Of a stretch of DNA of 64,000 bases, positions 1-64,000 are shown piece after piece. Source of the DNA: Tribonema minus (taxonomy: Eukaryota; Sar; Xanthophyceae; Tribonematales; Tribonemataceae); contig JAFCMP010000401.1 of the NCBI GenBank assembly GCA_017506865.1, positions 806,001 to 870,000 of the forward strand, in the 5' to 3' direction. Numbering within the stretch: position 1 is the stretch's first letter; every line of letters begins with the position of its first letter. Under the pieces are notes generated by a model, which saw only the letters and a list, made by a program, of their open reading frames with translations, was not told the DNA's origin and did not search any database. The position numbers and the translations under genes were made by a program.

Positions 1-31
1 CATTTCAAGCCTGCATCTGTAATGCCCTCAC

Positions 32-1433
32 CTGCCGCCACCTCATCAACGGCGCCCGCGTCCGCCATGTGCCGCAGCTGCTCTACCCTCGCCAGCGCAG
101 CCTCTGCCTCAAGCGCGCCCCCACCCCCCCAGTGTGCGCCGCCGCTGCCGCTGCCGCCACCGCCGCCACCGCCGCCAGCAGCTGCGCCAGCACCCGCACC
201 GCCTCCAAAACACCCGAACCCGCTGTCCAGGCTGCCGATGCCGCCGTCGCCGCCGCTGTTGAGGCTGCCGCCGAATGTGTTGGTGGCAAAGGTGCCGACG
301 CTTCCGCTGCCCTCCAGCGCGGCGAGCAGCGAGTCCGAGCGCTGCCGCTCGCGCCGCAGCTGCTCGGCCAGCGCCGCCGCCTCCGCCGCCGCCGCCACCG
401 CGCGTGCGTCCGCCGCCGCGGCGCCGCTGCTGCCGCCGCGCGCCGCCGCCGCCGCCTCCGCCAGCTCCCTGCTGAGCGCGTCGCACCGCAGACGAAGTGC
501 TGCCGCGTCGTCTGCGAGCTCGTGCAGCCGTGCAAACTCGGCGCGGGCAGCAGCGATGGCGCCGCGCGCCGCTGCCGCCGCCTCCAGCGGCCCTGCGGCT
601 TCACGCACGTTCGTGGCGGCGGCGGCGGTCGGCGTCGTTGACAGCAGCGCCATCAGCGCATCGCCGACGTCGCTCAGCACGCGGCGCAACTCCGCCATCT
701 CCTCCTCCTGCTGCGCCGCCGCCGCTGCTGCCGCGAACGGCGACGTGCTGGGCGTCGGCGCTGCCGCAGTCACTGCCTTGGCGGGCGAAAGCGGCTGTGT
801 TGCAGTTTGCTGTTCCTGCTGCTGCAGTGCAAGCCTGGTCGCAGCATGCCATCGCCGCAACCACGACCGTGCAACGCTGCGCTGCAGCGCATGCGCTACC
901 ATGCGAGCTGTGCGCCGCTGCTGCCGCGCCAGCGCCGCCTCCAGCCGCCACCGCGCGAAGCCCGCCTCCATCGACGCACGGCGCACGCGCGCTTCGGCGG
1001 CAGCAGCGGTCACCCCTGCAAGCGCCGCCGCCGCTGCATGCGCCGCCGCGTCCGCGCGCGCCGCCGCCGCCGCGCTCTCCAGCGCCGCAGCGCTCGCCTC
1101 CGCGCGCTGCGCACGCGCCGCCGCGCTCGCCCGCGACCAGCTGCCGAACGCAAACGCCAGAGCGGGACGCGCAGCGACAGGGCCGGCGGCGTGTGCGGCG
1201 AGGAGGCGCGCCAGCGCGCGCCGCGCCGCGCCGCGCCGCTGCTCGGCAACCTCCGCCTCCGCGGCGCGCGCGCGCGCGGCGGCAGCGCTCGCCTCGTCGC
1301 GCGCCGCCGCCAGCAGCGCCGCCGTCGCCGCGGCCTCCGCCTGCGCGCGCTGCAGCGCCTCGGCGACGTCGGCGGTGGTGGAGCGCGCGGCGTCGAGGTC
1401 GCCGCGCAGCGCTGCCTGCGCCTGCGCCGCGGC
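32..1433 (-). CDS. Coiled-coil gene exon 23 (last exon in window)
   Basis: After an acceptor ending GCGGCAG the frame runs 467 codons to a GTGAG donor at 31. It begins AAAQAQAALRGDLDAA. More W motifs follow (LAFAFGSWSRAS, GFARWRLEAALA, RSWLRRWHAATRL), then a Gln/Pro linker, further coiled coil, a Gly/Ser-rich segment (TNTFGGSLNSGGDGG) and a final helix. The exon ends in phase 1, so at least one more exon lies beyond the left edge. The long plus-strand frames here are antisense to it. Confidence 0.7.
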
Positions 1434-4400
1434 CTGCCGCGCGTGCGCGCACGCGCACACGGACGGCGATTACACAAGACGTTTAGGTTGGATGGCGGCA
1501 GCGTGTGCGGAGGGGGTGAATGAGCTTGTGCGGTGATTTGCTGGTGTGCAGCGTCACCTGTTGAAGCGGTGGTCAGCCGCGCTGCCTGAGCGGTGCCTGA
1601 GACTGACATCGCCTGCAGCGTGCGCATCACGGCAGGCGATGCGACGCTGTGTGAGGGGGCAACCCCCGGGCACGAAGCTAAGCCAGTGCTCGATGTGCTG
1701 ACAGCCAAACACTTGAAGGATGCACACTTGCTGCTAAGAAATGCAAGGCGGTGATGCGAGTGCATGGGAAAGTTCAAGTTGCTGCCATAGGAGAGCGCGA
1801 AGTTGATCCCGTGCACTTGATGGACGGTACCGCTCTTGCTGAAGCTGCACTACAAGGCCCCAGTCAAGACCGGTCATCGATCCGCGAATGCGGAAAACTT
1901 TATGAGCATAATCAAGCATGCCCCACAATCAACGGCGCGTACACAGCAACCCATCGTAACCCCTCTTACCTCCATCTGAGCATGTGCCAACGCGACCTGC
2001 GCCTCCCGCTCCGTGAGCTTGGTCGCCGCCGCCACCGCAGCCGCCTCCAGCTGCGCGCGCTGCGCCTCGGACTGCTCCAGCCTCGCGACAGCGCTCGCCA
2101 GCGCGCTGGAGGCGCTGCTGCCGCTGGCCTCCGCTCCCGCCGCTTCGAGCCGCGCGTCGTGCAGCGCTTGCTGCGCGGCCCGCAGCTGCGCCTCACGCGC
2201 CTGACATGGGCGGGCAGGAAAGCAGTTACGGAGCCATGTACGGCGTGAGTGAGTTATTCTCTGATTACACTCTGACAGTGCTCACCTGGCTCATCGTTGA
2301 AGCGGCCCCACAGCCCCAAAGCTGCCCCCCCCCCTCCCCCTGCCCCACCATGCTTTCAAATCACCTGTCCGTCCATCAAATGATGGTCATTGCTGTCGGC
2401 GCGCGTGCGCCCTCCTGCTGCTCCCCTCCCCCCTACCTCAACACACGAGCTAGCGCGTTGGCTGCCAGACGCATGCCAGGCCTATGACTCAACAGTCAAA
2501 CCATGCTGCCGGCGCTTGGGCTCCCCACGACCGACTCAGAGCACTCTCGGGAGGCACGCACTGCACCGCTATTCAAAACACTACCGGACCCATGACGCAC
2601 CTCCAGCTGCGCAGCAGCGTCAGCGCGCGCGCCCTCGGCAGCAGCCAGCCTGCCGCGCACCTCAGCGGCGGCGACGCCGCGCCACGCCGCCAGCGCCGCA
2701 CGCGCGCGCCTACGCTCCGTCCGCCGCGCAGCAGCAGCCGCCGCCGCCCTGGCGCGCGCCGCCGCCGCCGTGCGCGTGCGCCATGCGTGCAGGCAGCGCT
2801 GCAGGTGGCAGCGGTTGAGCGCTGCCACACGGACGTGCGCTACGGTGCCGAGCAGTTCGTCGCGCACCGTGGCGGCGGTGGCGGCAGCGGCGGCAGCGCA
2901 GCGCCAGCGGTGCAGGGTCGCGCGCAGTGCTACACGGCGCGCTGCCGCGGCGGTGCGCGCCAGGCATGTGGATCGCTGCGCTGCTTCCAGCTGCAGTAGG
3001 TGTTCGCTGTGTGCTTGGGATTCGGTGGCGCGCATTCGCTGCAGGTGGGACACGGTCGAGTCGTGCGCGGTCAGACGGACACCATGACTGCGCGCTGCAA
3101 CGCAGCCAGCGCGACGGCATCGAGAGTGATAAAGCAATGGCGGTGGCCACAACCAATCTCGGTAGGTGATGTCCATGTTCGCACAAACAGGGGCGGCAGC
3201 GAAATGCCGCAGGGCGCAACGCAGCGGCAGTGCAATCGCCATGCACACCTTAAAGGCGCATTACGCAAGTCAAGAATCTCAAGGCGTCCAGGCTACGACT
3301 GCGCAGAGACCATTGACGTTTGTCACACCACTATGAAACCTGCACCACGTCTCCAGCCATGGTTGAATGTGGCACACTCATCTTGACGTGACGTCGTTCC
3401 GCCGACCGAGACTCGCTTCCGTGCGCTCTGACCTAATCCTTGCCGACATCACAAGCCAGCAGACACACAACTCGTACCAAGCACTTCCGCCGCACCTGCT
3501 CTTCCGCCAACTCCGCGCGCGCAGCCGCGAGCGCGGACTCCGCTGCCGCCGCCGCTGCCGCCGCGCCCTGCCCCTGTACCGCCGCTGCTGCCTCGAGCTG
3601 CGCGCAGCGGTCGCGCAGGTGCTGAAGCATGGCGTCGCTGGCAGTGGAGCGCTGCTGCTCTGTGGCGAGCGCTGCCGCGAGGCGCTGCGCCTCCGCCGCC
3701 GCAGCGGCGCGCGCGGCGTGCAGCTGCGCCGCCTCTGCCTGCGACGATGCAGAAGTTGGAGTTGTTGTTGAAGTGAGGCTACGTGATTGCGGCGCTGTGA
3801 CGGACATGACACCATGTACATGGTGATCGCCAGCGACGAGGTATTGATAGGTGATTACGCGAGGCATTGCGGCGTAAAGCCGTGTGCATGCGTCTCGGCA
3901 GCAGCTGCGCTCAGCAACATGCGAGGTGCCTGAGCGCTGCAGCTGCAACAATGTCGACCTTTGCAGCAGCAAGAGATAGGTTTGATCTGACTGTCACACA
4001 CACTCGTGTGAGCTACGCGCTGCGCAACTGCATCCCCTGCGGCAGCAGCGCTCGCCGCGATGCGCAGCAGCAGCTTCGCTCACTTCCGACTCTGATGCTA
4101 CCTGCCTCCGCCTCTGTGTGCAGCTCCCGCTCCTGCAGCAAGCTTCAACCTCTCAAGCCACCACGATGACAGCAAAACCACAACTGCAGATGTGTGCGCC
4201 GCGCACCTGCAGCCGCTCCGTATCGGCGGCAGCAGCGCTCGCCCCCCCGCGCAGCACCTCCGCCTCCGCCACCGCCGCCGCCGCCTGCGCCTCCCTCTCC
4301 TTGAGGCACCCGAGCGCTGCCGCGGTCTCCTGCGCCGCCTGCTGAAGCTGCGCCTGCGCCGCCGCCACCTGCGCCTCCAGGTCAGCCTTGGCGTCGGACA

Positions 4401-7400
4401 GGGAATCCGCGGCGTCGCGCAGCGGCTGCGCCGCCGCCTGTCGCGTGCGGAAGACGGCGAGGCAGCGGCGCTTTTACATAGCGTCTCAAGCAGGCTGGCC
4501 TAAGCGTGACTTTTTCGAGTTGAAACTGACATGAGTACATAGGGTTCCTGCCGATGAACACAGCTGGCTGCACCAGGCCCTGCGCTCTACAGCAGCTGTC
4601 TTCCCGAACCGAAGTCCGATTCCGAACCTTAATCCTTACTCTGATTACAGCCCTAGCCCTAATCCTTGCCCTGAACAGCTACACGGCTGCATTGAGGCCG
4701 ACAACAGGTAACAAAATTAAGACCACATATGTCCGGCAGTCAGCCGCAGCGTAGTCAGTTCGTTGTTAAAGCAGCGGCACAACAGCAGACACGTAACAGC
4801 AGATGCTGTTGCTACCACACCTCGCCTACAATGGTGATGGAGAAAACTTGCGCCTATGCGAATACCCTCAACCTGCGACTTGGACCGCCAGTGACCGAGG
4901 CCGCAATGCACACACAAGCCAAAGCGGGACGTCATGTGTTGAAGTTCTGACACGGGTAGTTAAGGGTGACGCTGTGCACTCTCATCACCGTCCCTCGGCG
5001 CGCTTGTGGAGAAAGCGAGCTGGCATACGAGCTATGCCGCGACCCCTCTGAGCCACTAAGACTTCAACTTCAACTGACAGCTGCCTTTGCGAAAGAAGAA
5101 ATTCAATCAATGGTCGCTTCGCAGGCCCCCTCACCTGCGCCTCGGTAAGCCGCCTCTGCAGCTCGGTCTCCCGGCTCAGCGCGCTTTCGAGGGCGACGAC
5201 GGCAGCTTCGTAGCGGGGCGTCACCCGTTGAATTTCTGACTCGGCCTCCTCGGCGCGCGCCTCCACCTCCGCGAGCTGCCGTGTCAAGTCCTCTCGGCCT
5301 GCCGACAGCTCCGCCATCTGTAGACAGCAGGAATGCGTCAACAAGTCGATGCGGAGAATGAGTCGGATACGACGCAGGCGGCCGGGCATGTGCAAATGCT
5401 CGTTGCTGGAGTCAAACAGCCATGTCAAGCGCTCCGCGCGTGCAAGCAGCACGCCTTAGAACTCGCAGCCAAGCATGCATGGAGCACAAGGGACATGGCT
5501 TCAACGCAGGGTGTTTGACGCAGCGCTGTCCATGTGCTGGTCCGTCTTGGCAGTATATGTATCGCGGAGGCCTGCCAGTCAAGGTGCAAGAGAGCCAGCT
5601 GAGCATCACCAAACGCGCCGCCGCACAACCACGACACGCTTCCGCTGGACGCCATGTGATGTCACGTCATGTGCGGCGAGCACTGCCTGCGCGGAGCCCG
5701 CTGCCACCTGCGCTGAGCAGTGCTCCTGCAGCCGGCACGTCGTCGACAGGCGCCACCCAAGTCAGGCTTCGACAAAGCCGTTTCATGCACCTGGCTCCCA
5801 CTCGGACTCAGGTCAACCGCTGCGCAGATGCCCTAACCCTAACCCTAACCCTAACAGATGCACTCTGTACACCAGCACAGCACCAAGTACTTCATGAAGT
5901 ACCTCGTCCGACGCCGCGCACAGCTCCGCGCGGCTCGCGTCGAGCGCCGCCACCTGCGCCGCGCACTGCTCCCGCAGCTCGCGCGCCGCAGCCTCCGCCG
6001 CGCGCGCCGCCGCACGCGCCGCCGCCTCCGCCTCCCTGAGCGCCGCCGCGGCGGCGTCGGCGGCAGCGGCGGCGGCGCGCGCTCCCTGCGCCTCCGCACG
6101 CGCCGCCGCCAGCTCGTCACGCAGCAGGCGGTCAAAGGTGCCGCGGCCCTCGAGCTGCCCGCGCAGCGCGTCCGCGCGGCGCCGCAGCTCGGCAGCGGCG
6201 GCGGCCTCCTCGGCGGCGCGCGTCTGCGGCGGCACGGCGCACAGCACGGTGCAGCGCGGTGACACAGCGCTCAGTGAGTGTGCAAATGGCCTGCGGTGAC
6301 TGCGTGGATGGTGAACGACTGCATTGAAATAAGCTCGCCTGCGCAAATCAGCGGCGGCGGCGCACTCCTCGGCGGCGCGCGTCTGCGGCGGCGCGGCACG
6401 CAGCGTGAGAGTGGTGACAGCGCTCGGTGAGTGTAAAGAAGGCCTGCGGTGACTGCGTGGATGGTTGCGAACGAACGCGTGGAAATGAGCGGGTGGGCAA
6501 GTGCATCAGCTAGGGAACTGGGGAAAGGTTAGTAACATATGTGCGCAGTTTCAGCGTACCTGTGCAGCAGCGAGCGCCGCCTGCAGCGCCTTGGCCTCTG
6601 CCGCCGCGGCGGCGATGGCCGCGTCCTTAGAGCGCAGCGTCTCCGCCACCTCGGACTCGCCCATGCCCGTCGCGCGCAGCTGCGCAATGGGGGGGGGGGG
6701 GGGGGGGGGCACGAAGAGCAGGGGCATGAATGTGTATGAAGCATATGTGGTTGAGCGATGGTGCGGTGGCTGAGCAATGCAGTCGGACGTCACAGGGCGA
6801 CACCTGGACTGAAACATGCTAAGCGTACGACGGCGGCATCGTGATGTGCGCCCGTCGTGCGTGCTGACGCATGGCGAGCGGGTAGTGCTCTCCGCACGTG
6901 CACGAGCGCGCTTCATTGCTGCGCGACGAGCGCGCAGTAACCATGCTGAGCACTGCTTCACAATCTCTTGCACACCACTTCTGCAAGATAGCAGCAGCTC
7001 ATTATGTTCCTTTCACCACTAATTCACTGCTACAAAGATTCCGCATGACATGTGCAGCGAGGCCGCTGTGCCTGTCGTCGTTCTCACGAGCAATCCCTGA
7101 CCAGTGTCCTAGTAGTCCTTACCTTGCAGGTATCTCTGTAAACAAAACTACTCTTGAAATGCAGTCGTTGCCGGTGGAAAGGGGCGCACCTGCATAGCCA
7201 GCGTTGCCGCCTCCTGCTTGGCAGCGCCATGCAAGTCGCGCAGCTCCGCCACCATCGCCTGCAGGTGCTCCACCTTCGCGGCGCGGCACGAAGTTTCAGG
7301 GTTGAAGTTAGGGTCAGGGTCAGAGCTAGCAGCGCGACTCGCATCGGGGTGCCACACGCCTCAGTCCGGAGCACAAATGCGTTCGCTTTGCGCGGTGGGC

Positions 7401-10400
7401 AGCATGCATCGTGCGTGATGCCAGCAAGGGTTGTGATACGCAGTACAAGATTGACACACACAGAGGCATGCATGAATACTGAGAGCATACAGCTGCTGAG
7501 CCTTGAGTGGTAACCTGTGCGCGTTGTTCGCTGCGCATGCACAGCAGTGTGCTGTTCTGCGAGGCAGACTCATCGGCCTGGGATGCAGGTGGGACCAAAC
7601 GCAAGCGGTGACGCGCCGTGTGTCAGCAGCCTTCAAGTGCAGAGTTGGACGTTTGTAGCATGTGCATGGTTGAACATATGCAACGCCTCCCGCAACATGC
7701 ACACGTGCATACCCTGCCTCCACTAGGTACATACCTGCCCCTGCAGGCCGCCGCTCCTCTCGTGCGCCTCCTCCAGCTGCTGGTTGGCCTCCGCCAGCTC
7801 CAGCGTGCGCGCGCGCAGGCGCTGCGCAGTCTCGTCGCGGTCGTGCTCTGCTTGCGCCGCCTGATGAGCAATGCGGGTGAGAAGGTGCTGAACGCTGCTG
7901 GTTTAATGCACTACTTTAAGATGGCAGTCACCGGAGAGATACAGGCGTTGGGCGGTCTCATCGCTCTCCTGCTCCGCCTGCGCCGCCTGATGCGCGGTGC
8001 AGATGCCGCAACGAATGCTGCTTTATGCACTACTTCAACATGGCAGTTATTAGTAAGGCTACAGGCGCTGCACGGTCTCGCCGCGCTCCTGCTCTGCTTG
8101 CGCCGCCTGATGAGCGGTGCAGATGAGAAGGCGCTGAACGCTGCTGATTCAATGCACTACTTCAACATGGCAATGACCGGCGAGATACAGGCGTTGGGCA
8201 TTCTCGCCGCACCTGCACCGCCTAATGAGCGATGCCGCGCTGAGAATTTGGCTACGCATTACACACAGCTTCCATGCACAACTTCAACATGGCAGTGAGC
8301 GTGCTGCGGGCGCGTGCATACCTTGGCCTCCAGCTCCTCTGAGCACTGCTGCATGGCTGCCTCAGCGCTCAGCGCCTGCTGCGCGCCGGCCTCCGCCTCG
8401 TCGCACCTCGTCATCAGCTGCGACGCCTGCTGGATCATCTCCGCCTGAGGCGACACATGAATAAGTGCGTTGTGGTGTCAGAGGCAGATGAGTATGGTTC
8501 TACGCAGCCCTGAACCTGGTCCTGCTCCGTGTGCGCGCCTTCTGGGCAAGAAGCGGTAATGGCAGTTATGGCACATGTTCTGCGCACCACAACCACTGCA
8601 TATCTGTGTGTATCTTCCAGCGAAGACTTGAGACTTGCAAGGCGCTGGTACAGCGCAGCGCCGCCTCCGCCTGACATGATTGAAGTGCTGTGTCTGCGGT
8701 ATTGCACAAGTGCCAGCCACGTGCTGGTCCAAAAGCAGTTGCGCGCGTGACTCCCGAGTAAGCGGTGGCTGCGCGCGTGGAGCATCCACTCAGACCAAGC
8801 ACTGCCCGGTCTCACTTACAACACAGCAGCTTCATTCGGGCCATGCAACGGCGCTTGACACCTCACCTGAGCATCATCAACCTGCGCGACGGCAGCGCAC
8901 AGCGCCTCCACCAGCTCCCGGTGCAGCGCCGCCAGCGGCGCGCGCGCGGCGGACCTGCTGCCGCTGCCGCCGTCGCCGCCGCCGCCGCCGCCGCCCATGC
9001 CATCCGCGCTCACATGCTCAAACCGCGATCTGCGCGCCACGATGCTCGATGACGACCACCTCAGCGGTGAAGCGAAAGCGCTAGGCATGGAGGCGCGCCG
9101 CCAGTACGCGCTGCCGCCGCCGCCGCCGCCGCTGCGCAGTAGCGCGGGGCTCGAGGCCTGCCGCGGCGCGCCCAGGCTGCGCCGCTGGCGCGGCGTCTCC
9201 GGCAAGAACGCGCGCCGCAGCCGCTGCACCGCGCCGCCGCCGCCGCCGCCGCCGTCTGCGAGGTCGTCAGCGCCGTCATCGAGCGCGGCGGCGGCGGCGA
9301 TCGCGTCCGCGGCGGCGGCGCGCATACCGCCGAGGCGCGCCGTGATGTCTTCCAGCGCCTCCTCCACATCGCTCAGGTGGGCTCTGAGCGCTGCCACCTC
9401 CGCCTCTGCAGCGTCCGCGGCGGTCTCCGCGGCGGCGGCGCGGGCGGCGGCGGCGCGCGCCGAGGCGGCGGAGACGTTCGCCGTGGCGTCGCTGGTGGCG
9501 AGGGCACGGCGCAGCGATACGGCATCCTCAGCAGCGGCATCTGCGGCGGCTGCCGCTGCTGTTCGGGCTTGGGACAGCTGCTCCCGAAGCGACTGCACGG
9601 AAGAAGCGGCAAGGTACACACGTTCGTACTTTAGAGGTGGCGTATGACTTGCGCTTGCGGCATGAGCTTTGCGCCGAAGCGACAGCTTCACCTGGTACAT
9701 GTAAGTGATGCCCAGTGTGACCTCTGATGCAGCGGTCTTCACAGCATTTGGCCGCGTTTCTCCGGGCATAACGCCCCCATCGCGTCTAACACCTTTCGTG
9801 TTGCAGCAGGTGGTCCGGCTCGCGATCGCTGTGCGGCCCCACTGCGCGCCGCTGCGGCGCACACTCCCCCCCAGACCGCTGGCCATCCCTTCTACACCCC
9901 CGAGCACTGCCAGATTTAACGACCACACGCCACTACCCACGGGCGCAGACGACGTCCTAACCCTACCCCAACCCTAACCCTAACTCTAACCCTCACCCTA
10001 ACTTTAATGCTACGCGCCACCTCACCTCGCTCTCCGCGCGCGCCCCCGCCAGCGCGGCGCCGCCCGCCGCCTGCTCCGCCGCGGCGAGCGCTGCTGCGGC
10101 ACGCGCCTCGGTGAGCGCTGCCTCGAGCTCCTCCTGCGCAGACGCGAGGGCCGCTTCCTGCTGCTGCAGCCGCTGCCGCAGCGCCGCCGCCTCCGCCTGC
10201 GCCGCGGCGTGCGCCTCGGTGGCGGCGCGCTCGGCCTCCTGGAGATCGTCCTGGGCGGTTTCGAGCTGCTGAGTGCGGTCCTGCGCATGGGGGGGGGGGG
10301 GGGGGGGGAAGAGGGGAGTGTGCAGGGGCCACCCTTCCGCGTATTACGTACTGTCAATTATAGTTTCATTGAAAGTTGGCCGCGCATCGGGCTCCTGGCC

Positions 10401-13400
10401 GTTGAGGGATGCCTGCTTCGACCGCAGAGCGACCGCCGCCAGCTGGCACAATACCAGGCGCGTTTTGGAGGTGCAATTGCAAGCTGGCATGACACATAGC
10501 GCACCAGCATCCAGACCGACGCTGCCACATACCCCCCCTCCCCCCCCGCTCACCTCCAGCTCCGCCTGAAGCCGCTGCACCTCAGCATTGCTCAGCTCCT
10601 GCGCCTCGCGCGCCGCCGCCACCGCGCCCTCCGCCGCCTCCAGCCCCTCCCTTGCGTCATCGAGATCCGCCTCTAGCGCGTCCGCCTCCGCGGTGACCTC
10701 AGTGAGCTGCGCCATCAGGGACTCATTTTCTGCCAGCAGCGTGTCGGCGCGCCGCGTGGCGTGCTGAGCCTCCGCTGTCGCCTCCACCAGGTCGGCGATG
10801 ACCTGCGCGGCGGCAGCGCGCAGCAGCGGCGTACGCGGCGCATTTGAAAGTGTCGGTAGTGGTTCATGGCGTGCATGAGTATCTTGAAGGGCACAGCAGT
10901 TGCGGCTGTGGCGCGCTGTCATACTTCAAGTGCTCCACGTGTCGCACCCATTGGCTTGTGTGGCAATGTCATGAGGAAGTGATTATCTGCCAGCACGGCG
11001 GCGTGCCGCCAGGCGTGTGCTGCACCTCCGCCCCTCAGCTTCTAGCAAATCCACAGCTGCTGCTGGACCAATGCATACACGGCTTGCTCAAAGGAAACAC
11101 AGCTTGCATGCACAGCTTGCCTTGCGATGCATGCAAGGCGTAGTGTCAGCATGAGCCAGGCTTGTACAACTGCGCACCGCATGCCGTGTGCAATGCAGGC
11201 AAGGCATCGTGTCAGCATAAGCCAGCCGCGTATAACCGCACACCTTAGTACAAATTTTCACAAACGCTTCACCGGTGTCCGTAGCAGCCACCTTGTTGTC
11301 AAGACATTGACAACCCATCATTTGAATATTTTTGAAGCCTGATGCGTGCTTTCAGGCAGCACCATACGCCACACGCACCTGCTTCCGCTCTGCCTCCGCG
11401 TCGCGGCGCGCCGCCGCCGCCGCCTCCAGCCTGCGCACCACCGCCTCCGCAGACACATCGCCGCCGCCGCCGCCGCTGCCGCCCTCCTCATCGCTCTCAG
11501 AGTCCTCTGCCGTCACGTGCAGGCTCACGTCCCGCCACGCCGCCTCCGCCGTCGCGCGCGCGGACCTCTCAGTCTCAACTTCATGTTGAAGATCATCAAG
11601 GCGCGCCGAGAGCTGCGCGGCGTCGCGGTCGGCGGCGCGCGCGTCGTCGCGCGCAGCGGCAGCGCTCGCCTGCGCCGCTGCCGCCTCGTCTCTCCTGCGC
11701 AGTGCGCACGTGATGGCCATAAGTGACAGAAAGTGGGCAACTTCAAGTGACGGTTGTGCTGCCAACGACTGTGGCGCCGACCTGCACAGGCCCCGTCGCA
11801 GACAGGTTCCGTGACATATGGTCAACGTACTCTGTGTTCATATGCATGCTTTCACAGCCGTCAAATTTGCCTCCCTTCAGGGGACAGCATCCCTTCCAGG
11901 CGAGCCTCTCGCAGGTCTCCTCTCCCCGCAAGCCCTAACCCTAGCGACCGGAACAGCTGCGCAGTGCTTACACGCAACAGTACTCCGCCGTGTCTTGACA
12001 CGGCGTCCGTTCGCTCGCAGACCACACCACTCACAGCGCCGCGAGCTGCGTCTCGAGCTCCAGCGCCCGCGCCTGCCCCTCCGTCAGCTGCGCCGCAGCG
12101 CGCGCCGCCGCCGCCTCCGCCTCCGCGCGCTGCTCCTCAGCAGCGCTCTGCGCGGCTTGCGCGGCGGCGCGCAGCTGCGACTCCGCCTGCGCGTGCCGTT
12201 CAGCGGCAGTTGCGAGGCCGTCGCGCTCCGCCGTCACGGCGCACTGCGCATCCGCTGCGGCGGCGCGGGCCGCTGCGGCTTCGGCGAGGGACGCGCGGAG
12301 GGTGTCGGCCTGCGGTGGCAATTACGGGGATGAGCGCTGCTGCTTAGTGGCGCTGACGGTGCTATGGCGACGCGCCTGGCAGGCCGCAGGGGTGGGAAAC
12401 TGCGGCGCGTGACAGCATGCAAGCCCGCCACAGTGTTGCACAGCTGCGGGAAGACCCTAGCGGATGCGCAGTTTATGCATGCAGCCCATCATGCGCTTGC
12501 GTTCTTCACGTCAATGCTCCCGACTCATTCCGCATGTTGGTATTGCCCCACCTCCATTTATGGTTACAGGCTGGCGGCTCGTAACTAAACATCATGACAG
12601 TACCCGCACACTGCATTACCTGCTCTTGCAGATCGTGCAGCTCCGCCTCCGTCGCCGCCGCACGCGCCGCCGCCGCCGCCGCCAGCGCCTCCTGCGCGTG
12701 CGCATAGTCCCGCGCGTCGTCAAGCTCACGTCTCAGCTCAGCAAGCGCAGCCTCGGCATCAGCAGCAGCCGCAGCAGCGCTCGCCCTCAGCTGCTGCGCC
12801 TCCGCTTCCAGCCCCTGGGCGCTGACCTGCGCCGCCGCCAGCTGCGCGGCAGCGGCGTCGCCGTCAGCGTGCGCTGCCGCGGCTGCTGCCTCCGCCGCTT
12901 CGCACGCCGCCGCCGCCGCTGCCAGCTGCGCGGTGAGGGCGTCGCCGTCGCTGCGCGCCGCGGCAGCGGCTGCTTCCGCAGCCTGTGTCAGCGACCAGCA
13001 GGCACAGATGCTCAGCGCGAGTGCTGTTGCGTCGCACCAGAGTCGTGGTGCGCCGGACGAGCGGCGAATGAAGCTGTTGACAGCTGTGCTGAGTGATGCT
13101 TCATACGCAGCAAACCCCACAGAGGGGTCGCAGTGAGCATAACACGGTGTGGTTCCCAACACTTGCGAAGGCCCTTGCTACCACATAATGCGCAGCAGCA
13201 ACGCATTTCACAGCCATGGTATGGTGATGCTGCATCTCCGTGCGCCTCGCTCTGCCTCATCTGCCAGGCTGCTAACGCGCTAACACAGCGCTCAGCGCCG
13301 TCATCTCAAAAGCGTGCAGTTGAAGCAGGCACTACGAACACAGTCGGCATTTTCTACTGACAGCAACCATCTCTCCGCATTCCACTACACGCCCCTGTGC

Positions 13401-16400
13401 GGCGCTCGTGACGAGGAGCGTCACCCGCACCTGCCGCGCCGCTGCCGCCTCCTCCAGCGCAGCGCTCAGCGCCGCCAGCTCGCGCTCCCTCTCCGCCAGC
13501 GCCGCCTGCGCCACGGAGCCGCGCCGTGCCAGCTGCGCTACCTTATCCTGCGCCTGCGCAATGAAGCTGGCATCTGGCGCCGCTGCTGCTGCTGCTGCAG
13601 CTGACGGCGGCGGCGGCGGCGGCGATGCGGGCGGTCCCTCAGCCGGTGCAGCCGCGGTATCTGAGCGCTGCTGTAGCGTGCTGTACGTGAAGAACGACGA
13701 CTGGTCCAGGGAGATGTCCTGCTGCTGCAGCAGCAGCGACGCCCTGCCGCGGCCGCGCCGCGAGGGCCCCGCCGCGTCGTAATCCGAATCGCCGCTGTCG
13801 CCGTCGCTCCCATCGCCGCGCAGCAGCGACATGGTCCTGTCGGGGTCATCGAACGCTTGCGCATGCACGCGCCCCGCTGCGGTGGCAGCGGCGACGGCGG
13901 CAGCAGCGGCGGCGGCAGTGCCGCCCGTCGCCGCCGCGCCCAGCTGCGCAAGTGCCGCCTCCAGCGCGTGCAGCAGCGCCGCCTGCTGCCGCGCCGCCGC
14001 CGCCGCGGCGCTGCGCGCAGCCGCGTCAGCGCTCCGCGCCGCACGGCGCGCGTCCTCAAGGCGCGCCAGCAGATCCTCGCACTCGCGCTTGAGCTGAGCG
14101 CTGTGGTCATCGGCGGCGGCGAGCGCTGCTGCGGTCTGCTCGAGGGAGTCCGCGGCGTCGGCGCCAACGGCCTCAAGCTCGGCGACGGCGCCGTTGAGCC
14201 GTGTCACGTCGGCCTGCGGCGGCAATGATCCGCCGGAGGTCAGCGCACCGTGCACGCATGCGCTGTGCTGCGGGCACTGACACTGTGCATGCGCGCACAC
14301 ACTGCTTGGAGTACAATAGTCTGTCGGTATCCATAGAGTATGATCGCACAGGGCACGAGATGGCATATGTGCGCGGCATCCACCTCTCCCTGCGGCGGAG
14401 AACTGCGTCACTGTACCCAATCTGTACCCTCGCCCTCATCCTAGCCCTTCATATACAACACCTGCACGCACGTTACCCCCCCCCCAACCACCTGCCGGAT
14501 CAAAACCAACTCAACAAATCGCAGCGCAGCAACCAGAGACGTGCAGCAAGCACCCACCTGCGCCAGCTCGAGGTCGTTCTTCAGCTGCTCCTCGCGCGCC
14601 GCTGCGGCGCGCGCCGCAGCCTGCGCCGCCGCCTCCGCTTTGTGGCGCTGCTCAGCCTCCGCCGCCTCCGCCTCCGCGCACGCCGCCTCCGCGTCAGCGA
14701 GCCGCGCCAGCGCGTCCTGCAGCTCCTGCTCTGCCTCCGCGCGCTTCGCCTGCGCATGCACACGCAGTAAGTGTGACGATGTGGTGATGAGCAGCAGCGC
14801 CCTTGTCCTGTTGAGCACTGTTGCATTTGCCTGCGAAGTGAGTGTCGCGATGTGATAGTGCGCAGCAGAGCGAGCGCCCTCGTCCTGTTGAGCACCGCTG
14901 CATATGCTGAGCACTGCTGTATATGCCTTGTCGTGCGCGCCACTCTGTGCTGACGCCAGCGCTGCCATTTCGCGCCCGCCGTGACTCTCGCGTACCCCCC
15001 ACGGATGCTGCCTGCAGTTGTGGTCCTTGAGAATACCCTGATTCTCGCAAAGCACCTTCATAATACAGTACCCTCAACCAGCGAACTTCTGAGCATTTGG
15101 TGGCCCGCAATGGCCTCTGAAATTTAGTAATTCGAAACAGCGTACCCAAATGACCGCTGAAATACAGCTCTTTCAGCCAGCGTGCTCCTTCAGAAGAATA
15201 TGGTCGCCCACAAAGACACCGAATGACGCGTGCGTCGCGCGCCGCACCTGCTCCAGCTCTAGATCATCCCGCGCCTGCGCCATGAGCGCTTCCACCCTGT
15301 CGAGCGTCGCCGCGTTCGCCTCGTCGCGCGCCGACAGCTTGCGCGCCAGCGCCGCGGCACGCTCCTCCGCGTCCTCCGCCGACGCCCACGCCTCAGCGAG
15401 TGCCGCGCTCGCGCCGGTCTGCGGCGCCGTGTTGCGGCGTCCGGATGTGGTGACGCTCAGCGAGGCGGAGCTGCGCCGCAGCGACGCGCCTGGCACGCGA
15501 GGAGAGGAGGAGGTGGCGCGGTTGGTACGATGCAGCGTGCGCTCGTGCGCGTGGCGTGGGCCGCAACACGAGCCCCACTCCTGCAAGTTTTAAGTCTTGG
15601 GTGCCGATTGCGACGGCACTATTTCGCAGCGACGGCGCCATGTGCACGCAGTTTGTGCTCGGGCAGGCGGCGGCAGCGGCCGCGGCGGCGGCGGCAGCAC
15701 GACGTGTTGCGGCGGCTGTGGCGGGCAATGCACAGCGACGCCGTAGTGCTACACCTGGAATGCACTATGTGGCGCTCTCAATGCGCGCCCTGTGTGTAAT
15801 TGTCGATATGAAACGTGCACACGGACGGCTCGCGCGGCGCCACAAGATGACTGGCCTCGTGAGTGTTGACATGAGAGCTAAGCCGTGCGGGCATGAGTGG
15901 CATAGACTACAAAGTCTCACAATGACGGCCGGACCACAAACCAGAAACTATGAGAGTGCCTGCTGTGATTCCCCACATGCCTCAACGCACACGCCCAGCC
16001 GCCGTCATGCTCCAAATGCTGCTTCAGCATCAATCGCAAAGCGTTCAGCTCCGCCGGCTCAACCTTTGCAGCGCTTAAAACGCGTCCGATACCTCTAGCA
16101 GCATCCCCTGCAGTGCTCGCAACGCGTCCAATACATACCTCTCGCAGCGTCCCTGTCCAACTCAGCTGCGCGCGTTGCGCCGCGCGCCGCGGCGGCCGCC
16201 TTTTCCGCCTCCCCCAGCGCCTCTGTCAGCTCGCGCCGCTCCGCCTCCAGCTCGCCAACGCGCCGCTGCGCAGCGGACACGCGCCGCTGCAGCATCTCCG
16301 CGCGCTCGCGCGCCGCCTGCGCATGCAGCCGCGGTGCACGTCAGGCCGCGCGCATGTGAAGCTGCACGCGCTGCTGAGCAGTGAGGTTGGAGCGCTGATA

Positions 16401-19400
16401 CTGGTGCAAGAGCCCACGCTGGCGGGTCCGGGGGCACGTGTTTGGGCCCCGTAGTGCCACGTACGACGCGAGAGCATATGTGTTGCCAGGTGCATGTGAC
16501 GATGCGTCGCAGAGCATTGGCGCCGCAGCAGCATCGTCACTGTCACTGGGACCAGCCTGGGGCTCACCTCAGCCTCTGCCTCAAGGGCTGCGCCGCGCCG
16601 CCGCGCCTCCGCGCGCGCCTCCGCCAGATCGCGCCGCAGCGCCGCCGCCTCCACCTCGTGCGTCTCCTCCGCTTCAGTGAGCAGCGCACGCGAGCTGCGG
16701 CGCTCGCGCTCGCGCGCCGCCTGCGCAGCCGCCGCCTCCGCTGCCGCGCCTTCGCACGCCGCGGTCGCTCTCTCCGCCTCCGCCTTGGCCGCCGCCGCCG
16801 CCGCGCGCACCGCCGCTAGCTCCGCCGCCGCCGCTGCCGCCGCCGCCTCCGCGCCCGCCCGCGCCGCCGCCAGAGCTTCTTCCAGCTCGGCGATGCGCGT
16901 GCGCGCTTGGCTGATCGCTGCTGCCGCTGCTGCCGTGTCCTCTGAGTGGCCTTCCTGTTCCGTCAGCAGCGCTGACAGCTGCGCCTCGCGCTCGCGCGCC
17001 GCCGCCGCCTCCGCCGCCGCTGCCGCGGCCGTGCGCTGAGCGGCGGAGGCGGCGGCGGCGGCGCGCGCGCGCGCTCCGCGGCGAGCTCGCTGCGCAGCGT
17101 GGCCGCGTCATACTCGGCGACGCGCGCGGCGGCGGCGGCGGCGTCGCGCTTGTCCATCGTCGCCGCCAGCAGGTCCACGAGGGCGCCGTAGTGGTCCGCG
17201 GCGCGCTCCACTTCGTTGAGCACTGCCATCTCCTCCTCCTCCTCCTCCTCCTCGTCCGCGTCGCGCGAGGCGTTCAACAGCGTCGCGTTCAGATCGCCGC
17301 CGCCGCCGTCGCCGCCGCCGCACGCGCTGCGCAGCGCCACCGGGCTCAGCCGGCCGCCGTCGCCGATCGCCGCGTGCAGCTCCTCCGCGGTTACGTGAGC
17401 CAGCAGCAGCGACGACGCGCTGTGGCCGGCAGCGGCGCTGCCGTCTGCAGCGGCGCCGCCGCCGTCGTCCGCAGTGATGTCGGCGAGCAGCGTGAGGTAG
17501 CGCGAGGCGTCGTCGCGGCGCCGCCGCGCCGCCGCGGCGACGCCCGCGCGCAGGTGCGCATAGCGCGTCTCCGCGGCATCGGCGCGCGCGTGCAGCGCGG
17601 CCACGTCCGTGTCGATGCGCGCCTCGAGCTCCACGCTCTTGAAAACGGAGGCGTCGAGCTGCGCGGCGAGGCGCGCGTTGTCGTCGCGCAGCGCCGACAG
17701 CTCGCGCCGCGCATCCTGCCCGCTCTGCAGGCGCAACGCAGCGCAGGCGTCGTGTGAGCGCTTCTAGGTGTTGAACATATAGAGGAGTGGAGACGCTGCG
17801 CAGTGCGCAATGTCGAAAGCGCAGGCCCTGAACTGGGCGCCGGATGAGACAGCAGCGCTCAGAAGCTGCAGCCATGAGCATGCCCGGAGCTCCCGCGGGC
17901 AGTCAGGCAACTGGACTGCATGGCACAGGTAGGTCTAGCTGCACAGTACTTTGTGGACAACTGCACAGGTACCAGTGCGGATGCCGTTGCGCAAGAGTAT
18001 CAGCAGCGTGCTGGCGGGGACGGTTCAGCAACAGCCTCAAGAGCATGCAAGCATCACAGACACGGTCACCCTCCTGCTCATCTCAGCACCGCATGTTCGT
18101 GTCACAGCAGCGGGCACGTAGTTCATTGTTGGCGACATCAGCGCTTTAGTGCACTGGTCACTGCACAGCTATTGACGTCTGACCCAACTGACTTACGTAG
18201 AGCCGAGCATACTCTGCGCTGATCGCGAGCGCAGCGAGCACTTCCCCTCACCTGCAGCTCCTCCACAAGGTTCTTGAGCTCCGCGACGTCTGCCTGGCTC
18301 TGCCGCAGCTGCTCCGTGCGGTCGCACTCGGCGCGCCGCGCCGCCGCCGCCTGCGCCTGCAGTTTCCGCTCCCGCCGCTCTAGCTCCGCCACCCTGGCCT
18401 CGCGCTCCTGCTGCTGCCGCTGCTGCTGCTGCGCTGGCGCAGCCGCGCCATCAGCATCAATGCTGTCGTCCTCGTCGTCTGTGCGGCGGCGCGCTGCATG
18501 CGGAGCCGTCGCATGCGCAGCAGCCAGCTCAGCGCGCTCGGCGTCGCGCTCCGCCAGCGCGATCGCCAGCGCGTCGCGCGCTTCCGCCGCCTCGGCGCTT
18601 GCCGCCGCCGCCTCCGCCGCCGCCGCCGCGCACTGCGCCTCGAGCGCCGCCGCCCTCGCCTCGAGGTCCGCCGCCGCCGCCTTCGCCAGCAGCAGATCAG
18701 CGCTCAGTGCGTCGCGCTCCGCCGCCGCAGCAGCGAGCTGCGCCTTGGCTTCGCTGGCGTCGCTGTACACATCTGCCAGCGCTGCCTCCGCGTGCTCCCG
18801 CTGCTCCTCGAGTGCTGCCGCCGCCGCCGCCGCAGCCGCCGCTGCTGCCTCCACTGCCGCGGCGCGCTCGACCTGCGCGGCGTCGCGCTCGTTGATTGCT
18901 GCCGCACAGTTTTCAGTCGCCGCGGCGGCCTCTGCGCGCAGCTCCGCCATCGCTGCCTCCGTTGCCGAGTGCTGCTGTGTGAGCGCCGCCAGCGCTGCCT
19001 TGGCGTCGCTCGCTGCTGCCTGCGCCGCCGCCAGCTCATGGCGCACTTCAGCAAGTTCGCCCGCAACCGTCTCACGGCAATTGGTGGCCGCCAACGCCTC
19101 CGCACGTGCAGCCGCCAGCGCCGCCTCCATGCCCGCCCTCCGGTCCTCCATCGCCGCTGATTCTGCTGCCGTCTCATCCTTCGCCGCTGCAGCGGCTCGT
19201 GCAGCGGCAAGCTCCAACCGCGCAGCATCGTGCTCGCGCATTAAGGCGGCGAGGCTCTCCTTCGCCTCTGCAGCTTCTGCTTGAGCTGATATGAGTGCCA
19301 CCTCTGCGACTGCGGCCCTCTGCTCGAGCGCTGCTGCTGTGACAGCAGCTGCTGCGGATGCATCAGCAAGAGCCGCCGCCTGTGCCGCCTCTGCATCCCG

Positions 19401-21113
19401 GCGCTGCTGCTGCAGCACTGCGGCTGCCTCCTCCCGCACTGCCGCCAACTGTGCAGCCGCCGCTGCTGCCTCGGCCGCCGCCGCCACTGCTGCCTCCTCC
19501 GCCTGCGCGCGCTTCCTTGCCGCCGCTGCAGCCTCTGTCCGCGCCGCCACCAGCTCCGCTGCGGCTGCCGCGCGCTGCTTGTCCAGCGCCTGCGCCGTAT
19601 TGGCGCGCGTCGCCGCCGCCTCTGACGCGGTGTCAGCAGCTTGGCGCGCCTCTGCCGCCTCCGTGCACAGTCGCTGAATCTCAACCTGAAGTGCCTCGCG
19701 CTCGCTGTGTGCCTGCGCTTCGGCCTCGTCAAGCCGCACGCGGAGCGCCGTGATGGCGGCATCGCGCTCCGTCAGCTCGTCCTGCAGCGACTGCCGCGCG
19801 CGCCGCCCTGCGCCCTCCGCGGCGGCGCGCGCCGCCGCCAGCGCCTCCCGCGCCGCGGCCGCCTCCCCTTCCGCCGCCTCCCGCGCTGTGACTGCCTCTT
19901 CTGCTGCCACATGCGCTGCCGCCGCCTGCGCCTGCGCCGCCGCCATGGCAACGTCTGCCACCGCCGCTGCTTGCGCATGGGCAGCCTGTACTTTCGCGTC
20001 GGTCGCCGCCGCCGCCTTTGCTGCGGCCGTGTGCAAGGCTGCGGCGAGCTGCTGCTCGTGCTCCTGCGTGAGCGCTGCCATTGTGTCATCGCAGCGCTGC
20101 TGCAGGGCGGCACGATCGCACTGCGCAGCTGTCTCCAATGCTGCCCGCTCCGCTGCCCACTTCCCCTCAGCGTCTGCAAGCACGGACTGCTGTCTGGCGA
20201 CTTCCCGATCGAGCTCGCTTACGCGCTCTGCCGCGGCGTGCGCCGCCGCCAGAGCCTCCCGCAGCGCCGCCGCCGCCGCCGCCGCCGCCGCGCCGTCCTC
20301 AGCCGTCTCCCTCGCCGCCGCGGCGGCGGCGCCTGCTGCGAGGGCCTCCTGCAGCGCCGCCTTGTCAGCGCTCAGCTCCTGCAGCTGCTGTGCGAGCTCG
20401 TCGGCGCGCCGCTCGCGCGCCATGAGCGCGTCCTCGAGGTCGCATACGCGGCCGGCGTCGCCGCGCAGCGCGGCGTCGAGCTCCGCGCGCGTGCGCGCCG
20501 CCGCGGCGAGCTGCGCCGCGGCCTCCTTGGTCTTGCCCTCAAGCGCGCGCTTGAGGGTGGCGGTCTGGCGCTCGTGCTGCCACGCGGCGGTCTGCAGGCT
20601 CAGCAGCGCGTCGGACTGCGCGCGCAGCATGTCCAGGCACGGCGTGCGGTGGCCCACCCTGGTCCAGGGGATGGAGGCGTTGGCCGCCATCGCCGCCGCG
20701 ACGCACCGCTCCTGCGTGCTGACGATGACATCGTGGAGGGCCTTGAGCTCGACCGCGGCGAGCCCTCGCTCCTCCTGCTGGGCTGAGATGTCCTGATTCG
20801 CAGCCTTGAGTTGTTCCTGCACATGACGTAGCTCCTTATAGAGTTCGCTCACGTTGTGGTGAGCCTCCTCGCCCTGCTGCTGCTGCACGGCGGCGGCAGT
20901 GCGATCCTTCAGGTCCTGCAGAGCTTGCTGAGCTGCCAGCAGCTGAGCGATGAGATCAGCCTCACGCTGGCGGCAAGCCCTGACCTCATGGCTCAGACGC
21001 TCCGTTGCTGCAACCTCGCCTTCGAGCCTGGCATTAGCGCAGCGTTCCTCCTCCACGCTAGCGAGCAAAGCGTCCAGTTGCGCCTCACCAACTGCCTCTT
21101 TTTCTTCAGCCAT
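32..21113 (-). CDS. Giant Ala-rich coiled-coil protein with Sfi1-like repeats (3' part off left edge)
   Basis: Exons in transcript order: 21113-18252, 17724-16568, 16316-16139, 15489-15248, 14749-14558, 14213-13431, 12982-12620, 12309-12035, 11694-11379, 10802-10554, 10280-10026, 9592-8867, 8444-8322, 7860-7735, 7273-7190, 6679-6560, 6223-5903, 5317-5135, 4437-4207, 3738-3496, 2990-2601, 2200-1970, 1433-32. All donors are GT and acceptors AG, and phases agree at every junction except for one missing base in exon 2. The joined frame is about 3,684 codons and is still open at the left edge. The protein is almost entirely heptad-like helix rich in Ala, Glu, Arg and Gln, with Gly/Ser-rich linkers in exons 6, 12 and 23 and tryptophan repeats in exons 21 and 23. 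The ATG at 21113 has A at -3 and G at +4. This composition suggests a structural or cytoskeletal role (centrosome, rootlet, golgin or spindle-pole type), but no enzymatic domain is visible. Gene extent is firmer than function. Confidence 0.8.
2601..2990 (-). CDS. Coiled-coil gene exon 21 with Sfi1-like tryptophan repeats
   Basis: This 130-codon exon starts LEAAQRSTCLARTAA and ends DAAAQLE. It holds three matches to the Sfi1-type pattern of an aliphatic helix ending in W-R: LRATLHRWRCAA, LQRCLHAWRTRTA and ARAALAAWRGVAA, about 33-43 residues apart. In Sfi1 such repeats bind centrin along a filament at spindle poles or basal bodies. The resemblance is by pattern only. Confidence 0.6.
5829..5856. 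repeat. Interstitial telomere-type array (CCCTAA)n
   Basis: Four near-perfect CCCTAA units in the intron below exon 17 of the coiled-coil gene. Confidence 0.85.
6199..6470 (-). repeat. Two tandem copies of an exon 5' edge (coiled-coil exon 17)
   Basis: The 5' edge of exon 6223-5903 with its acceptor and intron (GGCGGCGCGCGTCTGCGGCGG ... GCCTGCGGTGACTGCG) is repeated upstream, offset 159 bp (anchors 6221 and 6380). Confidence 0.75.
7786..8300 (-). repeat. Four tandem copies of an exon 5' edge (coiled-coil exon 14)
   Basis: Anchors CGCCGCCTGATG at 7855, 7981 and 8101, and a diverged CCGCCTAATG at about 8218, period about 120 bp. Each unit holds the acceptor edge of exon 7860-7735 plus intron (ATGCACTACTT..A..ATGGCA). 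Confidence 0.8.
8867..9592 (-). CDS. Coiled-coil gene exon 12 with Gly/Ser-rich disordered insert
   Basis: This 242-codon exon runs from SLREQLSQARTAAA to AQVDDAQ. About 100 residues of coiled coil are followed by a Gly-rich, Arg/Ser-rich segment (RQRRSLGAPRQASSPALLR, YWRRASMPSAFASPLRW), a second glycine run, and a short C-terminal helix. The two poly-Gly blocks come from GGC/GCC repeats. Confidence 0.8.
9955..10012. repeat. Interstitial telomere-type array, degenerate CCCTAA
   Basis: CCTAACCCTACCCCAACCC and following variants directly beside exon 11 of the coiled-coil gene. Confidence 0.8.
10026..10280 (-). CDS. Coiled-coil gene exon 11
   Basis: This 85-codon exon reads DRTQQLETAQDDLQEAERAA to LAGARAESE. 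It is preceded by a long C run on the coding strand and GCGCAG, and is followed by GTGAGG. Both ends are phase 0. The frame contains no convenient start codon, so a simple ORF search would miss it; it was found from phase continuity between exons 10 and 12. Confidence 0.8.
13431..14213 (-). CDS. Coiled-coil gene exon 6 with Ser/Asp-rich linker
   Basis: This 261-codon exon (ADVTRLNGAVAELEAV ... EEAAAARQ) has phase 0 at both ends. The coil is interrupted by an acidic, serine-rich stretch (GDGSDGDSGDSDYDAAGPSR), then an aromatic patch (SSFFTYSTLQQR) and a proline run. This break could be a hinge or a phosphorylation site cluster; that is inference. Confidence 0.8.
15248..15489 (-). CDS. Coiled-coil gene exon 4
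   Basis: Exon 3 ends in phase 1. The pyrimidine-rich acceptor ending GTGCCAG at 15490 is the one that restores frame, giving GASLRRSSASLSVTTSGRR, a Ser/Arg-rich linker followed by coiled coil that ends DDLELEQ. The apparent acceptor at 15581 would leave the frame broken and was not used. Confidence 0.7.
16085..16160 (-). repeat. Short tandem copy of an exon 3' edge (coiled-coil exon 3)
   Basis: AACGCGTCCAATACATACCTCTCGCAGC at the true donor is repeated about 48 bp downstream as ACGCGTCCGATACCTCTAGCAGC, so the donor itself is duplicated. Confidence 0.65.
16568..17724 (-). CDS. Coiled-coil gene exon 2 with one-base frame break
   Basis: The exon starts SGQDARRELSAL, directly in phase with exon 1, and ends LEAEAE before a GTGAG donor. 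It holds a run of nine acidic residues (ADEEEEEEEEM). At about 17065-17080 the frame changes inside a GC dinucleotide run: the upstream reading ends LRSELAAERARA and the downstream reading resumes as an alanine run leading to AQRTAAAAAAEA. The exon is 1,157 bases; adding one base gives 1,158 and restores phase 0 at both ends. I read this as a missing base in the assembly or allele, not as an intron. Confidence 0.75.
18252..21113 (-). CDS. Coiled-coil gene exon 1 (start codon)
   Basis: This 954-codon first exon begins MAEEKEAVGEAQLDALL and runs without a stop to the donor after VEELQ. It is continuous alanine-rich coiled coil with regularly spaced Leu, Glu and Arg. The frame is open for another 74 codons upstream to 21335, so a longer N-terminus is possible, but the ATG at 21113 has the better initiation context. 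It is by far the longest exon of the gene. The alanine-rich plus-strand frames across it are antisense shadows. Confidence 0.85.
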
Positions 21114-21680
21114 GGTGCAAGCCGGTCGCAGCCCGCTTATGCTGCGCTCATGGCCGCTGGTTTCCAAGTGATGCCTGAACACGGCGAAGGGATGGCTCCA
21201 TGCAGGAGCTGCTGAAGGCCACAGTCGCCCTGCTGTGGTGCTCTCCCTCTTCAGAAGTTTGAACTTGGCGCCCCGTAGAACTTCCACTGTGTACATTGCA
21301 GAACGTGCTGTACTTGACGACAGAAGGTCAGGCAAGGCGAAGAGAGCAGCGTGTCACATACTGTCTGAAGCGCTCGTTGCAGGGCTTTTGCACCAGCGCG
21401 CCACCGTACGGCAGGCGCTGCCGCTGGCATTCAGATCAAGGAATCCACAGGCGACACAACTGGCACTTTCCGCTGGCGCTTGATCGCTGAAGCGGGAGAG
21501 GGATTATCTGAGTGGCCGCTGCTGCAGTGATTCGCAGGATTGAGTGGCGTAACAGCCGCCATGGCCGTGTAGCATGCATGTCTACCGCAACAAGCTGCCT
21601 CGGTGAGTCAATAATAGCAGCCTCAGGCAGTCAAGCTGCGGCAGGTAGAAGCGGCTGTCACGTTGGAGCTGCTTACGCCA
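21114..21680. promoter_or_regulatory. Divergent intergenic region between coiled-coil gene and SNF5-type gene
   Basis: About 567 bp separate the ATG at 21113 (minus) from the ATG at 21681 (plus), so both promoters and both 5' UTRs must lie here unless unseen upstream exons exist. I see no clear TATA box. A GTGAGT donor-like site at 21603 and CAG acceptors at about 21630 and 21644 leave room for a 5' UTR intron in the plus gene. Confidence 0.5.
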
Positions 21681-23804
21681 ATGGGGACGGAAGGCGCTCG
21701 TGCGTCAGTGACAGCGGCAGCATCATCAGCACCAGCCGGTGACACTGCTGCCTCATCAGAGCCTCCAGCAGCAGCAGCGGAGCCAGGGGATGCGCCTGCA
21801 ACCACCACCAACAACCTCACGTCACCAACGCCAACATCTGTACATTCACCGCCAACAGTGACCGAAACGGGCCACGAGCCCTGCGCAGCAACATCAGAGC
21901 CTGCAGTACCTGCCACCAATAACCACTTGCCGTCCGCCCACGGGCACTCGAAGGCATCCGCGGCATCAGCAGGCGAACCAGGTGCTGGCATGCCGCCACC
22001 AGGCTCGCAGCTAGAGGCGCAGCAGTCATCAGCAGATATTGAAGCAGCGCGGGCGGATGCTGCTGGTGATGCTCGGAGAGATGAGAAGGCGGTTGCAGAC
22101 GCTCAGCAGCAGGCAGACGGATCGACTGACGCGCATGCGCATCACATAGCCTCACATGCAACGGCAGCAGGCAGCGGCGCGGAGCAGCTCAGCGATGCTG
22201 CAGCACAACACGAGCTGCACGCGCTTGCGGCCGGCGCCTCGACATCGGTTGGTCCTCCGAAGCAGGCTGCTACGGCATCACCAGCAGTCAATGGCGCAGG
22301 CTCCGAGCGCGGCCATCACGGAGCAGCAGCAGCCGCTGCGCCCAGCACAGCGGGCGCAGACGCAGCAGCACGCAGCGCAATGGACTCAACAGCATCGCCA
22401 CCAGCAACAGCAGCACCAACGGCCGCAGAGGCTATCGGCGCGGCGAGCCAGGCGGTGGGCTCTTTTGAGGGGGGTGCTGGGCAACCATCAGCGGTGGGGA
22501 TGAGGGAGATGAGCGCTGCTGCTGACCAGCCGTCACAGCACGGAAATGACGCAGGCGCAGTTGCGGGCGGCGCTCTTGATGGTGAGCGAGGTGCAGCAGC
22601 AGCGGCGGCGGCAGCAGCAGCGGCAGCAGCAGCGGCGGAAGGCGACGCTGCGCCTGCCATCGCACCGCAACCAGCTGCCGTGGACGCTGCTGCACCAGAG
22701 CGAGTGGGTGAGGCACCAGCGCCAGCAGGCGTTATCGCTGCTGTTAGCGGCGCACCAGCTGGATCAGGCGCTGCAGCGTCAGACGCAGCAGCTAGCAGCA
22801 GCAGCGCCAGGCTGGCAGACGCTGAACAGCCACCGCCTGTTGCTGCACACGGCGGTGAGGGCGTCGCGGCGACTGTCAGAAGCGATGCGGAGGAGGCGGC
22901 GGTGGCAGCGATGCGCGCAATGCTGGGTGCCATCGAAACGCAGAACGTCGCGGCAGACGGCAACGCCATCGCAGCAGCAGCGCAGTTGCAGTTGGCCGGT
23001 AGCGGCGGCGGCGACGCCAGTGCAGTGGCCACAGGGACCGAGCGTACGCCATATTCCAGTGGTGGAGGCGGCCCAGATGCGCCCGTGCCGGTGGACATCG
23101 CTCCAGCAGATACGTCCTTGGCTACAGGGGGTGCGATACATGCGCACAGCGTTGGCGCCGCCGCGGCGGGCAACGGTGGCACACCACTGGCCGCACCTGC
23201 AGGCGGAGGCGATTCTAGCGCAGCAGCAGCACCACCGCTACCGCCGCTCGCAGAGCCCTCTGGTGATGTAGCAGCAGTTCCAGCAGCAAATGGAGTCATC
23301 GCTCAACAACAGCAGGCGGACATGGACATGACTTCTGCTGAGGCGCCGCAGCCCAGCGCGCCGGCAGCGGCCGAAGCTGCCATCACCGCGCCGCCAGCAC
23401 AGGCTCTGCCGCCAGCCGCGCCGCCCGCTGTGCAGCAGCGCGCAGCACCTGACGAGGAGCCAGACGTATACGACCCGTACACGCCGCTCGAAGACGACGA
23501 GAGCGCTGCCGCGGCAGCGGCGGAGGCGGAGGCGCCGGCGGCGGCAGCGCGTGCCGCCACTTGCGCGGCGCTGGCGCCGCCGCGCGCCGCGGCGCAGCTC
23601 GTCCTGAGCGGCGCGCCGCGCGCGGCGCTGCTGCCCGTGCGCATCGACCTGCGCTCGGAGGGCGGCCTGCGCTACGTGGACTCGCTGTTGTGGGACGCAG
23701 CGGACGCGGCGCTGTCGCCGGAGGCGTTCGCGGCGGCGACGGCGGCGGACCTGGCGCTGCCGCGCAAGCTGGAGGCGCCGCTGGCGCGCGCGATCCGCGC
23801 GCAG
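21681..23804 (+). CDS. SNF5: SNF5-type gene exon 1: low-complexity N-terminus plus SNF5 repeat 1
   Basis: This 708-codon exon begins MGTEGARASVTAAASSAP. The first 640 or so residues are Ala, Gly, Ser, Pro and Gln rich, with a 15-residue alanine run near 22610, and look disordered. An acidic stretch (DEEPDVYDPYTPLEDDES) precedes SNF5 repeat 1. The frame is open upstream back to about 21618 but has only a TTG at 21663, so the ATG at 21681 is the likely start. The donor is GTGGGC at 23805. Confidence 0.8.
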
Positions 23805-26800
23805 GTGGGCAGCGCGCGACTTTGCGTTGCCTCGCGTTCTGCCGCTGCAGTAGTGTGTTGTGCAAGGGGCGCCCGTTCAAACGATGCCCTGATGCTGTGT
23901 GCGTAGAATAGCGGTCATCTTGAGACCATGCCTGCGGAGGGCGTTGCGGCGGGATGGTGCATGTGTGCATGTGTCCGCGCTCGCTTCTCTGAGGGAGCGT
24001 CAACATCAACTTGACATTTCTGGCGACGAGGCCTCGCAACAGCAGAAAGACTGCTGTGGCAGGTGCTGACACCGCCGTGTCTTCGATCATAGTACTCCTG
24101 ACCTCACCTGCCGCTGACCCGCAGCTGCTGCGGCTGCGCGCTTCCCAATGACCTGCCGCGAAGTAGAAGGATGGATTTGCCAGGGTTCGTCAGTGGTGCA
24201 GTTTCCGGCCGCGCCGCCTCAGCCCTCTGTGGCCGGGGAAGCCCCCGTGCGTGCCTGCCTTGTGCGGCTGACATCCACAGAACTCGCGTGGTAAAGTATT
24301 TTTTCGTACGCGTACGCACGCGCAGCTGAGCAAGAGTACTCATGTCACGCGAACAGGCAGCTGCACCCATCAGAGCATCACTGTCAGCACGAACCTTCCG
24401 TCAGTTGAGGGGGGGTGCACAGCAGGTCAACAAGTAAGTAAGCACGCAAGTGAGTCAACGGCAGCGCTCCGTCCGCCTGTCGCGCAGGTGGTCACGGCAC
24501 AGGCGACGCTGCCGGTGTGGTCGGGCAGCAGCGGCGCCGCCGCCATGTACCCCGCCGGCGAGGCGCTCGTCCCCATCGAGCTGGAGCTGCGGCTGGGGGC
24601 AGTGCTCTACAGGGACAAGTTTGAGTGGGTAAGTAGTTTGAAGTATGATCGCTCGTCATGATGAGATTCACGCCACCATTGGGGTCTTTGGTTGTAGCGT
24701 GCTTTCCGTTAACTTGGGGTGGGTGTGTGAATTGCTCGTGGAGACTCTTGGGCGGAGTCAGCACCACCTTTACTAGGGGCTTTAGCAGTAGCCCCACGCG
24801 TTGCGTCAAACGTGGAGCAACCTCAACAATTGGGTGCAGGTGAGGGACCACCCTGATGCTGTTGCATGCACACGCTGACTAGCGGCCGACTCCGCCACAT
24901 GGCGCATGCATACACGACGCCAAAGCGAGCTGCGCTGCAGCGCTCAGGCGTCTGCGATGCCAGCTGTCGCTCTGCGCGGAGCATCACTTCAATGCTCTTC
25001 TACCGGCTGCTGAAGCTCAATGAGGCTTGAACGCACCCGCGCGGAGATGGCGTGCACCGCCCCCGCAGCCGCGCGAGTCACGCACAGCAGCAGCAGTGCT
25101 CAGCAACCCCCGCAGCGTTGGCGGCGTGGCGCGCGCGCAGCAGCCGATTTTTGTGCGCGAGTATGACTTGTCGCAACGGCGCTCCGCATCGCTCAACCGT
25201 GCGCCGCTGCGTGCCTTGTGTTTTTCATTCCGTGTGCGCGCGCGCGCCCACGCGCAGGACATGAACGAGCCGCTCAACAGCCCCGAGGCGTTCGCGGCGC
25301 GCACCGTCGCGGACCTCGCGCTGCCGCAGCCCATGGAGCCCGCCATCGCGCTGGCGCTGCGCGAGCAGCTCGCCAACTACCGCCAGCTCACGAGGAGCGC
25401 GCGCGCGGTGCGCCTCGTCGACGAGGCCATCGTCGCGCCGGCGGCGGTGGCGGCGGCGGCAGCGGCGGCGGACGCTGTGAAGGCGGAGGTGAGCGCTTAC
25501 GTGCAGGCACATATTTGGCTTCTATGATCGGTTTCGTGTGCAAGCAGCGCGCGCGCCGTGCACCTCGTCGACGAGGCCATCGTCACGCCTCTGGCGGCGG
25601 CGGCGGCGGCAGCAGCGGCGGCGGCGGACGCCGCGAAGGCGGAGGTGAGCGCTTACGTGCAGGCACACGCTTGGCTTCTATTATGGAGGTGGTGGGTGAG
25701 CAGGGGCGCAGAGGAGGGCGCATCAGCGCTCAGCATGTGCAGCGCGGCACAGGCATCAGAGTTCAATGAGATTGTGAGGCTCGTGAGCGCTGTGGAAGAG
25801 TCTGCTGCAAGTTTGCCAGGGGGGCGTGACGCCAGCGCGCGTCCAGCGGATGACTGTGCACAGCAAAGTCGAAGTTGCGCAATGGTGACGTGCCTTCATG
25901 GCACAGTGCACAATAAGTGTCACGGTGTACTTTTTTTGTAGTCTTGCTTGCAAAACAGCCCAGATGGCGCATGTACTCTTTGTGGCGCCGAGCTTGCGGT
26001 GCCCCCCTGGTGCTTACCAGCAGCGACACGTGCAACCACGCTCGATCTAGTGAGCTTCTCGCTGCTGCAGCACTTGCAGAAGAGCTCATTTTTTCCAAAA
26101 GAAGTGGCTGATCCCCCCCCCTTTTCCCCCCCCCACCGTCTTCCGGCACGCCACGGCGCCCGCAGCAGCGACCTCCCGGCAGCCCCCCCGCGAAGCGCCT
26201 GCGCACGCTGCCGCCGTTATCACCCGGCCACCGCATCCGCAGCGCCGCGGACGGCGACAGCGGCGCGCGCATCAGTCTGCTCACGCCGCGCGACCAGATG
26301 GAGCTGCGCAGCGGCGCGTGGCGCGCGCTGCGGCCCAGCGGCGGCGGCAGCGGCGGCGGCGGCGGCGCGCCGCACCCGCTGCTGCCGCAGCGCACGGCGC
26401 CGTACCACCTGGGCCTGCGCCCTCAGTTCACGGCGCCCTCAGGTACTGTACGATGCGTGGGAGCATGGCTGCTGTGTGCTGGTAGGGCTCTGTTGCTGGC
26501 GCGTTTCCATGTGTGTCCCATGTTGCTGTATGTCTGTGACAGCTGGAGGAACTTGATGGTTGCAGCGTGCCGGCTAGCATTAAGCGCAGTTGCTACTGGG
26601 GGTCTCTGCCCACGAGCGGCGCGCGCTGAGCACTGGCTGACAATCATTGCAGCACGCGTCGCAACAGCAGCAGCGGTGCAACTGTGCAAGCGTCGCGCCT
26701 GAGAAGTCTGCAGCGCCCTAACATCCCTACTGATTGTGTCGACAGCAGTTACGGTGATTAGGGCATGGCACACCATCAGCAGAGCATTAAGTGGTACCTG

Positions 26801-28786
26801 TGTGCTCAAGCTCACCTCGTTGTAGGCCCGAATGCAGTGCACAGGTTGCATCGCGTGACCTCGCATCCGTTGCAACATTTACAGCATAGGTGTGGCGCAG
26901 GCGCTGCATCTCAAGGAGTTTGTCAATGTACCATACACTTCTCCAGCTGCTCGGCATCATGTCACGGTACAGCTTATGACTGCGCCCTCCTGTGAGGAGT
27001 TCCGCGTGCTGTCGCTGCCACAGGCTGCAAAGCCCTTATCGTCGCTGCGCTGCCGCACGCGCATTGTGCACGCCGCAGCAGCACCAGTAGAACGGTGCAC
27101 CACCGGTGGCGGTACCGCGTCGCAGAGCTGCCCATCGTACGGTGATCATCCTACCTCAACACCAACACCCTCCTGCACTGCAGTCAGGATCAGGGAAAGG
27201 CTCAGCAAAGCAGCCCTGCGCAGCGCCTCAGTTATTCCCGCTGCTCGCGGCCTTCCTCCCTGCGGCAGGCGGCGCGGTCGCGGCGCGCGCCGCCGCCACA
27301 GCGGCATCCGCCAAGGCCGCCGCCGCAGCAGCGGCAGCGGCGACCGTCCTCGACATCGGCATCGGCAAGGCGACCGACATGGCGGAGGCAGAGGGCGGGG
27401 GGGGGCTGCCCTTTGGCACGAACCCCCACGGCGCCGACCTCGCGGGGGTCTCGCTGGCCCCCCGTCCCCCCCCCGACGTGTCGCACCTGCGCGGGCTGCC
27501 GCTGCAGCAGCAGCTGGCGGCGCTGGCGCACCTCATGGTGCTGCCGCTGCAGCGCGTGATACCGGGCGCCGGCGGCGCGCCGCCGATGCTCGTGCTGGAG
27601 AAGGACGAGCCCGCGCGGCGGCGCGGCAGGCGCAGGTGCGCGCGCGCGTGCGTGTCTGAGCGATGCTGATGGTGTGATTGCGCGTGTTGCGTGTGTGGGG
27701 GGGGGGCACATTGGCGTCACACCGTTGCCACGAGGTCTGTTCAAACAACCCCCCCCTCTGCAGCTCTAGCTCGAGAAGGACGAAGGCCCGGCAGGCGCAG
27801 GTGCGCGTGTGTCTGAGGCGGCGCTGTTGGTTTTCTTATTGCACCGTGGCGAGAAAGCAGCTACCCCGAACCCAGGCCCAACAGGCCAGAGCATCCACTA
27901 CCCTGAGCGTGCATGGCGCTGGGCGTTTCAGAAGGCGCGCGCAGATCAGTCGATGCCTGGGGAGGCGAGGCAGTCGCAGGTTCGCGCGCGCGCGCGCCTG
28001 AGCGATGCTGATGGTGTGTTTGCGCGTATTGCGTGTGGGGGGGGGGCACCTTGGCTGCACGCCCTTGTCACGAGATCTGTTCAAACAGTGCGCCCCCCCT
28101 TCGCTGTTGCAGGTGCGCCATTGCAGCTACGCGCGTTATTTTTCAATGCCGATGCGACTTGCTACTCAGAAGCTTGTGTACTCAGTCACTCAACGGACAA
28201 CAGACACGTCATGTGCTGACCAAAATTAGTGAGAGAGAGAGAGAGCGGAGAGAGGGACAGGGCTCATGCGCGGGCATGCGGTTAGGGTCGAGGGTACAGG
28301 GCTAGGCGTGCATTCATCCCCAACCATCGTTGCCACGCCAATTTACAGAAGCAATAAAGTGTGCTGACTGACCCCCGAACGCCCTTGTGTTGCTGCGCGC
28401 CGCGCTGCGGCCGCCGGTGCGCAATCACGCTGACGTGGCGCGCAAGCAGAAGGAGTGCGTGCGCATACACTAGATGAGGCGCAGGGTCAGCATTCAGGGC
28501 TGGCCGGTCGTTCGTCCGCAATCGCTCTAGCGCCAGCACCCAAGGCAATAACATTGCAAACGCAGAGAAGCCACTGAAACGTGTTTGTGCTTCCCCGCGC
28601 ATTGTGCGTCTGTACTGACCCGCACGCTCCCCCGCTCGTGCCTGCGCCTCCCCCTGCCTCCGCTGCTGCAGCCACGCCGACATGGTGCGCAAGCAGGAGG
28701 AGGACGACCAGCAGGCCGCGCTGCAGTCGCTGGGCTACGCAGTGCAGCTAGTGCCCAAGGCCGCGCCGCCGGCAGGGCCGAGATGA
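21681..28786 (+). CDS. SNF5: SNF5/SMARCB1-type SWI/SNF chromatin-remodelling subunit
   Basis: Exons: 21681-23804, 24488-24628, 25258-25488, 26166-26442, 26890 to about 27000, about 27184-27635, and 28672-28786 (stop TGA). The protein has two SNF5 repeats, each starting with a P-(V/I)-(R/E)-(L/I)-(D/E)-L strand and ending in a helix with A-(I/L)-R-x-Q: LLPVRIDLRSEGG ... LARAIRAQ (residues about 650-708) and LVPIELELRLGAV ... LALREQLANYRQL (about 735-799). SPEAFAA appears in both, as SPE-(M/K)-F does in the family. SNF5 is a core subunit of nuclear SWI/SNF and RSC remodellers, and the repeats mediate protein contacts. Unusual here is the roughly 640-residue Ala/Gln/Ser/Pro-rich N-terminus. The end of exon 5 and the start of exon 6 are not fixed; the other junctions agree in phase. 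Confidence 0.85.
24488..25488 (+). CDS. SNF5: SNF5-type gene exons 2 and 3: SNF5 repeat 2
   Basis: Exon 24488-24628 (VVTAQATLPVW ... YRDKFEW) joins in phase 0 to 25258-25488 (DMNEPLNSPEAFAARTVADL ...). The junction FEW/DMNE recreates the conserved F-E-W-D-M of the second SNF5 repeat, which is strong support for both splice sites. A helical Ala-rich tail (DEAIVAPAAVAAAA) follows. Confidence 0.85.
25395..25690 (+). repeat. Two tandem copies of an exon 3' edge (SNF5 exon 3)
   Basis: The last 95 bases of exon 25258-25488 plus donor and intron (GAGGTGAGCGCTTACGTGCA ... TTGGCTTCTAT) recur about 150 bp downstream. The copy encodes VHLVDEAIVTPLAAAA and keeps the donor, so it could serve as an alternative exon. 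Confidence 0.8.
26166..26442 (+). CDS. SNF5: SNF5-type gene exon 4
   Basis: Acceptor CCCGCAG gives QRPPGSPPAKRLRTLPPLSP in phase with exon 3. PAKRLRT is a plausible basic nuclear-localisation patch. Further on are LLTPRDQMELRSGAWRALR, a Gly run and APYHLGLRPQF. It ends in phase 1 at a GTACTG donor. I recognise no domain here. Confidence 0.65.
26890..27635 (+). CDS. SNF5: SNF5-type gene exons 5 and 6 (inner boundary uncertain)
   Basis: From 26890 the phase-matched frame reads GVAQALHLKEFVNVPYTSP and MTAPSCEEFR, with a possible donor near 27000. The second exon, probably from 27184 after CACTGCAG, contains LFPLLAAFLPAAGGA, a poly-Ala helix, then LPLQQQLAALAHLMVLPLQR and MLVLEKDEPARRRGRR, ending in phase 2 at 27635. 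No named domain. An acceptor near 27230 is an alternative in the same phase. Confidence 0.5.
27600..28110 (+). repeat. Copies of an exon 3' edge and intron (SNF5 exon 6)
   Basis: GCAGGCGCAGGTGCGCG ... TGAGCGATGCTGATGGTGTG ... GTTCAAACA recurs at about 27955-28110, with a shorter middle copy near 27770-27820. Each carries a donor-like GTGCG or GTTCG. Confidence 0.75.
28385..28710 (+). repeat. Two copies of an exon 5' edge (SNF5 last exon)
   Basis: CACGCTGACGTGGCGCGCAAGCAG near 28423 is a diverged copy of CACGCCGACATGGTGCGCAAGCAG at the true acceptor (28673). Confidence 0.6.
28672..28786 (+). CDS. SNF5: SNF5-type gene last exon
   Basis: After CTGCTGCAG the phase-matched frame is HADMVRKQEEDDQQAALQSL and ends PAGPR-stop (TGA at 28784-28786). 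A diverged copy of its 5' edge, HADVARKQKE, lies upstream at about 28420-28450. Confidence 0.7.
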
Positions 28787-29490
28787 TGGTGTCTCCTTCT
28801 GAGCGCTGCTGCACAATAGTTCAGAGGCTGAATTGGAATATGGACGTGAACTTCTTATGTGACTTGCCGCTGCTTGCTGTGTGCGTAGCTTGCACGAGCT
28901 GCATGCGGACTGAAGAGACATGCAAGTATGCAACCTTGGTTGCGTCGGCAAAGTGAGAACGTGCCGGTCGGGCCACCAGTGTTTTGACGTGCACTTGAGG
29001 GCAGACCCGCAGACGTCCGCTGTGCGTAGCACCTTCTATGCCAGCAGTTCCACTCAAGTCTGATGGATAGAGCGACATTCAGCGTATCTGACATTGCTGA
29101 CTCACGGAGTTAAAGTGGCAAGTCGTTTCTACAATTAGGGTTACGGCGCACGTTCAATACCTGCATCGGGCTTGCACATGCAGATTAGGGGGGACGCAAA
29201 CGCCCGCATGAGCATCATCACTTCGGGGTCGGCGGACAAGGTTTTCCGCGATATTTCGGTTTATGTAACTGTTCAAACGATTTATTTTTTGAAAAGTGAA
29301 AGGAGCCACCAGAATCTGGCGGCCTGCTTGACGAGACACTGTCAGCTGCAGCACGGCTACTGCATCACGCATAGCCAGAGCCTCCAATAGCAATACCAAC
29401 GGCGCAGCGCTGCAGACGTCGTCAGGAGGACCCCGCGAGCGTGTGCACGGAGAGGACTGAGGCTGGCCGCACCAGCAGTGAGCTGCTACC
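28787..29490. other. Intergenic region between SNF5-type gene and C2/PH/Sec6-like gene
   Basis: No supported exon in these 704 bp. The two genes run in the same direction, so the stretch should hold the SNF5 3' UTR and the downstream promoter. A single ATTAGGGTTACGG telomere-like motif is near 29136. I see no clear AATAAA signal. Confidence 0.4.
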
Positions 29491-32400
29491 ATGGCGAAGA
29501 TGCTTGACAATGAGTTTGGCTCGGCGCTGGCGGGCGCAGGCTCTCGGCCCCAATTTGCCAATCTCGTCAAGTATAAGCAAAAAGAAGAGGTGGTGCAGAA
29601 GGAGTTTCCTGCAACTATCACCCTCACGTGAGTGTTCCGCCATCGCTGCACACACGGCGTTCGCTGGCTGCCTGCTGCAGCAGTGGCTAATATAGTGGCA
29701 CATTCGGCTCGCAGAGACTATTGTGTTGGTGGCATGGGCACCTTTTTTGCATATGGCGCGAGCGGAAGCCTGAGGTGCCGAGTATTGAGTTCTGACATGT
29801 TGAGCAATTCAGGACACCACCAAACACACCGGTTTAGCAGACGCATTTCACATTATGGTATTCTGAAGGTGGTCCGTTCATGCTTTGTTCTGCTACAGAA
29901 ATGTACGAGTGCAGGTGGGAGCAAACCCTCAGGATCTGGACCCCACTGTGCGGAGTGGCATTGAAGCACATGGCGTGGCGTGCTCGTTCAGGATTGCCAA
30001 TGAGACCTACAAGTGCTCTGCTTTCAGGTACGTGTTAAACTGTTGTGTGCAGGCTGATAAGTTGAGAACAGGGCGAGTTTCCTGATGGTATCAACATACG
30101 TGGGTGTCGCAAGCACAGAGTGTCAAGCGTTGATCACAATTAAGATATAGAGGGCGTGCTTACCCCAACGCACCTGGCACTGCAACATGCAAGGACGTAA
30201 TGTAGGCCCATCCAGTAGTTGTGACAGCGCGTACTTGTGCAATATGTCTGGACACATTGAGCGCAACTGAGACGTTGCATACAAGGCGCAGCGGCAGATG
30301 AGTTGTCGAAGCGTGGGTGACATGAGGCGGAAAGGCGAGGTCACAAACGACGGCCTTCAGGGGGGGCGCCAAACACCAGCAGACAGTTGCTAATGAACCA
30401 AAGCAATGTAATGTCTAGGCATCGTGCTTCGGTGATACCGCCAAAAATGCGCAAGGCAGGCGCGTAGCTGCGAGCATGGTAGTGCATGGGCCAGACCGTG
30501 GGAGCCAGATCATTTGCACGCAGCCACAAATACCTAAGGGTTAGGGGGGTTAGGGTTGGGCGCGGGACGCAAGTGTACACCGCCCTCTGGATGCTTGACA
30601 ACACGCAATGAGCCGTTGGCGTCACGGCATGGCTGCTCACGATTGGCGCCACATCCTGAGCCGCATCATGCGATGATCGTGTGGCGCGTCAGCGCGCAGT
30701 CGCGAGCGTGTGTGGTAATGCTCAGTACATCCTAGAGGCTGCGCTGTAAGGATGGTGTGGATCAGGCCTGATGGCAGTTGTGGCCATTGACAAAGGCGAG
30801 CAGGCATGTTCTGAATGTAGCAGATGTGCACGCAGTCGATGCGCATCAGACATGTCAGCGCGCCCCCTCTGCAACTGGTGGCTGTATCAGCAGTGGTCTA
30901 GTGGAAGAGGCAGCAGCGCGCAGCAACAGTGCACAGAGCGCATTGGTGCCAGCAGCAGCAAAACTCTACTCACGGTGTCCGCCCTGTACTGCCAACCCAT
31001 GGAAAAAGTAGCCTAAATGTCACAGTGCTCAGCTCCGGTGGTCGCGTGAGGTTATGCTGGCTATTGACATAGACTTTCTCATACTGAGTCGGAAGTGTAC
31101 TCATGTTCCGACCAAAGTTCTCGGCTCACGTACTTGACACCACTTCCTGATGGGGACCATGGAAGGTCACAACTTCAAGTGCTGGCAGCAGCCTGGTAAC
31201 CTCAACCTTGACCCTCACCCTGAACCTTGTCGCTGAGATGCGGCAAGAGGGGGTATGTTACTTGCTCGCGAGAGGCATACCTACTCAATGCTACAATTGC
31301 AGTTGGAAGGTGCCAGGCGGGTCCAGCCAATTTGCGCGTCTGTTTATCTACAGGACTAGGTCTGGAATAAATATACTGCATGCAAATGCATGGCCGAATT
31401 GCCTTTGACGGTGCCGGCACGGGCAGTCGGACGGGGCAAGGGCGGAACAGCACAGGCGTCTGGTCTTAAGCATTTGCAACGAGTACTCCAAAAACAAACA
31501 GTTGTTTTGTCACATTGTGCATATTACCGTCTTGGAAGTTGTGGTCATTACGTTGTAGAAGTATATACATATATTGGAACAGGGATGAAGTACACGCAGG
31601 GAATCCCTGCCGGGGGTAACACCTGAGTCAGGATTAGGGTTGTCGACACAGCGGATTGCGCGTGTGGCCACGCTGCATCAGGTGCATGGGCAACAGAAAA
31701 CAGCGCCGCATCATGCGTTAGAGCAAGCGGGTTCGCTTCGTTGGGGCGCGAACGGTGTCCGCGCCGTCACTGCTTCGCGCACGTCACTGCAGCGTGCCTG
31801 CATTTAGCTGTCAGTGGTACCTTTTGCATTCATACCTCAATTGTACTTCAATTGAAGTATACGTGAGACCCTCGTTTTGACCCTCATCCCCACTTGCACA
31901 AATGTGTATGTACTCTAAATGTGTGTCTGTGCATAGGTATGTACATGTGGTATACATGTGACCTCAGCGCGTTTGACACGATGCGAGCGGGCGCGGCAAC
32001 GACCGCGTGAGCACGCGGACATGGAGTGCACCTCATGTTAAACCCCCCAACTCCAGTGTACCTTACCGTGTTGTAGTACTCCAGGGTATACACGGGGGTA
32101 CGCGAGTCCATGATGCGCGCTCCAACTCACGCCTGCTAAGCCGCTGCGCGAACAGGCCCGGCGATGCTGATGGGACAGGCCACCGCACGGTTCGCTTCCA
32201 CCCGGTAGTATGCTTTGAAAAAGTACTTGTTTTTGCAAGCGTTTGAAAAACTTCAATCCTAAACTATCTCATAGGATAGGCATGTGCATACCCATGTAAC
32301 CTCCGCATCCCTGCCACGTCACCGCCAGGCCCGGCGATGACGAGTGGACGGGCCAGGGCGAGGTCCACTTCATGCTGTCGAGCAACTGCATCCTCTTCAT

Positions 32401-32599
32401 CAAGGTGCTCGTGGCGGGCGAGCCGGAGACCGTCTTCGGCTACGCACGCCTCTCGCTCAACGGCCTCAACGAGGGCGAGACCTTCGAGCGCACCGCGGAG
32501 GTCAAGGAGTCGGAGTACGTCACGCCGCAGGACGAGCTGCTGGGCTACGTCACGGTGACGTTTCGCGTCAACCTCAACTTCGACCTGGCGCTCCGCAAG
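29491..32599 (+). CDS. SEC6: Exons 1-3: N-terminus and first C2 domain
   Basis: The ATG at 29491 (context TACCATGG) opens MAKMLDNEFGSALAGAG. Across the junctions the frame continues TITLTNVRVQVGANPQDL, ACSFRIANETYKCSAFRPGD, EVHFMLSSNCILFIKVLV, VFGYARLSLNGL and ELLGYVTVTFRVN. This is a series of beta strands spaced as in a C2 membrane-binding domain. The usual calcium-binding aspartate set is not evident, so lipid or protein binding without calcium is possible. Intron 2 is 2.3 kb. Confidence 0.65.
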
Positions 32600-35500
32600 G
32601 TGCGTGCGTGCTGCGCGCGTGGGGCTGGGGGGGCGCCGTAGGAGGGCGCTTTTGGTGCATAGCCCGAACTCGCGGGCCGGTGCCGCAGCGGGCAAGCGCT
32701 TTTGCCATCTGTGGATCATGCGCACGTGCTTGCGCGTCGGTGCCGCGGCGGCGAAGCATTTTGTCGCTACGTGACGGTGACGTTCCACGTCAACTTCAAC
32801 TTCGACCTCGCGCTTCGCAAGGTGCGTGCTACGTGACGGCAACGTTCCGCGTCAACCTCAACTTCGACCTGGCCCTCCGCAAGGTGCGTGGCTGCGCGCG
32901 TGGAGAAGGAGCTGCCGTGAGAGAGCGCGTTGATAGAAGTATAAGATAGCCCGCACTCGCAGGGCGGTGCCGCAGCGGGCGAGCCATTCTGCCATTGCGA
33001 GCCGCCGCAGGAGAGCGCTGAGCACTGTGGATCAAGCGTGTGCGCTTGAGGGCCGGTGCCGTGGCGGGTGAGGCATTTCGCCGTTGTCGAAGGCGACAAA
33101 GGCGGTGCGCTCAGGCGGTGACGGAAGGTGTTTTGTTGTTGTCAAAGGTGGCGAAAGCGTCGCGCCCAGGCGGTGGCGCAAGGTGTGTTGCCGGCAGCAG
33201 CGCTCCGCTTTCTGGTCGACGTCAGCTCGGCGCGCTCGGAAGGCGCGCCGCGCGGCGCTTCGTGTGCTGAGTGCAGCAGTGCATTGTGCACCAGTAGGGT
33301 TAGGGTCCGGGTGCCACGTACAGTGCTCCCACGTCAGGAATGAATGCGGTGCATGTGGGTGTGATGACTGTATTGCAGCAACGCTTTGCATGTAGCTTGC
33401 CATCTGTCTAACGCTCTGGCAGTGAGCGACACTGGTGGTGCTGCTGCACCGCGCGTCTGCTCTGCAAAGATACTGGACCTAACCCTGATCGTAAGGCATG
33501 TAGGTGTACCGCGTGCATGAGCATGTGGTGGCAGTGCTCCGCTCCCCGCGCCCCCTGGCGCTCAGAAGGCGCATATACTGCCTCATGGTGAGTGCTCCAA
33601 ACCAGGCCCTGGATTGTGCCATCGGGGAGAAGCGTGACACGGCACACATCACTGGTGAGATTCAGAATAAGCCTAACCTTAATCCTGACCCTAAGGCATG
33701 GCCTAGCTCCTCCACAGTCAGTCAAATGTTTCCTACCCCTCAGTACATTTACGCAGCATCGTGCCTCTTACTTAGAGCACCAACACGACATCTGACGACC
33801 CCCTCTGCTGCCGCCGCTGCGCGCAGCTGGAGAACCAGTACGACACCAAGAACCTGCCCGCGCTCATGAGCGTCGTCAGCGCGGACAGCAAGACGCTGGG
33901 CCACCGCGTGGGCGCGTTCCAGACGGCGCTGCAGATACTGCAGAGCGTCGTGGCGGAGCTGCAGCGCGTCAGCGCCCTGGGCTCGGTCTCTGCAAAGCAG
34001 CTCAGCGTCATCCTCAACCAGGTATGAATCGTCGCGTATGGATCCAGGTACAGTCAGTGTGAGCGCGCATCTGTGCTCCTTTCCGTGGAGCGTCGTGGCG
34101 GAGCTGCAGCGCGTCAGCGCGTCGGGCTCGGTTTCCGCCAAGCAGCTCAGCGTCATTCTAAACCAGGTGTGAATCGTCACGTACAGAAGTTAACTCTTAC
34201 AGTTGCAGTTCTGGAGCCAGGTACCGCTGAGAGCTAGTGTTGAATCGTAATCGTGTTAGCTTCTGCAGAGCGTCGTGGCGGAGCTGCAGCGCATCAGTGC
34301 CCTGGGCTCGGTTTTTCCGCCAAGCAGCTCAGCGTCATCGTCAATCAGGTGTGAATCGTCATACATCTGCAGTTGAAGTTCTGGATTCAGGTATCACTGA
34401 GCTTTTTTGTAAATGATTTGCCGCTTTCTGTGGAGCGTGGCGATGCTTTGAGCGCGTCAGTGCTCTGCACTTTTGTTTGTGCCCCGACTCTCAGTCTCAT
34501 GCTGAGAGCATGCACTGGTAATTTGGTAACGGCTGCAGGTCTAAACGCGACTTGCAATATATATTTCCTCGTACGTGATGATGCCGCCATGCTCCTCATT
34601 ACATGACGACATGGCCAAAGACTGTGGTCAGACATCCAGCTCAACGGTCATTGTGAGCGTGTGCAAAGCAGCGGTGTACGTGGGCAGCGTGGCTGGTGCG
34701 CAGCACTGTGGCGGGACTGCAGAGGGTCAGCGCTCACGGTGTTGTGGAGCGTCGTCCTGAAGTACGACTTCAGTACCCGTGCAGAAGCGCTGGAGCTGTG
34801 CGGTCTGATAGGGTACATTAACACAAGGTGCCAGTGCGCACAAAAATAAAATGCAGATGTGCTTCGCTTCACAATCAGTGCATCACTTCACTTCACAATC
34901 ATTGATTGGTCTACGCCTCGGTGGCGGAGCTTTGCGAACCAGCTGCAATGTAGTTAGGGTGAGACTAGGGTTTGTGGTAGAGTTAGGGTAAGGGCTGGAG
35001 TGCCCTCCACTCGCCACTCAGCATCACATCGCGAAACAAACTCGACAACTGCAGGTGTACCTGGCCACTGAGGCCTGTGTTCCTCAACCTCCCCCCCCCC
35101 CCCGCCCCCCCCCTTCGCACACGCCCTACAGGCCAGCAGCGCGCAGGGCGTGGAGCTCTTCGAGGACCTCCTCTGGGACATGGCCAAGCTGTCCTTCGCG
35201 GAGCACATCTTCGAGCCGAGCCTCACCTACTTCCCGCCAAAGCCCGACGCCGAGGGCGTCGCCGAGTCGCGCAGCGTCACAGGCGACATGTTCGACGCGA
35301 GCCTCGCGGCGTACTCGTTCGCGCTGCACCTCGACCTCCAGGACCCCATCGTGCTGGTCGCCGAGAACGAGCAGGACTGGCTGCGCTGGACCGCGGTGCT
35401 CAAGGTCGCGTGCGACGCAAATTCGGAGACGAATCCGGAGAGGCTCGCCAAGGTGGGCGCTTGTTGTGCATTCTCCTGAGAGGGTATGCATTCCTGACAG

Positions 35501-38500
35501 GTCTTTGGCACCTGGGCGCACCTGACAACTGCAGAGGTCCCACACATCCTCTGCATCCCACTACAGTAACTACACTCCACCACCGTAGCTCAAATTACCC
35601 GTCACATTGCCCCCCCCCACAACCCCTCACGGCAGGTGGTCATCCCCGAATGCTGCAAGGACATGATAGCACTCTACTACTTGATAGTACACATCAGAAT
35701 CATTGTTCATGCAGCCCGTCATGTGTATCCCCGCCCTGCTACACCCGGGCACTTGTGCTGACATTGCCCGTCACGACCCTCTGACCCCCCATGGTAGCTG
35801 GTCATCGCCGACTGCTGCAATGACCCGATGCACTTGGAGCACCTGGCCGCAGTCTGTCTGTGTTGCTGCACGTGACACTGTTGCCCGCATTCCGATGATG
35901 TAAACCCCCATCCTACTACACTCAAGTACCCGTGCTAACGTTGACCTCCACCCCCCACCCCCCCAGCCCCCGGGCCAGCTGGTCATCCCCGACTACTGCA
36001 AGGACCGGACGCACATGGAGCACCTGGCTGAAGTCTGGCTGTGTTGCCGCACGTCATGCTGTTGCTCACATCTATTTTTACACCCCACCCTAATACACCA
36101 AAGTACTAGTGCTAATGGTACCGCCCCCCCCCCCCCCCTCCCCTGCCCCCCCCCCTCCCCGGGCCAGCTGGTCATCCGCGACCACTGCAAGGACCCGATG
36201 CACTGAGAACAGCTGACCTCAGTCTGGCTGTGTTGCTGCACGTCATGCTCTTGCTCTTCTTCCACTTGTTTATACCCCAACCCCACTACACCAAAGTACT
36301 AGCGCTAATGTTACCCTCCCCCCAACACCCCCCCCCCGTGCCCCCCGGGCCAGCTGGTCATCCCCGACTACTGCAAGGACCCGACGCACCCGGAGCACCC
36401 CACGGCGGGCTGGCTGCGGCGCCGCAAGGCCAACCGTACCTCCTTCTCGGGCGACTACGTGCGCCGCTTTTTCCGCCTCGAGTCGGACGGCGACGGGCGC
36501 TACGCGCTCTACTACTCGCACGAGCTGTGCGAGGACTCGCGACTCATGACTCGCGTGCCGATCGTGGAGGGCACGCGCGTCGTCACGCCGCAGATGCTCG
36601 CGCCGCCGACGCCGTTCGCGCTGTCCATCGCCGTCAACCGCGTGAGCGACTTCTCGTTCCCGACCGTGTCGGAGCTCGCCGCGTGCGCGACGCTCGGTGA
36701 GAGCGCGGGGCACGTGTTGAAGTGTGTGTTGATGTTGATATTGAGGTTGTGCTTGAGGTTCATGTTGTTGTTGTCAATGGCTCATTGCCGTCAATGACGT
36801 CAGCGATTGTATTTCAATCGTGTTGGAGCTCGCCGCGTCCACGACGCTCGCTGAGAGAGCGGTGCGTGCATTGAAGTATGTCGGGAAGAGTATATTGAGG
36901 TTGGAGTTGCGGATCATGTTGTTAGTGGTAGTGACAACGGCTCATTGCATTGCAGAGAGGCACGGTGTCGGGCCACGTCAGTGCACTGTCCGCTGTGCGT
37001 ACGAACTCCTGTTACAATCCACTTCTGGGGCATATGATCAATGGCTACATGGCATTTTGTCAAGGCTCGAGGCACCGCAGCTGCTCTGACATCAGCGGTG
37101 CTGCCTCTCTGCGTGAGCGCGACTCATAATAGCGCAGTCCATAGGCAATGGATGACCAGCTGGTCACCACCGTGGCACATGGTGTGTCAAGATACTTGCA
37201 CCGTCCATTACTACCATGCGCGCAACGCTGCCGACGCCCGTGCGGCATGCAGCATCAGCAAACGACACCAAGTCTGTCACCTCGTGCCAGATGACTTGCT
37301 CCAGCAAGTACTCGCGCAGCTGAGTTATTGAGTCGCTGCCCCGCTGACATCACAAATTATTCCACACTGCATTCAGTCTCCGTGATGCAGCCATATCAGA
37401 AGGGCACCTGACTCCCCCCATCCCTTTCTTATGTCATCGTTCAGCATCCAATGCGATGCCGCAGCGCGATGATAGGGCGCTTGGGGATAAAAACACGGCT
37501 AGAGTTAGGGTCAGAGCTAGGGTTAGGGTGAGGTTTACCGAGCGCCAACCTTTGCTGTTGTACACGCCGGCCGCCGCGCCCCCCCCGCAGGCACGCAGCG
37601 CCAGCGCACCAAGTCCATCATCCCGCGCCAGACGACCGAGTTCAACGCGCAGCTGCTGCTGCCCGTGCCCGCCGACCTCCTCGCGCACGCGAACGACTCC
37701 GTCACGACCGTCAACATTGGCTGGTTCGGCGAAGAAGTCGCGGTGCCGCCGCGGCGCGACGACGGCGGCGCGGCGCCGCGCCTGCTGCTAAGCGTCCACG
37801 ACACAAGCAGCGCGAGCGGCGGCGAGGTGGCGCTCGCGCGCGCGAGCGTGCCGTTCGCGTCGCTGCCGTTCGGGCGCCCCGTGGACCTGAAGTTGCCGCT
37901 GGAGGGGCTCACTTCCAACGGCGCGGAGATCTCGGTGCGTTGTGGCCGTAGCCCTAGAAGCCCAGTATAAATCCCAACATTGGTCCTGATCCCTGACCAA
38001 TGATGATGCGCTAATGCTGTATGCAAGCGCATCGGGCGCGGCGGTGATGGCGTGATGTGGTGGTGCCTAACCCTGACATTAATTCTAACCCTAACCGCGA
38101 CGCATGATTTGATTGTGCCTGGTGCACAGCGTGTGCGTTTGCGGTTAGAGGCTGCGGTACATGTAGTTCTGTTGCGGTGGAGCGTAGTCTAGGGATGCTG
38201 AGGCTCAGCCGTGGGAAATGATGTTGCATGCTGCGCAGATTGATGCACCTGCCTACATCAAGCGATGCTGCGATAAATACCGCTACTGATTGCTTCCCCA
38301 CACCACGACAGCGCATAGTTTGAAACATTCCTTTCGTCGTGCTTTGTTCATACACCGGCACATGTGCGCAGGTAACTGCCACTCTGGTCGCCATGCGACG
38401 TACTGGCCGGTGCTCAGGGTTACCCCTAGCTAGGTCTGACCCGAGCCCTCGCTCTTGCCCTAACGCGCACTTGCAGGTCACTGTCGTCATGCGGCCGTTA

Positions 38501-41500
38501 CGGAGGCTTGGCCCAAACCTTAACCTCAATCTTAACCCTAGCTCGCACCCCTGTCCCTGATCACATGCTGCGTGTAGGTCACCGTCACGATGCGGGGCCT
38601 CGGCCAGTACAAGACGGCATGGCCCGCGTGGCCCTCACCCTATCCTCAACCTTAACCCTAACTCTAACCCCAGCCCTAACCCTTAATTCTGACCATGCTG
38701 CCACTCTGCGTGCAGGTCACCGGCACAATGCGGCGGCTCGGCCAGTACAAGACGGCGTTACCCTTGCAACCCTAACCGTGAAATTTGCTGAAAAGTTTAT
38801 CATGGCCCCAACCCCTCACCATGCTGGCATGCTGCGTGCAGGTCACCGTCACAATGGGGTGGCTTGGCCAGTACAAGACGGCGTGGCCCGCGCGACCCTA
38901 CACCCGACCTCAACTCTAACCTTCGCCCCAGCCCTCACCCCTGATCCTTACCATATCACTATTTTCTGTGCAGGTCACCGGCACCATGCGACGCCTTGGC
39001 CAGTACAAGACGGCGTGGCCCTAACCCCTTAATGCTAGCCCTCAACCCCAGCCCTCACCCCTAATCCTGACCATGCATATTGCCATTCTGCCGCCCCAGG
39101 TCACCTTCACATACCCAAACAGCGTGGCCTGTGTAGCTTTTACCCTCACCTCAACCCTAACCCTAACGATAGCCCTCACCCCTAACCCTAACCGTATATC
39201 CACTTTGCGTTCAGGTCACCGTCACAATGCGACGCCTGGGCCAGTACAAGACGGCGTGGCCCGCGCGCAAGACGCGCGTCATCCAGACCACCAACCCTAA
39301 CCCTAATTCCAGCCCTCACCCCTAACCCTAACTGCAAATCCGGTTTGCATGCAGGTCACCGTCACAATGCGGCGCCTCGGCCAGTACAAGACTGCGTGGC
39401 CTGCTCGTAAGACGCGCGTCATCCAGACCACCAACTGCGCTGAGAAGGAGGACGACAAGTGGGAGGGGCAGTGCATGGTGCGCGCCGCGCCGCAGGGGCT
39501 AGAGGTCTACCGCCTGCCGGCACCGAGCAAGGACAACCCCTCGGTGAGCGCTGACGTTGTAGTTACTGTGGGGATCGCAGATAATTGAGAGTGTAGAAAC
39601 TGCAAGTCATGAATTTACATCGATCTAAGTTGCGGCGCAATGCGGTGGCCGATGTCTACGTCCTTCCGGCGCCAAGCAAGGACCACCCCTCGGTGAGCAT
39701 ATCCTTTTGTTAGATTGCAGCAACAACGAGGAGAGAAGCAGGGTTGTACGATTCTTGTCAATTGGAATACGGCGCGGTGCAGGAGCGCGAGGTGTACCGC
39801 CTGCCCGCGCCGAGCAAAGACACCCCCTCGGTGAGCGCTGACATTGTAGTTGCTGCAGTTCGGGTGGCGCTGCCGTTGCGCACCCTGCTTGTGTCTGGGC
39901 TTCGAGGCAGGGGTACAGCGAGCCCGCATGGAGCCCACTTATCAGGAGGTGATCAACCATTGCGTCATGAACGAGTGAATCAGTGCTCAGAGATGGCACC
40001 ACCGCCGCAGCACACCCTCTCACCTGCGCACCGCAACAAGTGCTCCTCCCGCACCCTACTTGCTCATCACTGCAATGAATGGGCCGTGAATGTGTGATTC
40101 ACTGCTCGGTGGCGCTCTGCACCGCAGCGCACCTTCGTCCGCAGCTCTCACTTGCACATCATCCCAAGTGCTCATCCCTAACCCTAATTTCAACCGCAAA
40201 CCCCAATGGCGCTCCCCGTACCTGCCCATGCAGCCCGTCGTCGACTACAGCAAGCCCGCTGCCGTGGTGGACTACTACAGCATCGAGGCCATCACCGCCG
40301 TCAATGAGTCGACGCTCGACGTCGCCGTCATAATCGAGGCGACCATGGGCTTGGGCGGGCCCGATGGCGGCATCAGCAGCGCCGGCGCCGTGGAGAAGCG
40401 GACGCTGAGCCCCGCTGCCACGCAGGGGGGGCTGGGGTTCGGTGGGCGCGCGCCGCGTGTGCGCAACGCGCAGCGGCGCATGAGCTTCGGCATGGTCAAC
40501 ACCAAGGTGCGTGCACGGATGCAGTGTTTTTGTTCGATGAGCGGCTGTCGCTGGCGCCTTGACATACGACAAGACAGACATGAGGGCAAGGGGGTTGCGG
40601 GGGCAGTGGAGGCGGTAGCTAGGCAGCGCTGCCTCGCAGACATTGTGCTTTTCTTTGTGCCCGGTGCGACCGAAGGGGGCAAGAACCTCAGGCCGCCGCC
40701 CAATTGCGCAAGCCCATTTCATGCATCGACGCACGGCAATTTTATCCTGCAATCACAATATTCCCTGCTTCAGACCATATAGTGCCCTTGCTCACCCTAC
40801 TCTCCTCCCTTTCCTTGGACGGTTTTTCTGGTCGTAATGCAACTTCAACTTAGGGCAAGAGCCCGAGCCCGTCGCCCAAGGGCGTGGAGCCCAAGAAGAC
40901 GTGCGCGCACAACTACTTCATCCTCCGCATCACACCAACCCCCGCTTCAGAACCAAATGACAGTGCGCTGCGCTCGCATTCTAGGCTCACACTCCCCAGC
41001 TTTTACCTTCCGCTGAATTATGTCCATGATTGACTTCAACTTCAATACAGGGCAAGAGCCCGACCCCGTCGCCCAAGGGCGCGGAGCCCAAGAAGACGTC
41101 CGCGCACGACTACTTCATCCTGCGCATCACGCCGTGCCCCGCGGAGACGCTCAAGGACCTCATGCGCGAGCGCAAGTGGATGTTCCGCGACCGCTCCATG
41201 CTGCTCTACATCACGTACAAGCTCGACGCGATGCGCGCGGAGGCGGAGTCGCCGGAGGGCACGGGGCCCGTGTCATCCGACCCGCAGACCAAGTGAGTGA
41301 GTGAGTGAGTCTCTGGGGGAGTCCTTGGAGGGGCTGAGGCGGCGTGTAGTGCTTTGTGCGGGTGGCGGCTGCACCGCTTACCCCCTCTAGGGACACCAGC
41401 GTGCCCTAGGTTAGCCCTAGGAGTTAGAGTTAGGGTTTGGGTTGCGACGCCGCATGCCCAAACCCTAGTCCTAGCCCTATGCGTGGCGCATTGCATGCCT

Positions 41501-44500
41501 CAGTGCTGGCCCGCTCTTTCACTGCAAGCCGCAATAAGCACGCTTGTGCCACTGTTGAAATGAGGTCACCAAGGTAGCCAACCACCTTAAAAGGAGCAGG
41601 TGTGGCACTGAAAATTGAGTTGAGAGTAAGAAGCAAGTAGAGCAGCCGCCGCCGACTATCATTAGAACGGTGACATCAAGTGGCGCGTGCGCGCGCGCCG
41701 TCGCCAGTGGCTGTCGACAAGCTCAGTGGCTGATGATGCTACTTTCATCGCTGACCCCAACCTCAAGTGGCGGGGTATATCATGCCACTACCCAGGCCAA
41801 TCCCGCTCTGCTGCCACATACCTAGTCACATGTCCACACTACTCCATAAGGCACGTGAGCTGCAACACTAATCTCCGTCATGGCGCAGTCAGTGCCCGTC
41901 ACCTTTGCGGGCGCAATACTTCTATATATTACGAGTGCTCCCCAGGCGAAGCTCTTGACCCCCCCCCCTTCACCACGAGCTGTCGCTCTGACGTCACGTT
42001 TCACCGCTCTCCGCCGCTCGTCACGCGCGCGCCCCAGGGAGAAGCTCGCGCGCGCCGCCGCGGAGACGTACCGGCGCATCCGCACCAACATGGGCGAGAT
42101 CATCAAGACGGCCAACTGGAAGCACGCGCGCGCGGTCGGCTTCACGCAGGAGCACACGCGCATGTTCTTCCGCCTCCAGCGCCTCTCGTGCTACTTTGCC
42201 AAGCTCATCGAGTCCAAGGCGCGCCCGCTGTGGGCGCTCGACGCCGCGCCGGGGTGCGCGCCGGACCCGCGCCCGTTCGCGCGCCGCGACCTCGACGCCA
42301 TCTTCGCGTCGCAGTACGTGCAGGTATGCGTGCGACGGTGGCAGCGCTCAAAGTCATTGGCGGCCCGTTTTGAGTGATGCAACATTTGCTGAACAAAGGG
42401 AGAAGGTCAAAGTTGAACTTGAAGTTGAGGTTGACGTGCGCGCCGGACCCGCGCCCGTTCGCGCGCCGCGACCTCGGCGCGATATTCGTCTCGCAGTACG
42501 TGCAGGTATGCGCGGCGGTGGCAGTGAGCAAAACGACATTGGCGGTGGGCCTTGACTGGTGCACTGCGCCTGAAACAGTTGACAGATTGGGGAGCTGCAC
42601 TAAAAGAATAAAGTTGAAGTTGAAGTTGAGGGGGTACGCCGGACCTGTTCTCAACATCGCGTGCTGCAATCTTGTCGTCATCTCTGCGTCACGGTACACG
42701 CAGGCACTGAGGCCATTAGAGTGCGCCATGACAAATGCAGTGCGCCGACGAGGGGCTGTGAAAAATGTGAAAAGTCCTTGGTGCCGCCCCTGTGTGCACC
42801 ACGACCCCCCCCCCCCCCCACAGACGCAATCGCCATGTGTTGGTCGTACGAGCTACTTCGTGGTGATCGGCACCAGGTGCCCCGCAGCACAACAAGGCTG
42901 AGTGAGTCACCACGTCACACACAGAAGCTGAGCACTGCCATGTGCCCCGCAGCGCGCCAACGCTTAGCGAGTCACGATGTGGCGTACAGAAGCCAGAGTG
43001 CTAGCTCCTGACCCCAGGTCTGAATAACCCTAAAGCTACCTGGAAGGCTAACCTTGACCCATTCCCCCCCCGATGCGAAGCCGTGCTGCGCATTCAATTT
43101 GCGCCCGTCCTTGCTAGGCGGCCTATTAACACCAAGTTCACATTGCAGCGCGTGCACGTTTCTCCGCGGCAGCGCTTCTTCTGGTGCCCTGCGATGCATG
43201 CGTGTTGAGCATCCACTTCCCCCCAAACAAAAAGCCGCACGCGCTGCGGGCCCGGTGAGGGCAGCCGCTGCATGTCAACTCTCATGCTGCGCTGCACGGC
43301 CACACCTACTCAGCCCTAGCACGAGTCCCTGCCCTTCCCGTGGAATTGCTCGCTGCAATCAGCAGTGCACATGCCAATTGGCAGCAGGAAAAGCGTCACC
43401 CACAGTCCTGCATCGCTGAGCACTGAAACCTGCGTGTGCCCCCCCCCCCCCCCCCCCCCGTGTGCAGGGCGGCACCTTCGGCGCGGAGGCGCAGGGCATT
43501 GAGAACAGCGTCAAGGGCGTAGGGCACGCGCTGCGCGCGCTGCACCAGCGCATGGACGAGGTGAAGTTGTACTTCCACGACGACCCCGCGTCCATCGAGA
43601 CGGCGGCCAACACGGTCTTCGTGGAGTACTACCTGCGCTGCATCGGCGAGCTCGGTGAGCGCTGCTGCTGGACGCTGTATGGTGCTGTTTTTAGAGCTAA
43701 CCTAACCCTTAACCGTAACTGCTGGTAGTGCTAGGGGTTTTTTTGAGTGCTGGCAGTGCTGCTGCGTCCGCGCTCTTCAACGTCTGTCAAGCCACTGCCA
43801 GGGGAGTTGAATGCGATTGGCGCATACGCTTAAGGCACATCAGCAGCAACGCGTTTGTATGCACAGCGGCAAAACCGCTGTTGTCAAAATGTCGTACAAG
43901 CTCAGTTTGCCAACAAAATAAAGCATGTGCTCTCTAGGAGCTCATGTAGTAGGCAAGAAGGTATCTGTACATGACACAACCACATCACGCACATGGAGTG
44001 CGCCTGAAATGAGCCTTAGATCCCCCAGTGCATGCCCATCAAGATTGTCATTTGAGGTATTGCGCTTTGCAGAGGGGGTGGCCAACACATGAGCCGAACA
44101 TTACTAACCTCGTGACTGGTGCTTGACGTTGTGACACGACACGCGCCAACTGTTGAAGTTTCATGCCAACTGTTGAAGCTCTGTGCCAGCTTTTAGAGTG
44201 TTGCGCCAACTGTTGAATTTTACACCAACTGTTGAAGTGACGCCCCTCCCTCACACTGCGCGCGCAGGCGCGCACGTCATCAGCGACGAGGTCCTCCAGG
44301 AGGTGCCCATCGAGGTCGTGGTCGCCTTTGTGTGCTTCCTCGTGAAGCGCGACAAGTCGTTCCACGAGCTCCTCACCGAGCACGCCCTGGAGCCCGACCG
44401 CAACACCTTCCTCACCACCATCCTGTCCATCGACTCGATGCTGCGGCGGCTGACCAAGCGCACGGAGCTGGAGATCGTGGCGCAGGTGAGCGGGGCGGTT

Positions 44501-47500
44501 ACGCGAATGTGTAACCGACGGCCGGGACGGTGACACTGATGTGCATGAGGAACTGCAATGATGTCCGACCGCAATGCATCCTGGACACCGCGTCGGTGGT
44601 GCGACACACAATGCCTTAACAACAGTGTTCAGGCGAGCAATGGCCGATTTTTTGTTCATCATTGGACGTGTGGCATGCTTCAACCAGTTGCGCATGCGGC
44701 GATGCAGGAGGGCGACGCTGATGGCAGCATGAGGTGCCTAGCCTGAAATGCGAGCATGCCGCCAGCAAACACGGCAAGCTTTCCCGCCCCCCGCATACGT
44801 CATGAGTCCATTCCTCGGGCTGAAACCTGCATGCGGCCTGCACACATTGCACCGTTGCACAGCAACAGGTCCCCCCAGTGCAGCCACAACACGTTGCCCT
44901 CGTGGTCCGCCTTTCACATTGCATGTAAACCCAGCTACGCACCCCCCGCCCCCTCCCCCTGCATCCCACTGACCCCCTCCCCCCCCCCCCCGCCGACATC
45001 TGCGCAGTGGCCCAAGGAGGGTGACATTGAGGGTGACACGGGCCTGTACGTCGCGTCGCTGCTGGGCGACTGCTCCCCAGTGCAGCCACCACACAGTGCC
45101 CCGTGCACCGCCCTTCACATTGCACGTAAACCCAGCTACCCCCCCCCCCCCCCCCCATCTCACTGACACCCCCCCCCCCCCTTCCGTGCCTTTGCCATGC
45201 TGGCGCAGTGGCCCAAGGAGGGCGACATTGAGGGCGATGCAGGCCCGTACGTCGCGTCGCTGTTGGGCGACTGCTCCCCCGACGCGGGCGGCAAGCTGAG
45301 CACGCGCGCGCCCGAGGAGCTCATGCGCCTGCTGGAGAAGTACATGCAGCTCATCGTGAGCCAGTGCCAGGCGCGCGGCAACCTCGGTGAGCGCTGTCGA
45401 CGGCGTTGCTGAGTGTTGCTGCTGAGCGATGTGATCATGATGCTGAGCACTGAGGTGGAATTGGACACTGCGCACTGCTGCGATGGTCAAGAGTCCAGTC
45501 TCCCACTGCGCTGACGGCCGCGGCAAGTGACAGCAAGTGACTTGACTCTCGCCCTGTCGCGCCCGCACGCACGCACACAGGCGCCAAGGTCTTCAAGGCC
45601 ATGTTCGGAGCGCTGCCCTCGTACGCGTTCAACGCCGCGCACTATGTTGATACACAAGACTTGACGAAATGGCGCGCTTCACATGATGTGTGTTGTGACT
45701 TTTCTCAGCGCAACGCCTCAACCAGCTGTCAGTGTCACTCAAGACTGTCTGAGATAATCGCATGTGCACGTGTGCCGCACGCGAGCAGGCGCCAAGGTCT
45801 TTGAGGCCATGTTCGGAGCGCTGCCCTCGTACGCCTCCGACGCCGCGCACTATGTTGATGCACGAGATTTGACGAAATGCCGCACTTCACATGACGCACG
45901 CCGCGGCGCTCCTCAGCGCATCATCTTAACTCCCAGTGCTACTGCAGGTTGACTGACATCTCACCCGCCTGCGCCGCACGCACGCACACAGGCGCCAAGG
46001 TCTTCGAGGCCATGTTCGGAGCGCTGCCCTCGTACGCGGCCAACGCCGCGCGCACCATTGCGCTGCTCAACCACACGCCGTGCGCGTGGAACGCGGTGCG
46101 CTACCTCAGCGCGATCCTCAACGACATGAGCCGCTCCGGCGCGCTCAGCGACGCGCTGCTGGTGACCAATGCGGAGCACCTCGTGGGCGTCCCTGTGGTG
46201 AGTGACTCGTGCGATTTGATTCGGGGGGGGGGGGGGGGGGGGGGGGGAGATATATGTAGCGATTGATATGCGGTCCAGTGCGCTCAGCGACGCGCTGCTG
46301 GCGACCAACGCGGAGCACCTCGTAGGCGTGCCAGTGGTGAGTGTGACGTACAAGGGGGGGGGGGGGGGGGGGGGGTAGGCAGGCATGTAGCAATCCAAAT
46401 GCGCTCCGGCGCGCTCAGCAACACGCTGCTGGTGAGTGTGTCGGGGGGGGGGGGATACAAGGCGATGGGTGCCCGCTCGTCTCCAGCATCAGGCCGAGCA
46501 CGCTACAGCAGCAGCGCCGTTGCACGGTGATGCATTGTTCATGGCCGTATGGTGGCGCATCATTTCTGACAGCACAAGCACAGAGGCACGCAAGTTTTGA
46601 CTGACTTACACTGCAGTACGGTACCAGTCGCATGGGGGTGGGTAGACCTGCAGTCAACCAGACGGTTGTGAGACGTGTAGCTTTACTCATTGTAGCATGG
46701 AGATGTCGCTATGCACGGTGGTTGGGATTCATTCGCCCTCACGCAAGTCACATTGCACGATCCGCGACCCTGTCTCCTACTCTTACTCTTCGGCGCATTG
46801 CGCTCAGGACGTGACGGCAATATCGTCGGGCATCCGCGGAAGTGGCGTGGAGGTGGCCTGCCTGCTGGCAGACGTCGCACTGCAGCAGGTGGATGCCGTC
46901 TGCGCCAGCTTCTTCCAGGCGGAGGTGAGACGTGCTGCATATTGTACTTCAAACGTGGCCCAAGAAGCTTGAAGCTTGCCTTGGGGGGTAGGTAGGGTGC
47001 AGCTGCGCTGCAGCAGGTCGATGCCGTATGCGCGAGCTTCTTCCAGGCGGAGGTCAGGCACGTTGCTTCTCACTTCAACCCTACTTCAACTTTGTAGTTG
47101 GTAGGTGCTCTAGTAGGGCAGCGGCAGCAGGTGGACGCCGTCTGCGCCAGCTTCCTCCAGGCGGAGGTGAGGCGTGCTGCACCTTGAACTTCAAGTGAAC
47201 CTCAAGAGGTTCGAGAAAGTGCCTCGGGGGCAGGTAGGGTCTGAGAGCCCTCAAACTTCAGGAATCGTGCTTTGACTCATTCTTGCTGCGGATGTGGAGA
47301 ATGCCCAGCTGGCCGATGTCGTCCTGGAGGGTCCGTTGTCTCGTCAGATGACGTGGTATAACGTACAGACGTGCTGCTTGTGCATCTCAAGCCAGGGAAA
47401 AGGAGCATCTGTCAGGAAACCAGGATCATATGAATGCTGTCGTACATTAGTGGCTGAGAGCTTTGAGTGCCGCCATTGCACCTGCGGCTGCACACACCAC

Positions 47501-49691
47501 CTGTTTGTGGCAATACACATGCCAAGCCATCAATATTCCTCATAGGTGTTGCAGAGATGGATCTCAATTGAGATATGCTCATCGAGAGTCAAGGGTAAGA
47601 GACCGTGTTGACCAGCTGTCTGCAGCCATTTTGCCCTATGAAAACTTGTAGTGCAGCTGTCGGCAGCGTACATGCCGCATGCTGAGCCCCCCCCGACACC
47701 ATGCGCGCAAAGGCATGTCAACTTGAAGTTCAAAGTTAAAGCCCCCCTCCCGCCCCCCCCCCCCTTTCTTGAAACGTCGCGGGCGCCGCTTGTGCTTTTT
47801 GTCCGCGCCTTTCATGCAGTGGTACAGCGACGACGAGAACGCCGTCATGCGCAAGGCCTGCAAGCTGCTGTGCCGCAAGATGGACGAGCTCGAGAGCATG
47901 ATCCACGCGGAGCCCTTCTTCCCGGTGAGTGACCGGGCATGACCTAAACCTAACCCTACTTTTGACCCTAAGCTACCCCTACTCCTTACCCTTGATTTCC
48001 TAGCACCAAGTGTTGAGCTTTTGGCACATTTGAAGTGAGGGGGGCAACTTTAACAGCCCATGCACGGCACGAACAGCCCTACCAGCAACACTGTCACTGA
48101 CGCCATCTACACCCCCCCCTCCCCCTCCCCCATAAACAAGTCGTCATGGACGCCGGCGTGGAGACGATTGCCTTTCGCTACGTCCTGGGCTTCATCCACC
48201 GCGCCACGGACCAATCCGGCTGCAAGACCACCTTTGACACCATCTTCAACCATCCCCCCCACCCACCACCCATTCAGCACGCTAGACTACACTGTCTCTG
48301 ATGCCATCCGCCCCCCCCCCCCCCCAGGTTGTCGTGGAGGCCGGCGTGGAGAAGATTGCCTTCCGCTACGTCCTCGGCTTCATCCACCGCGCCACGGACC
48401 AGTCCGGCGGCAAGACGGTCGTGCCGGAGGAGGTCGAGAAGATGCGCGCCGACATCGACATGATGGAGCAGTTCACGCGCAAGTACGGGCCCGCGGTGAT
48501 GACGTCCGTGCACCACCTCAAGGAGCTCATGGTGATGCTCACAGAGCGCCCGGAGGTGCTGCAGCAGGCCGTCTTCGTGGAGATTCTCATGCGGCACGAG
48601 GGCAAGGAGGAGCAGGTCTTCAAGCTGCTCAAGGTGAGCTACAGGGGGTGTGGGATGGTGTGTGGGGGGGTGAAATTGAAGTTGGAAGTTGAAGTTGTGG
48701 TTGCGATGCGGCACGAGTGCAAGGAGGAGCAGGTCTTCAAGCTGCTCAAGGTGTGAGCCCCGGGGTGGGGGGGGGGGGGGGGGGGGTGAAGTTCAAGTTG
48801 AAATATTGAAGTTGCAGTTGGCGCATTTGCGATGTGCGTTTGTGGGTGGGTTGTGTGTGCGCCCACAATATTGGCGAAGCAGGTGCATAAGCCCGCACTC
48901 TTGTGATGCACAGGGCACCATTGTATGCCGCAGTTTCCATGGCGCTCCAACATGTTCAGCTTCAGCATGCTCACCTCAGCGCACTTCATGCCTACTCTAC
49001 ATCGCACTTGAGGGATAGCTCACGCTGCGGGCGGTCAGTGAACCCCTGTGCACAGAGCACTTCCGCACACGCGATGCGCCACCATGCCGCCATGGGTCAC
49101 CAAGTGCATGCAGCCTCTGCTCTGCCTTCACCAATCCTGGCCTTCATCCCTAATCCCAGCCCTGCCCCAATGAGGACGAAGTCACCCCGCTGCGCCACCG
49201 CCCCTCGCCTGCCTTAACCTATGGTGAGGGTTACGATCAGGTTGGGTCGGGGTTAGGGTTGCGGTTAGACTAGTCTAGGCTAACCCTTACCGCAACCCTA
49301 AGTTAGTCCTCAACTGCACAGAGGTCCCCCGTGCATGCACGTCGCTCACTTCAACTGCGCGCCGCGCCTCGCTCAACTCCAACTGCACGCCGCCGCTCCG
49401 CTCTGCTCCGCGCGCTCATGCGAATGGCGCCAGGTGGCGACGTCCGTGCGCGACGACCTGCGCAACTTCTACGTCCCGGCGTGGCTCAACAAGCTCAAGC
49501 AGAAGATGAACGCGATCGTCGCGGAGCGCGTGGAGCTCGAGCAGTCCACCAACGCGCAGCGTGGCGCCGCCGTGCGCTTCGACATCTTCGAGTGGGCCTT
49601 CGGCGCCAACCTTGACCGCCCCGACGGCGCGTACCTGTACACGTACCTCATGCAGTGCCTGCGCGCAGGCGGCGGCGGCGGCAGCGCGTGA
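29491..49691 (+). CDS. SEC6: C2-PH-C2 protein with exocyst Sec6/EXOC3-like C-terminal half
   Basis: Exons: 29491-29627, 29899-30027, 32329-32599, 33827-34021, 35132-35452, 36354-36696, 37591-37934, 39355-39543, 40234-40506, 41051-41292, 42038-42323, 43468-43654, 44268-44485, 45209-45386, 45992-46197, 46808-46924, 47820-47924, 48328-48633, 49434-49691 (stop TGA). They total 4,305 bases, 1,434 codons, with every junction GT-AG and in phase. Order: C2 (residues 43-178), helical 180-244, PH-like 245-466, C2-like 470-600, linker to 734, helical 735-1434. The C-terminal half resembles Sec6, the exocyst subunit that helps tether secretory vesicles to the plasma membrane: a PEELMRLLEKYMQ segment, the FRYVLGFI helix followed by an EEVEKMRADIDMMEQF helix, and a final V-R-D-D helix. 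Metazoan and yeast Sec6 lack C2 and PH domains. A CAPS/UNC13-type protein (C2, PH, MUN) is the main alternative, since MUN shares the fold. Confidence 0.65.
30028..32328 (+). other. 2.3 kb intron 2 of the C2/PH/Sec6-like gene
   Basis: The longest intron of this gene. It holds scattered TTAGGG-type motifs (30538-30556) but no exon-like frame that fits the flanking phases. Base composition is less GC-rich than the exons. Unlike most neighbours it shows no obvious exon-edge copies. Confidence 0.4.
32540..32893 (+). repeat. Three copies of an exon 3' edge (exon 3, Sec6-like gene)
   Basis: TACGTGACGGTGACGTT...CTCCGCAAGGTGCGTG appears at the true donor (32599) and again ending at about 32821 and 32883. 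All three keep a GTGCGTG donor. Confidence 0.8.
33827..34021 (+). CDS. SEC6: Exon 4: helical segment
   Basis: These 65 codons in phase 0 (LENQYDTKNLPALMSVV ... SAKQLSVILNQ) look helical, with regularly spaced Leu and Val. No named domain. The last 80 bases are duplicated downstream at least twice. Confidence 0.7.
33945..34355 (+). repeat. Three copies of an exon 3' edge (exon 4, Sec6-like gene)
   Basis: CAGAGCGTCGTGGCGGAGCTG ... CAGGTATGAATCGTC at 33945-34035 recurs at about 34090-34185 and 34265-34360. More decayed traces occur at 34425-34475 and 34660-34760. Confidence 0.85.
35132..36696 (+). CDS. SEC6: Exons 5-6: PH-like segments
   Basis: Exon 35132-35452 ends with SFALHLDLQDPIVLVAENEQ and DWLRWTAVLK, the last strand and C-terminal helix with tryptophan typical of PH domains. 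Exon 36354-36696 has AGWLRRRK ... VRRFFRLESDGDGRYALYY, typical of the first three PH strands. They could be two PH domains or one circularly split one. The true 5' edge of exon 6 is the last of five tandem copies. Confidence 0.6.
35637..36410 (+). repeat. Five tandem copies of an exon 5' edge (exon 6, Sec6-like gene)
   Basis: GGTCATCCCCGACTACTGCAA and variants begin at about 35638, 35799, 35979, 36167 and 36354 (periods 161-188 bp). Between them lie C-rich tracts and AG acceptors. Only the last copy leads into open coding sequence. Confidence 0.9.
36660..36960 (+). repeat. Two copies of an exon 3' edge (exon 6, Sec6-like gene)
   Basis: GTCGGAGCTCGCCGCG..CGACGCTCG plus following intron (TTGAGGTTG..GGCTCATTGC) recurs about 155 bp downstream (anchors 36671 and 36825). 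In the copy the donor GT has become CT. Confidence 0.8.
37591..39543 (+). CDS. SEC6: Exons 7-8: second C2-like domain
   Basis: Exon 37591-37934 (TTEFNAQLLLPVPADLL ... PRLLLSVHDTSS ... EVALARASVPFASLPFG ... LKLPLEGLTSNGAEIS) joins in phase 0 to 39355-39543 (VTVTMRRLGQYKTAW ...). Strand spacing, the LLLSVHD strand and a closing ISVTVTMRR strand resemble a C2 domain. The 5' edge of exon 8 is present in eight tandem copies. The tail (LEVYRLPAPSKDNPS) is duplicated twice downstream. Confidence 0.6.
38470..39420 (+). repeat. Eight tandem copies of an exon 5' edge with CCCTAA-type spacers (exon 8, Sec6-like gene)
   Basis: GTCACCGTCACAATGCGG and variants follow a TGCAG- or TCAG-type acceptor near 38477, 38579, 38717, 38841, 38974, 39100, 39216 and 39355, usually continuing GGCCAGTACAAGACGGCG. 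The spacers are degenerate CCCTAA/CCCTCA arrays. The first and sixth copies are most eroded. Confidence 0.9.
39479..39870 (+). repeat. Three copies of an exon 3' edge (exon 8, Sec6-like gene)
   Basis: GTCTACCGCCTGCCGGCACCG ... CCCTCGGTGAGC at the true donor (39543) recurs ending at about 39693 and 39831, each with CCCTCGGTGAGC intact. Confidence 0.85.
40234..40506 (+). CDS. SEC6: Exon 9: linker
   Basis: These 91 codons (PVVDYSKPAAVVDYYSIEA ... RRMSFGMVNTK) have phase 0 at both ends. The second half is Gly/Ser/Arg rich and probably disordered. No domain recognised. Confidence 0.7.
40840..41150 (+). repeat. Two copies of an exon 5' edge (exon 10, Sec6-like gene)
   Basis: GGGCAAGAGCCCGAGCCCGTC ... 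TCATCCTCCGCATCAC at 40855 precedes the true edge at 41051 by about 196 bp. The copy's acceptor reads TTAG; the true one is ACAG. Confidence 0.8.
41051..42323 (+). CDS. SEC6: Exons 10-11: start of helical Sec6-like region
   Basis: Exon 41051-41292 (GKSPTPSPKGAEPKK ... LLYITYKLDAMRAEAESPE) ends in phase 2 and joins 42038-42323 (EKLARAAAETYRRIRTNMG ... RLSCYFAKLIESKARPLW ... IFASQYVQ). Mostly amphipathic helix. Donor GTGAGT and acceptor CCCCAG restore a lysine codon. Confidence 0.7.
41430..41468. repeat. Telomere-type inverted repeat (hairpin) in intron 10
   Basis: TTAGGGTTTGGG at 41430-41441 pairs with CCCAAACCCTAG at 41457-41468, eleven of twelve bases, with a 15-base loop. Confidence 0.7.
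42240..42710 (+). repeat. Two to three copies of an exon 3' edge (exon 11, Sec6-like gene)
   Basis: GCGCGCCGGACCCGCGCCCG ... CAGTACGTGCAGGTATGCG at the true donor (42323) is repeated at about 42435-42515. A strongly eroded third copy lies at 42635-42705. Confidence 0.8.
43468..46197 (+). CDS. SEC6: Exons 12-15: middle Sec6-like helices
   Basis: Exons 43468-43654, 44268-44485, 45209-45386 and 45992-46197 give ANTVFVEYYLRCIGELG, EVPIEVVVAFVCFLVKR, PEELMRLLEKYMQLIVSQ and NAVRYLSAILNDMSRS. The PEELMRLLEKYMQ segment and the following NAVRYLSAILND helix resemble Sec6 segments around its (S/T)-x-E-x-(V/L)-(E/M)-x-LL-x-x-YM and Y-x-x-AI-x-N motifs. All junctions are in phase 1 or 0 as needed. Confidence 0.6.
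44130..44245 (+). repeat. Short tandem repeat CCAACTGTTGAAG before exon 13
   Basis: (G/A)CCAACTGTTGAA(G/T)(T/C)T occurs four to five times with a period of 17-33 bp just upstream of the acceptor at 44267. It is not copied from coding sequence. Confidence 0.7.
44860..45290 (+). repeat. Copies of an exon 5' edge (exon 14, Sec6-like gene)
   Basis: GCGCAGTGGCCCAAGGAGGG ... GGCGACTGCTCCCC occurs at 45003-45078 and at the true edge 45209, offset 200 bp. The intron block CAGTGCAGCCAC ... CACATTGCA(T/C)GTAAACCCAGCTAC is itself repeated from 44876. Confidence 0.85.
45582..46060 (+). repeat. Three copies of an exon 5' edge (exon 15, Sec6-like gene)
   Basis: CAGGCGCCAAGGTCTT(C/T)(G/A)AGGCC ... CCTCGTACGC begins at 45582, 45788 and 45992, period about 205 bp. 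All three keep the AG acceptor; only the third continues in frame. Confidence 0.9.
46125..46440 (+). repeat. Three copies of an exon 3' edge separated by poly-G tracts (exon 15)
   Basis: GCGCTCAGCGACGCGCTGCTG ... GTGGTGAGTG at the true donor (46197) recurs ending near 46336, with a shorter copy near 46400-46440. G runs of 25 (46223-46247) and 22 (46354-46375) separate the copies. Confidence 0.85.
46808..49691 (+). CDS. SEC6: Exons 16-19: C-terminal Sec6-like domain
   Basis: Exons 46808-46924, 47820-47924, 48328-48633 and 49434-49691 give DVALQQVDAVCASFFQAE, WYSDDENAVMRKACKLL, VVVEAGVEKIAFRYVLGF, EEVEKMRADIDMMEQF and VATSVRDDLRNFYVPAWL. The order of a helix ending before a (V/A)-x-x-Y-(L/V) helix, an E-x-x-x-K-M acidic helix and a terminal R-D-D segment matches the C-terminus of Sec6. 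The protein ends in a short Gly run before TGA at 49689-49691. Confidence 0.65.
46870..47175 (+). repeat. Three copies of an exon 3' edge (exon 16, Sec6-like gene)
   Basis: CAGCAGGTGGATGCCGTCTGC ... TTCCAGGCGGAGGTGAG at the true donor recurs ending near 47052 and 47166. Confidence 0.85.
48095..48420 (+). repeat. Two copies of an exon 5' edge (exon 18, Sec6-like gene)
   Basis: TCGTCATGGACGCCGGCGTGG ... CACGGACCAATCCGGC at 48142 precedes the true edge at 48328 by about 187 bp. Both are preceded by C-rich tracts. Confidence 0.85.
48585..48760 (+). repeat. Two copies of an exon 3' edge (exon 18, Sec6-like gene)
   Basis: ATGCGGCACGAGGGCAAGGAG ... CTGCTCAAGGTG recurs about 120 bp downstream (48707-48755), followed by a 20-base G run. 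Confidence 0.85.
49253..49301. repeat. Telomere-type inverted repeat (hairpin) in intron 18
   Basis: TTAGGGTTGCGG at 49253-49264 is the exact reverse complement of CCGCAACCCTAA at 49290-49301. Inner bases TTAG and CTAA extend the pairing in part. Confidence 0.75.
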
Positions 49692-50529
49692 TGCGCGCGG
49701 TGCTGACTGCCGCTGCGGCGGGTGCGGCGGAGGGTATGCATGTATAGCAGCGGCGGCGGCGCGCGATCGAATGCGGCCGCCGGTCTAGACGGCAGCTCAG
49801 AGAACCGTTGCGCCAGCTGTGCAGCAAGGCATGCAGCAGGGACTGCAGCAGCGCTCAGAAGCTGTAGACAGGCTGCGCAGTCGGTGTCGCAAAATGCCAT
49901 CCTTGTCGCGTCCGCTAGCTGCAGCTCTATTGGTGGTGCGGCCTTCCAAAGATGTGGTGTATAGTGCGGCACTTGAAGGGGGGGGTGGGACAGGGGTGCA
50001 CAAAAGCTGGTGTGTTATCAACAAGCGGACCCCTTTTTTGATGTCGTGGTGAGTACGCAGCAGCGGGTGAATGTTGAATCATGTACATCCGTAGTGTGCA
50101 GGGGGTGTGCCGACTGTGTGTGGCCAGTGGCTTCAGTCAATGAGCTGTGGTGGCACGGTCAGAGGCAATCTGTTGTGGCGGCAGACAGCAGATGCTGCCG
50201 CTTTAGAGCGCGTGTTCAGAGTATAATGCAAAGGCCCCGTTGATCGGCTCAGACACTCGTCTCTACTGTGCATTGTCCACGATTGAACCGCAAGCGATGG
50301 CACTGCTTGCGAACCCTGTCGGCTGCAGAATGTGTGTGGGAAGGCTTTACTGCATGTGCCCGTGCATTGCCACCAAGCGCTGCTCACACAATGCCTGTGC
50401 CACCAAGCGCTGCTCACACAATGCCTGCAATGGTTGCCATTTTTCTTGTGAACCATGAAAAAAAAGCATATCTTGCGAAGAAAGTAGGCTGTTTTCAGCC
50501 CCAAGACAGTGTCAGCAGTACAACTCAAA
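49692..50529. other. Intergenic region after the C2/PH/Sec6-like gene
   Basis: Contains the 3' UTR of the plus-strand gene. No exon is supported. A 30 bp unit (CACCAAGCGCTGCTCACACA plus ATGCCTGxxC) is repeated twice in tandem at about 50371-50430. Confidence 0.4.
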
Positions 50530-50852
50530 ACACAGAGTGTGTGAGGCCAGACCAGGTAAGCCCACGCTCAGCTGTAGGTGACATCAGGCCGCTTGTTGAC
50601 TCCAGGTTGGCAAGGTAGGGCAGGTAGAAGGCTGTCATGCTGCAGGTGAAGATTAACTTGTGTTGCAAGAGAGCAAGAGAGAGCTGCTGCCAACGGTTGG
50701 CAAGTTAAAGATCTGATGTAGCACACCTAGGGCCAAAGTAGCGGGTCTCAACTGCAGTCATGACCAGCGATAGGCGGCAATTACTTGATCTCTAGGGCCG
50801 AGGTGATGGCATTTTTTGGGGGCAACTAACCTATGGTAGGTGGCAGTACGGA
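50530..50852. repeat. Left LTR-like direct repeat
   Basis: Shared blocks with 53050-53334 in the same order and orientation include AGAGTGTGTGA..GGCCAGACCAG, GCTGCTGCCAACGGTTG, AGGGCCAAA and a closing TACGGAAGT. Similarity is interrupted by indels, so the pair is old. Confidence 0.55.
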
Positions 50853-50869
50853 AGTTGAAACGTTACAGT

Positions 50870-52320
50870 CGCAGCGCCAGCAGGCGCCGCCGCCGCATTC
50901 ATCACCCTTCAACCCCCATAGCGGAGGCCGCAACCAAGTCGCGCCGCCAGCCCCATGGCAGCGGCTCGAGAACGTTGGCATGCCTGGCACCGCTCAGCAG
51001 CGCCCGCGGCCGGCACATGGCTCTGTCAACCTTGACGCCCCCCTCATACCTGCTCGCCACGGCTACCACATACCCCAGCGTCGTCCCCGTTGGCATGCCT
51101 TCTCTCTGGCGTACCAAAGACTTGTACAAGACGTTCAGCTCCGACGCCGGAGCAACCTTGGCCACAGTGAAAGTCAAGATCGGCAGCAGAGCCGACGCAC
51201 TTGACCTTTCAGCTGCCGTCGTCGGCACCCGGGGCCGGCAACGTCTGCATCTGCATGCGGAAGGCCGAGTCCTACTTCACAGCATACTCCCCGTTGCTGA
51301 TCGCCATTGCGTATTCCCAATGCCAGAGGACATTACACCGCAGCACCTCCCCATGTTCCACGCCGGCAGGGACGTGATGGACAACCGCCGCCATTTGATG
51401 CTCCCCATCACCTTTGAGGGGCGCGATGCTCAAGCCGGTCTGCTGTGCGCTGCCGACACGCCTGCAAAGCCGCTCCGTCGGGTGAGCTACCTGACACACT
51501 GCATCATGGTGGACAACCTGCCCGCAGCATTGGTGCTAGGCAACTCCTGCTTTGTGCGCAACTGCATGCAGGTACCCAGCGTACGGGTCAACGTTGATGC
51601 GGTTGCGCACGAAGGAAGAGTTGCCAACCACCAATGCTACGGGCAGGCCGTCCACGATGATGCAGTACGTCAGGTAGCCACCCCAACGGAGCAGCTCTGC
51701 AGGCGCGTCGGCAGTGCGTGGCACGTCGGGCTGAGCATCTCACCCCTCGAATGTGGTAGGGCGCATGAGGTGGCGACGGTTGTTCGTGCCGCCGCTGCCA
51801 GCGTCACGGTGGAAGATGGGGAGGTGCTGGGGAGTGGTGTCCTCTCGCATGAGGAACAAGCGAGGGCAATCGGCAACGCGGAGCACGCTCAAGGTAGGCC
51901 TCGGCCTCCCGCGTTCAGATGTAGACATTGCCGGCGCCGGTGTCGACGACGGCAGCTGCAAGATCTAGTTCGTCGGCTCCGCTGCCGATCGTGACTTAAC
52001 CTGTGGCCAAGGCAGCTCCGGCCTACTAGTTGAACATCTTGTACCAGACGTTGGTGTGCCAACGAAAGGGCATGCTGACGGGGGATGGCGCTGGGGTCTG
52101 TGGTTGCCGTGGCGAGGAGGTACGAGGAGGCGTTAAGGTCGACAGAGCCGTGTGCCAGCCGTGAGCGCTGCTGAGCGGCGCCAGGCGTGCCAGCATTGTT
52201 GAAGCCGCTGCCATGAGGCTTGCGGCGTGCGTCTTGCCAGTGGTTGCAGGCTCCGCTGCTGGGGTTGAGCGGTGATCATGATGAACGCGGCGGCGGCGCC
52301 TGCTGGCGCTGCTGCCTGCG
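50870..52320. repeat. Large palindrome of two gag-protease copies, centre about 51582
   Basis: Plus-strand translation of the left arm and minus-strand translation of the right arm give the same protein in the same order, for example LAPLSSA, ALSTLTPP, EDITPQHLPMFH / EDTTPQHLPIFH, NNRRHLM and LVLGNSCFVRN / LVVGNSSFVRN. The FVRN codons are at 51551-51562 and 51602-51613, only about 40 bp apart, so the arms nearly meet. The open frame 50840-51994 crosses the centre and is not a normal gene. Confidence 0.7.
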
Positions 52321-52532
52321 GTCACGGGAGGGCGCGGGTGCGGACGCGTCATGATGATCCTCGTCGCTGCTGCTGCCGTGATGATGATGAGGGTCCCGGT
52401 AGACAATGGTCGGGTTGTCAAATGTATTTGACTGGGCCCCGCTGCAGCTCGAGCGGCCGCTTGAGGTGCTGCGACTTCGGCAGGTGTAGCGAAAGATCCA
52501 CCCCCGAACGTGCGTCCGAATGCGTTGAACAT
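52026..52532 (-). pseudogene. Gag-like fragment of the right retroelement copy
   Basis: The frame MFNAFGRTFGGGSFA ... SSASRRRRRVHH ... WYKMFN is proline, serine and arginine rich and is followed downstream on the minus strand by the protease-like part. Stops and frame changes separate the two. Fragment of an inactive element. Confidence 0.5.
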
Positions 52533-53049
52533 GTTGCCAGGCTAGGTATCAGCAGGCCTAGAAAAGTGTTGCTGTAGCTGGCTGCGGCCTGAGATTGCTA
52601 TTGCTGCGTGAAGGCGAAGTAGCTGTAGAAACTCTAGTTGCTGAGAAGGTGGTGCACTGGAGAATGCAGACTTAAGCAAGGAGTCACCTTCAGGCAAATG
52701 TTCCTGTTGCCTTAAAAGATGAACTCTTCTCTCCCCCCTTGCTGATACCTAGGGATGATAAAGTAGTCTTGAGATGAGGAAGCCGTCGCGCCTGGGTTGC
52801 CCATACTGGCTGATGCTGAATGCTGTCTTGCTCGCTTGTGAAGGTAGGGTAGGACGAAGGTCGCCAGAGTTGCCAGAAAGTTGCCGCTATGAGATGATGC
52901 CGGCCGGTGTTCACAGTAGCGATCCTTGTAGCTGAGAGCGTGTTGCTGTCAAGTCGCTGCTGCTGTTGCGGCAGCGCCAGGAACCGCGTGAAGTCCGAAA
53001 CGAATGGACTCCTCCAGAACGTGTGGGGTAGACTGTTGAGCCCAAAGCC

Positions 53050-53334
53050 CAGAGTGTGTGATGGCCAGACCAGTAGAAGGTCAGCCGACACTCAGTTCTT
53101 AACAGCAGGCCATTTGTTGACACCAGCTTGACAAGGCAGGCAGGCCACTGTCGCGTTGCAGGTCAAGAGTGAATTGCATTGCGAGCAACAGGCTGCTGCC
53201 AACGGTTGCTTAGAGAGCTGGTGCACCACACCACACCACCGAGGGCCAAACTTGTGAGCAACACCGGGCTTCAAAGGCCAGGGAGCGCGCCTATTGGTGG
53301 GCACCTGACCAATGGTGAGGTGGCGTTACGGAAG
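53050..53334. repeat. Right LTR-like direct repeat
   Basis: Partner of 50530-50852; it ends at the same GG(C)xTTACGGAAGT-type boundary. Exact termini and any target-site duplication could not be fixed by eye. Confidence 0.55.
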
Positions 53335-53612
53335 TCTGCAACTGAAGTGTTCCTTTTCTCGGCATCGGCGCTTCACATCTCACGTCCAACGACCATCGTG
53401 ACTTCCTGAGTTTCATTCTTGACTCTACTGACAGAATAAATGTGCGGCCGGCCAACAAGCGACCAAGCAACTCAGAAGTGCCACGGCACAAGTGACTATG
53501 TGAGCATAGCATACATGCCCCCTGTGCAAGCATCAAAGTTTTAGCCATCGCAGCATCATGCCCTGAGTCCAGGTGCAACTCTGCAGCGACTTCAACTCCT
53601 GGGGCCGTGGGC

Positions 53613-53645
53613 CAAACCCTAACCCTGACCCTAACCTTAACCCTT
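53613..53645. repeat. Interstitial telomere-type array
   Basis: AACCCTAACCCTGACCC and variants between the retroelement and the 3' end of SEC15. Confidence 0.75.
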
Positions 53646-53919
53646 CTTGTTATTGAATCATCCTCACAGCTGCAAGCACGCTCGACGGCCGAGCTGCCAG
53701 CCCAAGTCAATACACCACGTGTCACCTGATTCCTGAGGTTCAGCACAGTGCGCCGAGAAAGGGCTCTAAGGTGTCTCACAAGAAGCTTCACAAGCAGGCA
53801 GGTCGGACAGACACATTCGAAAACCGCTGCAGACGTTCCCGCCATTGTAATTACATAGTCTAAGCACCAAACACGCTCTTGCACGGTGCGTACAACGCAA
53901 CAACAGCGCGTCGTCACGC

Positions 53920-54150
53920 TCGCTCGCAGGGCCTGGCGAGCATCTGCCTGACGCAGCAGCAGCAGCAGTGCTTGCGCTCGCACAGCTTGTCAAGTGTGTC
54001 TGCATGACGCAGCAGCAGCAGCAGCAGCAGCAGCAGTGCGTGCTCGCGCAGCTTGTCAAGTGCATCCGCATGACGCAGAGCAGCAGCAGCAGCGCTCAAT
54101 CAGACTTGCTCGCGCAGCTTGGCGAGTATCTGCTTGACGCGCTTCTGCTC
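53920..54150 (-). repeat. Copies of the SEC15 coding end beyond its stop codon, with CAG runs
   Basis: GCTCGCGCAGCTTGGCGAG..TCTGC(T/A)TGACGC at 54112-54140 (coding) is repeated at about 54048-54075, 53980-54008 and 53928-53955. Between copies are (CAG)n/(GCA)n runs of four to nine units. The copies lie after the stop codon on the minus strand. Confidence 0.8.
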
Positions 54151-54268
54151 CAGCTGCGGGACTTCGTCATCGACCGTGGATTTGATCTTGGCCGTCAGCG
54201 AGAGGTTCTTGTACTTCTCCAGGACGGCAATCAGGTGGCTCACGTCCAGGCGCGGGTATTCTTGCATT
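54100..54268 (-). CDS. SEC15: SEC15 last exon
   Basis: A 20-odd base poly-C tract plus CCGCAG precedes the exon. The first base completes an arginine codon, then MQEYPRLDVSHLIAVLEKY and KRVKQILAKLREQV-stop. This fits the Sec15 C-terminus: a proline-containing strand, an LLEK helix, and a basic K-Q-L-R end. Confidence 0.85.
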
Positions 54269-57200
54269 CTGCGGAGGGGGGGGGGGGGGGGGGGGGAAGT
54301 ATGGGGGGAGTGATTGCAGATGTTGACGTCCATACTTCAAGTGCGCGCAAGCACACTGATGAAGTTTGCAAGCATGCTATTGCGACAATGCTGCATACGC
54401 GTGCCTGTGTACGGAGGCATGTGCTTCTTATACTGCGTACGTATACACGGCAGCAAGAGGTCGCGACGCTTCTGTGTCCAGGATGGCGATGATGCTTTTG
54501 TCGGTTGTGTCGTTGGCAAGGATGATGGCGAGCATTTGCTCCTGCAAGTTACGAAAGCAACTCTCCTGCTCAGCCCTGCCCTGCATCGGCCATGCTGTCC
54601 CCGTCATTAACGAGTTTGAGGTCAGAAGTCACCAGCTACTTCAAGGTCTCCAAGCGACGCTCCCGCCCAGCCATCCCTCGGTAGGCATCGACCATGTCGC
54701 TTAAGTCATGTGGCGAGATCAAGGTTGAGACATTTGCTACTTAAACTTTTTGCAATTGCAACCAGCGACGCTCCTGCGCAGCCTTACATCACATACCTAA
54801 AACAGGCGTCATTCATGTCGTCCAAGTCGTTGGCGAGGATGATGTCGAGCAGCTGCTAGTTTAAATTTTACTACTACTTCAAGTTTCGAACCTGCACCTG
54901 GCCACGCTCCCGCCCTAGTTACACACCTGCGGTTAGCGTCGACCATGTCGTCCGGATCGTTGGCGAGAATGATGTCGAGCAGCTGCGAGAGCTTGTGGAA
55001 GCAGTCGCTGAGCCCGGCGATGCCGCTCTCCTCGCAGAAGGCGACGAGCGCTGCCACGTCGCGACTCAAGTTCAGCAGCCCCAGTATGTTGACGCTCGCG
55101 CAGCGCGGGCCCAGGAGCTCCTGCGGTAGGTAAGTATGGAGTGGCAGTGAGCGCAGCACATGGGGTGAAATCACCAAGGGCCAGTTCAACAGCCCCCAGT
55201 CGTTGACGCTCACATGAGGTCAAGTCACCAGGGGCCAAGTTCAACAGCCCCAGTTGGTGACGCTCACGCAGCGCGGGCCCAGGAGCTCCTGCGGTAGGTA
55301 AGTATGGAGCGGAAGTGATCGGCGCACATGAGCAAGGCTCAAGTTTGGTAAGCAAGTGTGCAAGTGAGCGGCGCACAGGAGGTTGAATCAGCAAGGCTCA
55401 AGTTCAACAGCCCCAGTAGTTGACGCTCGCGCAGCGCGGGCTCTAGGAGCTCCTGCGGTAGGTAAGCATGGAGTGGAAGTGAGCGGCGCACATTAGTTGA
55501 ATCAGCAAGGCTCAAGTTCGGTGATAAAGTATGGAAGTGAGCGGCGCATGAGGTAAAATCACCAGAGGCCAAGCTCAACAGCCCCTGTAGTTGACGCTTG
55601 TGCAGCGCGGGCTCTCAAGAGCCCCTGCGGTTGGTGTGCATTGAGGTAAGCATGTGAGGGTGAATAAACAAGCAAGGGACAATCAAACAGTGAAAACAGT
55701 ACGCTTACATTCATGAGAAGGCTGACGATCGGCAATCCCAGTATGTTGCTGCTCTGGCAGCTTTGCCCAAGATCTCCTGCGGTTTGTACATCATGAAAAT
55801 GAGCACAGAGCATGAGGCGTACTGACTGCAAAGCATCCTTCTGTGTTCGCAAACATATGAAAAGAGACAACGCAACTGCTGCGGTGACGGTTTGGGTTTG
55901 ACTAGAGGTGCTGTTGTCAAGGGTAGGCAGGTATGTCATGAATTGCGACTCGGGGAACCTGTGGATGCATGTCGCTGCATGCTCCGGACCGCCTGCCGAG
56001 TCCTAACCCTAACCCTACATACAACCGCAACCCCCTACTGCAACCCCCCTATAACTCCTCTGTTTCCAAGAGTTCAATGCACCACTTGCTCCCTGAACAG
56101 CGCCATACTAATCCTAAGCACCCCGTAACTTACCCTGATTGTGTCCTGCAACCATGCGCAATGGGCTGCAGCAGGTTATTCCTAGCCCTACCTTCCCCCT
56201 AAACCTGGATCATGTCGTGGCTCTGAAGGGATGATGCCATCGCATACATGTTCAGTCGCCAGGTTAAATGGCTGTACGACCGTTGTCGGAAGAGCGTACA
56301 GTCAAGAGCAAACACAAGCGCGCGCCTCTGAAGGCTAGCTAGCATCACAGGTATGGAGTCCAAGAACGATCATGCATTACGCAAGTTTTAGGTTGAGGTT
56401 GAACTAGGATAGACCACCCGACCCAAAAATTTAGGGCTAGGATTACGAAGACCTAGGGTTACGGTTACGCACCTCGAGCATGAAGTCGCAGATGTGCAGC
56501 ATGCACGCAAAGTGCGCCGCGTCGCGCATGGTGGACGTGAGCGACGACAGGTTCATGAAGGTCACGCGCAGGTAGTCAATGAGGTCGTCGCAGTACGGGT
56601 GCGCCGTCTGCCGCATCGCCACGGGCTGCGCGCGCAGGGGGCGGCGGGGGTAACAGACAGGGCAACACCGTCAGCAGTGCTGATTCGCAGATCGAGTGGG
56701 GTATCGAGAGGCGCGCGCATGTGATTTGTGCAGCAAGTGTTCGTCGCAGTACGGGTGCGCAGTCTGTCGCATCGCCACGGGAGCAGGCGGCAGGGCGGGC
56801 GGGCGGGCAAGGCGGCATAACACACCGCGAAACCGTCAGCTGCGCTGATCCGCAGATCAAGTGGGTATCGAGATGCGTGTGCATACGGCTTGTGACGTTA
56901 GCTTTTTCGTTCTTGCAGTACGGGTGCGTCGTCTGCCGCATGACCACGGGCTGCGCACGTGAGTAAGCGGGAGGGCGGTGTAACAAACAGGGCAAACTCG
57001 TCTGCAGTGCTGGTTGGCAGATCGCGCAACTTATGGAGATGCGTGCGCATTTGGTTTGTGAAGTGAGCATTGTTGCAGTGCGGGTGCGCTGTCCGCCGCA
57101 TGGCCACAAGCTGCGCGTGCAAGCGAGCGGGGACGCGTGCGCAACAGACAGCAAATGGGCAATCTGTCAGCAAGGGTGACCTTGCGACGAAAAGCGTGCA

Positions 57201-60200
57201 TCGCAAAGGTTGTACATACGACAGCGGCACGCAGCAGAGCTATCTTGACTGGTGCGCATTGCCACGGGCTGCACACAGTGGGCAGGGACATGTGTCCACA
57301 AACGAGAGGGGTGAAACTCAGCGCTGGAAGCGTCAGCATCAGCGGATCCATGCGTGCTGCATGCGATATGGTAGGGTAAGGTTAGGGTTAGCAAGCGCAT
57401 TTGCGACAGGTGGGTGTACTCTCCTTGCAGTTTTTGCATTGCCAATAGGCGCATTGACAGCAAACCACAGGTTGTCCGCAAGCGAGGATGTTAGGTGGCA
57501 ACTTGGGGCCTGCACAAGGGTTAATTCAGCCCTATGTTAGGTTCGCCTCAAGATCGGCCACAATGCGCTCACAAAACTGGGTCGACCGTCAATATACCCC
57601 TAACCTGAACAACGCATTAGCCGCACAGAGCTCATGCACATCAGCGCCGCATGGAGAAAATCCAGGTCACACGTAAAACGGCTCCTCTGCAGGGGAAATG
57701 TGGCACAACCTCAACTTCAGCCCCACATCCCCCCACCCACACACACGTACGACTTCTCCGCTGCGGTATGTGGCATAACTTCAACTTCAACTCCCCCCCC
57801 CCCCCCCCCCCGCAGCCTCACCTCCCACTTGACGAACTCCATGCCGGCGAGCAGCTGGTCCGCCTTGTGCCGCACGAGCTCAAAGATCAGATCGCGCGCG
57901 CGATCCCCAATCCCCTCCAGCGCCCTGCTGCTAGAGTCCAAACTCCGCAGGCTCGTCTCCTTGTCCTGCATGCCTCCCATCCCCCCCCCCCCGCGCCGAC
58001 CCCCGTGCGCCCCCCGCCGCCGCCGCCGCTGGCGTTGGCGTTGGCGCCCTCGTACGCCGCCGCGACTTCCGCAAACTGCAGCGCCGCGAGGCACTCGTAC
58101 ATGACGGAGGCGAGGTGCGGCGGGAGCTTGGCCGCGTAGCCGCTGTTGGCGCTGATCTGCGGGGGGGGGGGGGGGGGGGGGGAGGGGGGGGGCAGCAGGG
58201 CTCAGTTGTAGGCGCGTATGTATTGTAGCCGGGTAGCAGCTGTTGGCGCTGATCTGCGATGTGGGGGTAAAGAGGGGGGGGCGGGGCGGCAGGGCTCAGT
58301 TGTAGGCGTGTATGTATTGTAGCCGCTGTGTTGGCGCTGATCTGCGTTGTGGGGAGGGGGTAGGGGCACGTGGCAAGGCAGCAGGGCTCAGCAGGGGGGG
58401 GTCACGGTAGAAAAGCAAGTCCGTACGGCCGGGTGCACGTCTCTTAAATTGTGAGAGCTGTCGTGCTTACCTGCGCGGCCTTGAGTATGTGCGAGTCCGC
58501 CTCCGATATCCTATAACGTTCAACATGCACTTTGTTCTTGTGTATTTGCCTGCAGCATGTCACTTGAACATGGTTGCGACCCACGCGCTCACCTGCGCGG
58601 CCTTGAGTATGTGCGAGTCCGCCTCTGCGTTCCCTCACTTCAAACATGAAGTTCTGCCTGCGGCACGTCACTTCAACATGGGGTTTTCACCTGTGGGATG
58701 TCACTTCATTTTACCGTTTTCACCCTCATGAAACAACCCATGTTGACCCACAAAACACTACAGTAGCTGCAAGCGCACCTGCGCGGCCTTGAGTATGTGC
58801 GAGTCCGCCTCGGCGTTCTGCAGCAGCTCCAGCATGACCTGGCGCACAACGGCGGTGCCGCGCTCCATGGTCTGGAACACCGCCGCGCCGGCGCTGCGCG
58901 CGTCCACGTGTGACAGGAAGGCCACCATGAGGCCGCTCAGCTGTGCACGGCATTACACACAGAGTACACGACAAGGACAGGTGTTCAGGCGGCATCAGTA
59001 CGGTGCTAATGCAAGGCATGGGCTTGATGATACTGCTGCACTCACTGTGCCGAGTACAGGTCGTGAACTGCTGAGTACATGATGTGAATACCGCCGCGCC
59101 GGCGCTGCGCGCGTCAACGTGCGACAGGAAGGCCACCATGAGGCCGCCCAGCTGTACACGGCGGTACACACGGAGTACACAACAAGGACAGGCGGCGTTG
59201 GTACGGTGCTCACACAAGGGCATGGGCTTGATGGTACTGCGTATCGTGATGAGTACAGGTTGTGAACTGTTGAGTGCGTGATGTGAACACCGGCGCTGCG
59301 CGCGTCGACGTGCGACAGGACGGCCACCATGAGGGCGCTCAGCTGTACACGGCGGTACACACGGAGTACACAACAAGGACAGGCGTTCAGGCGGCATCGG
59401 TATGGGGCTCACACGAGGGCATGGGCTTGACGGTACTGCGGCACAGGTGCTGTACTGTTGAGTGCGTGATATGAACACCGCCGCGACGGCACTGCAGGCG
59501 TCGACGTGCAACTTGAATGCCGCCAGGACTCAGCTGTGCCAGCAGTACACACAGAGTACACAAAAGTACACAGTAAGGACAAGCATCCTGACGGCACTGG
59601 TTACAGCGCAATGTGCACGGCAGCTCACGGCAAGTAGTACACAAGGCAGTGCACAACGAAACCGGGCACTTGATTGCCATGGTTCAGCATGCTGACCTAA
59701 CTGACGCTACCCCTACCCCTAACCCTAATCCTAACCCTAACCCTTAACCCTAAGCGGCGCAGGACGGTATGCGGAAGAGCGGTCCGCACAAACGCGCGTC
59801 CTCACACGCGCGCATGTCATCGCCAGCACGCCTGCAAACATACGTACTCCTGTACTGCAACGCACTGCAAAGTACAGGCCCCGTAGCAGGATGGATGCAT
59901 TCCATGACACAGTGAAAACGGGCAAATTCCCGTCAAGCGACTCATTTACAGTAGTTGACGACACGCTGTTCCAAACCGCCTCTTGTCCAAGCCATGCCAC
60001 GTATGTAGGAGCAAATACACAGTCAAGTATGCGTTTATACACGCATGACGTGACGCTTATGCACATGCCTTTCTTGACCATTACCATGACCTGGATTCGA
60101 GGTGGTTAGAAACACATACACTAACCACCCCTTGTCACCTGAAGCTCTACGATCTTTTGATTCGTTTTCAGACAGCATGTTCTCAGCGACGGCAAATGAG

Positions 60201-63009
60201 CCAGTAGATGGCGGTGCGAACGTTGTGCTGTGGCGGCTGCGTCTCTCAACGACTCGGACATGACTCGTACTGCGACTTGCTTTGATGTGAGTACTGCTGC
60301 ATTGATGCTCCGCCACACGGCGACGGCGCATGAGGCCGCTTCCAAGTTGCAGTCCAAGACAATACAAACACATGGATGACGCACGTGTTCGGATCAACTA
60401 CTTGTGAACTGAGGTCTGAGAGCTGCGGAGTGTCGCCGACAGGACTCCAACAATGCCGTCAGGTGTGCTGCTGACCGCTCTCATGATGCATTGTATGCTT
60501 CCTACTTTATACGCTTGCTTGACAGTTGTGCTCAGCTACGCCCTCTGCTGCTAATGCATTCGCAAGCAAGCCTAGCCCTAGCCCTAACCCTCACCCAAAC
60601 CCTGAATAAGCAAGCGACAGACCCACTCATGCGATACATCGAACTAGCCCTAGCTCCGACGCTGCTCTTCTACTGACCTTCAGCAGGGCGAATCCCAGCT
60701 CCGGCACTGATGCGGAGAAGGGGTAGGTAATGGGGTATCGTCTCCGCGACTTCCCCCTGCCCCCGCCCGCCCCCCCACCCCCAGGCCCAGGCCATCGTCC
60801 ACAGCGCTCGCCTCCGCGGCGACGGCCTCGTGCAGCCCCAGGGGCACTATGAACGCCTCGTACTGGGGGCGGAAGGAAGGCGCAACGCGAGGCGCACGCA
60901 CGCGAAAACACGCGCTACATGAGCTGTTTGAAGCGGTCCAGCAAAACCGACCTGAAGCTACACCCTCACCGTAACCCTGCCCGTAATATTAAGCGCGTCA
61001 ACTGCATCAGAGGACAGCTTCGCGCAAGCCCGCCCGGGAGGCCCCTCTGCATGCATTGAGATCTGGGCCCAAAAGCCGCGGGACAAAGCAGTCAAGATCA
61101 AGCAACGACAACAGGCAGGAACATTGGTTTTTATAGGTGTCCGGTGAAACTGGGCGCATTTCATCGGTGTCCAGTGAATCTGGGCGGGGTGGGGTCGATC
61201 CCACGAGAGGGGTAGGGCTGGGGTTACACAGCTTCCAGGCAAGCCAGCCCGGGAGGCCCCTCCGCGTGCATCGCCAACTGGGTGTCAAAGCAGAAGCAGA
61301 CATTCGAAGAGATCAGCATGCAAGACAAGGGGTATTGATGTGACACAAAGGCACCCGCTGAAGCCGCCATCAAGCAAAGGCTGTTGATTGCAGCGACCCC
61401 CAACCGTCCCAGGCGCGCTGTCGAACTCAGTGGTGAGGGGAGTTGAAATTGCATCCCCAACCGTCCCAGGGCGCGCTGTTGTACTTAGTGGTGTGACGTG
61501 CCGCTGCTCGCTGCCACCCCTGACCCTAACCCTCCCCTCATGTAACCCCTCCGAAGTAACTGTCATCAGACGCAGCGCACTCACCTCTGCCTCCGACACT
61601 ATCTCCAGCGGCTGAAAGCTCTCCTCCTGCAGGATGCGCCGGCACTCGCCCTCAAACGCCAGCAGCAGGAGCTTCTGATAGGGGTCCTTGAGCTGGTGGT
61701 GCAAGGGGTAGGGGGGGAGTTGAAGTCAGGAGTCAGAGTCGGGGTCAGAGAACCCATCAGCAGGAGCTTCTGGTAGGGGTCCTTGAGCTGGTGGTGCAAG
61801 AGTCAAAGTCAGGAGTCAAATTCAGGAGTCAGAGTTGGGGTCAGAGAACCCAGCAGCAGGAGCTTCTGGTAGGTCCTTGAGCTAGTGGTGCGGGAGTCAA
61901 CGTCCGGAGTCAAAGCCAGGAGTCAGAGTCGGGGTCAGAGAACCCAGCAGCAGGAGCTTCTAGTGGTGCGAGAGTCAAAGTCAGGAGTCAAAGTCAGGAG
62001 TCAGAGTCGGGTCAGAAAACAGGTTTCCAAAGACAGACTGTGGGGTGCACACGCGCCAGTACAACGGCGCCACAACAACGGCACTTGCAGCAATACAGCG
62101 CATTATCGGTTGGAATTCCGCATGTCAGCCTGTTTGCTGACAGAAGTGTGGGCACAATGTTAGCGCATGCGGTGCATGAGAAGCGCACTTGCAAATCGGT
62201 GCAGGATTGCCCCCCCCCCCCCACCCCCCCCCCCCCCCCCCCTCCAGACTCTGTACCACAACAATGGGTATTTGGCAACTGGCTCTTGCCGGTGGCACGC
62301 AGCGCCCCTGTGGTAGGTGCATGACTCACGCACTTTTCAAAACTGCTCGCTACCGCACCACGCATGGCACCCGCTGCTGCAACGCCAAGAACCTCACAAT
62401 CAATTTTTCTGCGACGAGGGCACAGCTCAGCATCGTTATCAGGGCTGATGTAGCACACACATTCTGTGCAGGAGCTTCACGAGCGAGCGGCAGTTGAGGT
62501 GACCATCGCTGGCGAGCTTGGCCTGACAAATGGCAGCTGAGCGCTGGCACCACAAAGCAATGCAGCAAACACACCTTGCGCAGGAGCTCCATGAGCGGGC
62601 GGCAGTCGAGGTTGAGATGGCTTGCGAACAACTGGCAGCTCAGCATCGCTATTAGAGTTGGTCTAGCAGACACATACCTTGCTATTAGGGTTGATCTAGC
62701 ACACATACCTTGCGCAGGAGCTCCATGAGCGGGCGGCAGTCAAGGTCGAGGTCGCTAGCGAGCTCAGTGTTGTTCTTACGCTTGATGTAGCAAGCACATA
62801 CCTTGTTAATAGCGATGCTCTAGCAAACATACCTTGCGCAGGAGCTCCATGAGCGGGCGGCAGTCGAGGTCGAGGTCGCTAGCGAGCTTGGCCATGGCCA
62901 GCAGCGTCTCCTTGAGCTGCATGAAGTGGCCGGGCCGGCTGAGGCCGCTCAGGTGGTGCTCAATGAGGTCGCGCAGCGACGCCTGGCACCGCCGCCACGC
63001 CTTCTCGAC
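54100..63009 (-). CDS. SEC15: Exocyst subunit Sec15/EXOC6, C-terminal part (5' end off right edge)
   Basis: Exons in transcript order: 63009-62833, 61692-61585, 60862-60678, 58940-58779, 58156-57822, 56625-56473, 55120-54927, 54268-54100 (stop). They give 494 codons, with phases agreeing after one base is added in exons 60678-60862 and 57822-58156. Matches to Sec15 are spread over the whole length: MQLKETLLAMAKLASDLDL with PLMELLRK; LKDPYQKLLLLAFEGECRR; YPFSASVPELGFALLK, like the Sec15 FPFS-x-x-VP motif; YCDDLIDYLRVTFMNLSSL; LSDCFHKLSQLLDIILAND; and YPRLDVSHLIAVLEKYKNL. Sec15 binds Rab GTPases on vesicles and recruits the exocyst at the plasma membrane. Exons encoding the N-terminal part must lie beyond 64000. 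Confidence 0.85.
54470..54990 (-). repeat. Four copies of an exon 3' edge (SEC15 exon 55120-54927)
   Basis: The true edge (GTCGACCATGTCGTCCGGATC ... GATGTCGAGCAGCTGC) is at 54927-54985. Copies, increasingly eroded, start near 54797, 54678 and 54480. Confidence 0.8.
54927..55120 (-). CDS. SEC15: SEC15 exon
   Basis: ELLGPRCASVNILGLLNLS continues to LSDCFHKLSQLLDIILAND and DMVDANR, ending in phase 2. It matches the Sec15 region with an L-x-Q-L-(V/L)-D-(L/I)-(L/I) helix near the C-terminus. Confidence 0.85.
55075..55800 (-). repeat. Five to six copies of an exon 5' edge (SEC15 exon 55120-54927)
   Basis: TTGACGCTCGCGCAGCGCGGG ... AGGAGCTCCTGCGGTAGGTAAG occurs at 55089, 55256, 55418 and 55591, with a truncated copy at 55200 and an eroded one near 55743. 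Most keep the acceptor (CTGC on plus). Confidence 0.85.
56473..56625 (-). CDS. SEC15: SEC15 exon
   Basis: These 51 codons (PVAMRQTAHPYCDDLIDYL ... HFACMLHICDFMLE) correspond to the Sec15 segment with P-Y-x-x-D-L-I-x-(F/Y)-L followed by a C-M helix. Phase 0 at both ends. Confidence 0.85.
56590..57290 (-). repeat. Five copies of an exon 5' edge (SEC15 exon 56625-56473)
   Basis: CAGTACGGGTGCGCCGTCTGC..CGCATCGCCACGGGCTGCGC starts at about 56591 and recurs near 56747, 56917, 57076 and (short) 57250, period about 160-170 bp. Confidence 0.85.
57822..58156 (-). CDS. SEC15: SEC15 exon with poly-Gly insert and one-base frame break
   Basis: It begins ISANSGYAAKLPPHLASVM, then CLAALQFAEVAAAYEGAN, a Gly-rich insert, and ends DRARDLIFELVRHKADQLL and FVKWE. 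The frames before and after the insert differ at a run of twelve C on the plus strand (57981-57992); thirteen would join them and make the exon 336 bases, phase 0 to 0. The FELVRHKAD helix fits the Sec15 FELV-x-x-K-(I/A)-D segment. Confidence 0.75.
58141..58390 (-). repeat. Three copies of an exon 5' edge (SEC15 exon 58156-57822)
   Basis: GCTGTTGGCGCTGATCTGCG followed by a G-rich run and GCAGGGCTCAG starts at about 58142, 58243 and 58328. Confidence 0.8.
58465..58815 (-). repeat. Three copies of an exon 3' edge (SEC15 exon 58940-58779)
   Basis: ACCTGCGCGGCCTTGAGTATG..GCGAGTCCGCCTC at 58777 (true) recurs at about 58592 and 58473. Each keeps the donor (AC on plus). Confidence 0.9.
58779..58940 (-). 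CDS. SEC15: SEC15 exon
   Basis: These 54 codons (LSGLMVAFLSHVDARSAGA ... QNAEADSHILKAAQ) are in phase 0. Both edges are tandemly copied: the 5' edge three more times upstream to about 59660, and the 3' edge twice downstream to 58470. Confidence 0.75.
58880..59670 (-). repeat. Four copies of an exon 5' edge and intron (SEC15 exon 58940-58779)
   Basis: Units of about 190 bp: GCGCTGCGCGCGTCxACGTG ... GGCCACCATGAGG ... CAGCTGTxCACGGC ... ACACAACAAGGACAGG, starting near 58890, 59100, 59293 and 59487. The fourth is the most eroded. Confidence 0.9.
59699..59752. repeat. Interstitial telomere-type array
   Basis: CTACCCCTAACCCTAATCC and variants, seven to eight units, just beyond the exon-edge copies of SEC15 exon 58940-58779. 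Confidence 0.85.
59753..60677. other. SEC15 intron without supported exons
   Basis: No frame here fits both flanking phases. A second degenerate CCCTAA array lies at 60574-60604. No exon-edge copies were recognised. Confidence 0.35.
60678..60862 (-). CDS. SEC15: SEC15 exon with FPFS-type motif and one-base frame break
   Basis: The exon opens YEAFIVPLGLHEAVAAEA and ends YPFSASVPELGFALLK, but these lie in different frames. The switch falls in a G-rich run near 60755-60785 (plus-strand C run). Length 185 plus one base restores phase 0 at both ends. Because the downstream motif is conserved in Sec15, a missing base is likelier than a real break. Confidence 0.7.
61585..61692 (-). CDS. SEC15: SEC15 exon
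   Basis: These 36 codons (LKDPYQKLLLLAFEGECRR ... QEESFQPLEIVSEAE) match the Sec15 D-x-Y-x-x-L helix and the following I-L-x-x-E-x-(F/Y)-x-P segment. Phase 0 at both ends. Confidence 0.8.
61640..61990 (-). repeat. Four copies of an exon 5' edge (SEC15 exon 61692-61585)
   Basis: CAGCAGGAGCTTCTGATAGGG..TCCTTGAGCTGGTGGTG with GAGTCAAAGTCAGGAGTC-type spacers starts near 61660, 61758, 61855 and 61947, period about 95 bp. Confidence 0.85.
62460..62890 (-). repeat. Four copies of an exon 3' edge (SEC15 exon 63009-62833)
   Basis: ACCTTGCGCAGGAGCTCCATG..AGCGGGCGGCAGTCGAGG at 62831 (true) recurs near 62708 and 62576 with donor kept, and in eroded form near 62468. Confidence 0.9.
62833..63009 (-). CDS. 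SEC15: SEC15 exon (first in window)
   Basis: These 59 codons in phase 0 (VEKAWRRCQASLRDLIEHH ... DLDCRPLMELLRK) are followed by GTATGT. The exon corresponds to the Sec15 region just before the D-x-Y-x-x-L-L helix. Both its edges are tandemly copied into the neighbouring introns. Confidence 0.8.
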
Positions 63010-63860
63010 CTGCAGCGTGTCATGTGGTGATGATCAGACATTCGGGATTTTCAGATGTTGATGTTCAATGGTTGAGATTTGGGCAGTGATGCTCAGTCAA
63101 TGCAGTTGCACAGTTGCGCAGACAGGCACCGCCGCCACGCCTTCTCCGCCTGTGGCCCGACAGGTGTCATGACCGGGCAATGAGGATAGCATGATGATGC
63201 TGAGATGATGAGATTTCAGAGGCGATGCTCAGTTGACAAGGTTGCGCAGCGACGTCCGGCACCGCCGCCATGCCTTCTCCACCTGCAGCACGACAGGTGG
63301 CGATGACCGGGCAATGAGGATATCATGTGGCGATGCTCAGATAATTGCAGCGGTAGAGCTCAATGAGGTCGCGCAGCAATACGTGGCACCGGCGCCACGC
63401 CTTCTGCGTCTGCGGCCCGTCCGGCGTCGATGACCGGGCAATGAGGATATCACACGGTCTTGATCATTCAAAAAGAAACTCAGATGGCGATGCTCAATGA
63501 ACGAGGTCGCGCAGCGACGGCCTGCGGCGGCGCGCTGCGCGCAAGGTATCTCAGATGGTGATACTCATCCAATGAGATGGAGGTTGGTGATGCCTAATTC
63601 ATGAACCCTCTAAGACCTCCTCATTAACATCCAATGAGAGAGATCTCATATGGTGTTGCTTGTTTCATGACATCTTAAACGTGGCAACACTGATCCGTTG
63701 ACATCAGAGATGATTACGGTCTTTCACTGAGACCTCAGAAGGTGTCGCTCATGCAATGCATCAACAAATGGTGATGCTCATCAACTAAGATCTCGGATGG
63801 TATTGCTCAGTCAATGAACTCGCGCAGCGAGGCGCAGCGTGCAGGCGCGTCCGTCCGCCT
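62975..63860 (-). repeat. Five or more decaying copies of an exon 5' edge (SEC15 exon 63009-62833)
   Basis: CGCAGCGACGCC..TGGCACCGCCGCCACGCCTTCTC with TGACCGGGCAATGAGGATA spacers: true edge at about 62973-63012, copies near 63125, 63245 and 63370, then only short remnants near 63507 and 63822. The spacer motif GATGGTGATGCTCA continues to about 63810. Confidence 0.8.
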
Positions 63861-64000
63861 ACGGCACGTCACAGGGGGCAGAGTGATCATTGCATGCGCT
63901 CGACGTCCAGTCGTGCACGCCATCGCTGCAGTTGTCACTACCACCTAAACCAAACCTAAGCTTAACCCTAAACCTAACCCTAGCCCCGCATGCCGTTCGC
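63540..64000. other. Right-edge sequence, intron of SEC15
   Basis: No exon is supported. It holds decayed spacer units of the preceding exon-edge array and a degenerate CCTAAC array at 63948-63983. The upstream SEC15 exons must lie beyond the edge. Confidence 0.4.

Follow-up and report, generated by a model that had tools for sequence, protein, structure and literature searches.

The window analysed in this study, a 64,000-nucleotide stretch of Tribonema minus contig JAFCMP010000401.1, contains four cellular genes in which copies of exon edges lie in the adjoining introns (Table 1). Gene A has a complete 19-exon frame that uses none of the copies, and its product matched the Pfam Sec6 family above the cut-off (E 7.5e-08). 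The two affected genes below 29 kb are known from the gene finder alone. The earlier note had described all four genes, on both strands, as affected, and this was borne out, with an uneven spread: array-bearing intron ends numbered 4 of 58 below 29 kb versus 20 of 48 above it. The region at 1-28000 has GC-rich gene-finder exons and few edge arrays, and adjoins the heavily affected exocyst-like genes.

Table 1. Affected genes and exon-edge copies in the window, in window coordinates
Feature	Position	Strand	Basis or remark
Acceptor array, exon 5903-6223	6183..6490	-	gene-finder exon
Acceptor array, exon 7735-7847	7816..8301	-	two copies + exon; gene-finder exon
Donor array, exon 25069-25488	25393..25684	+	gene-finder exon
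Donor array, exon 27224-27635	27617..28087	+	period 344; gene-finder exon
Gene A, Sec6-like	29491..49691	+	19 GT-AG exons, single open frame, 1434 aa; borders read by eye
Donor array, exon 3 (32329-32599)	32544..32995	+	strict rule
Donor array, exon 4 (33827-34021)	33938..34401	+	strict rule
Acceptor array, exon 6 (36354-36696)	35610..36426	+	four copies + exon; strict rule, alignment
Donor array, exon 6	36626..36948	+	strict rule
Acceptor array, exon 8 (39355-39543)	38506..39435	+	five detected copies + exon; copies differ in exonic length (at least two lengths)
Donor array, exon 8	39483..39855	+	strict rule
Acceptor copy, exon 10 (41051-41292)	40840..41142	+	strict rule
Donor copy, exon 11 (42038-42323)	42254..42563	+	strict rule
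Acceptor copy, exon 14 (45209-45386)	44873..45279	+	strict rule
Acceptor array, exon 15 (45992-46197)	45563..46051	+	strict rule
Donor array, exon 15	46132..46435	+	strict rule
Donor array, exon 16 (46808-46924)	46877..47240	+	strict rule
Acceptor copy, exon 18 (48328-48633)	48088..48416	+	strict rule
Donor copy, exon 18	48589..48820	+	strict rule
Gene B, SEC15-like	54100..63009	-	Pfam Sec15_C match in 3 of 5 exons tested, each below cut-off
Copies of the gene B coding 3' end across the stop codon	53953..54140	-	coding edge without splice site; read by eye
Donor copy, exon 54927-55120	54806..54989	-	donor at 54927 crossed, by eye; missed by strict rule
Acceptor array, exon 54927-55120	55065..55645	-	three copies + exon; strict rule, alignment
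Acceptor array, exon 56473-56625	56585..57151	-	strict rule
Acceptor array, exon ending at 58156	58131..58391	-	strict rule
Donor array, exon 58779-58940	58462..58818	-	strict rule
Acceptor array, exon 58779-58940	58875..59570	-	three copies + exon; strict rule, alignment
Acceptor array, exon 61585-61692	61659..62020	-	strict rule
Donor array, exon 62833-63009	62423..62893	-	strict rule
Acceptor array, exon 62833-63009	62952..63533	-	strict rule

Comparison of the window with itself yielded 70 forward repeat pairs, 64 of them spaced by less than 800 bp, and 2 inverted pairs. With the curated exons of gene A, 25 of the 30 local clusters crossed an exon edge, 2 were intron-internal and 3 lay elsewhere, in agreement with the approximately 30 exon-edge clusters described previously; with gene-finder exons the same 30 were classed as boundary (26), mixed (2), exonic (1) and noncoding (1). 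In gene A the strict edge-crossing rule was satisfied by 14 of 16 clusters, and in the SEC15-like gene, of which most exons were located, two small ones with approximate ends, by 8 of 10. The period of 48-205 bp given by the earlier note was not reproduced, as the smallest period per window edge cluster ranged from 62 to 344 bp. Moreover, its copy number of two to eight was upheld by alignment up to five copies plus the exon, the further degenerate copies being seen by eye only; the most copies detected at any edge in window and sample were six, the exon not counted.

Other repeats also occur in the window. A long imperfect palindrome (50871-52312; self inverted repeat of about 1.44 kb, 77.6% identity), flanked by diverged direct repeats (50526-50727 and 53043-53232), is perhaps a mobile element. 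Telomere-like CCCTAA sites are found in introns (for example 38550-39340 and 59707-59753); over window and sample together, introns held 77 (138 kb), other noncoding sequence 40 (120 kb) and exons 1 (55 kb).

Frequency of edge arrays in the genome

The rule that copies of an exon's 5' edge lie upstream and those of its 3' edge downstream is no special rule: the innermost copy is always the one joined to the remaining exon, and therefore any tandem duplication across an edge yields this arrangement. Thus, the question is one of frequency. Because the window had been chosen for its arrays, the fair test is a genome sample of 25 stretches of 10 kb outside it, 23 of which lay at or near matches to a splice-like pattern and 2 of which were arbitrary; these stretches are possibly gene-richer than average, and none was selected for repeats. 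Exons of at least 90 bp were called with a gene finder trained on gene A through three retraining rounds, which on its own training gene returned 15 of the 19 curated exons exactly and 2 with shifted ends, and missed the first 2.

The enrichment at exon edges extended beyond the window, as the earlier note had implied. The sample held 88 clusters, of which 45 were located at exon edges, 38 were noncoding, 4 were mixed and 1 was exonic, and at least one edge array occurred in 17 of the 23 sampled stretches having scorable introns. Of 20 sample clusters first scored as intron-internal, 14 were checked by eye, and at least 2 proved to be edge copies with a misplaced exon end. When all tolerated placements were enumerated, 17.0 of 55 intronic clusters in the sample were expected to cross an edge and 35 did so; in the window the corresponding values were 11.1 and 25 of 27. 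These counts exclude clusters outside scored introns (33 in the sample and 3 in the window).

Edge copies remain detectable for longer because exons are conserved, and simulation put this advantage at 1.27-fold. Masking of the exons left 44 of 62 intronic clusters in window and sample edge-type, versus 13.6 expected (32 clusters outside scored introns excluded), where edge-type denotes a cluster that touches an exon to within 12 bp or overlaps a crossing match found without masking; the sample contributed 25 of 41 and the window 19 of 21. A simulation of placement, decay and detection in 88 array-free introns gave 20% edge-type clusters (96 of 475 detected), from which the sample value differs with p ~1e-8. 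Multi-copy arrays are detected more easily, and clusters of a single repeat pair were therefore counted separately; 13 of 28 such clusters in the masked sample were edge-type. Furthermore, in 26 of 62 clusters repeat blocks ended no more than 3 bp from an exon edge, against 1.6 expected, and at identities of at least 85% window and sample held 10 edge clusters and 3 inside, with 2.5 expected at edges. The excess at edges is thus about 3-fold in counts and about 6-fold in odds, and it survives these controls. Detection bias alone was considered as its source, and both the masked counts and the simulation speak against it.

Anatomy of the arrays, intron growth and decay of copies

The arrays consist of side-by-side copies in the same orientation, each holding the exon edge, the splice site and adjoining intron, as in tandem duplication; for many of the older arrays, divergence of the intron part prevents proof of precise head-to-tail junctions. 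Acceptors and donors were affected equally (38 of 193 and 38 of 192), and copies were present at 1 of 12 coding starts and 1 of 11 stops, numbers too small to set these apart from splice edges. Thirteen exons carried arrays at either end, somewhat more than chance would give (odds ratio 2.7, p 0.02), and gene-to-gene differences may be the reason. Over 76 edges, the exonic part of the units had a median length of about 60 bp, and the smallest period had a median of 151 bp. In a second count, the smallest period had a median of 143 bp at edges (n=64) and of 126.5 bp in other clusters (n=58), with overlapping distributions (KS p 0.07), as if a similar process acted away from edges. No clear signal was found among the local features compared at array edges, namely G/C runs (10.5 vs 11.7%), telomere-like repeats (6.6 vs 3.9%) and the TTCAAC motif (11.8 vs 9.1%).

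The exonic parts of copies agreed within 15 bp in 23 of 32 multi-copy arrays and disagreed in 9; therefore a single founding duplication, later multiplied, seems to lie behind most arrays, and some edges seem to have been struck repeatedly. Six noncoding pairs of at least 95% identity, all outside scored introns, abut with an offset of -3 to +4 bp, and this fit points to little microhomology. Four edge pairs reach 95% over 46-78 bp and are spaced rather than end to end, and a single edge copy (L014) is near-identical in both exon and intron. In plants, short tandem duplications arise from staggered-nick repair or patch-mediated break repair. The present arrays resemble them in having units of tens to hundreds of bases and little microhomology, and to our knowledge no exon-edge bias is known for the plant duplications.

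Edge arrays were found in 59 of 171 scored introns of window and sample and made up 23,140 of 138,293 intron bases (17%). Introns with arrays had a median length of 894 bp versus 551 bp for those without (p 0.0005), and the former median fell to 459 bp when the arrays were subtracted, so that the arrays suffice for the extra length. The genome gave 92 matches to light-harvesting exons, which mark it as that of an alga, whereas comparison with PDB entries did not settle its lineage. One case appears to record a recent gain. Two light-harvesting gene copies, L035 and L036, share an exon and differ at 52 of 255 third positions, being either paralogues or diverged alleles, and two extra copies of acceptor and exon occur in L036 only. 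By eye, these extra copies have different exonic breakpoints at one edge and bear the substitutions of L036 itself; because they derive from the L036 version, loss in L035 is less likely. Absence of an array from a close relative was found for this pair only. Stretches that are 99.86% identical on two contigs (L040 and L041) contain no array and are thus uninformative on gain; they suggest that some haplotype copies are included in the assembly.

Mismatch rates between copy and exon at the first, second and third codon positions were 8.9, 9.1 and 18.7% (120 pairs, 61 edges), as expected if the copy drifts while the exon is constrained, and changes unique to the exon numbered 22, 13 and 97. The donor GT was retained in 46 of 56 aligned pairs and the acceptor AG, at a slightly elevated rate, in 59 of 64; with about 84% expected under neutral drift at the present divergence by our own estimate, retention of splice dinucleotides appears to be about neutral. 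Such retention does not demonstrate the competing splice sites that the earlier note had suggested. The erosion with distance from the exon that had been described was confirmed in direction and modest in effect: the nearest copy was more like the exon than the farthest in 22 of 32 arrays, less so in 7 and tied in 3 (p 0.013).

Several features fit plain neutral decay less well. Among changes found in a single copy, third positions are over-represented (152, 166 and 235), which such decay does not predict; this lean is also present at G/C sites and is strongest in the nearest copy (33 of 401 vs 17 of 506). Gaps were six times commoner in intron parts than in exon parts (0.103 vs 0.017), where simulation gave a ratio of 1.5 to 2.2, and intron identity beside the edge was lower than simulated (0.73 vs 0.78-0.79). 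Contributions to these misfits could come from copying of the exon on separate occasions, from gene conversion, from mutation that depends on sequence or from a degree of translation of the copies. In particular, gene conversion from exon to copies could account for high exon identity next to diverged intron, of which L030 is an example, and translation of the nearest copies could account for their third-position lean. Judged by sequence, the copies would be mostly neutral-looking debris with some misfits.

Origin of the edge excess

The account that we favour is as follows. Short DNA pieces, with units mostly of about 60-220 bp, are tandemly duplicated in this genome. Duplications lying wholly within coding exons would presumably be purged by selection, and those spanning an edge would persist, as the exon body keeps an intact splice site and the additional copy lands in the intron. 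Since most arrays keep one exonic breakpoint, the unit would multiply as a tandem array after the founding event, and some edges would be struck more than once; the copies then drift and decay, leaving a longer intron. The excess at edges would reflect a higher duplication rate there, for example through breaks or fork stalling at exon edges, rather than longer survival. A mutational bias of this kind is the favoured reading of the excess; protection from deletion near exons could raise the survival of edge arrays perhaps two-fold by our own estimate, and the near-identical end-to-end pairs, six noncoding ones and the one edge copy L014, are too few to locate new duplications. The local tandem origin, the edge excess, the longer introns and the mostly neutral-looking decay are the established part of this account, which as a whole, from duplication through survival at edges, multiplication and decay to the higher edge rate, we hold to be probable.

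If tandem duplication struck at random, edge arrays would be conspicuous merely through exon conservation and the inevitable share of crossings. Placement alone does account for part of the crossings in the sample (17.0 of the 35 seen), detection does favour edge arrays, the copies do decay much like neutral sequence, and copies also occur at one coding start and one stop. Nevertheless, the excess persists in the sample when exons are masked (25 of 41 against about 20% simulated) and among the copies of at least 85% identity, and unbiased duplication is accordingly considered unlikely. Retention for function, whether in alternative or recursive splicing or as mini-exons and new introns such as that published for potato (PMC4974935), is somewhat less likely still. 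The acceptor AG retention, the third-position excess in the nearest copies and the many copies called as small exons by the gene finder would agree with it, but the donor GT stands at the neutral level by our own estimate, the copy-exon difference of about 9% at positions 1 and 2 is half the third-position rate, as if the exon alone were constrained, some copies contain stop codons or indels (seen by eye, uncounted), and gene A needs none of them for its frame.

A deposit by introner-like elements or another transposon is very improbable. Introners occur in many eukaryotes and, like the present arrays, change intron content genome-wide in protists (PMC9860276), and a palindromic element lies close by in the window. 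Introners are, however, similar whole introns at many loci (PMC9860276), whereas near-identical introns at many loci were not found for the two arrays searched genome-wide: a SEC15 array had 2 matches in 158 Mb, both local, and the 71 matches of the exon-8 array comprised the array with its neighbouring copies, a large number of short telomere-like sequences and a few short pieces elsewhere. Nor is the similarity bounded by the two splice sites of the intron, as the units enter the exon and hold the coding sequence of the host exon itself. These results, which led us to reject an introner origin, agree with the local derivation and coding content that the earlier note had ascribed to the units. 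An assembly artefact is the least credible explanation. The 18S rRNA at L039, which looks ochrophyte-like, seems to bear base-level errors, with apparent single-base losses in conserved stretches; on the other hand, the copies differ, often by 10-30%, with a codon-position structure that no collapse or misjoin makes, and the pattern is repeated on many contigs. Assembly collapse was rejected because the copies are too diverged.

Tandem duplication across an exon edge, the event on which the preferred reading builds, has a published precedent in a single case. In the potato RdRp gene, one tandem duplication across an intron-exon border gave a new intron supported by RNA (Ma, Lan and Niu 2016, PMC4974935). 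On that description it is the same kind of event: the duplication spans the end of an intron and the start of the next exon, and the upstream exon piece becomes intronic. Unlike that one event, the arrays in this study affect many edges, donors as well as acceptors, with up to six detected copies besides the exon, and are known from DNA alone. In the tandem genomic duplication model of intron gain (Rogers 1989; Hellsten 2011; Gao and Lynch 2009; as cited in PMC4974935 and PMC3443670), gene structure is likewise reshaped by internal tandem duplication; in the classical form of the model, as given there, an exonic AGGT is duplicated and an intron created, whereas here an existing intron grows at its edge. 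Among the matches listed from the open-licence literature, no title or abstract opening described a genome-wide precedent for tandem duplication at exon edges. The "distinct mode" of intron growth that had been proposed is therefore too strong a term, given the published potato case, although introns are indeed lengthened and the edge excess is also present elsewhere in the genome; what is new is the scale, many places in one genome, and the bias to edges, the type of event being already known.

In conclusion, exon edges in this lineage may be hotspots of mutation at which short tandem duplications arise, in connection with transcription, splicing or chromatin at the border, such that introns would lengthen at their ends as the border is copied over and over, in a mode without transposons and with a steady supply of spare splice sites; we advance this broader proposal tentatively, at slightly short of an even chance. 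Its interest is that gain of intron length and the origin of new splice sites have mostly been deduced from rare, isolated examples. Should the sample prove typical, about one-third of introns would carry partly decayed copies of their own edges and would form a very large set of natural experiments, which would address which copies are spliced, the pace of copy decay and the fragility of exon borders.
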